Source of the DNA: an uncultured Eubacteriales bacterium
GTDB taxonomy: Bacteria; Bacillota; Clostridia; Christensenellales; Aristaeellaceae
Direction of reading: 5' to 3'
NCBI GenBank assembly: GCA_900315675.1
Contig: OMZY01000018.1
Location: 1 to 64,000, forward strand
Length of the DNA stretch: 64,000 bases
Positions 1-64,000 of the stretch are shown here, piece by piece (positions within the stretch are counted from its first letter, which is position 1; each line of letters opens with the position of its first letter). Both the position numbers and the translations under genes were made by a program. The notes beneath the pieces are model-generated. The model did no database searches. It saw only the letters and a list, made by a program, of their open reading frames with translations, and was not told the DNA's origin.

Positions 1-2
1 GA

Positions 3-572
3 ATAACCGCCCGACCTATCCGACACAATGGCCAAGTGTCGGATAGGAACGGCAAAATTTTTTGCACTTCTATTGCTTCTTTATCACACATAAGCAAAGA
101 GGAAGAGATTGAAGCGGAAGGCGAGATTTTCCGTGCGGCCAGGGAATCCGGTGTGAAGGTGCTGGATAACAGCAATCCGCTGAACATTCCCCTGGGGAAG
201 AGCGATATCCTGCTGACAGGGATTGGCTGGATTGATGGCAAACTGCATGTGCGGGTACAGAACAAAGGCAGGGAAAACCGTGTCTGGGGTCCTGATCTGT
301 ATATCAGTAATGTGGAGATTACAGCCACGCCTTTGAATGATGACGGTTCTGATCCTGCAAACCGGTACGACTACGGTTCAGCGGCCCTCCCGATTGAATG
401 GTATGACAATGATGCAGGAATGGTATACCAGAGAGAGGATATCCTGAACTGCGCACTGGAGGACATGGCCAGGGTTCAGCTCACAGCGCGTGTCAGCATA
501 CAGGAAAGCGCGCTGTCAGACGACTGGAGCGTTGAATTCCCGCTGAGTATGATCTGCGCGGAAGAAAAATAA
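3..572 (+). CDS. Unrecognised protein, 5' end outside the window
   Basis: The frame is open to the left edge, so the gene probably begins upstream; the first usable in-window start is a GTG at 36 without a convincing ribosome binding site. I do not recognise the family. The visible part is acidic and rich in predicted beta strands (LHVRVQNKG, LYISNVEITATPL, ARVQLTARVSI), like a beta-sandwich module at the end of a longer surface or sensor protein. No membrane segment or catalytic motif is visible. A terminator follows the stop. Confidence 0.6.
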   Translation: MTARPIRHNGQVSDRNGKIFCTSIASLSHISKEEEIEAEGEIFRAARESGVKVLDNSNPLNIPLGKSDILLTGIGWIDGKLHVRVQNKGRENRVWGPDLYISNVEITATPLNDDGSDPANRYDYGSAALPIEWYDNDAGMVYQREDILNCALEDMARVQLTARVSIQESALSDDWSVEFPLSMICAEEK

Positions 573-594
573 AACAAAAACCAATCGGAGAAAG

Positions 595-624
595 CAGTTC
601 CCTGCGGGGGACTGTTTTCTTTTG
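595..624 (+). terminator. Intrinsic terminator
   Basis: CAGTTCCC pairs with GGGGACTG around a 4-nt loop (one G-T pair), followed by TTTTCTTTT, 23 bases after the preceding stop. No gene or clear promoter was seen in the remaining bases up to 790. Confidence 0.7.
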
Positions 625-790
625 CCTGAGCGAAAAGAAGGGAGGGAACTGTTTCTTTTTATTTGGAATGGTAGGTAGTTAAAGGCGTTGGTGTTCCGGA
701 GGCAGGGCAGCGGGGCTGGAATGAGGAACGGGGAGGCGGTTTGGATCGTTCTATGGATAACGGGAAAAATCCCGGAGAGGAGTTGATTTG

Positions 791-2040
791 ATGCGAAACA
801 AGACGATGACGAACGGACTGAAAATGATCAGGCGCGCGCTGGCGCTGTGCCTGTGCCTGGTGCTGGCGGCGGCTGCCGCCGGCGCGGAGGATATGACAGT
901 GCTTTCCTCCGGTGCGGAGGACTGGCTGAATTATGAGTGCACGCTGCCGGACGGACGGATCCTGCTGACCGGCGGGAAGATGGAAAACGGCCGGGACGGC
1001 AGCTTTGTCCCCTGGATCATCTGCATGAACCAGGACCGGACGGTGAGCTGGGAACTGATTGACCGGCAGGAGGAGGGTAGCACCGCAGCCGGCCGCGCGG
1101 CCGTGCTGGAGGACGGAACCATCGCGGTGAACATCGGGAACATACGGAAAAGGAAATGATCAGGTTTTTCACCAAGGACGGAGAAAAGGCCAGGCTGGAC
1201 CTGGAACTGCCGTCCGCCGCGATTATAGAGGCGGCGGAAGCGTCCTACGTGATGCTGACCGACGCGGAGGACGGAGGCGAACAGACCATCCTGATGGACT
1301 ATGAAGGGAAGGAGCTGCTCCGGTACAGCGGGGTGAGCTTGCCCAACGGATACGGCTATAAAGTGAAGGGCGGGGAGGACCTGGTGCTCTACGGCCAGGA
1401 CGGCGCGGTGGACGGCCGCGCCCGGCTGGTGAAGCTGAACGGCCTGCAGAACACGGTGCTGTGGGAAACGGTGCTGGATTTCCAGCGGCCCGATACGGAT
1501 ACCGCCGCCCTGTGCCAGGCTGTGAAAACCACGGACGGCGGATACGCCGCCTGGCTGCGGGAGTCCGCCTTCGGCCAGGGAGAGGAGCTTTATAAGGATA
1601 CGGACATCCTGGTGAAATTCGACGCGGAGGGCAAGGTCCAGTGGATGGACGCGGAAAGCTTTGCGAAGGATCGCCAGAATATCCGGCAGATAGCCGCGTT
1701 TAACGGCAAAATTGTGGTTTCCTGCGTGTCCGACGGACCGGACGCCCTGGATATGAATATGCCCCAGGTGTTCCGCTGGTACGGGGATGAGGGAACCCGG
1801 CGGGGAACCACGGAAGTGAAACTGGACCCGCAGGCCTTTGCAGCGGTGAAGGAATCCCTGGACGCAAAGGACGCGGGCACCAAACGGACGCCTTCCGCCT
1901 ATGAGGTGCAGATGATCCCCATGGAGGACGGCCTGTGGGCGATGGAAAGCTGCTGCGTGTGGGAAAACGAAGAGGACGAGAACGCGGATTCCATTTTTGA
2001 AAGCCATGAAATTGCCCTGGTGAAGGTTCCGGAACCGTAA
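791..2040 (+). pseudogene. Secreted beta-propeller-like protein split by a one-base frameshift
   Basis: Two overlapping frames make one protein. The first (ATG 791, after GGAGAGGAG; TTG 788 is a poorer start) has a signal peptide ending near AAAAAGA and stops at 1159. The second, from about 1139 to 2040, continues the same kind of sequence, including a TTDGGYAAW strand of the type found in propeller-like repeats. Adding one G to the GGG at 1136-1138 joins them as ...VNIG-EHTEKE-MIRF..., giving about 416 residues. Either the gene is broken or the assembly lost a base in a G-run. The downstream half might restart at ATG 1156, whose ATGA overlaps the first stop, but it would lack a signal peptide. 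Function unknown; probably extracellular. Confidence 0.7.
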
Positions 2041-2060
2041 CAAACCTGAAGTGAATAATA

Positions 2061-2092
2061 AAGCCAGAGGGAATATGTTTCCTCTGGCTTTG
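2061..2092. terminator. Bidirectional terminator
   Basis: AAGCCAGAGG and CCTCTGGCTT form a 10-bp stem between two convergent genes. The A and T tracts flanking it let it serve both strands. Confidence 0.75.
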
Positions 2093-2126
2093 CTATCTAT
2101 GTGTTTTCCGGAAAGTGAAATCTTCC

Positions 2127-3128
2127 TTACTTTTTCCGCAGCGCGCCGATCACGACTGCGACGGCGCCGTAAGCGACGGCGGCAATGGGCCAGACAATCC
2201 AGGAGTCCTGTCCGTGGTTCTTCCCCGTGAAGAGCCAGAGCAGGTAGCCGGCGGTGACCAGGCACCAGTAGGCGCCGGAGATGAAACCGAAGTGCCGGGT
2301 GCTTTCCTTGCTGCTGCGGGTGTATTCCCCTTCCTCTAGCAGCATCTGATAGCTGCCCTGGATGATGGAAACCCGGACGATCAGCATGACGCCGATGGCG
2401 GAAAGCACCAGGATGGCCGCGAGGCCGATGACCTGCAGGAAGGAATCCTCCTTGCAGACAATCAGGCTCAGGAACAGGGGAATGCAGGAGGCGACGCACA
2501 GCAGGATGCCGGTGATCAGGTAACGGGAATGAACGGGCTGGAATTTCTCCTTCCGGTCCTTTACCATGCCGCTGACGCCGTAAAGGGTTTCCACCGGCTC
2601 CTTTTCCAGGTACTCATAGGGAGCGATCCGGAGGCCGGAGGTGATGAACAGGCCCACAGCCGGCAGGATCATCAGGATCAGGATGGCCAGGCCGAGGCCC
2701 GTGGCAGCCTGCGCGGTCCAGTTCCACAGGCCGAATTCATGAATGCCGCCCAGCAGGATCAGCGCCACCGGGGACAGGATGCACAGCAGAACGCCCAGGG
2801 CTACGCGCCGGGAGTTTTCCTCCTTAATTTTCAGGAAGGCGTTGGCTTCCTCCATGCCGACGGTGCGGGAGGGATTGTCCGGCATCGTTTCCCGGGAAAG
2901 ATCCGTGCCCGCTGCCGCGTCCGCCGGCTCCAGGTTGTCCTTCAGCAGGTAATCGGTGCTGACGCCGAACAGCTCTGACAGCTGAATAATCCGGGCCATA
3001 TCCGGGACGGACTGGGCACCCTCCCACTTGGAAACAGCCTGGCGGCTGACGTTCAGCTTCTCGGCCAGTTCTTCCTGAGACCAGCCGCTCTTTTTTCTTA
3101 AGTCCACTAATTTGTCCGCAAAGATCAT
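2127..3128 (-). CDS. XRE-family regulator with membrane domain
   Basis: Residues 1-70 form a Cro/CI helix-turn-helix (WSQEELAEKLNVSRQAVSKW), so the N-terminus should bind DNA. After a linker there are several hydrophobic segments between about 110 and 330 (for example VALGVLLCILSPVALILLG and VIGLAAILVLSAIGVMLIV), so the protein is membrane-anchored. Such one-component regulators are common in Clostridia and usually act on nearby or their own genes; the ligand is unknown. ATG 3128 follows AAGGAGG at a normal distance. It diverges from the ArsR gene across about 260 bases. Confidence 0.85.
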   Translation of the reverse strand: MIFADKLVDLRKKSGWSQEELAEKLNVSRQAVSKWEGAQSVPDMARIIQLSELFGVSTDYLLKDNLEPADAAAGTDLSRETMPDNPSRTVGMEEANAFLKIKEENSRRVALGVLLCILSPVALILLGGIHEFGLWNWTAQAATGLGLAILILMILPAVGLFITSGLRIAPYEYLEKEPVETLYGVSGMVKDRKEKFQPVHSRYLITGILLCVASCIPLFLSLIVCKEDSFLQVIGLAAILVLSAIGVMLIVRVSIIQGSYQMLLEEGEYTRSSKESTRHFGFISGAYWCLVTAGYLLWLFTGKNHGQDSWIVWPIAAVAYGAVAVVIGALRKK

Positions 3129-3316
3129 TTTATGTTATCCTCCTTGGCTTTGTCCCTTTCGGGCAAGGCCAGCATAACCGATCCGGCGGTGGCATGCTAT
3201 CAAACAGGGCTGGAAATGCCGCAACCGGCAGTTGCGAATCCTTTGTTTTCGCGGTTTCCCTGATTGTAGCACAACTGTTTTGCGGCGAAAAGGCAAAAAC
3301 CGGAAAATCCGGTCCC

Positions 3317-3346
3317 TTGACAGGAGGGCGGGTCTGCCGATATCAT
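3317..3346 (+). promoter_or_regulatory. Promoter of the arsR-type gene
   Basis: TTGACA (3317-3322) and TATCAT (3341-3346) are separated by 18 bases, placing transcription start about 40 bases before the ATG at 3391. Confidence 0.5.
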
Positions 3347-3390
3347 CAGAGAAGAGAAACGGTTATGGAAAAGAACGGAGGGACGCGGCG

Positions 3391-3699
3391 ATGGAAAGTC
3401 AGTATATGAAACTGGCGAAGGCTTTCAAGGCGCTGTCTGACCCGAAACGGGTCAAGATTGTGGATATGCTTTCCTGCGGGGAAATGTGCGGCTGCGTCCT
3501 GCTGAAGTGTTTCGAGATTACCCAGCCCACGCTGGCCCATGATATGAAGGTGCTGAGCGAGGCCGGGATTGTGACCAGCCGGCGGGAGGGGAAAAAGACC
3601 TATTATTCCCTGGACCGGAAAGCCCTGGAGAGAATGAGCAAACGGGTGCGTGATATGCTGAGCCGGGAGCCGGAGAAGGAATCCAAAACCGGGAAATGA
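3391..3699 (+). CDS. ArsR/SmtB-family repressor
   Basis: A 102-residue winged-helix repressor. The segment EMCGCVLL carries a Cys-x-Cys pair (C33, C35) at the position used by ArsR to sense As(III)/Sb(III), and ITQPTLAHDMKVLSEAG is the recognition helix. ATG 3391 is chosen because it follows GGAGGGA at 8-9 bases and starts at the conserved domain; longer frames upstream have no conserved sequence. The stop lies in the stem of a terminator, so it is probably monocistronic. The palindrome at 3757 downstream is a possible target. No arsenic efflux gene lies in the window, so the inducer is uncertain. Confidence 0.85.
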   Translation: MESQYMKLAKAFKALSDPKRVKIVDMLSCGEMCGCVLLKCFEITQPTLAHDMKVLSEAGIVTSRREGKKTYYSLDRKALERMSKRVRDMLSREPEKESKTGK

Positions 3700-3711
3700 C
3701 CCGGTTTTTTT
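3686..3711 (+). terminator. Intrinsic terminator overlapping the stop
   Basis: AAACCGGG and CCCGGTTT flank a 5-6 base loop, then a T tract. The TGA stop (3697-3699) is in the loop region. Confidence 0.8.
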
Positions 3712-3732
3712 CATGCCTTGTAAAACTGTATA

Positions 3733-3772
3733 TTGTATCCATTTCTAAATTGAAATATAGAAATATTTCTAT
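3733..3772 (+). promoter_or_regulatory. Promoter with palindromic operator
   Basis: TTGTAT (3733) and TATAGA (3756) are 17 bases apart. A perfect 16-bp palindrome, ATAGAAATATTTCTAT (3757-3772), covers the -10 element, and a second inverted pair (ATTTC/GAAAT, 3741-3756) sits beside it. This suits a dimeric repressor; the ArsR-type protein just upstream is the obvious candidate, by inference. Confidence 0.5.
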
Positions 3773-3841
3773 TGATTTTGTGTGCGCGGAAGCATAGAAT
3801 AGCCATGGGACGAAGTCCCGTGAAAAGGAGGATAAAAACCT

Positions 3842-4690
3842 ATGAAAAAGTTTATTGCCCTGTTGGTTTCCCTGATGCTTCTCCTGACGGCTGCAGCTTC
3901 CCTCGCGGAGGGTGAGATCCTGCTGGGCCAGGTGGACTGCGCCGCCCATGGCGACCGCGCTTTTGCCGTGATCACCGTGGCGCTGCAGGACGATGTGATT
4001 GTGGCTGCCAAGATCGATGAGTTCCAGTTCATGGCTGACCGGGAAGACCTGAAGGCTGTGGGCGTTCCGAACAGCGACGCCGCTTTCGGCCAGAACTATC
4101 CTGAAGGCCAGGTGCTCGGCTCCAAGCGGGCGAACAGCGATCTGTACAGCCTGAACATGCAGCGCGCCGGTTCCACCGTGCAGATTGCCGCCAACTTCAA
4201 CGCCATCGAAGCCTATGTGAAGGGCAAGACCGTCACGGAACTGGAAGCGATCGTGAACGGCTATACCGAAGAGACCAAGGCTGACTTCATCGACGCCGTG
4301 ACCGGTGCCACCACCGCGGACACCTGGGGTTATGTGCGGGGCGTCCTGGCTGCCGCCAAGGCTGCCCAGCTGAAGGCCGGTACCTACACCTTCTATAACA
4401 AGACCGGTGAGAACGTTACGGAACTGTACCTGATCAACAACCTGACCGGCGAACAGGGCCCCAACTACGCGGTGAACGGCTTTGCCGCCGACGCGAAGTA
4501 TGTGATCACCCGTTCCGCCACCCCCGAGGAGATCGAGGCGGGCTTCAGCATGACCGTTGCCTTCAAGACCGAGGGCGGCTATGAAGCGAAGTTCGAAACC
4601 CTGCACATTGAGGAAGCTCCGATCACCCTGCTGGCGCAGGACGCCCTGACCGGCGCGACCCCGATCAGCTTTTTCGCTCCCGCGGAATAA
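3842..4690 (+). CDS. Secreted FMN-binding-type protein with two flavinylation motifs
   Basis: Signal peptide (residues 1-21, cut near SLAEGE, no lipobox Cys), then two similar halves. The first ends in DAVTGATT (about residues 150-157) and the second in DALTGATP near the C-terminus. Both match the D-x-x-T-G-A-T sequence on whose last Thr the flavin transferase ApbE places FMN in NqrC/RnfG and PplA-type proteins. I infer an extracellular electron carrier holding two covalent flavins. No apbE, ndh2 or eet gene is in the window. It faces an extracellular thioredoxin across a shared terminator, fitting redox work outside the membrane. ATG 3842 follows AAAGGAGG. Confidence 0.7.
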   Translation: MKKFIALLVSLMLLLTAAASLAEGEILLGQVDCAAHGDRAFAVITVALQDDVIVAAKIDEFQFMADREDLKAVGVPNSDAAFGQNYPEGQVLGSKRANSDLYSLNMQRAGSTVQIAANFNAIEAYVKGKTVTELEAIVNGYTEETKADFIDAVTGATTADTWGYVRGVLAAAKAAQLKAGTYTFYNKTGENVTELYLINNLTGEQGPNYAVNGFAADAKYVITRSATPEEIEAGFSMTVAFKTEGGYEAKFETLHIEEAPITLLAQDALTGATPISFFAPAE

Positions 4691-4712
4691 GCTTTTCCGA
4701 AAAGGAAAAAAA

Positions 4713-4744
4713 CAAGCCAGGGGAACCGTGCGTTCCCCTGGCTT
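4713..4744. terminator. Bidirectional terminator
   Basis: AAGCCAGGGGAAC and GTTCCCCTGGCTT form a 13-bp stem with a 4-nt loop between two convergent genes. Confidence 0.85.
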
Positions 4745-4758
4745 TATTGTATGCCGTT

Positions 4759-5280
4759 TTACAGATCCACCCGGACTTCATTCAGCAGGCTGTCAAACAG
4801 TTCCGTAAATGCGTCTGTGGAAACCTTCGCGCCCACGTCCACATAAACGATTTTTCCGTCCCGGTCCACGATCAGGGTGGTGGGGATGGCGTTCCCCCGC
4901 ATGCGGCTGAAGATGCCGGTTTCGTCACGGCCGATCCGGAAACTCAGGCCGTTCTGCTCCGCAAAGCGCTGGAGTTTTTTGATCGTGTCCGTTTCCTCCA
5001 CGCTCAGGGCGATCACGTCAATGCGGTCCGCGTACTGCTGCCAGGCGTCCTGCAGGAAGGGGAATTCCATGCGGCAGGGGCCGCACCAGGTGGCCCAGAA
5101 ATTGATCAGCACCAGGTCATGGCTTTTCAGGGATTCCGACAGGGTGAAGTCTTCGCCGTCGAGGGTCTTCACGGTAAAATCGGGAAGGGTTTTGCCGTAA
5201 TAAGACTCAGGATCCGCCAGCGCGCCCGCGGCGCCCAGCAGGAGTACCAGGGTCAGGGCGAAGGCAATCAGTTTTTTCAT
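4759..5280 (-). CDS. Secreted TlpA/ResA-type thioredoxin
   Basis: 173 residues: signal peptide (MKKLIAFALTLVLLLGAAGA, cut near ALADPE) and an AhpC/TSA-thioredoxin fold. WATWCGPCRMEF contains the CxxC redox pair, and NAIPTTLIVDRDG holds the cis-Pro loop. Such proteins reduce disulfides outside the membrane, for example in cytochrome maturation or oxidised surface proteins. ATG 5280 is preferred over longer in-frame extensions because it begins the signal peptide and follows AAAAGGAG. There is no Cys for lipid anchoring, so it is probably released or held by partners. Neighbouring the flavinylated protein suggests a shared extracellular redox role. Confidence 0.88.
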   Translation of the reverse strand: MKKLIAFALTLVLLLGAAGALADPESYYGKTLPDFTVKTLDGEDFTLSESLKSHDLVLINFWATWCGPCRMEFPFLQDAWQQYADRIDVIALSVEETDTIKKLQRFAEQNGLSFRIGRDETGIFSRMRGNAIPTTLIVDRDGKIVYVDVGAKVSTDAFTELFDSLLNEVRVDL

Positions 5281-5475
5281 TTGACCATTCTCCTTTTTAA
5301 CAGGACAGTTCAGATGGTTTTTCATTCGATACGGCGAAGGAGAAGTCCTGCCTGCAATGGCAGGAACTGCCGTTGCAGGCAGAATTCTTAATTCTGAATT
5401 CCCAAACATCTTTCCCTTTTTATCCCTTCGGAATTCTGTTATAATCCGGATAAGTTTTGATGGGGAGAATTGTGT

Positions 5476-5790
5476 ATGGCTACACCGAATCAGAGGCAGT
5501 GGGCCCAGGCCAGGGACCGCTTGGCGGGGACGATCACATCGCTGGGATTTCCGGAGGAATTTGCCGACCTGCTGGCCAAACAGCTGGGAAGCCCCCGATC
5601 CATTGACCGGATGACGGACTGGCTGTACCACGTCCGCCCACACAGCGTGGAGATGGTGGTGGACGAGATGCTGGCCATCTGCTCGGACGTTGAAGCCTGG
5701 CGGAAGAAAAAGGAAAGCGAGGAAGCCCAGTGGGGCTATACCCGCTGGCTGAACAGCGAAACACGCTGGAAAAACGAGGAAGAAGAATAA
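5476..5790 (+). CDS. Small soluble protein of unknown function
   Basis: 104 residues, unrecognised. It is mostly helical, rich in Trp and Arg (MTDWLYHVRPHSVEMVVDEM), and ends in an acidic tail, with no signal peptide or membrane segment. ATG 5476 follows GGGGAG by 8 bases. Its stop lies two bases before the ATG of the MFS transporter, so the two are very probably co-transcribed and perhaps translationally coupled. A regulatory partner of the transporter is conceivable, but nothing in the sequence shows it. Confidence 0.7.
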   Translation: MATPNQRQWAQARDRLAGTITSLGFPEEFADLLAKQLGSPRSIDRMTDWLYHVRPHSVEMVVDEMLAICSDVEAWRKKKESEEAQWGYTRWLNSETRWKNEEEE

Positions 5791-5792
5791 AG

Positions 5793-6974
5793 ATGGAAAA
5801 GAATTACCGGAAGACCCTGATCGCCTGCTACCTGGGCTTCATCACCCAGGCAATCGCCGCCAATTTCGCACCCCTTCTGTTCCTGAAGCTGCATACGGAC
5901 TATGCGATCCCGCTGGGCAAGATCGCCCTGATCCCCATGGTCTTTTTCCTGACCCAGCTGCTGGTGGACGTGCTTTGCGCGCGGTTTGTGGATTCCATCG
6001 GCTACCGGCGCTGTATTGTGATGTCTGAAATCACCTCCTGCCTGGGCCTGGCAGGCCTGGCCTTTATTCCGGACCTGTTCGGGGATCCGTTCATCGGCAT
6101 CCTGGTCTGCGTGGTGATCTATGCCATCGGCAGCGGCCTGATTGAGGTGCTGGTCAGCCCCATCGTGGAGGCCTGCCCCTTTGAACACAAGGACGCGGTC
6201 ATGAGCCTGCTGCACTCCTTCTACTGCTGGGGCTGCGTGGGCGTGATCCTGCTGTCCACCGCCTTCTTCGCGGTATTCGGAATCGATCACTGGAAGTGGC
6301 TGGCCTGCGTCTGGGCGCTGATTCCGCTGTATAACATCTACAACTTCGCCACCTGCCCCATTGAGCGGCTGACGGAGGAAGGAAAGGGCATGACGATCGG
6401 CGGACTGTTTAAGCTGAAGATCTTCTGGATTGCCATTGTGCTCATGGTCTGCGCCGGCGCTTCCGAGCTGGCCATGGCCCAGTGGGCGTCCGCTTTTACG
6501 GAGGCGGCCCTCGGATTCTCCAAGACCGTGGGCGACCTGGTGGGCCCCTGTCTGTTTGCCGTGGCTATGGGCGTCTGCCGCGTAATCTACGGGAAGTTCG
6601 GCCCGAAGATGAACCTGACAAAGTTCATGATCGGCTCCGGCGTCCTGTGCCTGTGCTGCTACCTGCTGGCCAGCCTGTCCGCCAGCCCGGTGCTGGGCCT
6701 GGTGGGCTGCGTGTGCTGCGGCTTCTCCGTGGGCATCATGTGGCCGGGAACGATCAGCATCACCTCGCCCCGGATTCCCACCGGCGGCACGGCGCTGTTT
6801 GCCCTGCTGGCCATGGCGGGGGACCTGGGCGGCGCCTTCGGCCCGAGCCTGGTGGGCACCGTGACCCAGCAGGCAGGAGATAACCTGCAGACCGGCATCC
6901 TGGCCGGAAGCATTTTCCCGCTGGTGCTGATTATTGCCCTGGTGCTGCTGGGCAGGAAAACAAAAAAGAGCTGA
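5793..6974 (+). CDS. Major facilitator superfamily transporter
   Basis: 393 residues with about 12 hydrophobic segments in two halves. In the loop after helix 2, DVLCARFVDSIGYRRC corresponds to MFS motif A (usually GxLaDrxGrRr). The C-terminal half has a small-residue-rich helix (LVGCVCCGFSVGIMWPG) resembling sugar/nucleoside MFS members. It should be a proton-coupled permease of the cytoplasmic membrane; the substrate cannot be read. ATG 5793 is chosen over longer frames because upstream codons overlap the preceding gene and are not hydrophobic. GAGGAAGAAG serves as ribosome binding site. Confidence 0.85.
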   Translation: MEKNYRKTLIACYLGFITQAIAANFAPLLFLKLHTDYAIPLGKIALIPMVFFLTQLLVDVLCARFVDSIGYRRCIVMSEITSCLGLAGLAFIPDLFGDPFIGILVCVVIYAIGSGLIEVLVSPIVEACPFEHKDAVMSLLHSFYCWGCVGVILLSTAFFAVFGIDHWKWLACVWALIPLYNIYNFATCPIERLTEEGKGMTIGGLFKLKIFWIAIVLMVCAGASELAMAQWASAFTEAALGFSKTVGDLVGPCLFAVAMGVCRVIYGKFGPKMNLTKFMIGSGVLCLCCYLLASLSASPVLGLVGCVCCGFSVGIMWPGTISITSPRIPTGGTALFALLAMAGDLGGAFGPSLVGTVTQQAGDNLQTGILAGSIFPLVLIIALVLLGRKTKKS

Positions 6975-6980
6975 TGAATG

Positions 6981-7020
6981 AAAAAACCGGCGCTGCTGAA
7001 GAAGCAGCGCCGGTTTTTTT
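6981..7020. terminator. Strong bidirectional terminator
   Basis: AACCGGCGCTGCT pairs with AGCAGCGCCGGTT (5-nt loop) with A and T tracts on either side, between the convergent MFS and MerR genes. Confidence 0.92.
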
Positions 7021-7029
7021 TCCGGGTTT

Positions 7030-7761
7030 TTAGTTTGCGCAGTAAACAGCAATCGCTTTCGCGGAGAATTCCGCGGTACCTATACCGCCTGCCCGGTCAA
7101 TGTTTTCCGTCATCTCCCCGCCGGCGGCATACATTTGCCCGAGGCCGGAGAGGATCGGTTCGGTGCAGTTGTAATAGTGCGCTGTGATGAAGTCCTGCAG
7201 CCGGCGGACCAGGGCCTGGGCCGCCTCCCCGGCGGGATCCGTATCCCGGATGGCGCCGAAGTCGGCAAAGATTGCCATCATCTGCCGGTTCAGTTCCGCA
7301 TTCTCCGTATCGGTTCTTCCTTTTGCTTTCTGCTCAAATTCCTTGTATGCCGGGGTGTCTCCCCAGGCTTCCTTTGCCCGGGCGGCATATTCATCCAGCT
7401 TTTTGGTATCAAAGGCTGAAAAATCCATGTTTTGTTTCACTCCTGTTGTCTGGATTCCACGGGCGAGGGCAATCAGCCGGTCCAGGCGTTCCTTCTTCAG
7501 CTCCAGCAGCTCAACCTGCTGTTCCAGTGCCTTGCAGCGGTCAAAGGCGGGACTCTGGATGATCTGCCGGATTTCCTTCAGCGGAAATTCCAGTTCCCGG
7601 AACAGGAGAATCTGCTGCAGGGTTTCCAGGGCTGTATCGTCATACAGCCGGTAGCCCGCTTCGGTGTATTCCGCGGGCGGCAGCAAACCGATCCTGTCAT
7701 AGTACTGCAGGGTGCGTATACTCACTCCTGTCAGCCTGCTTACCTCGTGAACCGTCATCAT
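7030..7761 (-). CDS. MerR-family regulator with TipAS effector domain
   Basis: 243 residues. The N-terminus (MMTVHEVSRLTGVSIRTLQY) is a MerR winged helix, followed by the dimerising coiled coil (about 80-115) and a TipAS domain (about 125-240). In TipA and Mta this domain traps drugs, and MerR proteins activate by untwisting promoters with over-long spacers. Both promoters in the gap to the divergent rubredoxin gene have 19-bp spacers, so autoregulation and activation of the rubrerythrin operon are likely. This would be an unusual target for a TipAS sensor. Start: ATG 7761 or the adjacent ATG 7758, both after GGGAGGA. Confidence 0.9.
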   Translation of the reverse strand: MMTVHEVSRLTGVSIRTLQYYDRIGLLPPAEYTEAGYRLYDDTALETLQQILLFRELEFPLKEIRQIIQSPAFDRCKALEQQVELLELKKERLDRLIALARGIQTTGVKQNMDFSAFDTKKLDEYAARAKEAWGDTPAYKEFEQKAKGRTDTENAELNRQMMAIFADFGAIRDTDPAGEAAQALVRRLQDFITAHYYNCTEPILSGLGQMYAAGGEMTENIDRAGGIGTAEFSAKAIAVYCAN

Positions 7762-7791
7762 GATCCGGCGTCCTCCCTTCGTGGTAAGTTT

Positions 7792-7822
7792 ATCATAAAC
7801 TATGACGTAACGTCAGAGTCAA
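7792..7822 (-). promoter_or_regulatory. MerR-type promoter of the regulator gene
   Basis: Reading leftwards: TTGACT (7822-7817), 19-base spacer, TATGAT (7797-7792). The spacer contains the palindrome TGACGTTACGTCA. Confidence 0.7.
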
Positions 7823-7834
7823 GCTTTTTTTTGA

Positions 7835-7865
7835 TTGACTTAGAGTACACTCCAGGGTTTAGTAT
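7835..7865 (+). promoter_or_regulatory. MerR-type promoter of the rubrerythrin operon
   Basis: TTGACT (7835-7840) and TAGTAT (7860-7865) are 19 bases apart, with the inverted pair GAGT-AC-ACTC in the spacer. Transcription would start near 7872, about 48 bases before the first gene. Confidence 0.7.
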
Positions 7866-7919
7866 ACAGATACGGAAAAACAGCGCTGAAGATAAAAAAA
7901 CGAGCAAAAAGGAGGGAAG

Positions 7920-8558
7920 ATCCGGGAGAGGTATATCTGTTCTGTCTGCGGCTATATCTATGATGAGGAAAAAGAAAAAATCCCCTTTGCGGAGCTGCCG
8001 GAGGACTGGAAATGTCCCCTGTGCGGCGCGGCTAAATCGGATTTTGTGCCGGAGGGGCAATCCGCCGGAAGCACAGCGGCGCCTGCCGCACCGGCAGCGG
8101 AGACGGACCTGAAGCCCCTGACGGCCGCGGAGGTGAGCGCCCTGTGCTCCAACCTGGCCAAGGGCTGCGAAAAGCAGTATCGGGCGGAACTGGCGGAAGC
8201 CTTTATGGGCCTGGCGGCCTGGTTCGGCGGCCGGGAGCGGACGGTAACGGACGCGTCCTTTGAACAGCTGCTGGAGAGGGTCAATGCCGACCTGGATTCC
8301 GGCTTTCCGGCGGTGAACGCCGTTTCACGGCAGGAGGGTGACCGGGGCGCGCTGCGGGCCCTGGCCTGGAGCGAAAAGGTAACGCGCATCCTCAAATCCC
8401 TGCTGACCCGGTACGCGCAGGAAGGGGAAGCGATGCTGGCGGATACGCAGGTGTATGTCTGCACGATCTGCGGTTTCGTCTATGTGGGGAACGATCTTCC
8501 CGAAGTCTGCCCGGTCTGCAAGGTGCCGAACTTTAAATTTGAAAAGATCGGAGGGTAA
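7920..8558 (+). CDS. Protein with rubredoxin domains at both ends; apparent ATC start
   Basis: The first complete domain is a rubredoxin: YICSVCGYIYDEE (CxxCGY) and WKCPLCGAAKSDF (CPLCG) supply four Cys for one iron. It begins right after AAGGAGGG (7909-7916) and the codons ATC CGG GAG AGG, with no ATG, GTG or TTG in frame; the first conventional start (GTG 8046) would remove the domain. I therefore place the start at ATC 7920, or suspect ATG misread as ATC. A helical middle (about 65-170) lacks ferritin ExxH ligands. The C-terminus (VCTICGFVY...CPVCKVPNF) is a second rubredoxin-like knuckle. Likely electron donor or partner of the next gene's rubrerythrin. Confidence 0.75.
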   Translation: MRERYICSVCGYIYDEEKEKIPFAELPEDWKCPLCGAAKSDFVPEGQSAGSTAAPAAPAAETDLKPLTAAEVSALCSNLAKGCEKQYRAELAEAFMGLAAWFGGRERTVTDASFEQLLERVNADLDSGFPAVNAVSRQEGDRGALRALAWSEKVTRILKSLLTRYAQEGEAMLADTQVYVCTICGFVYVGNDLPEVCPVCKVPNFKFEKIGG

Positions 8559-8561
8559 ACG

Positions 8562-9716
8562 ATGAGTGATCGGATCGCGGTCCGGAATGTCCGGAAATGT
8601 GAAAAAGACTGCCTGTGCCTCTACGTCTGCCCTACCGGCGCGTCGGACACGGAAAACAGCGTGATTGACGCTGAAAAGTGCGTCGGCTGCGGCGCCTGCG
8701 CGGACGCCTGCCCGGCCGGCGCCATCAGCATGGTGCCGAAGGAATACCCGCCGCAGCAGGAGAAGAAGGAAGCGGTGATCGCGGCGCTCCGCAGCCTGGT
8801 GGCCAGCAAATCGGAACAGGAACAGCTGGCGTCCCTGCTGCCCGGAAAACTGGCGAAGGCGCTGGAAAAATCCAACCGCATTATGGCCGAGGATCTGCTG
8901 CGGGAGGCAGGCTACATGCTGCCCCAGAGCGGAAATGTGAGACAGTTCCTGCAGGAACTGCTGTCCCGGGAAGGGGACGGCTTCCCCGCGGAAACGGTGA
9001 AAAAGCTGCTGGCGGAACTGCCGTTCAATGAACCTGAAAACAAAAAGGAGGATAAAAAGATGGAAAAATGGAAATGCCCGATCTGCGGCTATGTTCATGA
9101 AGGACCCCTGCCGGAAGGATTTACCTGCCCGGTGTGCAAACAGCCCGGCTCCGTGTTTGTGAAGGTGGAGGCGGCGAAGAGCAACCCCTACGCGGGTACG
9201 CAGACCGAAAAGAATCTGGAAGCGGCTTTCGCCGGAGAGTCCCAGGCCCGGAATAAATATACCTACTTTGCTTCCAAGGCAAAGAAGGAAGGCTTTGAGC
9301 AGATTGCCGCCCTGTTCCTGCAGACCGCGGAGAATGAGAAGGAGCACGCGAAGATCTGGTTCAAGGAGCTGAACGGTATCGGCAGCACTGCTGAGAACCT
9401 GGCCGCCGCGGCGGACGGGGAAAACTATGAGTGGACCGATATGTATGAAGGCTTCGCGGTGACCGCGGAGAAGGAAGGCTTCCCCGAGCTGGCGGCCAAA
9501 TTCCGCATGGTGGCCGCGATTGAAAAGCACCACGAGGAGCGCTACCGGGCGCTGCTGCGGAATGTGGAGGCCCAGGAGGTCTTCGCGAAGAGCGAGGTTA
9601 AGGTCTGGGAATGCCGGAACTGCGGCCATATCGTGGTGGGTACCAAGGCGCCGGAAATCTGCCCGGTCTGCGCCCATCCCCAGAGCTACTTCGAGATCCA
9701 CGCGGAAAATTATTGA
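8562..9716 (+). CDS. Ferredoxin-rubrerythrin fusion with an internal start
   Basis: Residues 1-60 form a ferredoxin-like module; [12 protein letters not shown] is a [4Fe-4S] motif and the first cluster is atypical ([12 protein letters not shown]). Residues 60-160 are a helical linker. From residue 167 there is a complete reverse rubrerythrin: N-terminal rubredoxin ([17 protein letters not shown]), di-iron ferritin-like domain ([24 protein letters not shown]), and a C-terminal rubredoxin-like domain. It should reduce H2O2 or O2 with electrons from NAD(P)H via rubredoxin. AAAGGAGG (9044-9051) stands exactly 8 bases before in-frame ATG 9060, so a separate 218-residue rubrerythrin may also be made. 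Start ATG 8562 follows GGAGGG, 3 bases after the previous stop. Confidence 0.88.
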
Positions 9717-9734
9717 TCAATCCACCTGCACTCA

Positions 9735-9763
9735 GCCGGGAGAGCATTCTCCCGGCCTTTGTT
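9735..9763 (+). terminator. Terminator of the rubrerythrin operon
   Basis: GCCGGGAGA/TCTCCCGGC stem with a 3-4 base loop and a T-rich tail, 18 bases after the stop. Confidence 0.85.
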
Positions 9764-9794
9764 TGTCCAAAATTCACTTTCAGGAAAATTGTGC

Positions 9795-9836
9795 TTGACA
9801 AATGAATTATATTTGATAAAATACAATCGTATCAAA
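9795..9836 (+). promoter_or_regulatory. Glutathione peroxidase promoter with inverted repeat
   Basis: TTGACA (9795-9800) and TAAAAT (9817-9822), 16 bases apart. TTTGATA (9812-9818) and TATCAAA (9830-9836) form an inverted repeat over the -10 and start region, a likely repressor site; it does not match the PerR consensus. Confidence 0.55.
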
Positions 9837-9871
9837 GATACTTCGAAACGACTGAAAGGAGCAATAATGCC

Positions 9872-10423
9872 ATGAAGACCGTATATGATTTCACCGTAAA
9901 GGACAGACAGGGACAGGAAGTCAGTCTGAAGGACTATGAGGGCAAGGTGCTGCTGATTGTCAACACGGCCACCGGCTGCGGCTTCACCCCGCACTATGAG
10001 CCCCTGGAAGCTATGTATAAGGAACTGAAGGAGAAGGGCCTGGAGATCCTGGATTTCCCCTGCAACCAGTTTGCCAATCAGGCGCCCGGCAGCGAAGAGG
10101 AAATTCATCAGTTCTGCACCCTGAAGTACGGCACCGATTTCCCGCAGTTCGCGAAGATCGACGTGAACGGGGATAACGCAGATCCGCTGTTCGCCTTCCT
10201 GGCGACGGAAAAACCCTTCACCGGTTTCGGCAAAGGGCTGAAAAATGCCGCCATGAACAAGTTTGCTGACCTGAACAACCGGAAGTTTGGAGACAAGGCG
10301 TATGTCAAGTGGAACTTCACCAAGTTCCTGGTGGACCGCGAAGGCAAAGTGATTGCCCGCTTTGAGCCGACGATGGACATGAAGGAAGTCAAAGCGGCGG
10401 TAGTGTCATTGCTGAAGCAATGA
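9872..10423 (+). CDS. Glutathione-peroxidase-family thiol peroxidase
   Basis: 183 residues, full length for the bacterial BtuE/GPx family. The peroxidatic Cys is in NTATGCGFTPHY (Cys36), and the other active-site residues are in FPCNQFANQ (Gln) and VKWNFTKFLVDR (Trp, Asn). It uses Cys rather than selenocysteine and in bacteria is normally thioredoxin-dependent; it reduces H2O2 and lipid hydroperoxides in the cytoplasm. It has its own promoter, directly behind the rubrerythrin operon, so the region works as an oxidative-defence island. ATG 9872 has GAAAGGAGC at about 9 bases. Confidence 0.92.
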   Translation: MKTVYDFTVKDRQGQEVSLKDYEGKVLLIVNTATGCGFTPHYEPLEAMYKELKEKGLEILDFPCNQFANQAPGSEEEIHQFCTLKYGTDFPQFAKIDVNGDNADPLFAFLATEKPFTGFGKGLKNAAMNKFADLNNRKFGDKAYVKWNFTKFLVDREGKVIARFEPTMDMKEVKAAVVSLLKQ

Positions 10424-10450
10424 CAAATGCATAATGCACAATGCACAATG
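10404..10450 (+). repeat. Stop-codon palindrome leading into a heptamer array
   Basis: TGTCATTGCT / AGCAATGACA (10404-10425, 2-nt loop) contains the peroxidase stop codon (10421-10423). It runs straight into CATAATG, CACAATG, CACAATG units. Confidence 0.8.
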
Positions 10451-10457
10451 GCGGATA

Positions 10458-10487
10458 AAACGACTTCCGGAAGGAAGTCGTTTTTTT
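10458..10487 (+). terminator. Intrinsic terminator
   Basis: AACGACTTCC/GGAAGTCGTT stem followed by seven T residues; terminates the peroxidase transcript. Confidence 0.85.
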
Positions 10488-10510
10488 CTATTATGATCGC
10501 CTGCGGGCGG

Positions 10511-10552
10511 GGAGATTTCTCCATGCGGCCTATGGCCTTAGTCGAAATGACA
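10511..10552 (-). repeat. GTCATTTCGAC-type palindromic repeat
   Basis: On the minus strand it begins GTCATTTCGAC and ends GGAGAAATCTCC, with a variable central hairpin. The same ends occur at 34157-34204 with a different central stem. This copy lies in the 394-base gene-free stretch 10424-10817, which otherwise holds only repeats. Confidence 0.6.
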
Positions 10553-10577
10553 ATGTGGAGGCAGCGGAGCGTGGAAA

Positions 10578-10660
10578 CGGGAATGTGACAGAGGGACGGC
10601 CCTTTCCGTCACGGCCGTCAGGCTGTGACCGCAGGACCGTCCCTTACTGTCATGTTCCCG
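10578..10660. repeat. TGACAGAGGGACGG inverted-repeat element
   Basis: The left arm has TGACAGAGGGACGG (10586-10599) and the right arm ends CCGTCCCTTACTGTCA (to 10652); the match extends outward as CGGGAA/TTCCCG. The core is shared with the larger palindrome at 39662-39760. No coding sequence inside. Confidence 0.65.
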
Positions 10661-10700
10661 CAGAACGCCTGGGATGTTTAGGGTATTGCGTCCTTCGGAC

Positions 10701-10735
10701 GTAGTAAGGGATCCTTCGACTGCGCTCAGGATGAC
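10701..10735. repeat. Half-copy of the GIY-YIG-associated repeat
   Basis: AGTAAGGGATCCTTCGAC followed by TGCGCTCAGGATGACA matches the right half of the palindrome at 57045-57126 and resembles the inverted repeats around the GIY-YIG gene at 21364. Confidence 0.6.
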
Positions 10736-10783
10736 AACACGGACGCTGCGGCTTACTCATACGTCCTGTATCCGCAGCAAAAT

Positions 10784-10838
10784 CAATTATGAATTGTGAA
10801 TTATGAATTGTGAATTCTTAAAACACGAAGTGTATTAA
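10784..10838 (-). repeat. Heptamer array and stop-codon palindrome of azlD
   Basis: TTAAAACAC-GAA-GTGTATTAA (10818-10838, one mismatch, GAA apex) contains the azlD stop. Its outer arm adjoins four to five AATTATG/AATTGTG heptamers (10784-10817). Confidence 0.75.
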
Positions 10839-11138
10839 TGCCATATAGCATATAGTTCCCGCCAGGATACTCACCAGCACATTTCTTTTCCAGGCCTGCA
10901 GGGCAACCACCAGCAGGGCGGAGATCAGCTCCGGGATGCCGAAAGGCGCGGAGCTGATTTTGGTATCCTTCAGGCAGTAAACCACCAGCATGCCGATGAT
11001 TGCCGGGGGAAGCACTTTGCCCAGGTAGGCAAGCCAGTCCGGGGTATTCTTCCGGAAAACCAGGAAAGGCAGTGCCCGGAGCAGGATGGTGACCAGGGAC
11101 ATGGCGGCCACCAGGAGGGCGGAATGGGAAAGGCTCAT
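10818..11138 (-). CDS. azlD: AzlD-family branched-chain amino acid exporter subunit
   Basis: 106 residues and four hydrophobic helices, the small membrane partner of AzlC. Typical family sequence: ALLVAAMSLVTILLRALPFL (membrane segment with a charged RALPF) and LAYLGKVLPPAIIGMLVVYC. AzlCD exports branched-chain amino acids and analogues. ATG 11138 is 3 codons inside the azlC end (4-base overlap), after GGAAAGGAGGG, the usual translational coupling of the pair. Confidence 0.88.
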   Translation of the reverse strand: MSLSHSALLVAAMSLVTILLRALPFLVFRKNTPDWLAYLGKVLPPAIIGMLVVYCLKDTKISSAPFGIPELISALLVVALQAWKRNVLVSILAGTICYMALIHFVF

Positions 11139-11827
11139 TCGCTCACCCTCCTTTCCGCGGGGACGCGGCTGCGCAGCAGCAGAAGCAGCAGGGTAATCAG
11201 CACCATGGCGGGAATGAGGAAGCCCTCCGTGCCGAATACCAGCAGGCACAGCAGGGTGCAGACCAGGCCGGTGAGGGCCGGCAGGTGATCCTTCGCCGTG
11301 ATCCACTGCTCCGTGAAGGAGGCAATGAACAGGGCGGTCATGGAAAACTCGATGCCGGCAGTGGAAAAGGGAAGCACGCTGCCCGCCAGGCTGCCCAGGA
11401 CGCTGCCCAGCACCCAGTAGGAATGGTTGAACAGGGAGACGAGGAAGCGGAACCGGTCCGGATCCGTGCCTTCCGGCACCTGGCCGTCGCAGAGCAGGGA
11501 ATAGGTTTCATCCGTAAGGGCAAAAATGAGATAGGGCTTATACCGTCCGGCGTCTTTGTAGTGTCCGAACATGGAGATGCTGTAAAACAGGTGCCGCGCG
11601 TTGACCATAATGGTGGTGAGAATCACCGTCAGCAAGGAGGCTCCGCCGGACAGCAGGCCGATGCCCACAAACTGCATGGAGCCGGCAAACATCAGCAGGC
11701 TCATGGCAAAGGCCCAGGGCAGGCCGTATCCGTTGTTCCAGGCAAGAATACCGAAGCCGGTGCCCAGGATGAGGTACCCTCCCATCACTGGCAGGGATTT
11801 GATAAAGGCGGCTCTGACAGTTTTCAT
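11135..11827 (-). CDS. azlC: AzlC-family branched-chain amino acid exporter subunit
   Basis: 230 residues with hydrophobic segments throughout. Family landmarks: the N-terminal SLPVMGGYLILGTGFGILA, the loop MVNARHLFYSISM, and FALTDETYSLLC. Together with AzlD it forms the permease; export of leucine/valine analogues is known for Bacillus and E. coli YgaZH relatives. ATG 11827 is chosen because the family's conserved N-terminus begins there and AAAGGAAC lies upstream; the open frame extends over 300 codons further but only antisense to other genes. Expression probably comes from the 19-bp-spacer promoter at 11886-11916. Confidence 0.9.
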   Translation of the reverse strand: MKTVRAAFIKSLPVMGGYLILGTGFGILAWNNGYGLPWAFAMSLLMFAGSMQFVGIGLLSGGASLLTVILTTIMVNARHLFYSISMFGHYKDAGRYKPYLIFALTDETYSLLCDGQVPEGTDPDRFRFLVSLFNHSYWVLGSVLGSLAGSVLPFSTAGIEFSMTALFIASFTEQWITAKDHLPALTGLVCTLLCLLVFGTEGFLIPAMVLITLLLLLLRSRVPAERRVSE

Positions 11828-11885
11828 CCGATTGCTTGGTTCCTTTCGGCGGAGGGGACTGATCCCGGTCCGCGTTTTCCTCCTT

Positions 11886-11916
11886 ATGCTATGCCACGAA
11901 GTCCGCTCCAAGTCAA
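11886..11916 (-). promoter_or_regulatory. azlCD promoter with 19-bp spacer
   Basis: Leftward TTGACT (11916-11911), 19 bases containing TTGGAGCGGACTTC, then TAGCAT (11891-11886). Spacer length and sequence resemble promoters activated by MerR-family proteins, though no MerR gene is adjacent. Confidence 0.6.
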
Positions 11917-12040
11917 GTTTTTGTTCTGCACGAAAAAGGGGCGCAAAAAATGGAAGGCGGCCTATCAAAAAATGGGAAGCGGAAGGCGGGAAGGGTCCGG
12001 TATACTCTTTGCAGATGAACGCAAAAGGAGGAAACGGGAA

Positions 12041-12757
12041 ATGGCACAGACAGTCCTGATTACCGGAACCGGCAGGCCCTACGCCCTGGGGTTCAATATG
12101 GTAAAGCGTTACCTGGAGCACGGGGATACCGTGTTTGCTTCCATCCGCCGTCCGAGTGAAGCGCTGGAGGCGCTGCAGGAGGAGTATCCGGACCGGCTGC
12201 ATATCCTGATGATGGATATCGCGGTGACGGAATCCGTGAACGCGGCGGCCCAGGCAGCCGGAAAGCTGACGGACCACCTGGACCTGATTATCAACAACGC
12301 CACAACGGCTTCCGCGGACACCATGAAGGAACTGCCGGACTTTGACCTGGACCTGATCGCCCCGGCGGTGAATGTGGGCGCGGTAGGCCCGATCCGGGTC
12401 CTGAAGGCCTTCCTGCCGCTGCTGAAGAAAAGCGCGATCGGCGGCCTGGTGGTGAACATCTCCTCTGAAGCCGGCAGTATCGGCAAGTGCTACCGGACCT
12501 TCTACCTGGATTACGGCACGGAGAAGGCGGCACTGAACATGCTGACCATGACCGTACACAACTATTTCAAAAACGAGCCTAACCTGAACATTATCTGCAT
12601 CCATCCCGGCTGGATCCGGACCAACCCGGGCAACCATGAGGCGCCCCTGGATCCGTATGAGCATGCGGAGACGCTGCGGAACCTGTTTGAAACCCGTCGG
12701 CATGACAAGGAAGGCCCGGTATTCATCACCTATGAGGGTGAACCCTATCCCTGGTAA
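12041..12757 (+). CDS. Short-chain dehydrogenase/reductase
   Basis: 238 residues, cytoplasmic. The nucleotide-binding turn TGTGRPYALGF is an atypical version of TGxxxGxG. The catalytic Ser is in VNISSEAGS and the Tyr/Lys pair in YGTEKAAL; DLIINNAT is the usual NNAG-like strand. It should oxidise or reduce a carbonyl substrate with NAD(P)H; the substrate is unknown. ATG 12041 follows AAAGGAGG by 9 bases. It starts a three-gene operon with a glyoxalase-fold protein and an aldo-keto reductase, suggesting one small-molecule pathway. Confidence 0.87.
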   Translation: MAQTVLITGTGRPYALGFNMVKRYLEHGDTVFASIRRPSEALEALQEEYPDRLHILMMDIAVTESVNAAAQAAGKLTDHLDLIINNATTASADTMKELPDFDLDLIAPAVNVGAVGPIRVLKAFLPLLKKSAIGGLVVNISSEAGSIGKCYRTFYLDYGTEKAALNMLTMTVHNYFKNEPNLNIICIHPGWIRTNPGNHEAPLDPYEHAETLRNLFETRRHDKEGPVFITYEGEPYPW

Positions 12758-12782
12758 AAAGAAAAAACGGAGGAACGAAACA

Positions 12783-13274
12783 ATGGCTGGTGTTGTGGGA
12801 ACCCACCTGGTGGCCCAGGTTGGCTTCATCGTGAAGGATATTGAGGAAACAAAGCGGAAATGGGCGGCTTTCCTCGGCGTGGACGTGCCGGAAACGCAGC
12901 CCTGCGGAGATTATGAGATTACGCAGACCGTGTTTGAGGGAAAGCCTGCGCCGAAGGCCAATTCCCTGCTGGCGTTCTTTGACGTCAATCCCGGGCTGCA
13001 GATTGAGCTCATCCAGCCCAATGAGGAACCGTCCACCTGGCGGAATTTCCTGAACGAGCATGGCGAAGGCATGCATCACCTGGCTTTCCAGGTGAAGGAT
13101 TCCGCGGCGCAGGTGGCCAATGCGGAAAAGGCGGGCCTGCGGCTGGTGCAGCACGGCACCTACGGCGACGGCGGCGGGGAATACAATTACCTGGAAGCGC
13201 CGGACCTGAAATGCATTATTGAACTGCTGGAAAGCTACGCACCGGGCGACAGCCGGAGGAAGGAAGTCAAATGA
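12783..13274 (+). CDS. Glyoxalase/VOC-fold protein, methylmalonyl-CoA epimerase-like
   Basis: 163 residues built of two beta-alpha-beta-beta-beta halves. Metal ligands typical of the vicinal oxygen chelate fold can be placed: the first strand HLVAQVGFIV, then GEGMHHLAFQV (His) and LKCIIELLE (Glu). LQIELIQP gives the fourth position. Closest recognisable type is the methylmalonyl-CoA epimerase/lactoylglutathione lyase group, but flanking dehydrogenases point to another carbonyl or lactone substrate. ATG 12783 is 25 bases after the dehydrogenase stop, preceded by GGAGG. Ends in a 4-base ATGA overlap with the next gene. Confidence 0.82.
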   Translation: MAGVVGTHLVAQVGFIVKDIEETKRKWAAFLGVDVPETQPCGDYEITQTVFEGKPAPKANSLLAFFDVNPGLQIELIQPNEEPSTWRNFLNEHGEGMHHLAFQVKDSAAQVANAEKAGLRLVQHGTYGDGGGEYNYLEAPDLKCIIELLESYAPGDSRRKEVK

Positions 13275-14200
13275 AGTACATCAATGTGAAAAACGGACCG
13301 CAGAATGTGTCGGCCGTCATCCTGGGCTGCATGCGCATGCCCGCGCTGGACACGCAGAAGGCGGCGGACATGATCCGCACCGCTGCGGAGGAAGGCGTCA
13401 ACTTCTTTGACCACGCCACCTGCTACGGGGAGAACGGGGAAGCGGAAAAGCGCTTCGGCGACGCCTTCCCGCTGACCGGCCTGAAGCGGGAGGACGTGTA
13501 TCTGCAGAGCAAGTGTGGCCTGCACTTTGACCGGCAGGAGTTCGACTGGAGCCGGGACGATATCCTGGAAAGCGCGGAGGCGAGCCTGCGCAGGCTGAAG
13601 ACCGATTACCTGGACGCGCTGCTGCTGCATCGGCCGGACCTGCTGTTTGATCCGGAAGAGGTGGCGGAAGCCTTTGACCGGCTGGCCGCCAGCGGCAAGG
13701 TGCGCCACTTCGGCGTGAGCAACGTGACGCCCGGACAGCTGGAGCTGCTGAAGAAATACGTGAAACAGCCCCTGGTGTTCAACCAGCTGCAGTTCTCCCT
13801 GGAGCAGAGCCAGCTGATTGACCAGGCGCTTTACCTGAACAACAAGACCACGGAGCGTTCCGCAAGCCGGGACAACGGGGTGCTGGATTACTGCCGCCTG
13901 CATGACATTACCATTCAGGCCTGGTCTCCGCTGCAGTTTGGCATGTTCGGCGGCTGCTTTGTGGACCATCCGGATTTCCCGGAACTGAACAAGGTGCTGG
14001 GCGAGTTGGGAGAAAAGTACGGCGTGACGAAAACCGCCATTGCCATCGCGTGGATCCTGCGCCATCCGGCGAAGATGCAGGCCATCGCGGGAACCATGAA
14101 CCCGCAGCACCTGAAGGAGATCTGCGCCGCCGCCGGTGTCACCCTGACGCACAACGAATGGTATAAGCTGTACCTGGCGGCAGGGAAGTTCCTGCCCTGA
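13271..14200 (+). CDS. Aldo/keto reductase, YdhF-like
   Basis: 309 residues, a full-length (alpha/beta)8 barrel. The catalytic tetrad is complete: Asp47 (FFDHATCYG), Tyr52, Lys81 (QSKCG) and His120 (LLLHRPD). SAVILGCMRMP is the N-terminal barrel strand, and RHFGVSN is the conserved segment after strand 6. It should be an NADPH-dependent carbonyl reductase of the cytoplasm. Overlaps the VOC gene by ATGA, so it is translationally coupled. A terminator follows at 14238. Confidence 0.92.
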   Translation: MKYINVKNGPQNVSAVILGCMRMPALDTQKAADMIRTAAEEGVNFFDHATCYGENGEAEKRFGDAFPLTGLKREDVYLQSKCGLHFDRQEFDWSRDDILESAEASLRRLKTDYLDALLLHRPDLLFDPEEVAEAFDRLAASGKVRHFGVSNVTPGQLELLKKYVKQPLVFNQLQFSLEQSQLIDQALYLNNKTTERSASRDNGVLDYCRLHDITIQAWSPLQFGMFGGCFVDHPDFPELNKVLGELGEKYGVTKTAIAIAWILRHPAKMQAIAGTMNPQHLKEICAAAGVTLTHNEWYKLYLAAGKFLP

Positions 14201-14237
14201 TGCAATGAAATACCTGATTTAAATGTGACAGCAACTC

Positions 14238-14270
14238 AGCGCGGATGCGTGACACGCTTTCCGCGCTTTT
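14238..14270 (+). terminator. Intrinsic terminator
   Basis: AGCGCGGA/TCCGCGCT with a loop of about 14 bases and TTTT. Confidence 0.7.
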
Positions 14271-14274
14271 CTGC

Positions 14275-14304
14275 TTGTCACGCCTGAACTTCTCCCTGTA
14301 TAAT
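14275..14304 (+). promoter_or_regulatory. Sigma-A promoter
   Basis: TTGTCA (14275-14280), 18 bases, perfect TATAAT (14299-14304), ending 32 bases before the ATG at 14337. Confidence 0.75.
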
Positions 14305-14336
14305 ACCCTCAATCAAACAAGGAAGCAGGGAGAAAC

Positions 14337-14705
14337 ATGAAACTGAAGAAGCTGCCTTATACGCTGACGGTGTGCAAGCTGGATTCCGCGGAAAGCATTA
14401 ACCTGAATGAGGATTTTTATTTCATCGGCAAAACGGATGAGGAACTCTCCCTGGTCTGCAGGACAGAAAGCACGCCTGCAAACACCACCGCCCGGGAGGA
14501 CGGCTGGCGGGGCTTCCGGATTGAGGGGACGCTGGATTTTTCCCTGATCGGGATCCTGTTCCCGATTGCTGCGATCCTGGCGGAAAACAAAATCGGTATC
14601 TTCGCCGTATCCACCTACAACACGGATTATGTGCTTGTGAAGGAAGAAAACTTTGACAAAGCAATGACCGCCCTGGGGGCGGCCGGATATGAGATCACGG
14701 AATAA
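14337..14705 (+). CDS. ACT-domain protein
   Basis: 122 residues with two ACT-like halves. The C-terminal half (LIGILFPIAAILAENKIGIF, then VSTYNTDYVLVKEENFDKA) is the clearest and matches the small ACT_7/CASTOR-type proteins that sense amino acids. There is no enzyme domain, so it is either a free regulator or a subunit. It has its own promoter and terminator and lies alone between an aldo-keto reductase operon and a chromate transporter. AGGGAG precedes ATG 14337 by about 5 bases. Confidence 0.82.
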   Translation: MKLKKLPYTLTVCKLDSAESINLNEDFYFIGKTDEELSLVCRTESTPANTTAREDGWRGFRIEGTLDFSLIGILFPIAAILAENKIGIFAVSTYNTDYVLVKEENFDKAMTALGAAGYEITE

Positions 14706-14712
14706 CACCAAA

Positions 14713-14746
14713 TCCAGACAAGGGGGACAGCCTTTTGTCTGGTTTT
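14713..14746 (+). terminator. Intrinsic terminator
   Basis: CCAGACAA...TTGTCTGG stem and TTTT tail. Confidence 0.75.
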
Positions 14747-14762
14747 ATTATTCGGGCGGAAA

Positions 14763-14771
14763 TGGTATAAT
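14763..14771 (+). promoter_or_regulatory. Extended -10 promoter of the chromate transporter
   Basis: TGGTATAAT has the TGn extension and perfect -10; no good -35 hexamer was found, as is usual for extended -10 promoters. Confidence 0.6.
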
Positions 14772-14812
14772 GCCAGACAGAATATGGAATATGACAGGCG
14801 GGAGAGGATAGC

Positions 14813-15376
14813 ATGCTGTGGAACTTGTTCCTGACCTTCTTCAGGATCGGGGCGTTTACCTTCGGCGGAGGCTACGCGATGATCTCCGTGATTGAGAACA
14901 TCTGCGTGGAAAAGAAACACTGGATCACCCATGAGGACCTGGTGAACGTGACGGTGATCGCGGAAAGTACGCCGGGACCGGTAGCGATCAACTGCGCCAC
15001 CTTTGTGGGCTATAAGCAGAAGGGACTCCTGGGATCCATCGCGGCCACGCTGGGTGTAGTCCTGCCGTCCTTTATCATTATCTGGGCCATTTCCATGTTC
15101 CTGGAGCGGTTCCTGGAGATCGCCTGGGTGGCCAGCGCGTTCCGGGGCGTCCGGGTGGCCGTCGGCCTGCTGATCCTGGACGTGGGCATCAGAATGGCGA
15201 AGAAGATGCCGAAGGAGCCCATCCGGATTATCCTGCTGATCGCGGCGCTGGTTCTGATGGTCCTGATCAATCTGCTGAACTGGAAGATCTCCACGATTGT
15301 GCTGCTGCTCTGCGCCGCGGCGGTGAGTCTCATTGTATTCCTCTTCCATGAACGGAAGGGAGGTGAGCAGGCATGA
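14813..15376 (+). CDS. Chromate transporter, N-type half
   Basis: 187 residues, one ChrA domain with about six hydrophobic segments. The signature is FRIGAFTFGGGYAMISVI near the N-terminus and ESTPGPVAINCATFVGYKQK. Short ChrA proteins act as pairs of half-transporters in opposite orientation; the natural substrate may be chromate/sulfate or another anion. ATG 14813 after GGCGGGAGAGG. The next gene, the second half, overlaps by 4 bases (ATGA). Confidence 0.9.
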   Translation: MLWNLFLTFFRIGAFTFGGGYAMISVIENICVEKKHWITHEDLVNVTVIAESTPGPVAINCATFVGYKQKGLLGSIAATLGVVLPSFIIIWAISMFLERFLEIAWVASAFRGVRVAVGLLILDVGIRMAKKMPKEPIRIILLIAALVLMVLINLLNWKISTIVLLLCAAAVSLIVFLFHERKGGEQA

Positions 15377-15936
15377 TTTACCTGGAACTGCTGATCGGCT
15401 TCCTGAAGGTGGGCCTGTTCTCCTTCGGCGGCGCGTATGCCGCGATTCCGCTGATCCGGGAAGTAGTGCTTTCCTACGGCTGGGTGTCGGAGGAAATGCT
15501 CATAGACATGATCGCCGTCAGCGAGAGTACCCCCGGTCCGATCATGGTGAACCTGGCGACCTATGTGGGCACCAGACAGGCGGGAATTCCCGGTGCAATC
15601 ATTGCCACCCTGGCGTCCATCCTGCCCGCGTTTGTGATCATCCTGCTGATCATGGCGGTGATGAAGCGGACGGTGAACAACAAATACGCCCAGGCAGTCA
15701 TGCGGGGCCTGCAGAGCTGCGTGATCGGCGTGATCACGGCGGTGGGCGTCCACATGCTGTATAAGAACGCTGTCCTGCCCCTGACGGCGGCGGAAGCGGA
15801 CTGGCGGCCGCTGGCCCTGGCCATTGTGCTGGCGGTGATCTATTTCGGCTCCCGGAAGATCAAAGCGCTGAAGAAGGGCATTTCGCCGATCCTGCTGATC
15901 GGTATTTCCGCGGTACTCGGAGTACTGGTTTTCTGA
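15373..15936 (+). CDS. Chromate transporter, C-type half
   Basis: 187 residues, the same length as its partner and clearly paralogous: FLKVGLFSFGGAYAAIPLI and ESTPGPIMVNLATYVGTRQA. The duplicated small genes correspond to the two halves of long ChrA. GGAGGTGAGCAGGC before ATG 15373 gives a strong start inside the end of the first gene. The stop codon lies in the stem of the first hairpin of an unusual hairpin array. Confidence 0.9.
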   Translation: MIYLELLIGFLKVGLFSFGGAYAAIPLIREVVLSYGWVSEEMLIDMIAVSESTPGPIMVNLATYVGTRQAGIPGAIIATLASILPAFVIILLIMAVMKRTVNNKYAQAVMRGLQSCVIGVITAVGVHMLYKNAVLPLTAAEADWRPLALAIVLAVIYFGSRKIKALKKGISPILLIGISAVLGVLVF

Positions 15937-16049
15937 GGGAAACCTCAGAAAACAATGAATTATTTGCCCGAAGGGCAAATATGAATGATTGCTTCGCAAT
16001 ATGAATTATTCGGCTTACGCCGAATATGAATTATCCGACTTCGTCGGAT
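15933..16049. repeat. Array of five small hairpins linked by heptamers
   Basis: CTGAGG-GAAA-CCTCAG (15933-15948, contains the chrA stop), ATTTGCCC-GAA-GGGCAAAT (15962-15980), ATTGC-TTC-GCAAT (15988-16000), ATTCGGC-TTAC-GCCGAAT (16008-16025) and ATCCGAC-TTC-GTCGGAT (16033-16049). Between hairpins 2 to 5 the spacers are ATGAATG, ATGAATT and ATGAATT, the complement of the window's common AATTCAT heptamer. Confidence 0.8.
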
Positions 16050-16094
16050 GTGATATTTTACTTACGGGAACGCGGCATTTCCCGGAAATTGTTG

Positions 16095-16130
16095 TTGACA
16101 TAATTATTTCTATATAGTAATATCCTATAT
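16095..16130 (+). promoter_or_regulatory. marR promoter and operator
   Basis: TTGACA (16095-16100), 17 bases, TAATAT (16118-16123). The inverted repeat ATATAG-N7-CTATAT (16112-16130) covers the -10 and suits autorepression by the MarR protein. Confidence 0.7.
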
Positions 16131-16145
16131 GGGAGGAGATAAGAC

Positions 16146-16601
16146 ATGAGAATCTCACGCAGCGGGGACTATATCGCGCAGATCCGACTGATCGGAGGGC
16201 GCGTGTTCGAAAAACTGCTTGCGGAGTCCGGCGCGGACACCTTCAACGGACCGCAGGGAAAGATCCTGGACGCCCTCTGGCAGCAGGACGGACTTTCAGC
16301 CAACGAAATCAGCCAGCGGACTGGATTGGCCAACAGTACGCTGACGAGCATGCTGGACCGGATGGAAGACGCCGGACTGGTGCAGCGCGTACGGTCGAAG
16401 GAGGACCGGCGCGTGGTGCGGCTTTTCCTTGGTGAAAAAGCCCGGCTGTGCAAAGAGCAGTATGAAAGCGTGTCGGAAAAGATGACGGACATCTATTTCC
16501 GCGGATTCTCGGATGATGAAGTCACCTCCCTGGAAGGACTGCTGCTGCGCGTGCTGGAAAATGTGCGGGAGGCAGACCGAAACGATAAAAACAGGAACTG
16601 A
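16146..16601 (+). CDS. MarR-family regulator
   Basis: 151 residues: a dimerisation helix, then winged helix (LSANEISQRTGLANSTLTSM is the recognition helix-turn-helix and DRRVVRLFLGEKA the wing with its Asp-Arg-Arg). MarR proteins usually repress their own operon and release DNA on binding phenolics or on Cys oxidation; this one has no Cys in the ligand pocket and only one near residue 98. It is followed 14 bases later by a flavin-reductase-like gene, the probable regulated partner. GGGAGGAG precedes ATG 16146. Confidence 0.9.
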   Translation: MRISRSGDYIAQIRLIGGRVFEKLLAESGADTFNGPQGKILDALWQQDGLSANEISQRTGLANSTLTSMLDRMEDAGLVQRVRSKEDRRVVRLFLGEKARLCKEQYESVSEKMTDIYFRGFSDDEVTSLEGLLLRVLENVREADRNDKNRN

Positions 16602-16615
16602 AAGGAAGTACCATC

Positions 16616-17200
16616 ATGAGTAAAGTCAATATTGCGCCTACAAACGATTTTTGCCCGCAGACCCTTTTCCTGTACGGAACCTATGACGATGAGGGGAAAC
16701 CGGATTTCGGGCTGTTCTGCTGGTTCAGCTATCTCTCGGATGACGGGCATCTGGGCGTGATGGCCTGCATCGGCGGGGAAAAACTGACGAAGGACAACAT
16801 TCATAAACGGAAGGTGTTCTCCGCCAACCTGGTGACTGAAAAACTGCTGCCGCTGGCGGACTACATGGGAACCGTGGATGGCCGCGCCAATCCGGACAAG
16901 ATGAATGTGGATATCGCGATTGACAAGGGAAGCGTGCTGCCCGTACCGGTGCTGAAGGATTCCCCTGTGACCTATGAGCTGGAAGTGAAACAATTTATTC
17001 CCCTGAAGGGCGCGGAAGTGATCCTGTGCGATATCCGCAACGTGATCATGGATGAAGAACTGACAAAGGATTCCGCCAGCCTTGAGGAGAAGCTGGCGTC
17101 AATCGCTCCGGTATCAACCACTGCCGTCACCTATTTCGACTGGACAGGAAAAGAACTCGGCGGATGGGGCAAGGTAAAGGAACAGTTTAAGAAGAATTAA
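16616..17200 (+). CDS. Flavin-reductase-family FMN-binding protein
   Basis: 194 residues with the split-barrel flavin reductase fold: GLFCWFSYLSDD, LGVMACIGGEKLTKDNI and FSANLVTEKLLPLADYMG correspond to the flavin-binding strands of the DIM6/NTAB group. It should hold FMN and reduce flavin or small substrates with NAD(P)H in the cytoplasm. ATG 16616 after AAAGGAAG. The last codons (K-N-stop) are already part of a heptamer array, so the C-terminus may have been altered by repeat insertion. Confidence 0.85.
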   Translation: MSKVNIAPTNDFCPQTLFLYGTYDDEGKPDFGLFCWFSYLSDDGHLGVMACIGGEKLTKDNIHKRKVFSANLVTEKLLPLADYMGTVDGRANPDKMNVDIAIDKGSVLPVPVLKDSPVTYELEVKQFIPLKGAEVILCDIRNVIMDEELTKDSASLEEKLASIAPVSTTAVTYFDWTGKELGGWGKVKEQFKKN

Positions 17201-17221
17201 GAATTAAGAATTCAGAATTAA
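17191..17221 (+). repeat. Heptamer array at the flavin reductase stop
   Basis: AGAATTA, AGAATTA, AGAATTC, AGAATTA units; the first supplies the TAA stop. Confidence 0.7.
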
Positions 17222-17228
17222 TACTTGA

Positions 17229-17266
17229 AAAGCGGAGAAACAGTTTTTGCTGTTCCTCCGCTTTTT
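17229..17266 (+). terminator. Intrinsic terminator
   Basis: AAGCGGAG-AAACAG pairs with CTGTT-CTCCGCTT (one bulge), then TTTCTTT. Confidence 0.75.
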
Positions 17267-17331
17267 CTTTCCGTCCGGATGATGTCCGGAATGTTTTTTG
17301 CTGCATAACTGGCAGAAAAAAGTATCTGTCA

Positions 17332-17390
17332 TTATGAATTATGAATTGTGAATTATGAATTGAAATAAAAGAATGCTGTTCTTTTATTTC
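17332..17390 (-). repeat. Heptamer array and stop-codon palindrome
   Basis: GAAATAAAAGAA-TGCTG-TTCTTTTATTTC (17362-17390, 12 bp perfect) contains the stop of the minus-strand deacetylase. Its outer arm touches ATGAATT/GTGAATT units (17332-17361). Confidence 0.8.
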
Positions 17391-17998
17391 TGGTATACGT
17401 TGGAGTAAAGCCTTCCGTGCACCGGGGTGACGCCTGCCTCGGCAAAGAGCTGAGCGCAGGTGACGAAGCGGTAGCCGCGCTTTTTCAGCTCCGGCACGAT
17501 GGTCTTCAGCGCTTCCACAGTGTTGACGTTCCACTCCATATCGTGCAGGAGGACGATCTGGCCGTCCTCGGCATTGGCCAGCACCCGCTCGATCCGCGTC
17601 TGCGCGGAAACTTCGGGCACCCAGTCCTCGCAGCCGGCGCCGCAGATGAAGGTGAGCTCAATGTTGTCATACATCTCCTGGCTGACCCGGATGAAAGGCG
17701 GGCGGAAGAATTCCGGAGCCCGGCCGGTGATGGCCGTGATCTTCTCTGAGCAGGTTTTCACCTCTTCCCGGATCTGTTCCGGGGACATCTCATCCATGAA
17801 GCTGTGGGTCACGGAATGGTTTTCGATATCACAGCCCATGGCCACGGCCCGCCGGACCATTTCCGCGGATTCCGGATTGATGTTCTGCGCAATGAGGAAG
17901 AAGGTGCCGACGGCGCCGTTTTCTTCCAGGATATCCAGCACCTGGGGCGTGATGACGGTATTCGGGCCGTCGTCAAAGGTCAGGGCAATGTTCGGCAT
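17384..17998 (-). CDS. Polysaccharide deacetylase without signal peptide
   Basis: 204 residues, NodB homology fold. Motifs: TFDDGPN (catalytic Asp and metal Asp), ENHSVTHSF (metal His-x3-His), FFRPPF (Arg-Pro-Pro), and VLLHDMEW near the end. It should remove N- or O-acetyl groups from a GlcNAc polymer, but no signal peptide is visible, unlike the pair at 19721. ATG 17998 follows GGAGGTTTCT; a TTG 8 codons upstream is less likely. The stop lies inside a perfect palindrome. Confidence 0.87.
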   Translation of the reverse strand: MPNIALTFDDGPNTVITPQVLDILEENGAVGTFFLIAQNINPESAEMVRRAVAMGCDIENHSVTHSFMDEMSPEQIREEVKTCSEKITAITGRAPEFFRPPFIRVSQEMYDNIELTFICGAGCEDWVPEVSAQTRIERVLANAEDGQIVLLHDMEWNVNTVEALKTIVPELKKRGYRFVTCAQLFAEAGVTPVHGRLYSNVYQK

Positions 17999-18017
17999 AG
18001 AAACCTCCGGGAGAATA

Positions 18018-18052
18018 TGCAACGAAGAATGAAAAATGAAGAATGAAGAATG
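18018..18052. repeat. Heptamer array, GAATGAA type
   Basis: GAAGAAT GAAAAAT GAAGAAT GAAGAAT units immediately upstream of the deacetylase start. Confidence 0.7.
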
Positions 18053-18205
18053 ATGTAGTGTCAGAGCTTTTGTCCGTACAGGTCATATTGTATACAGAAG
18101 ATTGAGGATGTCAATCATTCGGAGCACCGAATGAGCAGCGGGGAAGAAAAACGTGCCGGAAAGCGTAAAATATAATGAATCATGGGAGCAGAAAGGGAGG
18201 AGAAA

Positions 18206-18643
18206 ATGAAAGCCGATAAAGACTTCAGGCGGGGTGTGATTGCCTTATTGATTATCGCGATCCTGGTTCTTGTCCGGGGTTATTATCGGACAAAACTGGA
18301 CTGGCTTCAGCTGCCGGAAGGAACAACGGTTTTTCAGGGAACAAGGATAACGGCGAACGATATCAACTGGGAACACTGTATTGTGGAAAAAGTGGTCCGC
18401 TGCGAACAGGGACTGGACTGGTTCCGGGAATATCTGAAAGAGCATAATTCGTATGAGCGGCTCAAGAATGTGATTGTCTGCCCCTTTGATGTGATGAGTG
18501 ATATGGAGCATTATTGCTGTGATAATCTGAAGGAACCGGGGTACAGTAAAGTCCGGGAGGACGGCGTTGAGAAGTACATCATCATGCAATACTGGGTATA
18601 CGGCGCCAGGGGAGAAAGCCGGTGGCGTCTTGTGGATGAATGA
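18206..18643 (+). CDS. Small membrane-anchored protein of unknown function
   Basis: 145 residues, not recognised. One membrane segment (VIALLIIAILVLVRGYY, residues 11-27) with a short Lys/Arg-rich N-terminus predicts an outward-facing C-terminal domain of about 115 residues. That domain has three Cys (ITANDINWEHC, YCCDN) and many aromatic residues. ATG 18206 is chosen because it follows AAGGGAGG; an upstream in-frame start adds only charged residues. It stands alone between repeat arrays. Confidence 0.65.
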   Translation: MKADKDFRRGVIALLIIAILVLVRGYYRTKLDWLQLPEGTTVFQGTRITANDINWEHCIVEKVVRCEQGLDWFREYLKEHNSYERLKNVIVCPFDVMSDMEHYCCDNLKEPGYSKVREDGVEKYIIMQYWVYGARGESRWRLVDE

Positions 18644-18650
18644 AAAGTAT

Positions 18651-18680
18651 AGTTAATTCACAGTTCATAATTCAGAATTT
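18651..18680. repeat. Heptamer array
   Basis: TTAATTC ACAGTTC ATAATTC AGAATTT, degenerate units right after the preceding gene. Confidence 0.6.
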
Positions 18681-18820
18681 ATATACCTGAAAAGCCGGTT
18701 TTCGGGAATCATAAAAGAACACCAAAAAACTTGCAGATAGATTATATAAAAAGGTATAATAATTTATTGTGAATGTCCTTGGCCCATATGTATTTCAGGG
18801 ATGGGGCAGGGCAATCATCA

Positions 18821-18852
18821 TTATGAATTATGAATTGTGAATTATGAATTAT
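18821..18852. repeat. Heptamer array
   Basis: ATTATGA ATTATGA ATTGTGA ATTATGA ATTAT upstream of the serine acetyltransferase gene; it ends 9 bases before that gene's ribosome binding site. Confidence 0.75.
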
Positions 18853-18872
18853 TCATTTCCGGAGGGGACAGC

Positions 18873-19724
18873 ATGAAGGAAGTAATCAGGAAGACGGTCA
18901 AAGAGCTGAAACAGATCACAGTGGAACAGATCCACTGCAACGCTCATGCCTGTCCCCCGCCGGACCGGCAGGAGATCGTCAAGGTGATCCACGAGCTGCA
19001 GGCCCTGCTGTTTCCCATGGCCTTCCGGCGGGAATATCCGGATATGGCGGATGAAACGCTGCTGAGCCGGGCCCTGTACCGCCTGCGGGACCAGCTGACG
19101 GCGGCCCTGCGCTTCCGCAACGGCCTGGAGGGAGAACCCATGGCCGAGGCGGACAGGATCTGCGAAAAGTTTTCCGCGCGGCTGCCGGAAGTCAAACGCC
19201 TGCTGCTGCTGGACGTGGAAGCCCTGTATGAGGGAGACCCTGCCGCGGGCAGCCGGGAAGAGGTGATGGTCACCTATCCGGGTTTCCGGGCGATTTCCAT
19301 CTTCCGCATTGCCCATGAGCTGTATGTGCTGGACGCGCCGCTGATTCCCCGGATCATGACGGAGTACGCCCATGAGCGGACGGGAATCGACATCCATCCC
19401 GGCGCCACGGTCGGGGAGTATTTCTTCATTGACCACGGCACCGGTATTGTCATCGGTGAAACCACCACCATCGGAAACCATGTGAAGCTGTACCAGGGCG
19501 TGACCCTGGGCGCCAAGAGCTTCGAGCTGGACGCCAACGGCAACCCGGTGAAGAAGATCAAGCGGCATCCGGATATCGGAAACCACGTGGTGATCTACGC
19601 CAACGCCACCATCCTCGGCGGCAATACCCGCATCGGGGATAACTGCGTGATCGGCGGTAATACCTGGCTGACCCACTCTGTGGAGCCGGGCACTGTTGTC
19701 ACCTTCCGGGAGGGAGAAGTATGA
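18873..19724 (+). CDS. cysE: Serine O-acetyltransferase
   Basis: 283 residues: N-terminal helical domain (about 1-155) and a left-handed beta-helix of hexapeptide repeats. IDIHPGATVGEYFFIDHGTG carries the catalytic His/Asp pair and VIGETTTIGNHVKLYQGVTL the acetyl-CoA site. It makes O-acetylserine for cysteine synthesis in the cytoplasm. Its N-terminal domain is long, like EpsC-type enzymes. ATG 18873 follows GGAGGGG; earlier ATGs belong to the heptamer array. The end overlaps the next gene by ATGA. Coupling of cysE with secreted deacetylases is odd and may only reflect shared acetyl handling. Confidence 0.9.
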   Translation: MKEVIRKTVKELKQITVEQIHCNAHACPPPDRQEIVKVIHELQALLFPMAFRREYPDMADETLLSRALYRLRDQLTAALRFRNGLEGEPMAEADRICEKFSARLPEVKRLLLLDVEALYEGDPAAGSREEVMVTYPGFRAISIFRIAHELYVLDAPLIPRIMTEYAHERTGIDIHPGATVGEYFFIDHGTGIVIGETTTIGNHVKLYQGVTLGAKSFELDANGNPVKKIKRHPDIGNHVVIYANATILGGNTRIGDNCVIGGNTWLTHSVEPGTVVTFREGEV

Positions 19725-20485
19725 GGAACCTGCAAAGGATCCTGGCGCTGCTGCTGTGCCTGTGCGCCCTGGCGGGACCCGTGTGCGCGTCGGGGGAGGA
19801 AAATCCGCTGGACAGCTTCACGCTGAAGCACGGAAGCCGGGAAAGCAAAAAGGTTGCCATCACGGTGGATGACTGCTACAAAACCGCGACGGAATGGATT
19901 GAGGCGGATGTGGAGCTGTGCAAACAGTACGGCATTCATATGACCTTCTTCCCGCTGTATAAGACAGGCTGCCTGTTCCCGGAATACCGGGAGCTGTGGC
20001 AGAGCGTGCTGGACGCCGGCTGCGAGATCGGCTGTCACGGATACCAGCACCTGCACCTGGGTTCCTTTGATTACTGGACGCTGGTGAAACGCCTGGGCAT
20101 GTGGCAGGAGAAGCTGGACGAAACCCTGGGCTATCATTACGAAACCCGGTGGATCCGCGGCCCCGGAGGCTCCATTGAGAACGGCCGGAAGCTTTCCAAG
20201 GACCAGGTGATCAGCGCCCTGAAGCGGTACGGCTATCAGCATATCGTGCACTGGGACGTCAGCGAAACCATCAACATGGAAAAGGCACTGAAGAAGATCC
20301 AGAACGGCAGCATCATGCTGTTCCATACCAAGAAGAAGGACACCCGTTTCCTGGAGCAGCTGATTCCCACGCTGCAGGAGATGGGCTATGAGATGGTCAC
20401 CCTCAGCGAGCTTTTCAGCATGGATCCGGTGGAAACAAGCCCGGAACTGTACAAGTATGACAGGAAAAACTATGAAGACAAGTAA
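19721..20485 (+). CDS. Secreted deacetylase-like protein, divergent motifs
   Basis: 254 residues: signal peptide (MRNLQRILALLLCLCALAGP) and NodB-type fold. The Asp pair is kept in AITVDDCYK but the following Gly-Pro is lost; CHGYQHLHLGS keeps His-x3-His. The usual RPPFG loop is RGPGG, and a C-terminal MLFHTKKKD replaces LLHD. So metal binding looks possible but the substrate loop is changed. Tandem paralogue of the next gene, sharing SFTLKHGSRESKKVAIT near the N-terminus. It overlaps cysE by 4 bases and the next gene by 14. Confidence 0.8.
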   Translation: MRNLQRILALLLCLCALAGPVCASGEENPLDSFTLKHGSRESKKVAITVDDCYKTATEWIEADVELCKQYGIHMTFFPLYKTGCLFPEYRELWQSVLDAGCEIGCHGYQHLHLGSFDYWTLVKRLGMWQEKLDETLGYHYETRWIRGPGGSIENGRKLSKDQVISALKRYGYQHIVHWDVSETINMEKALKKIQNGSIMLFHTKKKDTRFLEQLIPTLQEMGYEMVTLSELFSMDPVETSPELYKYDRKNYEDK

Positions 20486-21233
20486 ATGTCGGCTGCCCCG
20501 GCTCCTGGCCGCGGTGCTGTGCCTGATGCTTCTGATTTCAACCTCCGCGGCGGAACAGTCCGCGGAGGATCTTTTGAGCGTTTTTACCCTGAACCACGGC
20601 AGCCGGGAAAGCAAAAAGATCGCCATCACCATGGATGACGTCTATGAACCGGAGTGGGTATGGAAAACCGCGGAGCTGTGCAGGCAGTACGGTATTACGA
20701 TGACCTTCTTTCCCATCGGGATCAACGTGAAGGAAGCGGACGGGAACAACTGGCGGGCGCTGGTGGAGGCGGGTCACGAGATCGGCAGCCACAGCTCCAA
20801 TCACAAGGAGTTCCACGATATCGGCGACCTGGTGGCGATTGAGCGGCTGGGCAAGTTCCAGGAGCGGCTGGACCGGGCGCTGGGATACCACTATCCGGTG
20901 CGCTGGTTCCGCCCGCCCTTCGGGAATATCAACGCCAAGGACGGCACTTCCCGGGCTATGGTCCGGGCGATCCGGACCTTCGGCTATGACCACATTGTCC
21001 GCTGGGACGTGAGTGAGACGGATCCCGTGAAGGCCTTCCCGAAGGTGCAGAATGGCAGCATCCTGCTGTACCACGCGCGGCACAAGGATTATGTGTGCCT
21101 GGAAACGCTGATTCCGCAGCTGCTGGAGGCCGGGTTTGAGCCGGTCACCGTCAGCGAACTCTTCGGCTTCGACAAACCCGAAGCGGGAGGGAAAGTGTAT
21201 GTGTACGATAAGGAAAAGTATAAGAATCAATGA
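20472..21233 (+). CDS. Secreted polysaccharide deacetylase
   Basis: 253 residues with signal peptide (RLLAAVLCLMLLISTSAAE) and a near-canonical NodB domain: AITMDDVYEPEW, GSHSSNHKEFHD (His-x3-His), WFRPPFGNIN and ILLYHARHKD. It should deacetylate an extracellular GlcNAc-containing polymer, plausibly peptidoglycan. ATG 20472 lies within the upstream gene's last codons, with AGGAAAA before it. Compared with its tandem partner the catalytic loop RPPFG is intact, so this copy is the better candidate for the active enzyme. Confidence 0.85.
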   Translation: MKTSKCRLPRLLAAVLCLMLLISTSAAEQSAEDLLSVFTLNHGSRESKKIAITMDDVYEPEWVWKTAELCRQYGITMTFFPIGINVKEADGNNWRALVEAGHEIGSHSSNHKEFHDIGDLVAIERLGKFQERLDRALGYHYPVRWFRPPFGNINAKDGTSRAMVRAIRTFGYDHIVRWDVSETDPVKAFPKVQNGSILLYHARHKDYVCLETLIPQLLEAGFEPVTVSELFGFDKPEAGGKVYVYDKEKYKNQ

Positions 21234-21263
21234 ATTCACAATTCATAATTCATAATTCATAAT
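21231..21263. repeat. Heptamer array
   Basis: AATTCAC AATTCAT AATTCAT AATTCAT AATGC directly after the deacetylase; the stop TGA is the first base triplet of TGAATTCA. Confidence 0.75.
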
Positions 21264-21318
21264 GCTTAGTAACCAAAAGCACGGGATTATTCCTTACGTA
21301 GGAGGATGCATACGGGGG

Positions 21319-21753
21319 GTGTCATCCCGAGCGAAGTCGAGGGATCCCTTGCTAAGTAAAAGCATGAATGACTACTATGTATACATTTTAACCAACGAGC
21401 GGGATACACGATTTTATATCGGTGTGACAAATAATCTGACCCGCAGGGTGTACGAGCATAAGAATGAATTGATAGATGGATTTACCAAGCAATATCATAT
21501 TCACAAGCTTGTATACTTCGAAATGTGTCATGATGTGGAAGACGCTATTCGCAGAGAGAAACAGCTGAAAAGCTGGACCCGCGTGAAAAAGATAGCGTTG
21601 ATTGAGCGTATGAATCCTCGCTGGAAGGATTTTGGAGAAGAAATATAGCAAGGGATTCCTCGACTCACTTTGTGCCCCGGGGCTGCCGCCCGTTCTCCAC
21701 TAAAATAGAGCCACTGGCTCTATTTCCGGGCGTTTCGAACCCCGGAATGACAC
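21319..21753 (+). mobile_element. Putative GIY-YIG element with inverted repeats
   Basis: Left boundary GGTGTCATCCCGAGCGAAG, right boundary CGGAATGACACC, inverted to each other. Inside, AGTCGAGGGATCCCTTGCT (21335-21353) and AGCAAGGGATTCCTCGACT (21647-21665) form a second inverted pair with 18 of 19 matches that closely frames the coding region. The right half also holds the hairpin AAATAGAGCCA-CT-GGCTCTATTT. No target duplication could be defined by eye. Confidence 0.55.
21364..21648 (+). CDS. Small GIY-YIG endonuclease-domain protein
   Basis: 94 residues. YYVYILTN and FYIGVTNNLTRRVYEH give the GIY-YIG core (here Y-V-Y and Y-I-G), with the catalytic Arg in RRVYEHK and the acidic residue in the EDAIRREKQLK helix. 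It belongs to the UPF0213/YhbQ-like single-domain group, whose cellular role is poorly known. The gene fills the space between two inverted repeats, and its TAG stop is the first part of the right repeat. The start is ATG 21364 without a clear ribosome binding site; AAGTAAAAGC precedes it. AT-richer and with different codon use (TAT, ATA, AGA) than neighbours, a sign of transfer. Confidence 0.85.
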   Translation: MNDYYVYILTNERDTRFYIGVTNNLTRRVYEHKNELIDGFTKQYHIHKLVYFEMCHDVEDAIRREKQLKSWTRVKKIALIERMNPRWKDFGEEI

Positions 21754-21881
21754 CTGGTATTGAAAGTCAGGAAGAAGTCATGACCGGGAAACCTGGATGT
21801 TTTTCAGGAAGGTCCTGATCAAGTTCAAAATCCCGGTTCAAAAGCGGCAGGGATCCTGAACAGTGTGAAGGATCATGAGTA

Positions 21882-21912
21882 ATAATTCTGAATTCTGAAT
21901 TCTTAATTGTCT
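21882..21912. repeat. Heptamer array
   Basis: ATAATTC TGAATTC TGAATTC TTAATTG units upstream of the EamA gene. The interval 21754-21881 shows nothing else recognisable. Confidence 0.65.
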
Positions 21913-21927
21913 TAGGGGTTAAATCAA

Positions 21928-22854
21928 GTGAGTAACAAATCTCTTCGCGGCAGCCTCCTGCTGCTCCTGGGCTCGATGATCTGGGGCGCGGCCTTCGTGG
22001 CGCAGCGCGTGGGCATGGACCATGTGGGTCCCTTCACCTTCAACGGCATCCGGATGCTGCTGGCCTGGCTGGTGATGATTCCGGTGAACGCCCTGATGGA
22101 ACATAAAAACAAAAACACCCCCGGCTATACAGCACCGGATCCGAAGGATCAGCGGCTGTCGGGAGTGATCTGCGGGGCGCTGCTGTTTATCGCCACCTCC
22201 CTGCAGCAGATGGGCCTGGTGTCCACCACCGCGGGAAAGGCGGGGTTCATTACCGCCCTATATGTGGTGCTGGTGCCGGTGGCGGCCTGGTTCCTGTTCC
22301 GGAAGAATCCGGGCAAGGTGATCTGGCTGGGCGTGCTGATCGCGGTGGGAGCCCTGTGGCTTTTGTGCATGCCCGCGGACGGCGGCTTTGTGCTGCAGAG
22401 CGGAGACCTGCTGGTGCTGGGCTGCGCGGTGTGCTTCACCTTCCAGATCCTGTGCGTGGATCATTACGCGGCGCGGGTGAGCGGCGTCAAGCTGGCCCGG
22501 GATGAGTTCCTGGTGACCGGCGGACTGTCCATGCTGATCGCCGTCGCCACGGAACCCATCTCCTGGGAGGGCGTCCGGGAGGCGCTCATTCCGATCCTCT
22601 ATGCCGGCATCATGTCCGGCGCGGTGGGCTACACCCTGCAGGTGCTGGGGCAGCGGGATACGGATCCCACGGTGGCGTCGCTCCTCATGTGTATGGAGGC
22701 GGTGTTCGCGGTGCTGACCGGCGTCCTGCTGATCGGCGAAAAAATGACGGTCCGTGAGACCGTCGGTTGTGTGCTGATGTTTTGCGCGGTGATCCTGGCC
22801 CAGCTTTCGCCGGTTATATCCAGCATCCGTCGAAACGGACAATCTCACCGTTAA
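21928..22854 (+). CDS. EamA/DMT-family transporter
   Basis: 308 residues, ten hydrophobic helices in two EamA repeats. The first repeat starts LLLLGSMIWGAAFVAQRVGM and the second LLVLGCAVCFTFQILCVD, both typical of RhaT/YdcZ-like metabolite exporters of the inner membrane. The substrate is unknown. Start GTG 21928 follows AGGGGTT; no ATG lies nearby. The last 41 bases overlap convergently with the dehydrogenase on the other strand. Confidence 0.87.
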   Translation: MSNKSLRGSLLLLLGSMIWGAAFVAQRVGMDHVGPFTFNGIRMLLAWLVMIPVNALMEHKNKNTPGYTAPDPKDQRLSGVICGALLFIATSLQQMGLVSTTAGKAGFITALYVVLVPVAAWFLFRKNPGKVIWLGVLIAVGALWLLCMPADGGFVLQSGDLLVLGCAVCFTFQILCVDHYAARVSGVKLARDEFLVTGGLSMLIAVATEPISWEGVREALIPILYAGIMSGAVGYTLQVLGQRDTDPTVASLLMCMEAVFAVLTGVLLIGEKMTVRETVGCVLMFCAVILAQLSPVISSIRRNGQSHR

Positions 22855-23536
22855 AGTATTCCGGCATATCCAGCAGGCGGAGCATTGCCTGCGCCGCCTC
22901 TTCCGGAGAGGCGATATAGCCCGCGGGGATCTGATCACGGATCTCCGCGGTTTCATTTTCCGACAGGTGCGCGTTCATGCGCGTGCCGATGATGCCCAGG
23001 GCGATAGCGTTGACCCGGATATGGGATGGGGCCAGCTCTTTGGCCAGGGCTTTGGTGAAGGCGTTCACCGCGCCCTTGGAGGCACTGTAGGCCACCTCGC
23101 AGGAGGCACCGCAAAGGCCCCAGACGGAGGAGACGTTCAGGATCTGGCCGCCGCCGTTTGTGACCATATCCGGCACATAGGTATGGCAGGTGTTGTACAG
23201 GGAGGTCACGTTGACCTTCATCACCCGGTCCCATTCCTCCGGAGACATGTCGGTCAGCAGGCCCACGCGGGAAATACCCGCGTTGTTGACCAGCGTGTCC
23301 ACGGGGCCGAACCGCTCCCGCAGGCTCCGGACATAGCTGAGGTCGCTGACGTCGCCGACGTCGGCAATGCAGACAAGATCGCCCGCTGCGGAAACGCGGC
23401 GGGCGGTATCCTCCAGGGCGGCTGTATCACTGCCGCCGTTCAGGATGATCTTTGAGAAGCGCCCGGACTGCGCGCAGGCAACGGCGAATGCCTTGCCCAC
23501 GCCATGGGAGGCGCCTGTAATCAGGATGGTGCTCAT
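22814..23536 (-). CDS. FabG-like short-chain dehydrogenase
   Basis: 240 residues, classical type: TGASHGVG cofactor turn, NNAG, NVSSVWG with catalytic Ser, YSASKGAV with Tyr and Lys. C-terminal GEIVRFDGCWI resembles the FabG/SDR end. NAD(P)H-dependent reduction of an acyl or sugar carbonyl is expected. Its start overlaps the stop of the upstream M15-like gene by one base (TGATG), so the two are translationally coupled, although the functional link is not obvious. The 3' end overlaps the EamA gene. Confidence 0.9.
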   Translation of the reverse strand: MSTILITGASHGVGKAFAVACAQSGRFSKIILNGGSDTAALEDTARRVSAAGDLVCIADVGDVSDLSYVRSLRERFGPVDTLVNNAGISRVGLLTDMSPEEWDRVMKVNVTSLYNTCHTYVPDMVTNGGGQILNVSSVWGLCGASCEVAYSASKGAVNAFTKALAKELAPSHIRVNAIALGIIGTRMNAHLSENETAEIRDQIPAGYIASPEEAAQAMLRLLDMPEYFNGEIVRFDGCWI

Positions 23537-24696
23537 CAGTAGTTAAAGACAGTGATCAGGCCGCCCATGTTGTCCAGGGAGGTTTCCCAGGACTGGGTGC
23601 TGCGGGTCAGCTGTACGTCGAAGGAGGGAGCGTCGCCTACAAGCTGGCGGTAGACTTCATACTTCTGTGTGCCGTTCTCGAACAGGACGATATGGGGATG
23701 CTCCTCCAGGTATTCGATGTACTCTTCCATGGTGAGATCCAGGTAGTGCATGATGGCGGCGTTGCCTTTGCCGACATAGCGGTAGAGGTTCAGACGTACG
23801 GAAACGCCGGTCTTGAAGCTCTTGTCGGTGGAGGTTTCCAGCGGCCAGGCGTTCTGCGGGAACCGGAAAATGATACCGTATTTCCAACAGTTCTCGTTCA
23901 TCCATTTGCCCTCGGGCGTGGTGGAATACTTCGGCGCGCCGACGTCCGGATCGTTCCGGTCATAGAGACGGAGGTCGAAACCGAGACCGGAGTTGTATTC
24001 ACTGGTACCGGGATAGTTGACTTCCTTCTTCGCGGCTTCTACCAAGGCTTCACCGGAATACTTGGAGGAAAGCTTCTCCATTCTCGCGTTGAAGTATTCT
24101 TCCTGCGTTTTGTAGGAACGGTAGCCGCCGTCCACCATGTAGTGGGTATAACCCGCGGCTTTCGCGTCCTTCAGGGCCAGTTCCAGGGCGTCGATAGCTT
24201 TCGGATAGAGAAGCACGTTATTGTCCTTGGCCTGGATCTTCTGGTCGCCGCTGCGGGCCTTGCTGACGCTTTTGAGTTCGGCTTCGTTGAAGTCGTTTTC
24301 CGGACGGGAATGCCAGGCATTCACCAGCAGCATTTCGTTGCCGTATTGGAACAAATCCGCACGGGTCATGGTTTCAGCAGTCTGATTCTCCAGCGGGATA
24401 TTGGACAGGTCCAGGATCTCCCATTCCTTGGAGGGATCGTGCTCGGGCCAGTCCGGATTGGTGGGCTTGTTATGCTCACTTTCCAGTTCGGCAATCAGGG
24501 CTTTATATTCCGCTTCAGCCTTCTTGTTCCGCTCTTCAACGGCGGCTTTCGCGTCCGCGTTTGCCTTGGCGATGGCATCTTTCTGCGGCTCAATCACCAG
24601 GGGCTTGATCAGAAAGCAAAGAACGGCCAGCGCGGCAATCAGGATCGTCAGGAAAACGACTACCGGAACCGCCTTGCTTTTCTTTTGTCTACTCAT
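23536..24696 (-). CDS. VanY/M15-type carboxypeptidase-like protein lacking zinc ligands
   Basis: 386 residues: N-terminal membrane anchor (VPVVVFLTILIAALAVLCFL), a charged coiled coil (about 38-75), then a D-Ala-D-Ala carboxypeptidase (M15B) fold. DGGYRSYKTQEEYF matches the family's substrate-site GYRSxxxQ. The zinc motif, normally SxHxxGxAxD, reads SEYNSGLGFDL, so the His is Tyr. The second motif, normally ExxWHxRY, reads SVRLNLYRYVG, so that His is absent too. Only the Asp remains. It is probably a catalytically dead member that binds peptidoglycan or signals, outside the membrane. Promoter and paired ATGTAAC repeats lie upstream. Confidence 0.8.
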   Translation of the reverse strand: MSRQKKSKAVPVVVFLTILIAALAVLCFLIKPLVIEPQKDAIAKANADAKAAVEERNKKAEAEYKALIAELESEHNKPTNPDWPEHDPSKEWEILDLSNIPLENQTAETMTRADLFQYGNEMLLVNAWHSRPENDFNEAELKSVSKARSGDQKIQAKDNNVLLYPKAIDALELALKDAKAAGYTHYMVDGGYRSYKTQEEYFNARMEKLSSKYSGEALVEAAKKEVNYPGTSEYNSGLGFDLRLYDRNDPDVGAPKYSTTPEGKWMNENCWKYGIIFRFPQNAWPLETSTDKSFKTGVSVRLNLYRYVGKGNAAIMHYLDLTMEEYIEYLEEHPHIVLFENGTQKYEVYRQLVGDAPSFDVQLTRSTQSWETSLDNMGGLITVFNY

Positions 24697-24716
24697 TACT
24701 ACACCGCCTTCTTGTA

Positions 24717-24750
24717 AAATTCAGAATTCAGAATTCAGAATTCAGAATGA
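24717..24750. repeat. Heptamer array, AATTCAG type
   Basis: Four AATTCAG units in a row followed by AATGATT, just upstream of the M15-like gene. Confidence 0.75.
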
Positions 24751-24790
24751 TTAAGTACACACGTCAGAAAACCGATTCTTTAATCAATTC

Positions 24791-24845
24791 GTTACATAAA
24801 GTTACATTTCCTTCACATTATAATGGAATCAATGTAAAAACGCAA
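24791..24845 (-). promoter_or_regulatory. Promoter with direct ATGTAAC repeats
   Basis: Leftward TTGCGT (24845-24840), 17 bases, TATAAT (24822-24817). ATGTAAC occurs twice with a 10-base period (24791-24807), overlapping the expected start of transcription. It resembles the WalR box TGTWAH-N5-TGTWAH but with 4 rather than 5 bases between. Confidence 0.55.
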
Positions 24846-24854
24846 GCGTGGCAA

Positions 24855-24891
24855 CAAAAAGGCTCGCCGCAGATGAGTACGGCAAGCCTTT
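24855..24891 (-). terminator. Intrinsic terminator of argS
   Basis: Leftward AAGGCTTGCCG/CGGCGAGCCTT (one mismatch), then TTTTTG. Confidence 0.65.
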
Positions 24892-24908
24892 TCTGAATGA
24901 GTTATGAC

Positions 24909-24970
24909 ATTCTATCATTCTTCATTTTTCATTCTTCATTACGTATGTAATGCGTTCGCATTACATACGT
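24909..24970 (-). repeat. Heptamer array and stop-codon palindrome of argS
   Basis: ACGTATGTAATGC and GCATTACATACGT (24941-24970) form a 13-bp perfect stem with a GTTC apex, including the argS stop. It borders CATTCTT/CATTTTT units (24909-24940) and has no T tract. Confidence 0.85.
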
Positions 24971-26679
24971 TCCGGCGCTTCGATACCGATCAGGTACAGG
25001 CCGGTTTTGATCACCGTCTTCGCGGCGTCGGTCAGGGCGACCCTGGCCGCGGCCTGGGCGGGTTCGCCGTCCAGGATCCGGTGCTCGTAGTAGTACTTGT
25101 TGTACGCCTGGGCGATGTCGGTCACCGCGCGGGTGATCATGCTGGGCTCGTACTTGGCGGCGGCTTCGCGGATGACGTCCGGGAAGCGGCTGATCAGCCG
25201 CAGCAGCGCCTGGGCCTCGTCGTCCGTCAGGGCGGACCAGTCCGGAGTTACGCCGGAGAAATCCGGAGCCTTGCGCAGCACGGAGCAGCAGCGGGCGTGG
25301 GTGTACTGGACGTAGGGGCCGGATTCGCCGTCAAAGTTGAGTGCACGATCCCAGCGGAAGTCGATATCCTTGATCCGGTTGTTGCTCAGGTCGGTGTAGA
25401 TCACCGCGCCGATACCTACCTGGCGGGCTACCTCATCCTTGTTCTCCAGGTTCGGGGATTTTTCCTCGATGATATCCCGGGCTTTGGTAACAGCCTGGGT
25501 CAGCAGGTCCTCCAGCAGGACCATGTTGCCCTTCCGGGTGGAGAGGGCTTCGCCTTCAAAACTGACCATACCGAAGGCCACATGCACGCAGTCCTTCGCC
25601 CAGGGATAACCCATCTTGTCCAGCACGCGGAAAACCTGGCGGAAATGCAGATCCTGCTGGTAGGCCACCACGTACAGGCACTTGTCAAAGTGGTAGGTGT
25701 TCTGGCGGTAGATGGCGGCGGCCAGATCGCGGGTGGCGTAGATGGTGGCGCCGTCGCTCTTGAGGATCAGGCAGGGGGGCATGTTGTCCTCGCTCAGGTC
25801 CACAACCTGGGCGCCCTGGCTTTCCACCAGCAGGCCCTTGTCCCGCAGCTCCTGCACCACAGGCTCCATCTTGTCATTGTAGAAGCTCTCGCCGGCATAG
25901 CTGTCGAAGCTGACGCCCAGAATGTCATACACCCGTGCGGCGTCCTTCAGGGTCACTTCCTTGAACCAGCGGAAGATTTCCATGGCTTCGGGGTCGTTGT
26001 CCTCAATCTTCTTGAACCAGGCGCGGCCTTCGTCTTCCAGCGCCGGATCGTTCTCCGCTTCCTTGTGGAAACGGACGTAAAGCTCGGTCATCGCGTCGAT
26101 GCCGCGCTCTTCCACGTCTTCCTTTTTGCCCCACTTCTTGTAGGCACAGACCATCTTGCCGAACTGGGTGCCCCAGTCGCCCAGGTGGTTGATGCCCACG
26201 GTCTCATAGCCCAGGAAATCAAAGATCCGCTTCAGGCTGTGGCCCAGCATGGTGGTGGACAGGTGGCCGATGTGGAAACGCTTGGCGATGTTGATGGAGG
26301 AATAGTCCAGGCACACGGTCTTGCCCCTGCCTTCCTCGCCGGAGCCGAAGCGGTCTTTCTTCTCCTGCAGCTCAGCCATGATGCCGGCGGCGAAGTTGGC
26401 CCGGTTGAGGAAGAAGTTCATGTAGCCGTTCACGGGCTGCACGGAGGCGGTGTCCTCGTTCTTCCAGGCAGCGCAGAGCGCTTCCGCGATCTTCGGCGGG
26501 GCGGAACGCAGGGGTTTGGCCAGGCGGAAGCAGGGGAAGGCATAGTCGCCCAGGGCAGGATCCGGCGGTACCGCCAGCAGGCCGCGGATTTCCTCCGCGG
26601 CAGGCAGGCCTTCAGCGTCGGGCCATACAGTCTTTATGGTATCGGCAAGCAGTGTGGCGATGGTGGTCATCATGTCCAT
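24961..26679 (-). CDS. argS: Arginyl-tRNA synthetase
   Basis: 572 residues, class I. The HIGH box is in SSINIAKRFHIGHLSTTMLG; the KMSKS position reads ALSTRKGNMV, the usual altered form in ArgS (which often lacks the first Lys). The C-terminal anticodon-binding domain has RCCSVLRKA and NKYYYEHRIL. It charges tRNA-Arg in the cytoplasm. Start ATG 26679 after GAGGGA; ATG 26673 or 26670 are alternatives. It has its own terminator; its last codons (R-M-stop) sit in a perfect palindrome. Confidence 0.95.
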   Translation of the reverse strand: MDMMTTIATLLADTIKTVWPDAEGLPAAEEIRGLLAVPPDPALGDYAFPCFRLAKPLRSAPPKIAEALCAAWKNEDTASVQPVNGYMNFFLNRANFAAGIMAELQEKKDRFGSGEEGRGKTVCLDYSSINIAKRFHIGHLSTTMLGHSLKRIFDFLGYETVGINHLGDWGTQFGKMVCAYKKWGKKEDVEERGIDAMTELYVRFHKEAENDPALEDEGRAWFKKIEDNDPEAMEIFRWFKEVTLKDAARVYDILGVSFDSYAGESFYNDKMEPVVQELRDKGLLVESQGAQVVDLSEDNMPPCLILKSDGATIYATRDLAAAIYRQNTYHFDKCLYVVAYQQDLHFRQVFRVLDKMGYPWAKDCVHVAFGMVSFEGEALSTRKGNMVLLEDLLTQAVTKARDIIEEKSPNLENKDEVARQVGIGAVIYTDLSNNRIKDIDFRWDRALNFDGESGPYVQYTHARCCSVLRKAPDFSGVTPDWSALTDDEAQALLRLISRFPDVIREAAAKYEPSMITRAVTDIAQAYNKYYYEHRILDGEPAQAAARVALTDAAKTVIKTGLYLIGIEAPERM

Positions 26680-26689
26680 GGAAATCCCT

Positions 26690-26723
26690 CAATTCACAAT
26701 TCATAATTCATAATTCATAATTA
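26690..26723. repeat. Heptamer array
   Basis: AATTCAC AATTCAT AATTCAT AATTCAT AATTAT upstream of argS. The next 220 bases (26724-26942) show no gene or clear signal. Confidence 0.75.
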
Positions 26724-26942
26724 TATATACTCAACCCCCGGAAGTTTTCCGGCAAAGGCATTGTACAAAATAATATTATACAGGGTTTACAGGTTTTTCC
26801 GCAATACCAAAATCCCGAATCCTGAGGGGCATTGATACAGGGATAAACAGACCACAATTATGAATTGCTATTTGTCTTGCCTTCTGCTGACATCCTTGTA
26901 ACAGGGGAGGGAACAGGCTATGCCCGGAAACGGCCGGAAAAG

Positions 26943-27011
26943 TATATCATTGTGCATTGTGCATTATGCATTGTGCATTATGAAACTTCATCCGCTGACG
27001 GATGAAGTTTC
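26943..27011. repeat. Heptamer array ending in a 13-bp hairpin
   Basis: CATTGTG CATTGTG CATTATG CATTGTG CATTATG, then GAAACTTCATCCG-CTGA-CGGATGAAGTTTC (26982-27011). The hairpin ends one to two bases before the nifJ -35 element and lacks a T tract. Confidence 0.75.
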
Positions 27012-27012
27012 A

Positions 27013-27041
27013 TTGACATCTTCCTATATAATGCATATAAT
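27013..27041 (+). promoter_or_regulatory. Consensus promoter of nifJ
   Basis: TTGACA (27013-27018), 17 bases, TATAAT (27036-27041), both perfect. A leader of about 100 bases follows, containing GGGCGG...CCGCCC pairing. Confidence 0.85.
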
Positions 27042-27148
27042 TACATACAGAGGCGAACCGCTTTTTTCGTGCGCATTTTTATACGAAAACGACGGTCTAC
27101 ATACGGGCGGGCAACCGCCCCGCCCACATCAAGTCAGGAGGTAAGTTC

Positions 27149-30100
27149 ATGTCCATCAAACTGACCATTGACGGCAATACTGCTGTCAGCCACGTTGCGT
27201 ATGCGTTCAGCGATGTGGCAGCCATCTACCCCATTACCCCCTCTTCCCCCATGGCGGAAGTTGCGGATGAATGGGCCGCCCATGACAGGAAGAACCTGTT
27301 CGGCCAGACGGTGCGCATCGCCGAGATGCAGTCCGAAGCCGGCGCCGCCGGTGCCGTGCACGGCTCTCTGTCCGCCGGTGCTCTGACCACCACATTCACC
27401 GCTTCCCAGGGTCTGCTGCTGATGATCCCCAATATGTACAAGATCGCCGGCGAACTCACGCCCGCAGTCTTCCATGTCAGCGCCCGCGCTCTGGCGTATC
27501 ACGCGCTGAACATCTTCGGTGATCACAGCGACGTTATGGCCTGCCGCCAGACCGGTTTCGCGATGCTGGCCAGCAACTCCGTCCAGGAAGCTCACGACAT
27601 GGCTCTGGTTGCCCATCTGGCGACCCTGAAGAGCTCCGTGCCGTTCCTGCACTTCTTCGACGGTTTCCGCACCAGCCACGAAATCCAGAAGATCGACGCG
27701 ATCGACACCAAGAACAACTACGAAGAGATCAAGGCTCTCGTGCCGTGGGACAAGGTTGAAGAGTTCCGCGCCCGCGCCCTGAATCCGGAACATCCGCATC
27801 AGGCCGGTACCGCCCAGAACAGCGATATCTACTTCCAGGGCCGTGAAGCCGCCAACAACTTCTACGCTGCCGTTCCCGCCATCGTGGAAGAGTGCATGGA
27901 CGAAGTCGCCAAGCTGACCGGCCGGGTTTACAAGCCCTTCCAGTATGAAGGCGCTCCGGATGCCGAAAAGGTCATCATCTCCATGGGCTCCAGCTGCGAC
28001 GTTGCTCACGAGACCATCAACAAGATGCTCGAGAGCGGCGAAAAGGTCGGTATCGTGAAGTGCCACCTGTACCGTCCCTTCTCCGTGGAATACCTGATGA
28101 AGGTGCTCCCGAAGACCGTGAAGAAGATCGCCGTGCTGGACCGCACCAAGGAATCCGGTTCCCTGGGCGAGCCTCTGTACCTGGATGTTGTTTCTGCCCT
28201 GGCGGAAGCCGGACGCGGCGACATCAAGGTTGTGGGCGGCCGTTACGGTCTGGGCAGCAAGGAATTCACCCCCACCATGGTGAAGGCCGTGTTCGCCAAC
28301 CTGGACGGTGAAATGAAGAACCACTTCACCGTGGGTATCGATGATGACGTCAGCAACACCAGCCTGAAGCTGGGCGAAACCTTCGCCGCGGCTCCCGCCG
28401 GCACCGCTGCCTGCATGTTCTACGGTCTGGGTTCCGATGGTACCGTCGGCGCCAACAAGAACAGCATCAAGATCATCGGTGACCACACCGAGAAGTATGC
28501 CCAGGCTTACTTCTTCTATGATTCCAAGAAGTCCGGCGGTCTGACCGTCAGCCACCTGCGCTTCGGCGACACCCCGATCCAGAGCCCCTATCTGATCGAC
28601 GTGGCGGACTTCATTTCCTGCTCCAACCCCGCGTACGTCACCATGTACGACATGGTGAGCCCGCTGCGTGAGGGCGGCACCTTCCTGCTGAACTGCCAGT
28701 GGAGCGTAGAAGAGCTGAACGAGCGCCTGCCCGCTTCCATGAAGAACAAGCTGGCTGCCAAGAAGGCGAACTTCTACATCATCAACGCGATTGACCTGGC
28801 CCGCAAGGTCGGTATGGGCGGACGTACCAACACCACCATGCAGGCTGCCTTCTTCAAACTGGCCGACATCATCCCCTACGAAGATGCCGACAAGTACATG
28901 AAGGAAAAGGTTGTCGCTTCCTACGGCAAGAAGGGCCAGGATGTCGTCAACATGAACTTCGCCGCGATCGACGCTGCCCTGACCGGTCTGGTCAAGGTTG
29001 ACATCCCCGCCGACTGGGCGACCACCACTGAAGGCGCCGTGCCCGCCAAGGTGCCCGGAACTAACGAGTACTACGATGAGTTCATCGCTCCGGTTCTGGC
29101 CCAGGAAGGCAACAAGCTGCCCGTCAGCAAGCTGGATCCCCGCGGTATCGTGCCCACCGGCACCACCAAGTTCGAAAAGCGCGGTATTGCCGTGTTTGTG
29201 CCTGAATGGCAGATCGACAACTGTATCCAGTGCGGCACCTGCTCCATCGTCTGCCCGCACGCCTGCATCCGTCCCATCTATGTTGAGGGTGATGCGAAAG
29301 TGCCGGAAGGCTTCGCCACCAAGAACGCGACCGGTAAGGAATTTGCCGGTATGAAGTACCGCCTGCAGGTCAGCCCGCTCGACTGTACCGGCTGCGGCAA
29401 CTGCGTTGACGTCTGCCCGCTGAAGGACAAGGAAGGCAAGCAGGCCCTGGTTATGAAGCCCCTGGACAGCCAGCGTAAGGAAGAGGCCAACTGGGAGTAC
29501 GCCATGACCGTTCCGGAAGTTGCTTCCAAGATCGAGAACAAGGCTTCCGTCAAGAACAGCCAGGCCCTCAAGCCCCTGTTCGAGTTCTCCGGTGCCTGCG
29601 CCGGCTGCGGCGAGACGCCCTACGTCAAGCTGGTTACCCAGCTGTTCGGCGACCGCATGATGATCGCCAACGCGACGGGCTGCTCCTCCATCTACGGCGG
29701 TTCTGCCCCGACCTGCCCCTACACCACCAACGAAAAGGGCTTCGGACCTGCCTGGTCCAACTCCCTGTTCGAAGATAACGCTGAGTTCGGCTTCGGTATG
29801 AACCTGGCCACCACCCAGCGCCGCGCCAAGCTGGCTGAAGTGATCGCGGAAGTGGTCGAAGTCGGTAAGGACGAAGCCATCGTGGCCGCTGCCAAGGAAT
29901 GGCTGGACAACATGGACGACGCTGAAGGTTCCCGCAAGGCCGGCGAAAAGCTGGTTGCCGCGCTGGAAGCCAAGGACGGCGGCGCCGACAAGAAGGCCTT
30001 CATCCTGGCCAACAAGGACCTGCTGACCAAGAAGTCCATCTGGATCTTCGGCGGCGACGGCTGGGCCTATGATATCGGCTACGGCGGAGTTGACCACGTG

Positions 30101-30673
30101 CTGGCTCAGAACCAGGATGTCAACATCCTCGTTCTGGACACCGAAGTGTACTCCAACACCGGCGGCCAGGCCTCCAAGGCTACCCCCACCGGTTCTGTGG
30201 CGAAGTTCGCTGCCTCCGGTAAGCGCACCAAGAAGAAGGACCTGGGTATGATGGCCATGAGCTACGGCTATGTGTACGTTGCCCAGGTGGCTATGAGCAA
30301 CCCGCAGCAGGTTATCAAGGCCATGCTGGAAGCGGAAGCTTATCACGGCCCGTCCCTGATCATCGCCTACGCACCCTGCATCAACCACGGCCTCAAGGCC
30401 AAGGGCGGCATGGGTAAGGCCCAGGCTGAAATCAAGAAGGCCGTTGACTGCGGTTACTGGCAGCTGTACCGGTACAATCCGGAAGCTGAGAACCCGATGA
30501 CCATCGACAGCAAGGATCCCACCGGCGATTATCAGGAATTCCTGAAGGGCGAGGTTCGTTACACCTCCCTGGCTCAGCAGTTCCCGGATGCCGCCGCCAA
30601 GCTCTTTGTCCAGCAGGAAGAGGACGCCAGAGTGCGCCGCGAATCCTACAAGAAGATGGCGGGACAGAACTAA
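27149..30673 (+). CDS. nifJ: Pyruvate:ferredoxin (flavodoxin) oxidoreductase
   Basis: 1174 residues, full length for the single-chain homodimeric enzyme. Order: pyruvate-binding N domain (YPITPSSPMAE), domain II, gamma domain, an 8Fe ferredoxin domain (CIQCGTCSIVCPHAC and CTGCGNCVDVCP), and the TPP domain (GDGWAYDIGYGG, EVYSNTGGQ) with the proximal cluster Cys in CAGCGETPY. It converts pyruvate and CoA to acetyl-CoA, CO2 and reduced ferredoxin, central to anaerobic energy metabolism. Codon choice is strongly biased (AAG, CTG, TCC, GGT), and promoter and SD (AGGAGG) are near perfect: a highly expressed gene. It is monocistronic with a strong terminator. Confidence 0.97.
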   Translation: MSIKLTIDGNTAVSHVAYAFSDVAAIYPITPSSPMAEVADEWAAHDRKNLFGQTVRIAEMQSEAGAAGAVHGSLSAGALTTTFTASQGLLLMIPNMYKIAGELTPAVFHVSARALAYHALNIFGDHSDVMACRQTGFAMLASNSVQEAHDMALVAHLATLKSSVPFLHFFDGFRTSHEIQKIDAIDTKNNYEEIKALVPWDKVEEFRARALNPEHPHQAGTAQNSDIYFQGREAANNFYAAVPAIVEECMDEVAKLTGRVYKPFQYEGAPDAEKVIISMGSSCDVAHETINKMLESGEKVGIVKCHLYRPFSVEYLMKVLPKTVKKIAVLDRTKESGSLGEPLYLDVVSALAEAGRGDIKVVGGRYGLGSKEFTPTMVKAVFANLDGEMKNHFTVGIDDDVSNTSLKLGETFAAAPAGTAACMFYGLGSDGTVGANKNSIKIIGDHTEKYAQAYFFYDSKKSGGLTVSHLRFGDTPIQSPYLIDVADFISCSNPAYVTMYDMVSPLREGGTFLLNCQWSVEELNERLPASMKNKLAAKKANFYIINAIDLARKVGMGGRTNTTMQAAFFKLADIIPYEDADKYMKEKVVASYGKKGQDVVNMNFAAIDAALTGLVKVDIPADWATTTEGAVPAKVPGTNEYYDEFIAPVLAQEGNKLPVSKLDPRGIVPTGTTKFEKRGIAVFVPEWQIDNCIQCGTCSIVCPHACIRPIYVEGDAKVPEGFATKNATGKEFAGMKYRLQVSPLDCTGCGNCVDVCPLKDKEGKQALVMKPLDSQRKEEANWEYAMTVPEVASKIENKASVKNSQALKPLFEFSGACAGCGETPYVKLVTQLFGDRMMIANATGCSSIYGGSAPTCPYTTNEKGFGPAWSNSLFEDNAEFGFGMNLATTQRRAKLAEVIAEVVEVGKDEAIVAAAKEWLDNMDDAEGSRKAGEKLVAALEAKDGGADKKAFILANKDLLTKKSIWIFGGDGWAYDIGYGGVDHVLAQNQDVNILVLDTEVYSNTGGQASKATPTGSVAKFAASGKRTKKKDLGMMAMSYGYVYVAQVAMSNPQQVIKAMLEAEAYHGPSLIIAYAPCINHGLKAKGGMGKAQAEIKKAVDCGYWQLYRYNPEAENPMTIDSKDPTGDYQEFLKGEVRYTSLAQQFPDAAAKLFVQQEEDARVRRESYKKMAGQN

Positions 30674-30675
30674 TC

Positions 30676-30726
30676 CCAAAACAAATATCAGGACTGCCTT
30701 TCGGGGCAGTCCTGATTTTGTTTTGG
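30676..30726 (+). terminator. Strong extended terminator of nifJ
   Basis: ATCAGGACTGCC/GGCAGTCCTGAT core, extended outward as CCAAAAC.../...GTTTTGG, with internal T tract. Confidence 0.9.
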
Positions 30727-30757
30727 AAATGAAGAATGAAGAATGAAAAATGAAGAA
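30727..30757. repeat. Heptamer array, GAATGAA type
   Basis: GAAATGA AGAATGA AGAATGA AAAATGA AGAATTG, directly after the nifJ terminator. Confidence 0.75.
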
Positions 30758-30794
30758 TTGCAGAGTGTTTACCTGTATGCCTGATGGCATGGAA

Positions 30795-30823
30795 AAGCGC
30801 ATCGGCAGGATGTCCGATGCGCT
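30795..30823 (-). terminator. Terminator of the Lgt-like gene
   Basis: GCGCATCGG.../...CCGATGCGC stem; leftwards it ends in TTTTCC, 17 bases after the stop. Confidence 0.65.
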
Positions 30824-30839
30824 GTTGATTCAGTACCTA

Positions 30840-31754
30840 TCATTCTTCATTGGTCAGCCGTTTATGCCCCTTATGTTCCATAAACGCCATAAGGGCCAGC
30901 GTCGCGGCAACAATGCCGTAGATGGCCCACTGGGACATCATATGGCCGAAGGGCATGATCTTGCCGTCCTTGGCGAATTCGGCGACGATCACGACGCCGC
31001 AGACCAGGAGGCCGGTGAGGGCGGGTACCCAGGAGCGGAGCTTCTTCGGCTCGGCGCGCAGGGCATACCAGATCAGGACGCCTTCGCACAGCAGGAAGCA
31101 GAACAGCTGCTCAGACCGGACGAAACGCCAGGAGATGGAGACCCAGCGCAGGCTCTCGTGGATGATCTGCGGCAGGCACAGGTAGAACAGCGTGCGGATC
31201 CAGCGGTACTTCTCGTCCCTGTGCACCAGGGAAAGGATCATGGCGATGAGGGAGAAGATGCCCTCCAGCATGAAGACCGCGGGATAGAATTCGGAGAAAT
31301 CCCCGTAGTTGAATTCAATGGTCAGGGGGAAGAAGAGGCCTTCCTCCATCCAGGCACCGAGACCGAAATCGCCCAGGAAATACTCGGCGAAGCGGATCGC
31401 GGCCGCCAGCAGGGCGCCCATGGGAGCGAAAGCGTTCAGGGTTTTCCGGACGTTTTCCCCGCAGAGTTTCGCGGCCAGGCATACCGCCAGGACCACGCCG
31501 GCCATGCCGCCGTAATAGGAAAGCTCGTCATAGCTGAGGGCGAACAGCGGCGGGTGATAGCTGATCATGCACAGCACCCAGACCAGCCGGGCGCAGGCGA
31601 CGCCCAGCACCGTGCCCAGCACCAGGATCAGCAGGCTGAGCAGGGCGGATTTTCCGCTGCCGGCTTCAGCACGCCGGGACAGGAAAAACCAGAGGATGCA
31701 GAGCAGCGCTCCGCATCCGGTGACAAGCAGGAATCCGGTCAGATTAATCTCCAT
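30840..31754 (-). CDS. Prolipoprotein diacylglyceryl transferase-like membrane protein
   Basis: 304 residues and about seven hydrophobic segments. SYYGGMAGVVLAVCLA corresponds to the Lgt HGG(L/M) region, and ALLAAAIRFAEYFLGDFG to the Lgt signature (usually RxGNFxNxEx(F/Y)G), but Asn is replaced by Glu and Glu by Asp. Canonical Lgt transfers diacylglycerol to the lipobox Cys; the altered signature makes that function doubtful here. The last residues N-E-E-stop are made from a GAAGAATGA heptamer. It probably shares a transcript with the phosphodiester glycosidase gene 30 bases upstream. Confidence 0.7.
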   Translation of the reverse strand: MEINLTGFLLVTGCGALLCILWFFLSRRAEAGSGKSALLSLLILVLGTVLGVACARLVWVLCMISYHPPLFALSYDELSYYGGMAGVVLAVCLAAKLCGENVRKTLNAFAPMGALLAAAIRFAEYFLGDFGLGAWMEEGLFFPLTIEFNYGDFSEFYPAVFMLEGIFSLIAMILSLVHRDEKYRWIRTLFYLCLPQIIHESLRWVSISWRFVRSEQLFCFLLCEGVLIWYALRAEPKKLRSWVPALTGLLVCGVVIVAEFAKDGKIMPFGHMMSQWAIYGIVAATLALMAFMEHKGHKRLTNEE

Positions 31755-31784
31755 GGGTTGTCTCCTCAGAAAGGTCCGGGCAGA

Positions 31785-32873
31785 TTACCTGGTGAACCAG
31801 GAACTTGCGAAATAGATGATATCGGTCACGGGACGCTCGCCTTCCTTGTCCTTGGCGGTGTCGGGATTGGTGTCGGTGTTGTTCTTCTTCCGGCCGAGGA
31901 AGATCATCTGGGAGGAGTTGCCGCCGTCCAGGGTGTAGATCGTGCTGGCCTGGTAGTTGGAAACATACATGGCCAGGTCACGGAACCTCGGCAGGGTCAG
32001 GCCGTAGTGGGCGCAGGTCAGCACCATGTAGTGCAGCTTGCCCAGCTGCATGATGCCCATGCGCTGGTTGGCCATATCCGGCTGGGCGTCCCGGGGGGAA
32101 TGGGCCCGGTCCACCAGCTTTTCGTCCTCCACGGGCTGGCCGTCAACGACCAGTGCGGGGCCGAACTGGAAGGCGTTGATCACCTTTTTGCCGTCGATCG
32201 TGGTCTTGTCGATGGAAGCCAGGTCCTGGTCCGCGGTGATGACGTGGAAGTCGCCTTCCTCATCCACCAGCAGCACGTCGAAATTCGGCTCGCAGCTGTC
32301 GCGGTAGACATCGCCCTGGCGCAGGACGAAAGCGTTGCCGGAGAAGCCGGCAAAGAAGTCGCCGTTGATGGCGATCACCGGGTTCAGCCGGGCGGAAATG
32401 GCCCGGACGGTTTTCTTGGCGTTGGGATTGAACTTCGTGGTGTTGGTCGCGAAGGAGGTCCGCATCTGGGTGGGCTCCTTGATCTGGATATCGGCGAAGT
32501 AGTACACCACGCCCCAGGTCTTGCCGCCGTTCACCCGGTGGTATTCCACGCGGATGGAGGGATCTTCATAAACGGAAATGTCGGAGGTGTAGGTGAAGGG
32601 CACCAGCTTCGCGCCGCCCTGTTCAATATCCAGGGGCAGGGAGCGGAACTCACCGCCGTCTTCCTCTTTCACATGGATGTCCGTGGGACTTTCCGGGAAG
32701 GGAGGCAGCGGCTCCACCGTGGGGGTGGCAGTCGGCAGCGGCGTGGGGGAAGGGGTGGGCTCTTCCGTCGGGACCGGAGTGGTCTCTTCCGCGGCGGGGA
32801 CATCGGAAGCGTATGCGCCGAAGCTCATGAGCATTATCAGCAAAGCAAGTATCAGTGAAAGGGTTTTCTTCAT
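31785..32873 (-). CDS. Secreted phosphodiester glycosidase (NAGPA) domain protein
   Basis: 362 residues: signal peptide (LSLILALLIMLMSFGAYA), a Pro/Thr linker (TPVPTEEPTPSPTPLPTATP, about 26-60) and a DUF2233/NAGPA domain. Family marks: AINGDFFAGFSGNAFVLRQG with the Asp, and TIYTLDGGNSSQMIF, the C-terminal DGG(N/G)S motif. Relatives cleave N-acetylglucosamine-1-phosphodiesters, for example exposing sugars on phosphorylated glycans or wall polymers. Start ATG 32873 is preferred (GGAG 9 bases before); ATG 32888 is possible. A long in-frame extension to 34265 is only antisense to rsmA. Confidence 0.85.
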   Translation of the reverse strand: MKKTLSLILALLIMLMSFGAYASDVPAAEETTPVPTEEPTPSPTPLPTATPTVEPLPPFPESPTDIHVKEEDGGEFRSLPLDIEQGGAKLVPFTYTSDISVYEDPSIRVEYHRVNGGKTWGVVYYFADIQIKEPTQMRTSFATNTTKFNPNAKKTVRAISARLNPVIAINGDFFAGFSGNAFVLRQGDVYRDSCEPNFDVLLVDEEGDFHVITADQDLASIDKTTIDGKKVINAFQFGPALVVDGQPVEDEKLVDRAHSPRDAQPDMANQRMGIMQLGKLHYMVLTCAHYGLTLPRFRDLAMYVSNYQASTIYTLDGGNSSQMIFLGRKKNNTDTNPDTAKDKEGERPVTDIIYFASSWFTR

Positions 32874-33032
32874 CAGTTCAGACTCCATTGCGCACAGCGA
32901 AAAATAAGCCTTCTCAAAGCCTTTTGACATTATAACAATGAACGGGAGGCAAGTCAATGAAGGGGAGCCTTGTCCGGAAGCCGGGAAAATGCTACAATAA
33001 TATGAATAAGTTTGTGAAGGAGGTGCCCCCGG

Positions 33033-33860
33033 ATGAGCAAAACAAAGGATCGGATCCGGGAAAGCAATCTCCGGTATAAACAGTCCCTCGGACAGAATTT
33101 CCTTTATGATGAGGCACTGCTGGCGGAACTGACCGCCGCGGCGGGCGTCACGAAGGATGAGGATGTGCTGGAGATCGGACCGGGCTGCGGCAGCCTGACA
33201 AAGCATCTGTGCGACGCGGCGAACAGCGTGCTGGCCGTGGAACTGGATGAGCGGCTGATTCCGCTGCTGAAGGCCTTCCTGGACGAGAAAAAGAACCTGA
33301 CCGTGGTGCAGGGCGACGTGATGTCCCTGAACCTGCAGGAGATTACAGCCGGGCTGAAAAAGCCCTTTGCCGTGGTGGCGAACATTCCTTATTATATCAC
33401 CACGCCCCTGATCAAGCTGCTGCTGACCGGCGGCCTGCCGGTGAGCCGGCTGGCCCTGATGGTGCAGAAGGAAGTGGCGGACAAGATCCTGGCTTCCCCG
33501 GGAGAGGAAAGCTGGGGACCGCTGTCGATTCTGTGCCGGTTCCTGTGTGAACCGCGGCTGGCGGTGGATGTGCCGGCAGAAATGTTCACGCCCCCGCCGA
33601 AGGTGGACAGCGCGTTTGTGGTGCTGCCCCTGCGGGAGAAGCCTGCCGTGGATGTGAAGAGCACGGAGATGTTCTTCAGGGTAGCTAACGCGGCGTTTGC
33701 CATGCGGCGCAAGACCATGCTGAATAACCTGTGCGCCACCTTCCGGGTGGAACGAACGGTAGCGGCCGGATGGATGAGTGCGGCCGGCCTGGATGAAAAA
33801 GTCAGGGGCGAGAAACTGACTTTGGAAGAACTGGCGCGTTTGGCTGACGCGATAGAATAA
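33033..33860 (+). CDS. rsmA: 16S rRNA dimethyladenosine transferase
   Basis: 275 residues, complete KsgA. SAM-binding EIGPGCGSLTKHL, acidic AVELDE, and the catalytic motif NIPYYITTPLI (NxPY). The C-terminal helical domain ends LEELARLADAIE. It dimethylates two adenines in the 16S 3' hairpin. Strong AAGGAGGTG precedes ATG 33033. It diverges from the secreted glycosidase gene across about 160 bases and is followed by 390 bases without a gene. Confidence 0.96.
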   Translation: MSKTKDRIRESNLRYKQSLGQNFLYDEALLAELTAAAGVTKDEDVLEIGPGCGSLTKHLCDAANSVLAVELDERLIPLLKAFLDEKKNLTVVQGDVMSLNLQEITAGLKKPFAVVANIPYYITTPLIKLLLTGGLPVSRLALMVQKEVADKILASPGEESWGPLSILCRFLCEPRLAVDVPAEMFTPPPKVDSAFVVLPLREKPAVDVKSTEMFFRVANAAFAMRRKTMLNNLCATFRVERTVAAGWMSAAGLDEKVRGEKLTLEELARLADAIE

Positions 33861-34252
33861 GCGGAACGAAAAGAGCGCGCTTTTCGTTGCATGTTCGGAA
33901 TAAGGGTTGAATGCTTCGCTGCCTGGGGTTAAACCTGGCAGGCCTGATTTCGGGTGGCCCCCCTCAGGCCCGCTTGCGCTTAGTAAAACGCGCAGCGGTA
34001 CTAAGCTCTGCCTTCGCTTACGCTTGCCAGTCGCCAAGAACCGGCGCACTTCAATCCCGCGCATCCGGAAACCCTGCCCTGCTCGCTGGAAAAAGCGGAT
34101 CCGCGGCAGGAAGATTTTGCGGGTTCCTTTCGTTATGATAGAGCATTGCGTTTGGGTGTCATTTCGACCAAGGGCGCGGTTGCGCCCACGCGGAGAAATC
34201 TCCTTCGGAACAGGCACCTGATCGCGGCAGGAACAATCAGGAGTATATGAAA
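33861..34252. other. Gene-free region with hairpins and a repeat
   Basis: AACGAAAAG-AGCGCG-CTTTTCGTT (33864-33890) follows the rsmA stop. Then comes a C/G-skewed stretch of about 260 bases with several self-complementary parts but no frame of convincing coding character and no match to an RNA I know. It ends in the GTCATTTCGACC repeat (34157-34204). Confidence 0.5.
34157..34204 (+). repeat. GTCATTTCGACC palindromic repeat
   Basis: Ends GTCATTTCGACC and GGAGAAATCTCC match the copy at 10511-10552; the central hairpin GGGCGC-GGTT-GCGCCC differs from the GGCC-ATA-GGCC there, so paired bases vary together. Confidence 0.65.
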
Positions 34253-34732
34253 ATGAGTATTGCAAAGTTCACGCATGTTTCGGAAGCGCAGTACGCTGAG
34301 GCCATGCAGGGCAGGGCATGCCTGCCGCTGAATGAAATCGCTTTACCAAAGCGTGCTACGACAGGAAGCGCGGGATATGATTTTGTTTCACCGCTGGAGG
34401 TGACCGTCGAGCCTGGCGAAACCGCCCTGATTCCCACCGGAATCCGGGCAGAGATGGATCCCGGCTGGGTACTGCTGCTCTTCCCCCGCAGCTCGCTGGG
34501 CTTTAAGTACAGCCTGCGGCTGGCCAACACGGTGGGGGTCATCGACAGCGACTACGCCTTCGCGAAGAACGAGGGACATATTATGGTCAAACTCCGCAAT
34601 CCGCTTTCCGTGCCGGTGACCATCGGCCGGGGAGACCGGTTCTGCCAGGGCATTTTCCTGCCCTACGGCACAGCGGAGGAAGACGAAGTCACCGCCGGAA
34701 GAGTCGGCGGGTTTGGCTCAACAGATCGTTGA
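34253..34732 (+). CDS. dut: dUTP diphosphatase
   Basis: 159 residues with all five dUTPase motifs: TTGSAGYDF (1), PRSSLGFK (2), NTVGVIDSDY (3), GDRFCQGIF (4) and the flexible C-terminal RVGGFGSTD (5). Trimeric enzymes of this type hydrolyse dUTP to dUMP, keeping uracil out of DNA. It has a slightly long N-terminal extension. ATG 34253 is preferred (AGGAG 9 bases before); ATG 34247 is only 3 bases from it. The stop lies 16 bases before the next start; GAGGAGGAG in between serves the fusion gene. Confidence 0.93.
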   Translation: MSIAKFTHVSEAQYAEAMQGRACLPLNEIALPKRATTGSAGYDFVSPLEVTVEPGETALIPTGIRAEMDPGWVLLLFPRSSLGFKYSLRLANTVGVIDSDYAFAKNEGHIMVKLRNPLSVPVTIGRGDRFCQGIFLPYGTAEEDEVTAGRVGGFGSTDR

Positions 34733-34748
34733 GGAGGAGTATTTATCC

Positions 34749-36266
34749 ATGGAACTGATTCAGGCAACAGAGCGGGACCTGGAAAACCTGCTTGCCTTTT
34801 ATCAGCATGTGGCGCAAAGCATGGTGGACGGCGGCCTGCGGCAGTGGAACTGGGGCGTGTATCCATCGGAGGAAATGATCCGGGAGGACGTCCTGAAGGG
34901 AGAGATGTATATTCTTCCCGGCAACGCCGGAACAATTGACGCGGCGGTGGTGGTCACCCCCGGACAGGAGCCGGTGTATGAAAACCTGGACTGGTCCTGC
35001 GGGATTCGCCCCGGCATGATTCACCGCCTGGCGGTGGAACCTGTGCTGCAGGGCCACGGCCTGGCCGGCCTGGTGCTGGACGACGCCCAGAAACTGCTGC
35101 GCGCGGCGGGCTGCGACTGCGTCCGCTGCGATACGGCGGAGAATAACCGGAACGCGATCCGGATGTATGAGAAGATGGGTTTCCGCCGATGCAGTTCACT
35201 GAACTGGCCGGATACGGACTGCGGGTTTGTCGCCTTTGACAAGCCGCTGAAGCGGGAAACCCCGCTCTGGCCGATCCGGATGAAACCGGCGTTCCGGGAC
35301 GGGGAGGAAACCCCCTGGGGCGGCACCCGGCTGCATGACCTGTTCGGCAAGGAAACAAAGGACAGACATACCGGCGAAAGCCTGGAAGTCAGCTGCATCC
35401 CCGGCCTGGAGAGCGAGGATCCCCAGGGACGGAAGCTGCCGGAGCTGATTACCGAGTTCGGGGAGAAGCTGGTAGGCGGATACGCGGGCAGGGCTTTCCC
35501 GCTGCTGCTGAAGCTGCTGGACGCCCGGGAACGCCTGAGCGTGCAGGTACACCCGGATGATGCGTATGCCGCGGCCCGGGAAAACGGGAAATTCGGCAAG
35601 ACGGAAGCCTGGCTGATCCTGGACACGCCTCCGGAAGGCGGCAAACTGGTCTACGGCCTGCGCCCGGGCACAACCCTGAAGGAATTGAAGGAAGCCTGCG
35701 CGTCGGGGGAGGAAATGAAAAAGCTGCTGAACCGGGTGAAGGTATTCCCCGGGGACGTGTGCTACATTCCCGCCGGCTGCGTGCATGCCATCGGCGAAGG
35801 CGTGCTGCTGTATGAGCTGCAGCAGTCTTCGGATATCACCTACCGTTTCTATGACTGGGAGCGGAAGGATGAGCAGGGCCGGAAACGGAAACTGCACCTG
35901 GATAAAGCGCTGGACGTGGTGAAGGTGAAATGCGCCTCTTCCCCCATGCGGGTGGAAAAGGCCTTCGGAATCCGCCGGGTGCTGTCGGAGGCATATTTTA
36001 CCCTGGACCTGATCCGCACGGACAGCATGGTGCTGCTGCCGCAGGTGGAGGAGTTCGGAATCCTGACCGTGACGGAAGGGGAGACCGAGCTGCGCTTCCC
36101 CGGCGCCTCCATGAAGCTGAAGGTCGGGGAAACCTGCCTGATCCCGAAGCAGTCGCCGGAACTGGCCCTGGTGGGCTGCGGCGCCGCGGCGCTGGCTATG
36201 CCGGTGGGCGCGCCGCTGTATACGGATGAACCTATCCTGGAAGACCAAGCATTCGGAGAAGACTGA
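34749..36266 (+). CDS. Acetyltransferase-mannose-6-phosphate isomerase fusion
   Basis: 505 residues. Residues 1-165 are a GNAT acetyltransferase: MIHRLAVEPVLQGHGLAGLV is the acetyl-CoA motif A and NRNAIRMYEKMGFRR motif B. After a 15-residue joint, residues 180-500 form a type I phosphomannose isomerase: LSVQVHPDD (Gln and His zinc ligands), GKTEAWLILD (Glu region), YIPAGCVHAIGEG (His), and a C-terminal cupin. The isomerase interconverts mannose-6-P and fructose-6-P. No start signal lies at the junction, so a single polypeptide is made. The dual function is inferred; the acceptor of the acetyl group is unknown. ATG 34749 follows GAGGAGGAG. Confidence 0.9.
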   Translation: MELIQATERDLENLLAFYQHVAQSMVDGGLRQWNWGVYPSEEMIREDVLKGEMYILPGNAGTIDAAVVVTPGQEPVYENLDWSCGIRPGMIHRLAVEPVLQGHGLAGLVLDDAQKLLRAAGCDCVRCDTAENNRNAIRMYEKMGFRRCSSLNWPDTDCGFVAFDKPLKRETPLWPIRMKPAFRDGEETPWGGTRLHDLFGKETKDRHTGESLEVSCIPGLESEDPQGRKLPELITEFGEKLVGGYAGRAFPLLLKLLDARERLSVQVHPDDAYAAARENGKFGKTEAWLILDTPPEGGKLVYGLRPGTTLKELKEACASGEEMKKLLNRVKVFPGDVCYIPAGCVHAIGEGVLLYELQQSSDITYRFYDWERKDEQGRKRKLHLDKALDVVKVKCASSPMRVEKAFGIRRVLSEAYFTLDLIRTDSMVLLPQVEEFGILTVTEGETELRFPGASMKLKVGETCLIPKQSPELALVGCGAAALAMPVGAPLYTDEPILEDQAFGED

Positions 36267-36272
36267 TCATCT

Positions 36273-38039
36273 ATGTTAAAGCATAACGTAAACGGAAATA
36301 TCGAGGGTGTGCGGGACGCGATGCTCGCACGCCTGGACAGCCTTTACAGCTATGAGCTGGAAGAGGACGAGTTCCTGCCCCGGGAGCTGATGAAGCTGCT
36401 GGCGGAGTGTTCCTGCGCCCTGAACCGGGAGATCGCGGTCTATATTACCCGGGACGGGGAGATCGTGAACGTGGCCATCGGCACGGACTGCGACGTGGAG
36501 CTGACGGACTTCCGGCTGCGGCGGAATACGAGCCGCCTGAGCTGCGTGCGCTGTGTGCACACCCATCCGGACGGAGACGGCCGGCTGAGCGACGTGGATC
36601 TGAGCGCCCTGAAGATCTTCCGCTATGACGCCATGACGGCGGTGGGCGTGAAGGATGATGAGCCGGTTACCGTGCAGACCGCTTTCCTCGGAGAAAACGC
36701 GGAGGTGCTGCTGGTCCCGCCGGCCCGCTGGTACAAGCTGCCGGAAAAGGAATGGCTGAACCAGATCCTGGAGAGCGACCGGCTGGTGGGCCGGGAGGAA
36801 ACCGAAGAGAATGAGGACGGCCGGGAAAAGGCTGTGCTCATGGGCATAGAAAGCAAGGAATCCCTGGAGGAGCTGGCCCGGCTGGCGGAGACCGCCGGCG
36901 CGGAGATTGTGGGCAGCTTCCTGCAGAAGCGGGAAAAGCCGGACAGCGCCATGTTCATCGGCAAGGGACGGGCGGAGGAACTGGCCCGGGACTGCCAGGC
37001 GCTGGAAGCGGATGTGTGCATTTTTGACGAGGAGCTGACCGGCATTCAGGTCCGGAACCTGGAGGAAACCCTCCGGGTGAAGGTCATCGACCGGACCGCC
37101 CTGATCCTGGACATCTTTGCCCAGCGGGCCTCCAGCGCGGAAGGCAAGCTGCAGGTGGAACTGGCGCAGCTGCAGTACCGTTCCGCCCGGCTGATCGGCC
37201 AGGGACTGGCGCTGAGCCGTCTGGCCGGCGGGATCGGCACACGGGGTCCCGGTGAAAGCAAACTGGAAATGAACCGGCGGCGCATCCGGGAACGGATGAC
37301 AGAGCTGAGGCGGCGGCTGGACGAGCTGGAAAAGCAGCGCAGCCTGCGGCGGAAAAGCCGGGAACGCAACGAAATTCCCGTGGTGGCGCTGGTGGGCTAT
37401 ACCAACGCCGGAAAGTCCACGCTGCTCAACGCCCTGACCGGGTCGGACGTCTATGTGCAGGACCAGCTGTTCGCCACCCTGGACGCGGTTTCACGTCGGA
37501 TGACAACCCCGGAGAATACGGAATACCTGCTGACGGATACCGTCGGCTTTATCCGCAAACTGCCCCATACTCTGGTCAGCGCCTTCCGCTCCACGCTGGA
37601 GGAAGCGGCGCTGGCGGATGTGCTGGTGATCGTGTCCGACGGATCCAGCCGGGAGATGTTCAGCCAGCACGATACGGTGGAAGAGGTTCTGGCGGAGCTG
37701 GGCGCCACGGAACAGAAACGGATTGAAGTCATCAACAAGTGCGACGAGGGAGATCCGGATCCGGTGTTCCCCGGCGCGATCCTGATTTCCGCGAAGACCG
37801 GAGAGGGACTGGAGGACCTGAAGGCGAAGATCGCCGAAACCCTGCAGGCGTCCCACCGGCCGGTGACTTTCCGCATTCCCTTCAGCCGTTACGGCATTCT
37901 GTCCGAGATCCGGCCCCTGGGCCGGGTGATCACGGAAAACCACACAGACACCGGTACCGAGATCACCCTGATGATCGCGGAGGAAGACGCAACGCGGCTC
38001 ATACAGAAGTATGGAACAGAAATCGTGATTCAGAATTGA
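36273..38039 (+). CDS. hflX: GTPase HflX with N-terminal JAMM-like domain
   Basis: 588 residues. From about 190 it is standard HflX: glycine-rich GGIGTRGPGESKLE, long coiled helix, and G domain with GYTNAGKST (Walker A), DTVGF and NKCD. HflX splits stalled or heat-damaged ribosomes using GTP. The first 170 residues are extra: VHTHPDGDGRLSDVD matches H-x-H-x7-S-x2-D of JAMM metalloproteases, with upstream Glu residues available (RDGEIVNVAIG). Ribosome binding site is weak (GGAG 13 bases off). The stop lies in a 9-bp palindrome. Confidence 0.92.
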   Translation: MLKHNVNGNIEGVRDAMLARLDSLYSYELEEDEFLPRELMKLLAECSCALNREIAVYITRDGEIVNVAIGTDCDVELTDFRLRRNTSRLSCVRCVHTHPDGDGRLSDVDLSALKIFRYDAMTAVGVKDDEPVTVQTAFLGENAEVLLVPPARWYKLPEKEWLNQILESDRLVGREETEENEDGREKAVLMGIESKESLEELARLAETAGAEIVGSFLQKREKPDSAMFIGKGRAEELARDCQALEADVCIFDEELTGIQVRNLEETLRVKVIDRTALILDIFAQRASSAEGKLQVELAQLQYRSARLIGQGLALSRLAGGIGTRGPGESKLEMNRRRIRERMTELRRRLDELEKQRSLRRKSRERNEIPVVALVGYTNAGKSTLLNALTGSDVYVQDQLFATLDAVSRRMTTPENTEYLLTDTVGFIRKLPHTLVSAFRSTLEEAALADVLVIVSDGSSREMFSQHDTVEEVLAELGATEQKRIEVINKCDEGDPDPVFPGAILISAKTGEGLEDLKAKIAETLQASHRPVTFRIPFSRYGILSEIRPLGRVITENHTDTGTEITLMIAEEDATRLIQKYGTEIVIQN

Positions 38040-38094
38040 TTCTGAATAACGATTTCCTGCAAATTCATAATTCACAATTCATAATTCATAATTT
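38028..38094 (+). repeat. Stop-codon palindrome and heptamer array
   Basis: ATTCAGAAT-TG-ATTCTGAAT (38028-38047) contains the hflX TGA. After 15 bases, AATTCAT AATTCAC AATTCAT AATTCAT AATT (38062-38091). Confidence 0.75.
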
Positions 38095-38106
38095 TTCGAC
38101 CTGCAA

Positions 38107-38133
38107 ACACGTCGGATCAGTCCGGCGTTTTTG
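38107..38133 (+). terminator. Intrinsic terminator
   Basis: CGTCGGA-TCAG-TCCGGCG (one G-T pair) and TTTTT. Confidence 0.6.
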
Positions 38134-38170
38134 CTTTTATTGGAACGTATAATTGTTCTTCCCTGAAATA

Positions 38171-38206
38171 AGCAAAGCGCGTTGAGTTCTCAACACGCTT
38201 TTTGCT
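38171..38206. terminator. Bidirectional terminator
   Basis: AGCAAAGCGCGTTGAG pairs with CTCAACACGC-TTTTTGCT, between hflX and the convergent sigma-factor gene. Confidence 0.75.
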
Positions 38207-38216
38207 ATGGGACTTT

Positions 38217-38248
38217 AATTATGAATTATGAATTGTGAATTATGAATT
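38217..38248. repeat. Heptamer array at the sigma-factor stop
   Basis: TAATTATGAATTATGAATTG and two further units; leftwards one unit supplies AAT-TCA-TAA, the last two codons and stop of the sigma factor. Confidence 0.75.
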
Positions 38249-39541
38249 AACTATAATGCAGTCATACCAGTGGACGAACAGTTCCCCGTTGACGGTCAGC
38301 TGCTCGTTTTCGGGCAGGAGTTCGGACCAGCGCTTTCCGTAGCGGTCGATGGCCCAGTTGTCCCGGTTGAAGCGGCGCCAGAGCACGGTGCGGCCGTCCC
38401 GGCCGATAAACTGCTCACTGAGGGTTCCCTGGTCATACATTCCGAAATCCATCAGGCAGACGGTGTCATAAGCAACGCCGTCCAGGGTCACTTCGCAACG
38501 GCCTGCCACATCCCGGAAGGGCTTGTTTTCACCGGTGGTCACGACGGAACCCTTCCGCTGGATTTTTCCTTCCGGTTTCAGGCGGACGCAGGTGCCGATG
38601 TTGTCATCGCCGAAGCCCCAGTTGTCCATAAAGTCTTTCCCGTCCAGGAAAGTGGTCAGTACGCTCTTTCCGTCCTCCAGGTGTTCGGCGGAAAGGAAAC
38701 GGGTATAGCCGTCCTTTTCCTGGGCAACGAATTTCCATTCCTCCCGGCCGCCGCAGGAAGCTTCCACGGCGTCCTGCATCGGATCGCCGGAGCTGACGGC
38801 GGACTTGGGCTGGATCACCTTCGCGGTGATGGCGACACCCTCCAGGCCGTGCACGCTGGCAGGGCCGGTCACGGTCATCTCATAGGAAATGTCCAGCTTG
38901 CGGGAAGGCAGGTCATACATGCCCCAGGTGATCTTTTCCCCTTCCTTCGGCACGATGAACCAGCCGGTCAGTTCTTCACAGTCCACGGGAAATACGGGAT
39001 CCTTTTTCCAGGTGATGGAGTATTCAGGCAGCATATCGGGTAAAACCGTAAAATTCTTTTTCATCATCTTATCTCCTTTCGGCGGGCAGGGGTAGGCGGT
39101 CCGGAACCGGTCGCGGGCGGTATTCATACGGCTCTTTACCGTGCCTTCGGGAATGTTCAGCCGGGCGGAAATCTGCTTCTGCGACAGCATTTCCTGATAG
39201 AACAGGCGGAGCATCAGCCGGTCCCGCTCGGGCAGCACGTCCAGCGTTTCCTCCACGGGGAGTTCTTCAGGGGTTTCTTCCGCTTTTTCCGGCAGCTGAT
39301 CCATCGGGATCTCCCGGCGGCGGGTCTGCGCCCTGTACCAGTCCGCATACTTTCTTTTGGCAATACTCAGGATCCAGGGGAGAAACGCGTTGTGATTCCG
39401 AAGCCCGGAAAAGCTCTGGAACGCGGCCAGGTAAATCTCCTGGAGGATGTCCTCCGCGTCAGCCGGGCGGCTCGTGCGGGCTCTGACCCACCGTTCCACC
39501 GCTGTTTTGCCTGACGCAAGCAGAGTTTCGAATTCATCCAT
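38240..39541 (-). CDS. ECF sigma factor with C-terminal extra domain
   Basis: 433 residues. Residues 1-160 are an ECF sigma: region 2 (DAEDILQEIYLAAFQSFSGL, then PWILSIAKRKYADWYR) and region 4 (LPERDRLMLRLFYQEMLSQK, QISARLNIPEGTVKSRM). Residues 165-433 are a beta-rich domain I do not recognise, with no membrane segment. No anti-sigma gene is adjacent; the extra domain may do that job in cis. ATG 39541 is 8 bases after AAAGGAGG, whereas GTG 39550 lies inside that site. The C-terminal N-S comes from a heptamer unit. Confidence 0.85.
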   Translation of the reverse strand: MDEFETLLASGKTAVERWVRARTSRPADAEDILQEIYLAAFQSFSGLRNHNAFLPWILSIAKRKYADWYRAQTRRREIPMDQLPEKAEETPEELPVEETLDVLPERDRLMLRLFYQEMLSQKQISARLNIPEGTVKSRMNTARDRFRTAYPCPPKGDKMMKKNFTVLPDMLPEYSITWKKDPVFPVDCEELTGWFIVPKEGEKITWGMYDLPSRKLDISYEMTVTGPASVHGLEGVAITAKVIQPKSAVSSGDPMQDAVEASCGGREEWKFVAQEKDGYTRFLSAEHLEDGKSVLTTFLDGKDFMDNWGFGDDNIGTCVRLKPEGKIQRKGSVVTTGENKPFRDVAGRCEVTLDGVAYDTVCLMDFGMYDQGTLSEQFIGRDGRTVLWRRFNRDNWAIDRYGKRWSELLPENEQLTVNGELFVHWYDCIIVNS

Positions 39542-39661
39542 GCGTTTCACCTCCTTTTTTGCAGGATGGAAAATCGATTTTCACCTGTATAGTCGTATCA
39601 AAGAGCTGAAAGGTTCAGGGGAAAAAGAAATTTTCCCAATTCTGAATTATCCGCTGCGGCG

Positions 39662-39760
39662 AGTTGACAGAGGGACGGGGTTTTTGTCAACTTTTCCAAA
39701 ACGAAAGGTTAAGTCGGAATAGCCAAAAAAGTTGACAAAAACCCCGTCCCTCTGTCAACT
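39662..39760. repeat. Palindromic element with 34-bp perfect arms
   Basis: The left arm (39662-39695) starts AGTTGACAGAGGGACGGGG and the right arm (39727-39760) is its exact complement. The 31 bases between are not repeated. Next to it, TGACAGAAGGGACAG (39779-39793) is a degenerate partial copy. It shares the TGACAGAGGGACGG core with 10578-10660 and lies between two genes read leftwards. Confidence 0.85.
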
Positions 39761-39798
39761 TCAGGGGAGAGCAGGAACGTGACAGAAGGGACAGTAAC

Positions 39799-39856
39799 TA
39801 TCATTCTTCATTTTTCATTCTTCATTTTATCCGCGGGCTTTGCCCAGCGGATAAAA
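39799..39856 (-). repeat. Heptamer array and stop-codon palindrome
   Basis: TTTTATCCGC-GGGC-TTT-GCCC-A-GCGGATAAAA (39825-39856) contains the stop of the EAL protein. It borders CATTCTT/CATTTTT units (39799-39824). Confidence 0.85.
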
Positions 39857-41515
39857 CCGCCTGTCCAGCCTTTCCTCGAAATCCTTGACCGGCAGGGGCT
39901 TGTCATAGTAGAAGCCCTGGGCAATGTCGCAGCCGCATTTGCGCAGGATATTGACCTGGCCGATGGTTTCCACGCCCTCGGCCACGCAGATCAGGCCGAT
40001 CTCCTTGGCCATGCTGACCACATGGCGGAACATGATGTTCTGGCGCTCCTCATCGGCGCCTTCATTGACGGGCAGGAAGTTCTTATCCACCTTCAGAATG
40101 TTCCAGGGGATTTCCCGGATCAGGTTCAGGGAACTGTAGCCGATTCCGAAGTCATCCACGGAGGTATAGACGCCGGCTTCCTGCAGCGCGCCGGCCACGC
40201 GCTTGAGATCGCGGAACTCCACGTCCGTGACCGTCTCTGTCAGCTCGATTTCAATCAGTTCGTGCGGGACCTGGTACCGGTCCACAACCTCCAGGATGTT
40301 TTCCGTCAGGCTCAGGTTGATCAGGTGCCGGCGGGAGAAGTTGACGGAGACGCGGACAGGCTGGCGGCCTTCGTTCAGCCAGCGCCGCAGGTCCCGGCAG
40401 ACCTGATCCAGCACATAGAAGTCCAGTTTGCAGATATCCATGGTCTGTTCCAGGTCGGAAATGTATTCCGCCGGCATCATCAGGGTGCCGTTGCGGTACC
40501 ACCGGCTCAGGGCTTCCGCCCCGGCAATGGAGTTATCCTTCAGGCTGATCTTGGGCTGATAGAAAACCAGGAACTCCCGGTTTTTCAGGCCGATGGGGAA
40601 CTGGGCGCGGATCTGCATGAACCGATCCTTTTCCGCCATCAGCTCTTCGCTTGCGTAAACAATATCCCCGGCGTCCCCGCGCCAGGCGGCGTTGTAGGCG
40701 CCGGTGAGTCGGTCCATGATGTCTTCGACCTGGTAGAAATAGTAGTCATCGGGAATCAAAAAGATCCCGGCGCGGGAGGAGATCATCACACGATCTCCTT
40801 CATTATAGGAAATCGGGACGCCCTCAAAACGTGCCAGGACTTCATTCAGTTTTTCTTTGAGGAATACCGCCACGAAGTTGTCTCCCCCCAGGCGGCTGAC
40901 AATGCCGTCCGGACTGACGACCTCTTCAATGGTATCGATATATTTTCTCATGGCCTCGTCGCTGACCTTCCGCCCGAGCTGGCGGTTGATCAGGGAGAAA
41001 TGGCGCAGGTTGAAACGGGCGAAAGCATACTGGTTGATTTTGCCGGAGGAACCGATCTGTTTAACGGTGGCATGGAGGAAGCGGTAATTGCTGTAACCCG
41101 CGTCATCAAAGAGGGTAGCCTGCTCCACCAGGCCCGCGGCGCGCAGGCGGCCGACCACTGTGAGCATCAGGCGCTCGACCATTTCGATCCGCTTCCGCTC
41201 CACATCGGTCCATGGTTTGACGCCTTTGGCGCGGTAAGCTTTGCAGTCCGCCACCACGATATCGCTGAGAACTGTCCGGCAGGTGATGACCTCTGCCGTT
41301 TCCTCCCCGCTGTCATAGCAGGTGAGCACGGTGCCGCGCCCCAGGCGCTCCTCTTCCGCGCTGGTGTAATACTCCATTACGCCTTTGCACACACGGAACG
41401 CGATGCACATCTGCCTCAGGATGGTATATGTTTTCTCAATGTTGAAGTGATCCAGATCCGTGATTGTGTCCGTCAGATCCTCCAGATACTGCGAAAACAA
41501 GACGTCCTGATTCAT
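39827..41515 (-). CDS. GGDEF-like/EAL cyclic-di-GMP protein
   Basis: 562 residues, no signal peptide. Residues 1-140 are an unrecognised helical input region. Residues 160-290 form a GGDEF fold whose active site reads RLGGDNFVAVF: Glu is Asn, so cyclase activity is unlikely. Residues 300-545 are an EAL phosphodiesterase: GAEALSRW, the ELTET Glu, VDDFGIGYSS, KVDKNFL and AEGVET are all intact, so it probably hydrolyses c-di-GMP, with GTP perhaps regulating through the degenerate domain. ATG 41515 follows GGAG by 9 bases; an upstream start adds 13 residues without a good site. Confidence 0.92.
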   Translation of the reverse strand: MNQDVLFSQYLEDLTDTITDLDHFNIEKTYTILRQMCIAFRVCKGVMEYYTSAEEERLGRGTVLTCYDSGEETAEVITCRTVLSDIVVADCKAYRAKGVKPWTDVERKRIEMVERLMLTVVGRLRAAGLVEQATLFDDAGYSNYRFLHATVKQIGSSGKINQYAFARFNLRHFSLINRQLGRKVSDEAMRKYIDTIEEVVSPDGIVSRLGGDNFVAVFLKEKLNEVLARFEGVPISYNEGDRVMISSRAGIFLIPDDYYFYQVEDIMDRLTGAYNAAWRGDAGDIVYASEELMAEKDRFMQIRAQFPIGLKNREFLVFYQPKISLKDNSIAGAEALSRWYRNGTLMMPAEYISDLEQTMDICKLDFYVLDQVCRDLRRWLNEGRQPVRVSVNFSRRHLINLSLTENILEVVDRYQVPHELIEIELTETVTDVEFRDLKRVAGALQEAGVYTSVDDFGIGYSSLNLIREIPWNILKVDKNFLPVNEGADEERQNIMFRHVVSMAKEIGLICVAEGVETIGQVNILRKCGCDIAQGFYYDKPLPVKDFEERLDRRFYPLGKARG

Positions 41516-41849
41516 GGCAAGCGCTCCGCTTTCTTCTTTAGTTTTGAAAACCATTTACATCATACAGGAATCGAATCCGAAAAACAACCCCAATGTACGG
41601 ACATTTTTGTACAAAAACGGCCAAAAGAATAAATAAACCTATGGTTTTTGTAAGCATTGCAAGATTTGTCCGCAAAAAAGTATAAATTGTATTTTCTTTG
41701 CTCTGCGGATACGGTGTTTCTTCACGCTGAAGTTCCGGAGCAGAACAGAAAAGCAGGAGTCCTTTCGGACTCCTGTTGTCAATATCAGATACACAACGGC
41801 TCAGAATTGAACGGTATACTGAAACCGTATATTGTTTGGCCGGAGTATC

Positions 41850-41912
41850 TCATTCTGCATTCTGCATTTTTAATTCTGCATTGCAGCTATCTGATCCGCG
41901 AAGCGATCAGAT
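41850..41912 (-). repeat. Heptamer array and stop-codon palindrome
   Basis: ATCTGATC-CGC-GAA-GCG-ATCAGAT (41889-41912, one bulged base, GAA apex) contains the sulfhydrylase stop. It borders CATTCTG CATTCTG CATTTTT AATTCTG CATTG units (41850-41884). Confidence 0.8.
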
Positions 41913-43184
41913 GGCTGCCAGCGCCTGCGCAATATCCTCGATCAGGTCGTCCTTGCTTTCCAGGCCGACGCTGAGGCGCACCAGGTCCGGAGAGACGCCG
42001 GCGGCGAGCAGCTCCTCATCGCTCATCTGGCGGTGGGTGGCGCTGGCGGGATGCAGGCAGCAGCTGCGGGCGTCCGCCACATGGGTTTCGATGGCGGCTA
42101 CCTTCAGGTGCTTCATGAAGGCTTCCGCGGCCTTCCGTCCGCCCTTCACGCCGAAGGACACCACGCCGCAGGAACCGTTGGGCAGGTATTTCTTTGCCCG
42201 CTCATAGTATTTGTCTCCGGGCAGACCGCAGTAACTGACCCAGGCGATCTTGTCATGCCCGGCCAGGAATTCCGCCACGGCCTGGCCGTTTTCGCAGTGA
42301 CGCTTCATGCGCACGTGCAGGCTCTCCAGGCCCAGACCCAGCAGGAAGGCGTTCTGCGGCGCCTGGATGGAACCGAAGTCCCGCATCAGCTGGGCGGTCG
42401 CCTTGGTGATGAAGGCGCCTTCCAGGCCGAAACGCTCGGTATAGGTGATTCCGTGATAGCTGTCATCCGGCGTGGTCAGGCCGGGGAATTTGTCCGCATA
42501 CCTGTTCCAGTCGAACTTGCCGCTGTCCACAATGGCGCCGCCGACCGCGCTGCCGTGGCCGTCCATGTACTTGGTGGTGGAGTGGGTCACGATATCCGCG
42601 CCCCATTCAATGGGCCGGCAGTTGACGGGGGTGGCGAAGGTGTTGTCAATGATCAGCGGAACACCGTGGGCGTGGGCGGCCTTCGCGAACTGCTCAATAT
42701 CCAGCACGCACAGGGCCGGGTTGGCGATGGTCTCGCCGAAGAGCGCCTTGGTGTTGGGCCGGAAGGCGGCGTTCAGCTCCTCATCCGTGCAGTCCGGGCT
42801 GACGAAGGTGAAGTCGATGCCCATCCGCTTCATGGTCACGGCGAAGAGGTTGTAGGTGCCACCGTAGATGGCGGAGCAGGCCACCACATGGTCTCCGGCG
42901 CTGGCAATATTGAAGACGGCGAAGAAGTTGGCCGCCTGGCCGGAGGAGGTGAGCATGGCCGCGGAGCCGCCCTCCAGGGCGCAGATACGGGCCGCGACTG
43001 TGTCGTTGGTGGGATTCTGCAGGCGGGTATAGAAATAACCGGAGGCTTCCAGGTCAAAGAGCTTGCCCATATCCTCACTGGTATCATATTTAAAGGTAGT
43101 GGACTGGATGATCGGAATCTGGCGGGGTTCGCCGTTCTTCGGCGTATAGCCGCCCTGTACGCAAAGAGTTTCAATGCGGGACAT
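41907..43184 (-). CDS. O-acetylhomoserine sulfhydrylase-type enzyme
   Basis: 425 residues, full-length Cys/Met-metabolism PLP enzyme. STTFKYDTSEDMGKLF and SGYFYTRLQNPT near the N-terminus, PLP phosphate site TSSGQAANFF, and the Schiff-base Lys in HSTTKYMDGHG. Length and the DSYHG region fit O-acetylhomoserine aminocarboxypropyltransferase (MetY), making homocysteine or methionine precursors from sulfide. The close family includes cystathionine gamma-synthase. Start ATG 43184 after AAAAGGAGGC. No SAM riboswitch or T-box was seen upstream. Confidence 0.92.
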   Translation of the reverse strand: MSRIETLCVQGGYTPKNGEPRQIPIIQSTTFKYDTSEDMGKLFDLEASGYFYTRLQNPTNDTVAARICALEGGSAAMLTSSGQAANFFAVFNIASAGDHVVACSAIYGGTYNLFAVTMKRMGIDFTFVSPDCTDEELNAAFRPNTKALFGETIANPALCVLDIEQFAKAAHAHGVPLIIDNTFATPVNCRPIEWGADIVTHSTTKYMDGHGSAVGGAIVDSGKFDWNRYADKFPGLTTPDDSYHGITYTERFGLEGAFITKATAQLMRDFGSIQAPQNAFLLGLGLESLHVRMKRHCENGQAVAEFLAGHDKIAWVSYCGLPGDKYYERAKKYLPNGSCGVVSFGVKGGRKAAEAFMKHLKVAAIETHVADARSCCLHPASATHRQMSDEELLAAGVSPDLVRLSVGLESKDDLIEDIAQALAAI

Positions 43185-43511
43185 AAAGTTGCCTCCTTTT
43201 AATTCAGAATTCAGAATGAAGAATTCAGAATGATAAGATGAACGCAGGACAGCCAGGACTGCTCCTGCGACCAGAATACTATATCAGTTTTTGAAGGGAT
43301 GCGGATGCCCTTTTTGTGTTTTCGGAGGAAGGGATATTCTATTACGAGTTATAGCCTCAGGCTATAACTTCTACTGTCTCTTTATTATATAATGAAGCAA
43401 AAAACGCAATAAATGAAAAATGCACGGCGAGCTTACGTCTGCCTGAAATCAAGGAAATACAAGGATACATGAAAAAACCGGTCAAATATTGTCCAGTTCA
43501 TACCAAAATGC
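43185..43511. other. Gene-free interval with array and hairpin
   Basis: Heptamer array of AATTCAG/AATGAAG units at 43200-43233, AGTTATAGCC-TCA-GGCTATAACT at 43347-43368, otherwise AT-rich and unremarkable. Confidence 0.6.
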
Positions 43512-43541
43512 TTGCAATGTGTTCGTACAGAAGAGTATAAT
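43512..43541 (+). promoter_or_regulatory. Promoter of the first sugar importer
   Basis: TTGCAA (43512-43517), 18 bases, TATAAT (43536-43541). Confidence 0.7.
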
Positions 43542-43600
43542 GTGTACAATTCCTGCTGTGCAGGGGACATTTTTCACAATTCTGAAAGGAGACCTGAACC

Positions 43601-44890
43601 ATGAAGAAACTGTTGTCTGTTGTACTGGCTGTTATCATGCTGATGAGCATGGTATCCCTGGCCGGTGCCGAAGAAGTACAGGAAATCACCTGGATGTTCT
43701 GGGATGACCTGGAGGCGTCCTCCGACCTGATCACCCAGGGATTCAAGCAGGTGATTGACCGGTTCAATGAGGATTACGCCGGAAAGTACCACGTAACCCC
43801 CATCACCACCCAGCTGGAGCCGTACTACACTGACCTGAACGCTCTGGTTGACGCGCAGAAGACCCCCGACGTGTTCATCGTCAGCCCCGGCCCGAACCTG
43901 ACTGACTACGTGGCTCCCGGAATCGCCGCTCCCCTGGATGAATATCTGGAAGCGGACGGCTGGAAAGATACTTTCGCCGGTGACGCTGTGTTCGCTCAGC
44001 AGACCTACGATGGAAAGATCTACGCCATCCCGCTGAACACCGCTGCGGCTTGCGTGTTCTACAATAAGGAAATCTTCGAAGCGGCCGGTGCTGCTGTTCC
44101 CACCACCTACACCGAACTGCTGGACGCCTGCGAAAAGATCAAGGCTTACGGCAAGACCCCCATCACCATCAGCGCCGGTACTGCCTGGTGCCTGTCCATG
44201 CTGGCCGGCTACCTGTGCGACCGTGAAGGCGTTGACCTGAAGGCCCTGAATGCCAACGAAGCGAGCTGGGTCAATGAAAAGACCATCGCTGCCGGCGAAA
44301 AGCTGGTTGAGCTGTCCCAGTACTTCCAGGAAACCGCGGCCGGCGACTCCAACGATGACGCCACCACCGCCCTGTACATGGAAGACGCTGCGATCCTGAT
44401 CCAGGGTTCCTGGGCGATCGGCCAGATGAACGGCGGCAACCCCGACTTCGAAGCGAAGTGCGGCGTGTTCCAGTTCCCGGCCATCGAAGGCGCGAACGAT
44501 CCTAACCGGATCATTGCGAAGTCTGACTCCCTGGCGATGAGCTCCACCACCAAGTATCCGGAAGCCTGTATCGCCCTGATGAAGTACTTCACCGATGACA
44601 CTGCCCAGAAGTACACCGCTGAAGTCGGCGGCAAGATCCCGGTGACCAAGGTTGAATATGACGCGGACAAGGCTCCTGCCCAACTGGCCGACGTTATGGC
44701 GATCTTCAGCAACGCTTCCGCCACCTTCGGATTCTACAATGAATCCCTGGTGTCCTCTGACGCCGGTTCCTACTTCGACGATCAGATGGTCGCGATGTTC
44801 CAGAAGGAAAAGACCCCTGAAGAAGCCTTCCAGGCTGTTCAGGACTGGTATCAGAACTATTTCGCCGAGCAGGCAAAGAAAGCAGAATAA
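43601..44890 (+). CDS. Sugar ABC transporter substrate-binding protein
   Basis: 429 residues, family 1 (MalE-type) binding protein. The signal peptide MKKLLSVVLAVIMLMSMVSL is cut near AGA-EEV and has no lipobox Cys. It keeps the family features: IYAIPLNTAAACVFYNKEIF and AAILIQGSWAIGQM. It should collect an oligosaccharide outside the cell for the two permeases downstream. Codon bias is high, and a terminator after the gene should lower permease relative to binding-protein expression. GAAAGGAG precedes ATG 43601. Confidence 0.92.
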   Translation: MKKLLSVVLAVIMLMSMVSLAGAEEVQEITWMFWDDLEASSDLITQGFKQVIDRFNEDYAGKYHVTPITTQLEPYYTDLNALVDAQKTPDVFIVSPGPNLTDYVAPGIAAPLDEYLEADGWKDTFAGDAVFAQQTYDGKIYAIPLNTAAACVFYNKEIFEAAGAAVPTTYTELLDACEKIKAYGKTPITISAGTAWCLSMLAGYLCDREGVDLKALNANEASWVNEKTIAAGEKLVELSQYFQETAAGDSNDDATTALYMEDAAILIQGSWAIGQMNGGNPDFEAKCGVFQFPAIEGANDPNRIIAKSDSLAMSSTTKYPEACIALMKYFTDDTAQKYTAEVGGKIPVTKVEYDADKAPAQLADVMAIFSNASATFGFYNESLVSSDAGSYFDDQMVAMFQKEKTPEEAFQAVQDWYQNYFAEQAKKAE

Positions 44891-44906
44891 GAGTATTCTG
44901 TGATCG

Positions 44907-44937
44907 GCGGGGCTGTTACTGCAGCCCCGCCCTTTTT
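44907..44937 (+). terminator. Partial terminator inside the importer operon
   Basis: GCGGGGCTG/CAGCCCCGC and CCTTTTTG, between binding protein and permeases. Confidence 0.85.
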
Positions 44938-44987
44938 GAAAAGCAGCCCGTGAGCGGGCATCTGAAACAGATCTGAAGAGGAGTACT

Positions 44988-45887
44988 ATGGAAAAACTGC
45001 TGAGAAACAAAACCGCCATTATCCTGTTTATGGCGCCTACCCTGATTCTGTTTACGGCAATTCTGCTTGTCCCGATAGCTACGTCCTTTTATTACGCGTT
45101 ATGCGATTACGATAAGGCGACCCGCGCTTATTCCTTTATTGGCTTTGACAATTTCAGCAAAATGGTGAAGGATCCGATTTTCTGGATCTCCATCAAGAAT
45201 TCGCTGTTTTTCCTCGTTTTCTCCTGCGTTTCCCAGTTGATCTTCGGTATGCTGTATGCGGCTCTCCTGACCAACATCAACAAAGGACGGAACTTCTTCA
45301 AAAATACCATTTATATGCCCTGCGTGCTTTCATCCGCGGCCCTGGGCCTTCTGTGGGCGTTTGTGTTCCACGCCAAGGTCGGTATCAATACGCTGCTGGC
45401 CGGTATAGGGATCAAAGGCCCCGGATGGCTGTATGACATCAAGGGATTTATTACCCTGCCCATGTGGGTCATCGCCTTTGTAGCCCTGTGGCAGTACGTA
45501 GGCCAGTCCATGATGCTGTACATGGCCCAGATTTCCGGCATCAGCAAGTCCCTGTATGAAGCGTCCTACATCGACGGCGCAACAAAGAAAAAAGCTTTCT
45601 GGCACATTACGCTGCCGCTGATCAAACCCATGGTGGGTACCGCAATGAGCCTGAACGCGATCGGCTCCCTGAAATTCTTCGACCTGATATACTCCATGCT
45701 GGGAGATAAAACCACGAACCTGAAAATGGACGTGCTGGCCACGTTCCTGTACCGGTCCGGCTTCTCTTCCAAAGGCGGCAACCATTACGGCTACGCCAGC
45801 GCCATCGGTGTGGTGCTCGTGGCGTTGTGCCTGCTGTCCACGTTTGTGATCAACAAAGTCTTTAAAACTGAAAATTACGAGATGTAA
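44988..45887 (+). CDS. Sugar ABC permease, MalF-type
   Basis: 299 residues, six hydrophobic segments. The cytoplasmic EAA loop reads EASYIDGATKKKAFWHITLP, the coupling helix that contacts the ATPase. N-terminus LFMAPTLILFTAILLVPIAT is typical for UgpA/LacF permeases. Paired with the next gene; no ATPase gene is present, so a shared MsmX-type ATPase encoded elsewhere is presumed. ATG 44988 after AGAGGAG. Confidence 0.93.
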   Translation: MEKLLRNKTAIILFMAPTLILFTAILLVPIATSFYYALCDYDKATRAYSFIGFDNFSKMVKDPIFWISIKNSLFFLVFSCVSQLIFGMLYAALLTNINKGRNFFKNTIYMPCVLSSAALGLLWAFVFHAKVGINTLLAGIGIKGPGWLYDIKGFITLPMWVIAFVALWQYVGQSMMLYMAQISGISKSLYEASYIDGATKKKAFWHITLPLIKPMVGTAMSLNAIGSLKFFDLIYSMLGDKTTNLKMDVLATFLYRSGFSSKGGNHYGYASAIGVVLVALCLLSTFVINKVFKTENYEM

Positions 45888-45905
45888 GAAAGGAGGGTGT
45901 CTGCA

Positions 45906-46772
45906 ATGACCGCTGTTACCGCGAAAACAAAGATTAAAGAAAACAAGCCGAAATTGAAGAGTTCCACCGTCCTGATTTACGTCTTGTTCTCGATTCTGGT
46001 AATCCTGTATATTGCCCCGATCGTGTGGATTGCCATCACATCCCTGAAAACGCGCCCGGAAATCTATAAGGATCCTTTCGGACTGCCGACTGTGCTGCAG
46101 TGGGAAAACTATTCCTTCGCCTGGAATGCGGGTAAGCTGGGAACCGCCATGCTGAATTCCCTGTTTGTCTGCGTGGTGACCCTGATTTTTACCATGCTGT
46201 TCGGCTCCATGTCAGCCTTTGCCATCGGCCGGATGAAATGGAAACTGTCCGGGGCAGCCATGATGTATATCCTGATCGGCATGATGATTCCCGTCCACTG
46301 CGTGCTGATCCCGCTGTTTGTGCGGTTTGCGGGGATGGGACTGGACAATAACCTGTGGGGTCTGATCCTGCCGTACCTGACCTTCTCGCTGCCAACCTGC
46401 GTGTATATCATGACGGGCTTCTTCCGGAGCATCCCCAATGAGCTGCTTGAATCGGCCTGTATTGACGGCTGCTCCATCTACAAGACCTTCTATTCCATCT
46501 GCCTGCCGCTGTCCAAGACGGGCCTGTTCGTCACCGGCCTGATGACCTTCATCGGCAACTGGAACGAGCTGCTGCTGGCGATGGTATTCATTCACGATGA
46601 CACCAAAAAGACCCTGCCGGTAGCTGTGACCAAGTTTGTTTCACCCTACCAGACGAACTACGAAAAGATGTTCCCGGCGATCCTGATCGCTATCATCCCC
46701 TCGATCATTGTCTACAGCATGTTCAGCAACCAGATTGTGGACGGCCTGACGCAGGGCGCGGTGAAAGGATAA
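45906..46772 (+). CDS. Sugar ABC permease, MalG-type
   Basis: 288 residues, six membrane segments. EAA loop ESACIDGCSIYKTFYSICLP. The C-terminus NQIVDGLTQGAVKG is the usual ending of MalG-type permeases. ATG 45906 lies 8 bases after AAAGGAGGG; a GTG inside that site (45897) would add only three residues. Forms a heterodimer with the preceding permease. Confidence 0.93.
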   Translation: MTAVTAKTKIKENKPKLKSSTVLIYVLFSILVILYIAPIVWIAITSLKTRPEIYKDPFGLPTVLQWENYSFAWNAGKLGTAMLNSLFVCVVTLIFTMLFGSMSAFAIGRMKWKLSGAAMMYILIGMMIPVHCVLIPLFVRFAGMGLDNNLWGLILPYLTFSLPTCVYIMTGFFRSIPNELLESACIDGCSIYKTFYSICLPLSKTGLFVTGLMTFIGNWNELLLAMVFIHDDTKKTLPVAVTKFVSPYQTNYEKMFPAILIAIIPSIIVYSMFSNQIVDGLTQGAVKG

Positions 46773-46823
46773 AAAAAGAAGCGGGCGTTCCGCTTCTTCA
46801 TAATGAATCATGACAGGTATATG

Positions 46824-46856
46824 CCGGATGGGCGGATGACGCCCGTCCGGTTTTTT
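46824..46856. terminator. Terminator between importer and araC
   Basis: CCGGATGGGCG/CGCCCGTCCGG (one G-T pair) and TTTTTT; its T tract touches the araC stop. AGAAGCGG/CCGCTTCT (46777-46799) is an additional hairpin just upstream. Confidence 0.85.
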
Positions 46857-47671
46857 CAGTACTTGGAGTTGCCGTCCAGGATCCGGTTCCGCAGGGAGTC
46901 GAGATGTTCCGAGGGCAGGCACCCCAGCTCCGCCTGGAAGGCCCGGCGGAAGGTGCGCATGTTGGTATAGCCGCAAGCGTCGCTGACCTCGGTCAGGGTC
47001 ATGTTGGGATCCCGCATCAGCAGGCGGGCCTTGCTGATCCGGATGGCGTTAATGAACCGGCGGAAATTGGTGTGCATCCGTTCCGAGAAGAAATGGCTCA
47101 GGTGGGACACGCTGATGCCCAGAGCCCGGGAGGCGCTTTCCAGGGTGATTTCCTCAAAGGCGTGATCGGAGATATAGTGGATGATCCGGTGGCCCAGCTC
47201 CTTCTCGCTGTAGTCATAGACCGGGCGGTAGGAGAGGTTGTGGAGCAGGCCGGCCAGGACCACGTGCAGGTAGGCGACGCACAGGGGCAGGTCGTTCTCC
47301 ATGGTCAGGCTGCTCAGCCGGCCGACGGCGAGGCGGAGATCCATACAGGTCTGGGACGCAGGCAGGAACGGGCTTTCCGGCTGGAGGCCGTGGAAGGTGC
47401 CCGCGTATTCCGGAATGATGTCCGGCGGGAAGATGGCGGTGATTCCGTTGATGTCCTCACTCATTTCGTCATAGCTGTGGGGCACCAGGGGAAAAACAAC
47501 GGCCGCGTCCCCGGGATTGAGCCGGTAGGGCGTTTCGTCAATGGTCATGACGGTGGTGCCCCGGGTGACCACCACCAGCTCTGCCACGGCATGGACGTGG
47601 GCGGGGAAGGTATGGTGGGTCATCTCACCGATAAACATCTTTTCCGGGCGCTGCTCATAGAAAGTACTCAC
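46856..47671 (-). CDS. AraC-family regulator
   Basis: 271 residues: N-terminal cupin (TFPAHVHAVAELVVVTRG, RLNPGDAAVVFPLVPHSY) that should bind a sugar, and two C-terminal helix-turn-helix motifs (LESASRALGISVSHLSHFF and LTEVSDACGYTNMRTFRRAF). Start GTG 47671 after GGAGG with 10 bases between. It diverges from the permease at 47944, with promoters facing both ways in the 270-base gap, so it most probably controls that importer and the glycan-degrading genes following it. Confidence 0.92.
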   Translation of the reverse strand: MSTFYEQRPEKMFIGEMTHHTFPAHVHAVAELVVVTRGTTVMTIDETPYRLNPGDAAVVFPLVPHSYDEMSEDINGITAIFPPDIIPEYAGTFHGLQPESPFLPASQTCMDLRLAVGRLSSLTMENDLPLCVAYLHVVLAGLLHNLSYRPVYDYSEKELGHRIIHYISDHAFEEITLESASRALGISVSHLSHFFSERMHTNFRRFINAIRISKARLLMRDPNMTLTEVSDACGYTNMRTFRRAFQAELGCLPSEHLDSLRNRILDGNSKY

Positions 47672-47721
47672 AGTCTGGAAACCTCCGTTTTTTGCTGCAT
47701 TCTTTGTCCTGCATGCGGTAC

Positions 47722-47750
47722 ATTATACGGTATGTTCTGACCTATTGTAA
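47722..47750 (-). promoter_or_regulatory. Promoter of araC
   Basis: Leftward TTACAA (47750-47745), 17 bases, TATAAT (47727-47722). Confidence 0.6.
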
Positions 47751-47825
47751 ACCAAATCCAACAAAAAGAAAATATTTTTCAACTGCCAAAAGCAAATTTT
47801 GTCCCTCACTTGTTCAAAAAAGGCG

Positions 47826-47854
47826 TTGTAGGTGAACGTTCTTCCTGCTATAAA
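47826..47854 (+). promoter_or_regulatory. Promoter of the second importer
   Basis: TTGTAG (47826-47831), 17 bases, TATAAA (47849-47854). The upstream stretch 47755-47820 is A/T-rich and is the likely AraC-type binding zone. Confidence 0.6.
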
Positions 47855-47943
47855 TATAGGGTAAGTAAAAGCAGAACAGGGAACACAAAATGTTTTTTGA
47901 AACAGTAACAAAAGCGAAACGATTCGCGGAAGGAAGTGAAGAG

Positions 47944-48852
47944 ATGAGCAAGAAAACCCGGTCATACGTGGAATTCCTGTATATCCTTCCGTTTCTGATT
48001 CTTGCGGCATTCATGTTCTATTATCCCCTGTACGGATGGATCTATGCGTTCCATGACTATATGCCGCCCAAGCCTATTTCGTCAGAAACCTTTGTGGGCC
48101 TGAAATGGTTCCAGTTTATTGTCAGCAACCCTGTCCGCCTGGCGGACGTGGGCCGCGTGCTGGTGAACACCTTCGCCATGAGCGGCATTTCCCTTGCCTT
48201 CAGCTGGTTCCCGATGATCTTCGCGGTGTTTCTCAATGAAATCCGCTGCAAACCCTACCGCAAGTTTGTCCAGACGGTCACCACCCTGCCGAACTTCATC
48301 AGCTGGGTGCTGGTGTTCTCGGTGGCCTTCAACGTGCTCAGTTCCACCGGCGCGGTGAACACGGTGCTGACAAGCCTGGGGCTGATTGACAAGCCCGTCG
48401 CCTTCCTGAGCTCCAAGGAGCATGTCTGGTTCAGGATGTGGCTGTGGCTGACCTGGAAGAATGCCGGCTGGGCGGCCATCATGTACCTGGCCGCGATTTC
48501 CGCCATCGATGAGCAGATGATCGAGGCAGCCAAGGTGGACGGTGCTACCCGGATGCAGATTATCTGGCGGATCACCATTCCCTGCCTGCTGCCCACTTAC
48601 TTCGTGATCGTCATGCTGAACCTGGCCAATTTCCTTTCCAACGGCATGGAACAGTATTACGTGTTCATGAACAACTTCAACAAGAAGTCCATTGAGGTGC
48701 TGGACCTGTATGTGTATAACATCGCCACCTCGGGACGCGGCAACTATCCGCTGTCCACCGCGATCAGCATGCTCAAGAGCATCGTGAGCGTGGCGCTGCT
48801 CTTCATCACCAATACCGTTTCCCGCCTGGTCCGCGGGGAAGGCTTCGTGTAA
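47944..48852 (+). CDS. Sugar ABC permease, LplB-type
   Basis: 302 residues and six membrane segments. EAA loop EAAKVDGATRMQIIWRITIP. FYYPLYGWIYAFHDYMPPKP near the N-terminus is typical of the LplB/YteP group that imports complex plant oligosaccharides (for instance unsaturated rhamnogalacturonides). ATG 47944 follows GGAAGTGAAGAG; a longer start at 47890 is possible but not conserved in character. Coupled to the next permease, 20 bases on. Confidence 0.93.
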   Translation: MSKKTRSYVEFLYILPFLILAAFMFYYPLYGWIYAFHDYMPPKPISSETFVGLKWFQFIVSNPVRLADVGRVLVNTFAMSGISLAFSWFPMIFAVFLNEIRCKPYRKFVQTVTTLPNFISWVLVFSVAFNVLSSTGAVNTVLTSLGLIDKPVAFLSSKEHVWFRMWLWLTWKNAGWAAIMYLAAISAIDEQMIEAAKVDGATRMQIIWRITIPCLLPTYFVIVMLNLANFLSNGMEQYYVFMNNFNKKSIEVLDLYVYNIATSGRGNYPLSTAISMLKSIVSVALLFITNTVSRLVRGEGFV

Positions 48853-48872
48853 GCGGAAGGGGGAAGAAGAGT

Positions 48873-49820
48873 ATGACAACGAGAACTGCCGCAAGGCATA
48901 TAAAGCACCGCAATCCCATGGACCGGCAGGGGCCCGGGGACAAAGTGATCAGCGTGGTCACCTATATCGTCTACGCGTTCTTTGCCTTCGTCTGCGCCTA
49001 CCCGTTCTACTACATCATTATCAACTCCATCAGCGCCAACAACCTCTCCGAACGCGGCAAGGTCCTGTTCTGGCCCATGGAGATCCACTTCAAGAACTAT
49101 ACCCGGCTGACCAGTATTCCCGGCCTGCTGGACGCGGCAAAGATTTCCGTGCTGCGGACCGTGATCGGTATGGCTCTTACGGTGCTGATCGCCGCCTTCC
49201 TGGGCTATATGTTTACCCGGGAAACCATGTGGAAACGGAAACTGTGGTTCCGCTTTGTGGCCGTAACCATGTATTTCAACGCCGGTATCATTCCCTGGGT
49301 GCTGTGCATGCGGAACCTGGGACTGAACAACAACTTCTGGGGCTATATTCTCCCGATGGTGATCCAGCCCTTCTATATCATCCTGTGCAAGACCTATTGT
49401 GAATCGGTTCCCAGGGAACTGCAGGAGGCTGCCGAAATAGACGGCGCCGGGACGCTGAAGGTATTCTTCCGGATCATGCTCCCGGTTATCAAGCCCATCC
49501 TGGCCACCATCGCGATCTTCGCGGCGGTGAACCAGTGGAACGCCTTCCAGGACAACCTGCTCCTGATGCCCAACCGCCGGGACCTGGACACCCTGCAGTA
49601 CAAGCTGTGGCAGTATATCACCCAGGCCAACAGCCTGAAGGCCCTGGTCAGCAACACCACCAACTCCAACGCGATTATGGCCGGTATGGCCACCGCCGCC
49701 ACGGCGACCGCCATCCGGATGTCCGTTACCGTTGTGGTTGTGCTCCCCGTCATGATGATCTATCCCTTCTTCCAGCGGTACTTTACGAAGGGAATTATGA
49801 TCGGAGCGGTGAAGGGCTAA
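48873..49820 (+). CDS. Sugar ABC permease, YtcP/LplC-type
   Basis: 315 residues. Membrane segments begin VISVVTYIVYAFFAFVCAYP; EAA loop EAAEIDGAGTLKVFFRIMLP; C-terminal GIMIGAVKG ending. Partner of the preceding permease. GGAAGGGGGAAGAG precedes ATG 48873. The stop codon lies within a short perfect palindrome, and a long duplicated leader separates it from the binding protein. Confidence 0.93.
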   Translation: MTTRTAARHIKHRNPMDRQGPGDKVISVVTYIVYAFFAFVCAYPFYYIIINSISANNLSERGKVLFWPMEIHFKNYTRLTSIPGLLDAAKISVLRTVIGMALTVLIAAFLGYMFTRETMWKRKLWFRFVAVTMYFNAGIIPWVLCMRNLGLNNNFWGYILPMVIQPFYIILCKTYCESVPRELQEAAEIDGAGTLKVFFRIMLPVIKPILATIAIFAAVNQWNAFQDNLLLMPNRRDLDTLQYKLWQYITQANSLKALVSNTTNSNAIMAGMATAATATAIRMSVTVVVVLPVMMIYPFFQRYFTKGIMIGAVKG

Positions 49821-49866
49821 AGCCCTTAACCGCCCGATCAAATGAACAATTAACAATTAACAATGA
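49812..49866 (+). repeat. Stop-codon palindrome and heptamer array
   Basis: AAGGGCT-AA-AGCCCTT (49812-49827) contains the permease stop. Then AACAATT AACAATT AACAATG AATAATG (49844-49871). Confidence 0.75.
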
Positions 49867-49938
49867 ATAATGAGAGTGTGTAACGACAAATTGTGAAACG
49901 TTACGGCGCGTGAAAGAACGTTGGTCTGGAGAATAAAG

Positions 49939-49968
49939 TATTAATTCTTCATTTTTCATTCTTCATTT
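49939..49968. repeat. Heptamer array, CATTCTT type
   Basis: AATTCTT CATTTTT CATTCTT CATTTGG, immediately before the structured duplicated leader. Confidence 0.7.
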
Positions 49969-49971
49969 GGA

Positions 49972-50379
49972 ATAAAGACCAGAAGGTCTTTATCATATTT
50001 AAAAGGGAGGGGAGCGAGGGAAGCGGTGTCCCAGTGGGACATTTGCCGAAGGCAAAAGCGACCCGAACGAGTCAACCGAAAGGGAGAGCAAAGTCCGCTC
50101 CAAGGACTTTGAGCGACCATTGAGGTTGCGGTAGTAGTCGATGTGGGCGCGCAAGCCCTTACATCATATATTAAAAGGAGGGGAGCGAGGGAAGCGGTGC
50201 CACAGTGTGGCATTTGCTGAAAGCAAAAGCGACCCGAACGAGTCAACCGAAACAAGCAGAAGGCTGCAACGACAGCAAGGCCTTCTGCGACGATTGAGGT
50301 TGCGGACCAAGGAATTATGGCCTGCAACGACAGCAAGGCCTTCTGCGACGATTGAGGTTGCGGACCAAGGAATTATGGC
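49972..50379 (+). ncRNA. Duplicated structured RNA-like leader
   Basis: Two copies, A (49972-50131) and B (50141-50305). Each runs: small hairpin, TCATAT-rich link, GGAGGGGAGCGAGGGAAGCGG, hairpin 2, hairpin 3, GCGACCCGAACGAGTCAACC, hairpin 4, ATTGAGGTTGCGG. Unpaired segments are nearly identical while stems change on both sides: hairpin 2 GTCCC/GGGAC versus GCCAC/GTGGC; hairpin 3 TTTGCC/GGCAAA versus TTTGCT/AGCAAA; hairpin 4 CAAAGTCC/GGACTTTG versus GCAGAAGGC/GCCTTCTGC. A perfect 58-base tandem duplication (50264-50321 and 50322-50379) repeats the end of copy B. A third hairpin with the same link (50377-50413) leads into the ribosome binding site of the binding-protein gene. Not a family I recognise; other orientation or DNA-level role possible. 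Confidence 0.6.
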
Positions 50380-50421
50380 AGCATTGCCAAAAATTCATAT
50401 ATTTAAAGGAGGGTATTGCAA

Positions 50422-52107
50422 ATGAAACGGTTTCTGTCTGTTCTGCTGACAATTGCCATGCTCCTGAGCCTGGTAACCATCAGCGCGGTGGCTGAGGAAG
50501 AAGCACCCCTCGTCATCGATGTGTACGATGATGCCGCCAACTACAACGGCATCCAGAGTGGCTGGTTCGCCAAGGTGATTAAGGATCGGTTCAACATCGA
50601 ACTGAACATCATCGCGTCCCAGGTGGTTGGTAATACTGTCTATGCCACCCGTTCCGAAGAAGGAAATCTGGGTGACATCCTGCTCGTGGACAAATCCAAG
50701 TTCCCGGAAATCGTGGAAGCCGGCCTGGCCAAGGATATCAGCGACAAGCTGCCCGGCTGCGAAAACATCATGAAGTTCAAGACCCAGATCGACGTTTACA
50801 ACAAGGGCCTGACCGGTGAAGAAGGCAAGTACTACGGCATTCCTACCGAAATGACCGATACTTCCCCCAGCACCCTGACCGATGACGTGATCTATTCCAG
50901 CCCCATGCTCCGCTGGGATCTGTATAAAGAGATCGGCGCCCCGAAGCTGGAGACCCTGGATGACCTGCTCGACGCTCTGGTGAAGATCCATGAGATCCAT
51001 CCCAAGAACGAACAGGATGATCCCGCTTATCCCTTCTCCCTGTGGCCCGACTGGGACGGCAACGACAACATGGTCGGTCCGGCCAACGTTGTGCAGCTGA
51101 CCACCTGGTACGGCGAAAAGTTGAAGGGCAGCGCCATGCTGAAGCCCGACAACACCTTCAGCAAGCTCTATGAACGCGACAGCGCCTACTACAAAATCAC
51201 CAAGTTCCTGAACAAGGCTTATCAGCTGGGTCTGGTGGATCCGGACTCCGGCACCCAGAACTGGGATAACGCCTGCGCCAAGATGTCCTCCGGCCGCGTG
51301 GACGTGATGTGGTACAGCTGGCAGGTTGGTTTCTGGAACAGCGTGGACCGTCTGAACGCCGGTACCGCTTTCCGCTTCATCCCCGTTGGCGATATGCAGT
51401 TCTATGCTGACGCTGACCGTTACTACGGTTCCGACCGTATGTTCGGTATCGGCGCCGGTGTGGAAGGCGAGAAGTATGACCGGATCATGGAATTCCTTGA
51501 CTGGTATGCCAGCCCCGAAGGCGTCACCTTCCAGCACAACGGTATCGAAGGCCTGAACTACACCATCGGCGAAGATGGCAAGTTCGTGCCCTACAAGGAC
51601 AACGCCCTGATGGACAACCTGCCCGTGCCGGACGAATTCGGCGGCGGCGGATTCAGCGACGGTAACAACGCCATCAACCAGTGGATCGTTTCCTCCATCT
51701 GCGTGAACCCCACCACCGGCGAGCGCTTCGCCCAGAAGTACTGGCAGTCCTACAAGGACATGACCATGACCGAGATGAAGAAGGAATGGTCCGAAATGTT
51801 CGACGCTGAGGACGATGTTGACTGGATGAAGAAGAACGGCAAGCTGCTGGCCAGCCCGAGCGTTGACTTCACCCCCGCTGCGGACGACAACACCATCGCT
51901 GCCATCCGTACCGACGTCAACAAGTGCCTGTGCGAATACACCTGGAACCTGTTCTTCTGCGCTTCTGACGACGAGTTCGAAGCCATGTGGGACGAAATGA
52001 TCACCCAGCTGGACGGCTTCGACTATCAGACCCTGTTCGATTATGACTGCGCTCTGTGGCAGCCCGAAATCGACGCGAAGGTTGCTGCTGCGGCCGCCGC
52101 GGAATAA
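50422..52107 (+). CDS. Sugar ABC substrate-binding protein, LplA/YtcQ-type
   Basis: 561 residues. The signal peptide MKRFLSVLLTIAMLLSLVTI is cut near AVA-EEE, no lipobox. The large two-lobed binding fold has aromatic residues such as MLRWDLYKEIG, DVMWYSWQVGFWNSVD and YWQSYKDMTM that suit oligosaccharide stacking. It belongs with the two LplB/LplC-type permeases upstream. Start ATG 50422, 8 bases after AAAGGAGGG; an in-frame TTG at 50416 is less suitable. Very regular codon use (highly expressed). Confidence 0.9.
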   Translation: MKRFLSVLLTIAMLLSLVTISAVAEEEAPLVIDVYDDAANYNGIQSGWFAKVIKDRFNIELNIIASQVVGNTVYATRSEEGNLGDILLVDKSKFPEIVEAGLAKDISDKLPGCENIMKFKTQIDVYNKGLTGEEGKYYGIPTEMTDTSPSTLTDDVIYSSPMLRWDLYKEIGAPKLETLDDLLDALVKIHEIHPKNEQDDPAYPFSLWPDWDGNDNMVGPANVVQLTTWYGEKLKGSAMLKPDNTFSKLYERDSAYYKITKFLNKAYQLGLVDPDSGTQNWDNACAKMSSGRVDVMWYSWQVGFWNSVDRLNAGTAFRFIPVGDMQFYADADRYYGSDRMFGIGAGVEGEKYDRIMEFLDWYASPEGVTFQHNGIEGLNYTIGEDGKFVPYKDNALMDNLPVPDEFGGGGFSDGNNAINQWIVSSICVNPTTGERFAQKYWQSYKDMTMTEMKKEWSEMFDAEDDVDWMKKNGKLLASPSVDFTPAADDNTIAAIRTDVNKCLCEYTWNLFFCASDDEFEAMWDEMITQLDGFDYQTLFDYDCALWQPEIDAKVAAAAAAE

Positions 52108-52140
52108 TCACTCAAAACAAACATGATCTTTTAACCCCTA

Positions 52141-52170
52141 TGGGGCGCTCCTCACGGGGCGCCCCAATTT
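52141..52170 (+). terminator. Intrinsic terminator
   Basis: TGGGGCGC...GCGCCCCA stem with a loop of about 8 bases and short ATTT tail. Confidence 0.75.
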
Positions 52171-52171
52171 A

Positions 52172-52205
52172 ATTCAGAATGAACAATTCATAATTCACAA
52201 TTAAT
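52172..52205. repeat. Heptamer array
   Basis: AATTCAG AATGAAC AATTCAT AATTCAC AATTAA after the terminator. Confidence 0.7.
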
Positions 52206-52307
52206 TATGGATTGTGGACTTCATCCGTAAAATCCCGGCCGGAGCGGAAACGGACTTTTGAAAAGGCTTTTTGCAGTTGTGTTTTTCCTGTTGCTAAATG
52301 ACAAATC

Positions 52308-52340
52308 ATTATGAATTGTGAATTATGAATTATGAATTAA
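52308..52340. repeat. Heptamer array forming the start of the next gene
   Basis: ATTATGA ATTGTGA ATTATGA ATTATGA ATTAA; ATG 52325 within it opens the beta-helix frame. Confidence 0.75.
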
Positions 52341-54241
52341 ACTCTTCTCTTCTGCCGGACGGCAGCAGCTACGGGTTCTGGGAGACCGAGCCTGTATGGG
52401 AACGGGAGCTCTTTGTGAACGGTTCGGATCCGGCTGCTTCGGATGATAATGACGGCAGCGAGGCGCACCCGTTCCGGACCATCAGCCGGGCGGCGGCGGA
52501 AGCAACGCCGGGCACCCGGGTGCGGATCCATGCGGGCCTGTACCGGGAATGCGTGAAGCCTGCCCGGGGCGGTACGGATCCGGAGCATATGATCTCCTAT
52601 GAAGCCTTCGGCGACGGGGACGTGGTCATCAGCGCCTCGGAGGAAGTCAGGGACTTTATCCCCAGCGAAGGCTGGATGCTGAACCGGGGCTGGGGAGCGG
52701 AGCAGCCGGAGGACGCCCGCGTCTGGGAATATGACCTGGATCCGGACCTGTTCCGGGGCTACAATCCTTTCTGCGCGGTGAACATCCTGCACGACCGGCT
52801 GTTCATTGAGTATGACAAGACGGATATGACCACCTACCTGAACCGGCGGGGCTGCGTCTTCTGCGACGGCAAACCGCTGAAGCAGGTGCCGCTGTACGGC
52901 GGCATGGCGCAGGAGGACAACACCTACTGGGTGGAAGCCAACGGCCAGAAGGTGCATTTCCGCCTGGAGTATGACGAGGATCCGAAGGATCACCGGATCG
53001 AGGTGACGGTGCGGGAGCAGTGCTTCGCGCCGGATAAGCCTTTCCTGAACTATATCCGGGTGAAGGACCTGGTTTGCGAGCACGCGGCCACCGGCGCGCC
53101 GGTACCGCAGCGCGGGGCGATCTCCGCCTACCGGGGCCACCACTGGATTATTGAGGGCTGCACGGTTTACTGGACCAACGGCGTGGCCATTGATGTGGGC
53201 AACGAGTGCTGGCATCATACTCACCGGCCGGACGAGGTCATCGGATACAGCGTGATCCGCAACTGCACTATCCAGGACGCGGGCGTCTGCGGCATTGCCG
53301 GGATGTTCGCGGAGGGGATGCTGATTGAAGGCAACGTGATTGAGGGAACCGGCTGGCAGAAGATGGAGCTGAGCTGGGAGGCCGGAGCCATCAAGCTGCA
53401 CAACAGCGTGAACGGCCTGATCCGCAACAACGTTTTCCGGAACACCTTCCGGGCGGACCACCTGTGGCTGGACTGCGGGAACGAGAACAACCGGATTACC
53501 GGCAACCTGTTCCTGGACGGTATTGAACAGCGGGAAGCGATCTTTATCGAGTGCACCCGGGAAGGCGTCAACCTGATCGACCACAACATCATCTGGAACG
53601 TGGAAGGCCGGTTTGATCCGGCGAAGGTGCCGGCGGAGCCCGGCTCTTCCGGCTGGTACAAGCTCCGGGAGAACGAGGCGGTGAACGGCTACGGCGTCTA
53701 CGGGGAGGGAACGGACCGGCTCCATGTGTCCCATAACCTGATCGGCCGCTGCCGCCACAGCGGGTATTACCTTAAGCCCGTGCCCTTCCGCATGCACGGC
53801 TTGCTGCGGGGCGGCACATCCCGGGACGCGAAGATCCGGAACAATATCTTCTATGACTGCGGCGAGGCGGCCATTGATTTCCCCACCCGGGACAATGAGG
53901 CGGAGGGCAACCTGTATGTGCGTATGCAGGGCGGCTACCTTCGGGTGATGTATCCGGAACCGGAAAACTGCCTGGATCTCAGGTCCTGGCAGGAGTTCTT
54001 CGGCTTTGACAAAGAAGGGCAGAACGCCTGGTTCGATATCGACCTGGACGAGGAAACCGGAGAAGCGTTTTTCCGCCGCGCGGAAAAGGCGCCCTTCGGA
54101 TTTCCGCGGGACCTGGAAAGGCTGAACATGATCCTGGAGCCTGAAAAGGTCCGGAAGGTTCCTGCGGACAAAGACCTGCCCTATGAGCAGGAGGAAAAGG
54201 TGCTGCCGGGGCCATGGGAAAAATTCAGAATTCAGAATTAA
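52325..54241 (+). CDS. Right-handed beta-helix protein, both ends made from repeats
   Basis: 638 residues, no signal peptide. VNGSDPAASDDNDGSEAHPF and FRTISRAAAEATPGTRVRIH mark a DUF1565-type N-terminus. Residues 260-560 are parallel beta-helix coils with Asn ladders (RNCTIQDAGVCGIAG, IRNNVFRNTF, ITGNLFLDGIE, HNIIWNVEG). Such proteins bind or cleave polysaccharides such as pectin; the catalytic residues are not evident. MNYEL is read from a heptamer array without a ribosome binding site, and FRIQN-stop from another at the 3' end, so native termini may have been replaced. Next to importer and esterase: probably cytoplasmic or leaderless glycan processing. Confidence 0.82.
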   Translation: MNYELNSSLLPDGSSYGFWETEPVWERELFVNGSDPAASDDNDGSEAHPFRTISRAAAEATPGTRVRIHAGLYRECVKPARGGTDPEHMISYEAFGDGDVVISASEEVRDFIPSEGWMLNRGWGAEQPEDARVWEYDLDPDLFRGYNPFCAVNILHDRLFIEYDKTDMTTYLNRRGCVFCDGKPLKQVPLYGGMAQEDNTYWVEANGQKVHFRLEYDEDPKDHRIEVTVREQCFAPDKPFLNYIRVKDLVCEHAATGAPVPQRGAISAYRGHHWIIEGCTVYWTNGVAIDVGNECWHHTHRPDEVIGYSVIRNCTIQDAGVCGIAGMFAEGMLIEGNVIEGTGWQKMELSWEAGAIKLHNSVNGLIRNNVFRNTFRADHLWLDCGNENNRITGNLFLDGIEQREAIFIECTREGVNLIDHNIIWNVEGRFDPAKVPAEPGSSGWYKLRENEAVNGYGVYGEGTDRLHVSHNLIGRCRHSGYYLKPVPFRMHGLLRGGTSRDAKIRNNIFYDCGEAAIDFPTRDNEAEGNLYVRMQGGYLRVMYPEPENCLDLRSWQEFFGFDKEGQNAWFDIDLDEETGEAFFRRAEKAPFGFPRDLERLNMILEPEKVRKVPADKDLPYEQEEKVLPGPWEKFRIQN

Positions 54242-54256
54242 GAATTCAGAATTAAA
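54224..54256 (+). repeat. Heptamer array at the beta-helix stop
   Basis: AATTCAG AATTCAG AATTAAG AATTCAG AATTA; it encodes the last residues R-I-Q-N and the stop. Confidence 0.8.
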
Positions 54257-54259
54257 TGT

Positions 54260-54297
54260 TGACTTCGTCAGCGTGAAATATTCGGCTGACGCCGAAT
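54260..54297. repeat. Two small hairpins of the GTCA/ATTCGGC type
   Basis: TGAC-TTC-GTCA (54260-54270) and ATTCGGC-TGAC-GCCGAAT (54280-54297). The second is the same stem as in the hairpin array at 16008. Confidence 0.7.
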
Positions 54298-54342
54298 GTG
54301 ACAGTTTCTTATAGCCTGTATCTGATTCAGACTGAAAAAACA

Positions 54343-54381
54343 ATGCATCATTATGCATTGTGCATTGTTCATTATGCATTG
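54343..54381. repeat. Heptamer array, CATTGTG type
   Basis: CATCATT ATGCATT GTGCATT GTTCATT ATGCATT units just upstream of the esterase. Confidence 0.7.
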
Positions 54382-54401
54382 AAAAAGCCGGAGGTGTGTT
54401 T

Positions 54402-55925
54402 ATGTTAAGACAGGTAAGGACAGAGAACGGCCTCGTTCGGGGCATTGAAGCGGCGGATCCGCGGATTACGGCCTTCAAGGGAATTCCCTTTGCCGCGCCG
54501 CCCATCGGGAAGAACCGCTGGCGGGCGCCCCAGCCCTGTGAAAGCTGGGCGGGTGTGCGGGACTGCTCCCGCTTTGCGCCCATTTCCATGCAGTGGATCC
54601 CCGGCCTGGGAGACGATATCTACTGCCGGGAGTGGCATGTGGATCCGGAAATCCCCATGGGCGAGGACTGCCTTTACCTGAACGTCTGGACAAAGGCGAA
54701 GAAGGCGGACGAGAAGATGCCCGTTCTGGTCTGGTTCTTCGGCGGCGGCCTCCAGTGCGGTTATCCCGCGGAAATGGAATTTGACGGGGAGAGGATTGCC
54801 CGCCGGGGCATCGTGGTGGTCACCGTCAATTACCGGGTCGGCGCCCTGGGCTTCCTGACCCACCCGCAGATCAGCCGGGAACAGCCGGACGCTCCGGCCA
54901 ACTTCGGCAACCTGGACCAGCAGGCGGGCCTGAAATGGGTGCAGCGCAATATCGCGGCCTTCGGCGGGGATCCGGGCAGGGTGACCATTGCCGGCCAGTC
55001 CGCCGGCGGCGGCAGCGTCATGAGCCAGCTGGCCTGCCCGGCCAACAAGGGACTGTTCTCCGGCGCGGTGGTCATGAGCGCCATGATCTTTGATCCCTAT
55101 CTCCGGCGGGAGGTGGGCCGCCCGGAGACCCTGAAGCAGGCGGAGAAAAAAGGCGAGGATTTCTTTGCCTTCCTGAAGGTGAAGAGCCTGGAGGAAGCCC
55201 GCGCCGTGGACGCGGTGACCCTGCAGCGCAGCTATGAAAAATACATGGAAGGTCATACGCCTTTCTTTACCGTGCAGGACGACCTGTTCTGCGTAGGGGA
55301 CCCGATTGCCCTGTATACCCGCGGGGAATGCGTGGACGCCGTGATGATGGCCGGCAACACCTCGGACGAATTCCTGAACACCATTGAAGCGGAGAACGGA
55401 GATCAGCTGAAGGAGAAGGCGGAAAAGCTCTTCGGCAGCAAGGCGGGACGGTTCCTTTCCTTCCCGGAAACCGGCGAAAAGGTTCCGGATCAGGGCTACG
55501 CCCCGGTCAGCGGGATTGAGTGCACGGTCAAGGGCGTTCTTTCGAAGACCGCCCAGGCCGGAAAGAAGGGGTACTGCTACTGCTTCGATCCGGATATGCC
55601 CGGCTGGGACAACCCCGGCACCTTCCATTCCTCGGACCTGTGGTTCTGGTTTGAAACCCTGGCCAAGTGCTGGAGACCCTTTACCGGCCGTCATTACGAC
55701 CTGGCCCGGCAGATGTGCGATTATTTCTGCAACTTCATCAAAACCGGCGATCCGAACGGGGAGGATCTTTGCGGCCTGGCCCTGCCGGAGTGGAAGCCCT
55801 GGTCGGCGGAGGAACCCTGCAACATGCGGTTTGAAAAAGACGGCGCCGTGCCGTCTGCCGAACCGCTGACGCCCTTCAAACAGTTCCTGTCCGACCGGAT
55901 TATGGAAAGAATTGACAGCATCTGA
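54402..55925 (+). CDS. Type B carboxylesterase
   Basis: 507 residues, alpha/beta hydrolase, cytoplasmic (no signal). Family marks: FKGIPFAAPPIGKNRWRAPQ, EDCLYLNVWTKAK, oxyanion hole FFGGGLQCGY, nucleophile GQSAGGGS, acid Glu/Asp in GNTSDEFLN, and His in TFHSSDLWFWF. It should cleave short-chain or aromatic esters; beside the beta-helix protein and importer, deacetylating or de-feruloylating imported oligosaccharides is a reasonable inference. Start ATG 54402 after GGAGGTG. Confidence 0.9.
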   Translation: MLRQVRTENGLVRGIEAADPRITAFKGIPFAAPPIGKNRWRAPQPCESWAGVRDCSRFAPISMQWIPGLGDDIYCREWHVDPEIPMGEDCLYLNVWTKAKKADEKMPVLVWFFGGGLQCGYPAEMEFDGERIARRGIVVVTVNYRVGALGFLTHPQISREQPDAPANFGNLDQQAGLKWVQRNIAAFGGDPGRVTIAGQSAGGGSVMSQLACPANKGLFSGAVVMSAMIFDPYLRREVGRPETLKQAEKKGEDFFAFLKVKSLEEARAVDAVTLQRSYEKYMEGHTPFFTVQDDLFCVGDPIALYTRGECVDAVMMAGNTSDEFLNTIEAENGDQLKEKAEKLFGSKAGRFLSFPETGEKVPDQGYAPVSGIECTVKGVLSKTAQAGKKGYCYCFDPDMPGWDNPGTFHSSDLWFWFETLAKCWRPFTGRHYDLARQMCDYFCNFIKTGDPNGEDLCGLALPEWKPWSAEEPCNMRFEKDGAVPSAEPLTPFKQFLSDRIMERIDSI

Positions 55926-56174
55926 CCGGTTTTCGGTCTCTTTTCCCCGGATGACGTAAATGTTTGCAGCAACAGAACAAAATCCATAAACTGGAAATCG
56001 CTGCCGGAAAGTTCCTGTGATAAAAAAGGAAGTTTTCGGCAGTGTTTTTTGTGCCGAAAGAAGGATTTTGATCAAAAATTGTCGAAAAATTACATGAAAG
56101 TTACATTCAAAAAATGGAAAAATCACATGTAACAATCTTTTAAGGAATTTGAAACAAGCCCTAAATACTTGACG
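55926..56174. promoter_or_regulatory. AT-rich upstream region with a WalR-type box
   Basis: On the minus strand TGTAAC-TTTCA-TGTAAT (56105-56089) fits the WalR/YycF consensus TGTWAH-N5-TGTWAH. Another TGTAAC lies at 56128 on the plus strand. The next gene encodes a wall-type SH3 protein. The rest of this interval holds no gene. Confidence 0.5.
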
Positions 56175-56203
56175 TTGACAGGAATATGTGCGGTCGCTAT
56201 ATT
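56175..56203 (+). promoter_or_regulatory. Promoter of the SH3 protein gene
   Basis: TTGACA (56175-56180), 17 bases, TATATT (56198-56203). The leader of about 100 bases contains the palindrome GCGGAGCTGCTCCGC (56277-56291). Confidence 0.65.
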
Positions 56204-56315
56204 ACAAATAACCCAGGGAAATTGATGGCCATGCCGCAAGAATATTGCTCATTCCGCGACACGACCTTGAGCCTGCGGAGCTGCTCCGCGAGGCCTATAA
56301 GGAGTGAAAGCTGAT

Positions 56316-56921
56316 ATGAAATCCACCGTAAGGATCCGTCTCCTGTGCCTTCTGCTGTGCCTGGCAGTGCTGGCGCCCTGCGCGTCCGCCCTGTCAGAGA
56401 CCACAAAGGTCACGGGATACCTGCTTCGCCTCCGGGAGGGGGCGTCCACAGACAGCAAGGTGATCGACGCCTATCCCCGCGGGACCAAGGTGACTATCCT
56501 CAAAAAAGGGGATACCTGGACCAAGGTCAGCGTGAAGGATAAGGAAGGGTACATGATGACCTGCTATCTGGCCTACAGTAAAGACAAACCGGAGGAGGAA
56601 AAGAACGGGGACGCTGGCCGGAAGTCCTCGTCCGCGACTTCTTCTTCATCTTCTTCCAAAACTTCTTCAGGGTCTTCTTCCAGTGCTTCCTCCAAAGCCA
56701 GCAAGAATGAGAAGTCTTCCTCCTCCGGCTCTACCATGTATATCGAAAAGGGCGCCCGGGTAAACTTCCGGGAAGAAGCCAACAGCGACAGCGCGGTCAT
56801 CGACTCCTACCGCGGCGGCACCAAGGTAACCGTGCTGAAGAAAGGCAGGTACTGGAGCCGGGTTGAAATCAACGGCGTTGTAGGGTACATTGCAACGGAA
56901 TTCCTGACAGACGAAAAGTAA
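56316..56921 (+). CDS. Secreted protein with two bacterial SH3 domains
   Basis: 201 residues: signal peptide (LLCLLLCLAVLAPCASALS), SH3b domain 1 (LLRLREGASTDSKVIDAYPR...), a Ser-rich linker of about 45 residues (about 100-145), and SH3b domain 2 (ARVNFREEANSDSAVIDSYR...). Such modules bind peptidoglycan; no enzymatic domain is attached, so it may be a wall-binding adaptor. Start ATG 56316 after AAGGAG (11 bases). A WalR-like box lies upstream. Confidence 0.88.
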   Translation: MKSTVRIRLLCLLLCLAVLAPCASALSETTKVTGYLLRLREGASTDSKVIDAYPRGTKVTILKKGDTWTKVSVKDKEGYMMTCYLAYSKDKPEEEKNGDAGRKSSSATSSSSSSKTSSGSSSSASSKASKNEKSSSSGSTMYIEKGARVNFREEANSDSAVIDSYRGGTKVTVLKKGRYWSRVEINGVVGYIATEFLTDEK

Positions 56922-56926
56922 GACGC

Positions 56927-56957
56927 AAAAGAGGACCGGGAAACCGGACCTCTTTTT
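56927..56957 (+). terminator. Intrinsic terminator
   Basis: AGAGGACCGG/CCGGACCTCT (one mismatch) with TTTTT. Confidence 0.75.
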
Positions 56958-57044
56958 GTGTTAATTCACAATTCATAATTCGTTTAGTTCCGTGCCTGTG
57001 ATACCAACACGCTGAATGCGGTCTGCAGGTGCAGAAAATGGTAT
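56958..57044. other. Start of a 312-base gene-free interval
   Basis: A short AATTCAC AATTCAT AATTC array (56963-56981) and nothing else recognisable; the interval to 57233 also contains the palindromic repeat and another array. Confidence 0.6.
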
Positions 57045-57126
57045 GTCATTCCGACCGGAACGAAGTGGAGTGGAGGAATCCCATGCTATTTATAGCAAGG
57101 GATCCTTCGACTTCGCTCAGGATGAC
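57045..57126. repeat. Palindromic copy of the GIY-YIG-associated repeat, no gene
   Basis: GTCATTCCGACC...GAGGAATCCC-ATGCTA, a short loop, then TAGCAAGGGATCC...GCTCAGGATGAC. It has both halves of the inverted repeat found around the GIY-YIG gene but joined by four bases instead of a gene, as in a non-autonomous version. Confidence 0.75.
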
Positions 57127-57185
57127 AGCCATTAGGCTCCGAACACCGTACGCATTGAATGATTCCAACGTGCGGTCAGTATCTG

Positions 57186-57247
57186 AAATTATGAATTATG
57201 AATTGTGAATTATGAATTAAAAAAAGGCTGTTGTCAGCCTTTTTTCT
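57186..57247 (-). repeat. Heptamer array with terminator/stop palindrome of murG
   Basis: ATTATGA ATTATGA ATTGTGA ATTATGA ATT, then AAAAAGGCTG-TTGT-CAGCCTTTTT. The murG stop is in the stem, and leftwards the T tract makes a normal terminator. Confidence 0.85.
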
Positions 57248-58304
57248 GTACTTCTTCGATTAATTCCAATACTCTTTTTGTTCCGTCCGCAGGAGGAGCG
57301 TTTCTCAGCGCTTCCGTCAGCGCATCCCTTTCCGCCCAGGTTTCGCGGATTTCCTGCACCATGGTTTCGGGCGTCATGTTTTCCTGCAGGAGGACGCGGC
57401 ACAGGCCGCGCTTTTCCAGGCTCTTTGCGTTCAGGATCTGGTCGCCGCGGCTGGCGCCCTTGGGGTAGGGGATCAGCAGCATCGGCCGGCCCAGGGCCTG
57501 GAACTCGCACAGGGCGTTGGCGCCGGCCCGGCTGAGCACCAGATCAGTGCAGGCCAGTACGTCCGGCAGGTCCGCGTCCAGGAATTCAATCTGTTTATAT
57601 CCGGGCGTGCCTTCCAGTTCCGCGTCCAGGTTGCCCTTGCCGCAGATATGGGCGATATCAAAGTGGGGGGTCAGTTCAGGCAGAGCCTTGCGCAGGCAGG
57701 CGTTCACGCTCTGGGCGCCGGAGGAGCCGCCCATCATCAGCAGCACGGGCTTCTGTCCGTCAAAGCCCAGCAGGGACAGCCCTTTTTCGCGGCTGCCGGT
57801 AAACAGCTCCGGTCGCAGGGGCGTGCCGGTCATTTCCGCTTTGCTGCCCAGGGCTTCCGCGCATTCCGGGAAGGTGGTGGCAAACCGGGAGGCGAAGGGC
57901 TTGCACAGCTTGTTGGCCAGGCCGGGAGTCAGGTCGCTTTCATGGCAGAGCACCGGAATCCGGTGTAGCCAGGCGCCGAAGACCACCGGTACCGCGACGA
58001 AGCCGCCCTTGGAGAACACCACGTCCGGTTTGATTTTGCCCATCAGCCGGGCGGACTGGAAGGCGCCTGCGATCACCCGGAAGGGATCGGTAAAGTTCTT
58101 CCAGTCGTGATAACGGCGGAGTTTGCCGCTCTTCACCGCGTGATAGGTCACCCCTTCCACGGCGCGCATCTTCGGCGCTTCCATTCCGTTCTCCGTACCG
58201 ATATAGTGGATTTCGTACCCGGCTTCCTTCAACCTGGGAATCAGCGCCAGGTGAGGAGTCACATGGCCCAGGGTTCCGCCGCCGGTCAAAACGATTTTCT
58301 TCAA
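57234..58304 (-). CDS. murG: UDP-GlcNAc:lipid I N-acetylglucosaminyltransferase
   Basis: 356 residues, complete GT28 enzyme. Signature G loops: GGGTLGHVTPHLAL (1), KGGFVAVPVVFGAW (2) and GGSSGAQSVN (3), plus the UDP-GlcNAc site RAGANALCEFQALGRPMLLI. It makes lipid II at the inner face of the membrane. GGGTLGH instead of the common GGGTGGH is a minor variant. Start TTG 58304 is used (GGGGTG upstream; no ATG nearby). It lies alone rather than in the usual mur/fts cluster, perhaps a second, monocistronic copy. Confidence 0.9.
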   Translation of the reverse strand: MKKIVLTGGGTLGHVTPHLALIPRLKEAGYEIHYIGTENGMEAPKMRAVEGVTYHAVKSGKLRRYHDWKNFTDPFRVIAGAFQSARLMGKIKPDVVFSKGGFVAVPVVFGAWLHRIPVLCHESDLTPGLANKLCKPFASRFATTFPECAEALGSKAEMTGTPLRPELFTGSREKGLSLLGFDGQKPVLLMMGGSSGAQSVNACLRKALPELTPHFDIAHICGKGNLDAELEGTPGYKQIEFLDADLPDVLACTDLVLSRAGANALCEFQALGRPMLLIPYPKGASRGDQILNAKSLEKRGLCRVLLQENMTPETMVQEIRETWAERDALTEALRNAPPADGTKRVLELIEEVQKKG

Positions 58305-58322
58305 AAAAACACCCCAAACAAT

Positions 58323-58393
58323 ATTTGGAATTCTGAATCTGGAATTCAGGATTCCAAATTAATTCATAATTCACAATTCATAATTCATAATTA
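58323..58393. repeat. Long mixed heptamer array
   Basis: AATTCTG AATCTGG AATTCAG GATTCCA AATTAAT ... AATTCAC AATTCAT AATTCAT AATT, the longest array in the window, upstream of murG. The remaining bases to 58503 show nothing recognised. Confidence 0.7.
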
Positions 58394-58503
58394 TATAATG
58401 TGAATTCCATATGGGAATAAAGCAATTATATATCATTCAGCTATTTGAAGCAAATTTCTCACCGCTGTCAACTTTCCTCCAGGCGATGGTTGAAAGTATA
58501 TAT

Positions 58504-58576
58504 CATTGTGCATTATGCATTGTGCATTGTTCATTTTCCAAAAATCAGCAGGCCGGGAGGCCTGCTTGATTTTTGG
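58504..58576. repeat. Heptamer array and 17-bp hairpin before lacI
   Basis: CATTGTG CATTATG CATTGTG CATTGTT units, then CCAAAAATCAGCAGGCC-GGGA-GGCCTGC-T-TGATTTTTGG (58538-58576). Could be a terminator for readthrough from upstream. Confidence 0.65.
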
Positions 58577-58623
58577 AAGGTTGTATGGCATGATATCGAC
58601 AAACGACAACCGGAGATGGAAGC

Positions 58624-59652
58624 ATGGAGAAGAAGAATATCACGATTTATGATATTGCCAGGGAAGCTCAGGTCAGTCCGGCCACTGTATCCCGGATCCT
58701 GACCGGGACTACCTCCGTGCGCGAAGAAAAACGCAAAAGGGTGATGGAAGTCATCCGGAAGCACGACTTCCATCCGAATGCCTATGCCCGGGCCCTGACG
58801 GAGAACCGGAGCCGGACCATCGCCATGATCGTGGCGCACAGCGACAACTCCTATTACAGCAGCGTGTTCGCCGCCTGCGAAAGCGAAGCCCACAAGCGGG
58901 GCTATGTGACCATGCTGATGGATACCTCCTCCCGGCCGGAGAAAGAGGTTTCCGCTCTGAACCGCATCCGGGAGCTCCGCCCTGAGGCGGTTATCCTCTG
59001 CGGCGGCCGCATTGACCTGGAAAAGCAGGACCCGGCCTTTACCCACCTGCTCCGGCAGACGCTGGGCTATACCCGGATTGTGGTGGGCGCCCGCAGCCCC
59101 ATGCCGGAAATCCCGGGAATCTTTGTGGATCACCGGGCTTCCGTGGAGATTGCCGTCCGCTACCTGGCGGGACTGGGACACCGGGAGATCGGGTTTGTCT
59201 ATGCGGGAAGCGAATACTACGGTACGGTGGAGCGGCTGGACTGTTTCCGCCGGGTGATGGGGGAACTGGGCCTGCCGGTGGAAGAGGAGATGCTGATCGG
59301 CGTCTCGGACTATACCGTGAAGGCAGGCCTGGAGGGCGTGGAAACCCTGCTGAAGCTGAAAAAGCGGCCCACCGCCCTGCTGGGCATGAACGACCTGGTC
59401 AGCGCGGGCATCCTGCAGGGCCTGCTGGCCGCCGGGTTGCACGTGCCGAAGGATATTTCCCTCCTGGGTTTTGACGACACCTTTGTAACCGGCATTACCA
59501 CCCCGCAGCTCACCTCCGTGGGGTACGACTACCAGGCCTTCGGCACTGCCCTGGTGCAGGCGGCGCTGGATCCGGAGAACCCCTGGCAGCCTGAAAAACG
59601 GATTCCGGTTTTCATCACGGAGAGGGAATCCTGCGCGGCACCGCTAAAATAA
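58624..59652 (+). CDS. LacI-family regulator of the third importer
   Basis: 342 residues: N-terminal HTH (ITIYDIAREAQVSPATVSRI) with hinge helix (NAYARALTENRSR), and a periplasmic-binding-type effector domain (VGARSPMPEIPGIFVDH, SLLGFDDT). It should repress until a sugar binds. Directly downstream, two perfect TGAAACCGGTTTCA sites lie in the leader of the importer, which is the obvious target. The gene has its own upstream hairpin region. ATG 58624 follows GGAG about 9 bases before. Confidence 0.93.
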   Translation: MEKKNITIYDIAREAQVSPATVSRILTGTTSVREEKRKRVMEVIRKHDFHPNAYARALTENRSRTIAMIVAHSDNSYYSSVFAACESEAHKRGYVTMLMDTSSRPEKEVSALNRIRELRPEAVILCGGRIDLEKQDPAFTHLLRQTLGYTRIVVGARSPMPEIPGIFVDHRASVEIAVRYLAGLGHREIGFVYAGSEYYGTVERLDCFRRVMGELGLPVEEEMLIGVSDYTVKAGLEGVETLLKLKKRPTALLGMNDLVSAGILQGLLAAGLHVPKDISLLGFDDTFVTGITTPQLTSVGYDYQAFGTALVQAALDPENPWQPEKRIPVFITERESCAAPLK

Positions 59653-59693
59653 AAGCCAAAACTTGTATAATCTGGTAAAAAAGTATAAAGATC

Positions 59694-59722
59694 TTGCAAT
59701 GCCATGACACATTTGTTATAAT
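59694..59722 (+). promoter_or_regulatory. Promoter of the LacI-controlled importer
   Basis: TTGCAA (59694-59699), 17 bases, TATAAT (59717-59722), with a TGT extension in front of the -10. Confidence 0.8.
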
Positions 59723-59800
59723 AATTCCAGACAAAGAAGATCCAAATTTGATTTTGCTTAAGGAATGAAAGGGTTTCCGGGTTTTTTACGACAGGAGGAT

Positions 59801-59844
59801 TGAAACCGGTTTCATTTTTTCTCAGAGATTTGAAACCGGTTTCA
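59801..59844. promoter_or_regulatory. Twin LacI-type operators
   Basis: TGAAACCGGTTTCA occurs perfectly at 59801-59814 and 59831-59844, 30 bases apart centre to centre (about three helix turns), 70-120 bases after the transcription start. Palindrome with central CG is typical for LacI/CcpA-family proteins. Confidence 0.85.
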
Positions 59845-59898
59845 GAATTCCGGAAAGTACATGTTTCTGTCAGGACCGAGAGAGAAGGAGTGAGTCAC

Positions 59899-60852
59899 TT
59901 GCAGAAAGCTGCGCAGCAGAAGGTGATCAATTACCGCAAACCTTCCGTGGGCCGCACACTGAAGCAGAACAGGACGCTGATCTTTATGTGCATACCGGCG
60001 ATCCTGTTCTTCTTCGTCTTTTCCTACCTGCCCATGCCGGGCGCCTATATCGCGTTCACCAACTTCCAGTACAACAAAGGCATTTTCGCCAGTCCCTTCG
60101 TTGGCCTGAAGAACTTCCAGTTTCTCTTTATCTCCGGCCAGCTGGGACTGCTGCTGAAGAATACAGTGCTGTACAACCTGGCTTTCATCATCCTGGGAAA
60201 CATCCTGCAGCTGGCTTTCGCCATCATGCTGAATGAAGTGGCCTGCAAGGGTTACAAGAAGACGGCCCAGAGCATCATGTTCCTGCCATACTTCATTTCA
60301 GACGTTCTGGTGTCCCTGCTGGTTTATAACCTGATCAATTACGACTTTGGCTTCATCTCCCACCTGGTGCGGAACCTGGGCGGTACCATGCCGAAGGTTT
60401 ACCAGAACCCGGGGGCCTGGCCCTTCATCATCGTGCTGGTTCATCTGTGGAAGTCCACCGGTTACGGCACGGTGGTCTACTTCGCCGCCATCACCGGCAT
60501 GGATTCTTCCATGATGGAAGCGGCGCAGATTGACGGCGCCAACGCCTGGCAGCGGATCCGCTACATTACGCTGCCCACCCTGAAGCCCACGGTCATTATC
60601 CTGTTCCTTTTCGCCATCGGCGGCATCCTGAAGGGCAACTTCGGACTGTTCTACAACCTGGTCGGCAACAACTCCATGCTGTTTAAGACCACGGACATCA
60701 TTGAGACCTATGTGTACCGGTCCATGATGAACAGCTTCAACTTCTCCCAGAGCAGCGCCGTCGGCCTGTTCCAGAGTGTGGTCGGATTCTTTATCGTGCT
60801 GGGGGCCAATGCCTTCGTGAAGCACCTGGATCCGGATTACGCCCTGTTCTGA
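59899..60852 (+). CDS. Sugar ABC permease, LplB-type
   Basis: 317 residues from TTG 59899, which follows AGAGAAGGAG by 8 bases. Longer in-frame starts (59800, 59890) translate the operators or the ribosome binding site and are rejected. Membrane segments start LIFMCIPAILFFFVFSYLP; EAA loop EAAQIDGANAWQRIRYITLP. Pairs with the next permease; the substrate is a plant or host oligosaccharide, judging from the family 2 glycosidase downstream. Confidence 0.9.
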   Translation: MQKAAQQKVINYRKPSVGRTLKQNRTLIFMCIPAILFFFVFSYLPMPGAYIAFTNFQYNKGIFASPFVGLKNFQFLFISGQLGLLLKNTVLYNLAFIILGNILQLAFAIMLNEVACKGYKKTAQSIMFLPYFISDVLVSLLVYNLINYDFGFISHLVRNLGGTMPKVYQNPGAWPFIIVLVHLWKSTGYGTVVYFAAITGMDSSMMEAAQIDGANAWQRIRYITLPTLKPTVIILFLFAIGGILKGNFGLFYNLVGNNSMLFKTTDIIETYVYRSMMNSFNFSQSSAVGLFQSVVGFFIVLGANAFVKHLDPDYALF

Positions 60853-60873
60853 GCGGAAAGGAGGAAGGGAAAA

Positions 60874-61803
60874 ATGACTGAAAAGATCCGCGCCGAGCAC
60901 CTGATGCATACGACCCATATCCGCAAGGATAAGAGCCAGATCGTCATCAATGTGCTGACCTATATCCTGGTGACCATTTTCTGCGTCATGTGCATCCTGC
61001 CATTCTGGATGATCATCGCGTCCTCCTTCGCCACAGAGGACAGCATCCGCCGGTCCGGCTTCACCCTGTGGCCTTCGGAATTCACCACCTTCTCCTATGA
61101 ACTGCTTTTCCGCAGCCCGGACCAGATGATCGGCGCCTATATCGTGACCATCGGCCTGACGGTCGTGGGAACCCTGATCGGCCTGTTCATTATTGCCATG
61201 ACAGGCTACGCCCTGCAGCGGAGGGACTTCCCCTACCGGAACGGGATCATGTTCTATATCTACTTCACCTCCCTGTTCTCCGCCGGCCTGGTGCCTTTCT
61301 ACCTGCTGATGGTTCAGTACCTGAACCTGCGGGACAGCTACTTCGCGATCCTGCTGCCCCTGCTGATGAGCTCCTGGCTGATCGTACTGATGAAGAACTT
61401 CGTGAAGGCCATTCCCCATGAGATCACCGAATCCGGCAAGATCGACGGGGCAGGGGACTTCCGGATTTTCTACAGCCTGATCCTGCCGAACCTGAAGCCG
61501 GCCCTGGCCACCATCGGCCTGTTCCTGGCCCTGAGCTACTGGAACGAGTGGTATTACAGCTCCCTGTTCCTGACCACCAAGGTGGAATACCGGCCCCTGC
61601 AGTATCACCTGTATAACGTGATCAACAAGGTGGCCAGCCTGAAGAACTCCGTGGCCGGCTCCAACGTGGTCATTACCGACCTGCCCGGCGAAACCCTGAA
61701 GATGGCCACCGCCGTGGTTGCCACCGGCCCCATCATCCTGCTGTACCCCTTCGTGCAGAAGTACTTCGTTGCCGGCTTGACAGTGGGCGCAGTGAAGGGA
61801 TAA
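60874..61803 (+). CDS. Sugar ABC permease, YtcP/LplC-type
   Basis: 309 residues, six membrane segments (VLTYILVTIFCVMCILPFW first). EAA-type loop ESGKIDGAGDFRIFYSLILP. C-terminus LTVGAVKG. GGAAAGGAGGAAGGG precedes ATG 60874. The stop is part of a 13-bp imperfect palindrome with GAA apex. Confidence 0.92.
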   Translation: MTEKIRAEHLMHTTHIRKDKSQIVINVLTYILVTIFCVMCILPFWMIIASSFATEDSIRRSGFTLWPSEFTTFSYELLFRSPDQMIGAYIVTIGLTVVGTLIGLFIIAMTGYALQRRDFPYRNGIMFYIYFTSLFSAGLVPFYLLMVQYLNLRDSYFAILLPLLMSSWLIVLMKNFVKAIPHEITESGKIDGAGDFRIFYSLILPNLKPALATIGLFLALSYWNEWYYSSLFLTTKVEYRPLQYHLYNVINKVASLKNSVAGSNVVITDLPGETLKMATAVVATGPIILLYPFVQKYFVAGLTVGAVKG

Positions 61804-61859
61804 ATCGCGAAGCGCTTTATCCCTCCAAATTCACAATTCATAATTCATAATTCATAATG
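61796..61859 (+). repeat. Stop-codon palindrome and heptamer array
   Basis: AGGGATAAA-T-CGC-GAA-GCG-C-TTTATCCCT (61796-61824, one mismatch) contains the permease stop. Four bases later AATTCAC AATTCAT AATTCAT AATTCAT AATG (61829-61859). Confidence 0.85.
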
Positions 61860-61949
61860 AAAGTTACTGAAACCGCCGGAACTGCTCATTATGAGACATG
61901 GATTAGGAAACAGGGATTGTGAACGGAACACCAGTTGGTATCACGGTCA

Positions 61950-61992
61950 ACAAATTATGAATTATGAATTATGAATTATGAATTATGAATTG
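61950..61992. repeat. Heptamer array inside the importer operon
   Basis: Six ATTATGA/ATTGATC units before the binding-protein gene; the most uniform array in the window. Confidence 0.8.
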
Positions 61993-62046
61993 ATCTCGGA
62001 TTTACGCCCGGATGGGCTGAATCATATTTAGTAAGGAGGACATCCC

Positions 62047-63573
62047 ATGAAAAAACTGATTGCGGTTTTCCTGACACTGGCCATGCTGCTCAGCATCGTG
62101 CCGGTCCTGGCCGAAAGTGCCATCGACACGTCCGAACACGTGAAGATCGTGTACCTGGTGACCGGCGACAAGCCCACCAACCGGACCGATGAAGTGCTGG
62201 CGAAGATCAACGAGCTGCTGACCGAAAAGATCAACGCGGAGCTGGAGTTCCGCTGGATCGAATGGACCGACTGGCAGACCCAGTACAACCTGGCCCTGGC
62301 CACCCAGAGCGGCGACATCGACCTGATCGGTACCGCCACCGACTGGCTGGACGCCTGGCCCAACAGCCAGAAGGGCGCTTTCCTGCCCCTGACGGAAGAC
62401 ATGCTGAAGACCTACGCCCCCAAGACCTGGGAGAGCGTGTCCGAAGCGCACTGGAACCTGTGCAAGTACAACGGCGACATCTACCTCATGCCCGAAGACA
62501 ACTACGCGCAGTGGACCAACCACGGCTTCATGTACCGCGGCGACTGGGCCAAGGAAGCCGGACTTGAAAACGGCGTGCATTCCTGGGAAGACCTGGGCGT
62601 GTACTTCAAGTACATCAAGGAAAACAAGGATGGCGTGATCCCGTGGGACGCCAACGGTAACGGATCTTCCTACAGCCCCCAGATGGCCGGCGGCTGGCAG
62701 ACCTCCCATACCGGCAACATCGCCATTGAAGGCTTCCCGGTAGCCATCTTCTACGGCGAAAGCAAGGACAACCCCTACACCCTGAGCCGCTACTATGTGG
62801 AAGGCGACGAACTGGTGAACTTCGCCAAGACCATGAAGGAATGGGCCGACGCCGGTTACTGGCGCGCAGACGTGCTGAACTACACCGGTGACGTGGTTGC
62901 CGAAATGGAAGAAGGCAAGACCGGCGCCCATCAGCACCACACCCAGACCTGGACCAGCGAGCGGACCGCCATGGAACGGAAGCAGCCCGGTTCCGACCTC
63001 GGCTTCTTCTGGTTCGGTGAGGAAGCTTCCAACCTGATCTCCCTGAACATCACCCACGGCGCCATGGCTGTGGCGGCCCAGAGCAAGAATCCGGAACGCG
63101 CCCTGATGGTCTATGACCTCATGCGGAACGATCCCGAAATCTATCACCTCATGCAGTACGGCTTCGAAGGCGATATGTACACCGTGGATGAGAACGGCCT
63201 GTTCTCCCGTCCCGATGGCTTCGAAGACTCCGTGGACGGCGTCTCCTTCAACTTCTGGTGGGGCCGCAACGACAACCTGGAGTACCGCAACGCGCAGCTC
63301 GACTGGGACGCCATCCAGAAGATGTATGACGCCTATGACGCGGTCAAGATCGACTATCCCTACGGACAGTACATCTATGACAACTCCATGGTGGGCGTCT
63401 TCATGGACAACCTGAGCAATGTGTACAACACCTATATGCCCCGTATCGTCTTCGGTATGAACGATGATCCGGAAGCGCTGGTGGCTGAGTTCCGTCAGGC
63501 TCTGCAGGATGCCGGCATCGAAATGGTGATGTCCGAGATCCAGGGCCAGCTGGACGCTGTTTACGCCAAGTAA
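62047..63573 (+). CDS. Sugar ABC transporter substrate-binding protein
   Basis: 508 residues. Signal peptide MKKLIAVFLTLAMLLSIVPV, cut near VLA-ESA, without lipobox. The mature part resembles DUF3502-type binding proteins of LplA-like systems, with many Trp/Tyr residues (RWIEWTDWQTQYN, FNFWWGRNDN) for sugar stacking. It completes the LacI-controlled importer and is separated from the family 2 glycosidase by a terminator. AAGGAGGAC precedes ATG 62047. Confidence 0.9.
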   Translation: MKKLIAVFLTLAMLLSIVPVLAESAIDTSEHVKIVYLVTGDKPTNRTDEVLAKINELLTEKINAELEFRWIEWTDWQTQYNLALATQSGDIDLIGTATDWLDAWPNSQKGAFLPLTEDMLKTYAPKTWESVSEAHWNLCKYNGDIYLMPEDNYAQWTNHGFMYRGDWAKEAGLENGVHSWEDLGVYFKYIKENKDGVIPWDANGNGSSYSPQMAGGWQTSHTGNIAIEGFPVAIFYGESKDNPYTLSRYYVEGDELVNFAKTMKEWADAGYWRADVLNYTGDVVAEMEEGKTGAHQHHTQTWTSERTAMERKQPGSDLGFFWFGEEASNLISLNITHGAMAVAAQSKNPERALMVYDLMRNDPEIYHLMQYGFEGDMYTVDENGLFSRPDGFEDSVDGVSFNFWWGRNDNLEYRNAQLDWDAIQKMYDAYDAVKIDYPYGQYIYDNSMVGVFMDNLSNVYNTYMPRIVFGMNDDPEALVAEFRQALQDAGIEMVMSEIQGQLDAVYAK

Positions 63574-63585
63574 TTTCCTGACTTC

Positions 63586-63632
63586 GGGGGCTGTCCGCGG
63601 TGTGCACTCCGCCGGGGCCAGCCCCCTTTTTA
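63586..63632 (+). terminator. Terminator between binding protein and glycosidase
   Basis: GGGGGCTG...CAGCCCCC stem with a long, itself GC-rich loop, then TTTTT. Probably partial, letting some transcription reach the glycosidase gene. Confidence 0.7.
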
Positions 63633-63692
63633 TGCCCGAAGTGCCGCGCGTGAGCGGCAGGGGGCGACAATCCTTTCAAAGGAGAGACGCGT

Positions 63693-64000
63693 ATGAGAAA
63701 AAGCATCTGCCTGAATGACGGCTGGCGGTTCCATCTCGGGGACGCTGCCGATGCGTACTATATGGGTTATGACGACCGGGGCTGGCGGCAGGTGACCGTT
63801 CCCCATGACTGGGCGGTGGAGCATCCTTTTGATCCCTGCTGGGCCAGCGGCACGGGCTATCTTCCCGGCGGCGTCGGCTGGTACCGGGGGCATTTCTGCC
63901 TGGACGGGGAGGACGCCGCCCGCAGGGTCCGCGTCACCTTTGAGGGCGTCTACAAGCGCGCCCGGGTCTGGATCAACAGCAATTACCTCGGGCAGCATGC
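63693..64000 (+). CDS. Glycoside hydrolase family 2, N-terminal part
   Basis: The first 102 codons of a gene cut by the window edge. LNDGWRFHLGD, VTVPHDWAVEHPF, GGVGWYRGHF and VWINSNYLGQH are the jelly-roll sugar-binding domain of family 2 glycosidases (beta-galactosidase, beta-glucuronidase, beta-mannosidase); which one cannot be told without the catalytic domain. No signal peptide: a cytoplasmic enzyme acting on the sugar brought in by the preceding importer. AAAGGAGA precedes ATG 63693. Confidence 0.85.
   Translation, partial: MRKSICLNDGWRFHLGDAADAYYMGYDDRGWRQVTVPHDWAVEHPFDPCWASGTGYLPGGVGWYRGHFCLDGEDAARRVRVTFEGVYKRARVWINSNYLGQH

Follow-up and report, generated by a model that had tools for sequence, protein, structure and literature searches.

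The window analysed here, a 64,000-nucleotide stretch of contig OMZY01000018.1, contains eleven genes whose stop codon lies in a palindrome, all eleven at the positions reported by a first-pass annotation, although the palindromes at 15928-15953, 38019-38056, 41883-41918 and 49806-49833 were longer than it had stated. Those on the forward strand are located at 10404-10425 (10-nt arms), 15928-15953 (11-nt perfect arms), 38019-38056 (18-nt arms with one mismatch, in which the conserved codons EIV are copied in inverted orientation), 49806-49833 and 61796-61824 (13-nt arms with one mismatch in both cases). Those on the reverse strand are located at 17362-17390 (12-nt perfect arms), 24941-24970 (14-nt arms), 39825-39856 (13-nt arms, one mismatch), 41883-41918 (14-nt arms, one mismatch) and 57220-57245, together with a weak palindrome at 10818-10838 (9-nt arms, one mismatch), which lies within the coding sequence with the stop codon at its end and was the weakest of the eleven sites, scoring 6 in the stop-spanning scan. 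A T tract was seen by eye only at the terminator-like site 57220-57245, in agreement with the earlier claim that most sites lack one; the GAA/TTC apex that had been described was common without being the rule.

As also claimed, arrays of 7-nt units touch or nearly touch ten of these palindromes. The arrays are located at 10426-10450, 38062-38093, 49841-49872 and 61828-61859 on the forward strand, and at 10785-10816 (running outward from its palindrome), 17331-17361, 24916-24940 (units AATGAAG/AATGAAA), 39802-39826, 41851-41882 and 57187-57219 on the reverse strand. The array at 39802-39826 starts directly after the stop codon and has its first two nucleotides within the palindrome. The palindrome at 15928-15953 is followed instead by hairpins joined by ATGAATT linkers (15953-16037, forward strand), which match the Gut-1 RNA family (RF01706) with 24.3 bits, below the cut-off of 50. 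As for a derivation of hairpins between linkers from former gene-end palindromes, in the hairpin-linked form the ends of these hairpins (AT...AT) and the linkers themselves are unlike those of the first junction.

Stop codons are not the only location of the palindromes, which also adjoin arrays at gene starts. One such palindrome (26980-27013, reverse strand) lies away from any stop and abuts a heptamer array (26948-26979) as well as the following gene's -35 region; the palindrome and its array are both missing in the congeners G016, G006, G012, G011 and G020.

The first-pass annotation had proposed counting stop-spanning palindromes genome-wide at gene ends with and without arrays, and had named their conservation in array-less relatives as an observation that would speak against its interpretation. 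With a first definition of the arrays, palindromes were present in the same genome (464 kb sampled, genes called with our own script) at 12 of 33 array-adjacent ends and 10 of 215 others, with swapped-partner controls of 1.3% and 0.5%; the corresponding values were 10 of 33 and 5 of 120 in array-rich relatives, and 1 of 33 in array-less ones. With a broader array pattern, drawn up after the results of the stop-spanning scan had been seen, they were present at 20 of 55 array-adjacent ends and 2 of 193 others in the same genome, and strong stop-spanning palindromes were found in six array-rich congeners, several congeners being incomplete drafts (G015 and G016 among them), at 37 of 111 array-adjacent ends and 7 of 362 others (Fisher p 2.6e-19; swapped-partner controls 31/1102 and 2/3608, respectively). 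By eye, four of these seven precede an ACTCTTC- or ACTCTAC-type heptamer array that falls outside the search pattern. The palindromes thus go with the arrays, and they were not conserved in array-less congeners, where strong ones were found at 4 of 99 gene ends. The association of stop palindromes with arrays beyond chance is confirmed.

The distal arm of the palindrome ended at most 3 nt from the array in 28 of the 37 palindromes, and the median arm length was 14 nt. Outward AATKMAN arrays carried a palindrome on their 5' side in 45 of 137 cases and on their 3' side in 5 of 137, compared with 35 of 1400 random intergenic positions; when a palindrome was present on one side, it was outer-only in 44 cases and inner-only in 4. 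A palindrome was present at 32 of 82 arrays with a stop as their outer neighbour and at 13 of 54 with a gene start in that place. The tight adjacency and the one-sided polarity would be expected if the heptamer element recognised single-stranded hairpins and entered the DNA at the 3' base of the stem, the palindromes being older and a mere matter of target choice. Arrays located directly 3' of the native terminators of genes 27149-30673 and 50422-52107 also agree with such an insertion, as does the right edge of the gap 49821-50421, where array-free G016 already has a hairpin, so that the hairpin is older than the array at some sites. We nevertheless regard hairpin-seeking insertion as a rather improbable explanation of the palindromes, as the stems include long copies of conserved codons and array-free congeners lack comparable palindromes at 38039 and 41907 (by eye).

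Comparison with array-free relatives showed, by eye, that the gene end is kept and both the palindrome and the array are missing at four window sites. At 38039, the EIV codons are kept, the distal arm is missing and no comparable palindrome is found in five array-free congeners (by eye). At 41907, AAI-stop is kept in array-free G002 and RAI-stop is present in G016, with no palindrome in G016 and just a 5-bp one in G002 (by eye). ERM-stop is kept at 24961 in array-free G016, G012, G011 and G020 (EKM-stop in G006), and GAVKG-stop is kept at 49820 in array-free G016, where the distal arm is missing (by eye). With the gene end kept and both palindrome and array missing, the distal arm has the appearance of host sequence copied in inverted orientation. 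Of the 11 window sites, 4 have a distal arm that is an inverted copy of the ancestral flank, as in quasipalindrome mutation, the ancestry of the gene-side arms being judged by eye. A fifth, 61796, can be compared only with a relative that has an array and no palindrome, and the remaining 6 did not show it or were uninformative. The start of the array often coincides with the exact end of the backward-copied gene letters, which suggests fold-back DNA copying upon array arrival. This supports the first part of the earlier proposal of local copying, that a free end folds back and is extended.

Other orthologous sites show the stems in different states. In G000 and G022, gene 14337-14705 ends in plain terminators and has no array; its terminator stem in G001 is extended to a 20-nt palindrome that copies the stop and the last codons and is followed by an array. 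Between G000 and G001, the inner distal arm at 38039 has been rewritten to fit changed codons, with a change of length (by eye), which resembles quasipalindrome correction. At 15928-15953, G022, G001 and G002 each have their own, different palindrome. The orthologues of 61803 and 39827 in G022 have an array without a palindrome; G022 is the sole relative available for comparison at 61796, and it keeps GAVKG-stop there. The 39827 orthologue in G001 has the same gene end as G022 and a long palindrome, which both a gain and a loss would fit.

Paired arm changes were seen between orthologous hairpins, and selection could also yield them. Such compensated changes, at the 36273 gene (G001 vs G022) and at loci L013, L145 and L160, would be expected if selection kept the hairpin beside the array as a working unit, either a DNA-level protein site or a structure on the gene-antisense strand. 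The mismatches within the stems bear on the first-pass alternative, in which message ends are under strong selection to form a hairpin. The inner mismatches of 43 stop palindromes were GU 3, AC 9 and other 14, while those of 94 terminators were GU 22, AC 7 and other 11. The preference for G.U over A.C that marks the intrinsic terminators (22:7) is thus absent from the stop palindromes (3:9), which speaks against mRNA hairpins; with no G.U excess and with palindromes at gene starts, message-end selection is unsupported. The 165 distinct hairpins of Gut-1-type arrays gave small numbers of inner mismatches (GT 4, AC 10 and other 4), with no excess of wobble tolerance on the Gut-1 model strand. 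The excess of AC over GU on the linker strand (9:3 and 10:4) might reflect selection on the opposite strand, and most Gut-1 hairpin loops belong to the GNA/GNNA type on the strand opposite the linkers. A selected hairpin-array unit is nonetheless unlikely: it fails the GU test as an mRNA hairpin, the centres and lengths of the palindrome at one gene vary between species, and a palindrome of that strength is missing at 74 of 111 array-adjacent ends.

It had also been claimed that the stems share no sequence. Most arms do differ, including those of most of the 45 outer hairpins, but a TGTCATYGC...GCRATGACA hairpin recurs beside several arrays; the hairpin at 10404-10425 is of this type and is perhaps carried by an element. 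Hairpins that belong to a mobile element and replace gene ends at insertion would also account for a C-terminus unlike that of the orthologues at 10423 and for a gene shorter than its orthologues at 17384. As an origin of the palindromes we consider this very unlikely, given the differing arms and the several sites where the gene-side arm consists of conserved codons; it is incompatible with those sites and could hold elsewhere.

Some arrays hold further hairpins and match Gut-1 RNA (RF01706). Eight loci of congeners and other MAGs were searched, and 5 of them gave seven covariance matches at or above the gathering score; in G000, every Gut-1 match was below the cut-off among the matches listed. 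Every congener in which Gut-1 was detected also gave a match to the array probe; the Gut-1 counts per genome are lower bounds, with at most 106 candidates scored in each. The consensus of Gut-1 RNA resembles the hairpin-linked arrays of the genus, with hairpins joined by the heptamer GUGAAAU and a 5' end of CAAUGAAAU. A 2010 report placed Gut-1 among likely noncoding RNAs and gave its occurrence as 'Human gut only' (PMC2864571); as distinct from that description, the arrays of this genus share genomes with hairpin-free heptamer arrays.

Of 21 Gut-1-type arrays, 18 come after a stop codon, and such arrays often come after a gene-end palindrome. GC skew, which deviates in a few of the sampled stretches, served to deduce the leading strand; on this basis, 109 of 120 placed Gut-1-type arrays had the leading-strand orientation (7 were dropped). 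Leading-sense arrays numbered 55 of 60 and 54 of 60, compared with 188 of 319 and 116 of 186 genes, and the bias of plain heptamer arrays was weak (47/71). This orientation also fits the entry of a hairpin-seeking element into exposed single strands.

The first-pass annotation had further supposed that the heptamers are templated, and had named a reverse transcriptase or terminal transferase conserved with the arrays as something to look for. Of the seven strongly array-bearing congeners, six (G000, G001, G002, G015, G016 and G022, of which G015 and G016 are incomplete drafts) gave no match to the RVT_1 domain (PF00078), whereas G005 gave four matches, G004, a genome with few arrays, gave one, and several array-less genomes have the domain. 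Templating of the heptamers by a reverse transcriptase is therefore unsupported. Ku-dependent end joining was rejected, Ku being found in 0 of 31 congeners, as was a RAYT transposase: Y1_Tnp occurs in 20 of 31 genomes without setting the array-rich apart from the array-less, and RAYT genes carry their own repeats, the two examined being flanked by GGGAACGATAGGGAC, unlike the heptamers. GIY-YIG nucleases gave at least one match in 31 of 31 genomes, with a copy number independent of the arrays; the window itself holds one array-flanked GIY-YIG gene (21262-21648). The idea that paired inverted arrays enclose a fixed mobile core was likewise rejected, the inner sequences being mostly dissimilar save for short motifs such as ATAGTTACT. 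Viral contigs contained two array stretches, both direct repeats, with no hairpins by the hairpin test used here.

Several known systems invite comparison. Group IIC introns insert just 3' of a hairpin such as a terminator; however, they need a reverse transcriptase, of which the six genomes above gave no match. REP elements with RAYT transposases are multi-copy extragenic hairpins defined by a conserved palindrome cognate to the RAYT gene, whereas the stems here are mostly dissimilar. Integron attC sites, single-strand hairpins located after stop codons, offer an analogy only. The TAACTGA heptameric arrays of Beggiatoaceae and others are intergenic, polar and near starts and stops; they share this 7-nt layout with the present arrays and differ in their unit, and a search of the main text of the paper on them gave 0 occurrences of the stem 'palindrom' (PMC4679880). 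In quasipalindrome template-switch mutation, inverted copies perfect or extend a hairpin, as in the palindromes here. A leading-strand excess is a further feature of that mutation, and here it was seen for Gut-1-type arrays and was weak for plain heptamer arrays. The available parts of two reports describe single events, in contrast to the recurrent array junction found here at many genome sites (PMC6357072; PMC8794818). As for the earlier statement that no described system does this, no paper on the junction was found among the top literature matches, and the hairpin-linked form is already in Rfam as Gut-1 RNA. The phrase 'Gut-1 RNA' returned 0 papers, and Gut-1 is not mentioned in the available portion of PMC8040213.

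We give an even chance to the reading that fold-back (intrastrand template-switch) DNA synthesis makes inverted host copies and is coupled to the arrival of a heptamer array or of its Gut-1-type form. Its observed basis consists of the association, the close adjacency, the polarity, the conserved gene-side arm at several sites, the terminator-unlike mismatches and the orientation of the Gut-1 form with the leading strand. On this reading, the 3' end of a DNA strand that leaves the gene would pair with itself at a small hairpin nucleus, provided by a native terminator or by an inverted repeat that happens to lie near the stop, and the gene end would template an extension of 10-20 nt. Synthesis would then proceed into heptamer units, for which another array may serve as template, until the end rejoined the chromosome. 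The palindrome would later mostly decay and now and then be re-perfected by more template switching. In the accessible parts of the reports concerned, an E. coli assay showed more template switching on the leading than on the lagging strand (PMC6357072), and perfect hairpins can arise in this way (PMC8794818).

In this group of gut and rumen bacteria, arrays often start at a gene-end fold-back hairpin. A more far-reaching reading, to which we give a rather low probability, is that Clostridia possess a dedicated, replication-coupled and RT-free insertion system, which would start at a hairpin, copy the flank back and then lay down polar 7-nt units with or without hairpins, the Gut-1 'RNA' being the product of a DNA process and its compensatory changes the result of copying. 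If this is true, stems that are perfect and change in pairs, which are normally taken to indicate a functional RNA, would here derive largely from DNA copying, and an Rfam family would need reinterpretation. A route of repeat spreading in which the landing site is copied in inverted orientation would also be exposed, and it would be testable because related species that have arrays and others that lack them belong to one genus.

The genome of the organism (G000; 3.62 Mb, 57 contigs, with the window at positions 1-64000 of C39) contains polar arrays of 7-nt units, many of them within the window. Across 70 arrays in 464 kb, the unit follows the pattern AATKMAN when read away from the neighbouring gene (e.g., AATTCAG, AATTCAT, AATGAAG, AATTAAC, AATTCAC, and AATGCAC). 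Inverted pairs, one array at each edge of an intergenic gap, are common; they lie near stop codons or, at the following gene, between its promoter and its ribosome site, and the space between the two arrays contains native terminators and promoters. A probe for the arrays (18 nt, one mismatch allowed) gave 277 matches in G000 and its reversed control gave none. Nine of 41 genomes had matches, namely 8 of 25 of the genus and one genome of another family (a single match). The number was 39 to 441 each for G000, G001, G002, G005, G015, G016, and G022 and 15 for G004; of six further congeners one, G046, was positive, with 2 matches. Closely related to G000, at 91-97% identity of proteins, are G001, G002, G016, G022, and, judged by one protein, G005.

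Several features accompany the arrays. A short ATAGTTACTG-like or GATACT motif is often present at their inner ends (e.g., window 61860-61870, 39792-39801, and 41840-41850) and is frequent also at those of Gut-1-type arrays, and other inner ends continue into GGCGGANAAAA and a terminator. In locus L095 of G005, a heptamer array with a GGCGGRAAAAACAGCG-type terminator occurs twice in tandem, both units lying between one pair of genes. Window 50264-50379, ahead of the gene at 50422, is an exact 58-bp tandem duplication within a mosaic repeat region (GGAGGGGAGCGAGGGAAGCGGTG ... GATTGAGGTTGCGG); related mosaics are present in G022 and G002.

All 11 palindromes reported in the first-pass annotation, in which the stop codon lies in a gene-specific stem, were present, with maximal arms of 9-18 nt and at most one mismatch. 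Their association with arrays held against gene ends without arrays. Under a first array definition, stop-spanning palindromes were found in G000 at 12 of 33 array-adjacent gene ends and 10 of 215 others, and the majority of these exceptions, when read, are followed by an array which the definition overlooked. With a wider definition, set up after that reading, the frequencies in six array-rich congeners were 37/111 and 7/362, respectively, compared with 4/99 in array-less congeners. The palindrome ended at most 3 nt from the array start in 28 of 37 meetings of a strong palindrome with an array. Outward-reading arrays had a palindrome on their 5' side in 45/137 cases and on their 3' side in 5/137, versus 35/1400 random intergenic positions. 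A palindrome was present at 32/82 arrays beside stops and also at 13/54 arrays beside gene starts (one of the 137 arrays could not be placed).

Comparison of orthologous gene ends, with the ancestry of gene-side arms judged by eye, bore on the proposal that palindromes arise by local copying. At the gene ending at 38039, a long palindrome and an array are present in G000, G001, and G022 and both are absent from G016, G012, G011, G006, and G020, while the codons EIV of the gene-side arm are kept in array-free G016 and G006; G002 has a hairpin-linked array without a comparable palindrome. The gene ending at 41907 has both in G000, G022, and G001, and array-free G002 and G016 end in AAI* and RAI*, with only a 5-bp inverted repeat in G002. 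Gene ends ERM* (24961) and GAVKG* (49820) are likewise kept in array-free relatives. At 15936, four congeners have four different palindromes, each followed by different repeats. At 14705, the gene is followed by an ordinary terminator, with no array, in G000 and G022; in G001 the terminator stem is extended into a 20-nt palindrome copying the stop and last codons, followed by an array. The divergent gap at 26680-27148, with the same flanks throughout, measures 174-221 nt without arrays in five congeners and 436-473 nt with arrays in four; a palindrome against the -35 region is found in G000, G001, and G002 and an imperfect one in G022.

Local copying was supported where the distal arm and array are missing and the gene end is kept in array-free relatives, but not at the right edge of 49821-50421, where the hairpin predates the array. 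This edge favours insertion into pre-existing hairpins, a reading that we consider rather unlikely overall but that competes seriously at some of the sites; counting against it, five array-free congeners have no comparable palindrome at 38039, and at 41907 G016 has none and G002 only its 5-bp repeat. Also counting against fold-back copying, the C-terminus itself is unlike that of orthologues at 10423, 17384, and 39827, and in G022 the orthologues of 61803 and 39827 have an array but no palindrome; the 39827 orthologue of G001 has the same gene end as G022 and a long palindrome.

The other suggestion, selection for a hairpin at message ends, was not borne out by the mismatches. Counted on the RNA strand, isolated mismatches inside the stems numbered 22 GU, 7 AC, and 11 other in 94 ordinary terminators and 3 GU, 9 AC, and 14 other in 43 stop palindromes beside arrays (GU against AC, Fisher p 0.004); the array-side palindromes therefore do not look maintained as mRNA hairpins.

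A second array form occurs beside the plain one, in which a heptamer (GTGAAAT, ATGATAT, or ATGAATT) alternates with short, near-perfect hairpins unlike one another. Rfam identified these arrays as Gut-1 RNA (RF01706): of 8 loci scanned, 5 gave matches, 7 in all. At E 0.001, 6 of 31 congeners had Gut-1 matches, 5 of them above the family cut-off; among the matches listed, all those of G000 fell below it. All six belong to the nine congeners with array-probe matches, and none of the remaining 22 was positive. One scan of species genomes gave 84 stretches with the three-linker pattern; of 80 loci examined, 50 had hairpins between linkers, mostly from gut and rumen Clostridia and several with a gene-end palindrome ahead of the array, and 30 had none, being mainly direct repeats of unrelated taxa. 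Inner mismatches in 165 distinct hairpins of hairpin-linked arrays were 4 GT, 10 AC, and 4 other. Most of the loops of these hairpins read as GNA or GNNA on the opposite strand, so that strand may have some role. Orthologous arrays L013 (G000), L145, and L160 retain five hairpins in the same order, with paired changes in their arms. At L013:11801, the linkers are jointly altered in the window's species (GTGAAAT to ATGAATT), a pattern resembling concerted evolution. In two congeners whose chromosomes are almost complete, linkers lay on the leading strand (from GC skew of sampled stretches, a few deviating) in 55/60 (6 ambiguous dropped) and 54/60 (1 dropped), against gene baselines of 188/319 and 116/186; the bias of plain arrays was weak (47/71).

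A reverse transcriptase conserved with the arrays, as had been suggested, was not found, RVT_1 having no match in 6 of the 7 strongly array-bearing congeners. Ku was absent from all 31 congeners. The occurrence of Y1 transposases and of GIY-YIG nucleases did not track arrays among congeners, and both were rejected as the array enzyme. G000 has three small GIY-YIG copies; the window's ORF (21262-21648) lies in a gap edged by heptamer arrays and adjoins GTAGCAAGGGATTCCTC-type repeats. RAYT-like Y1 transposase genes (L018:3542-4411 and L089:14397-15266) are flanked by a repeat of their own, built around GGGAACGATAGGGAC, which gives the genus a second repeat family.

The explanation that we favour, at even odds, is that the palindrome-array junction is a product of fold-back DNA synthesis, coupled to the arrival of an element of the heptamer or Gut-1 type. 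Synthesis would start at a small hairpin and copy the host flank; palindromes would later decay and now and then be re-copied. Perfect hairpins can be made and repaired by template switching (PMC8794818), which in an E. coli assay is stronger on the leading strand (PMC6357072). The top-ranked literature matches contained no earlier account of the junction. What seems new is fold-back copying regularly paired with arrays at many sites of one genome, together with the link to Gut-1.
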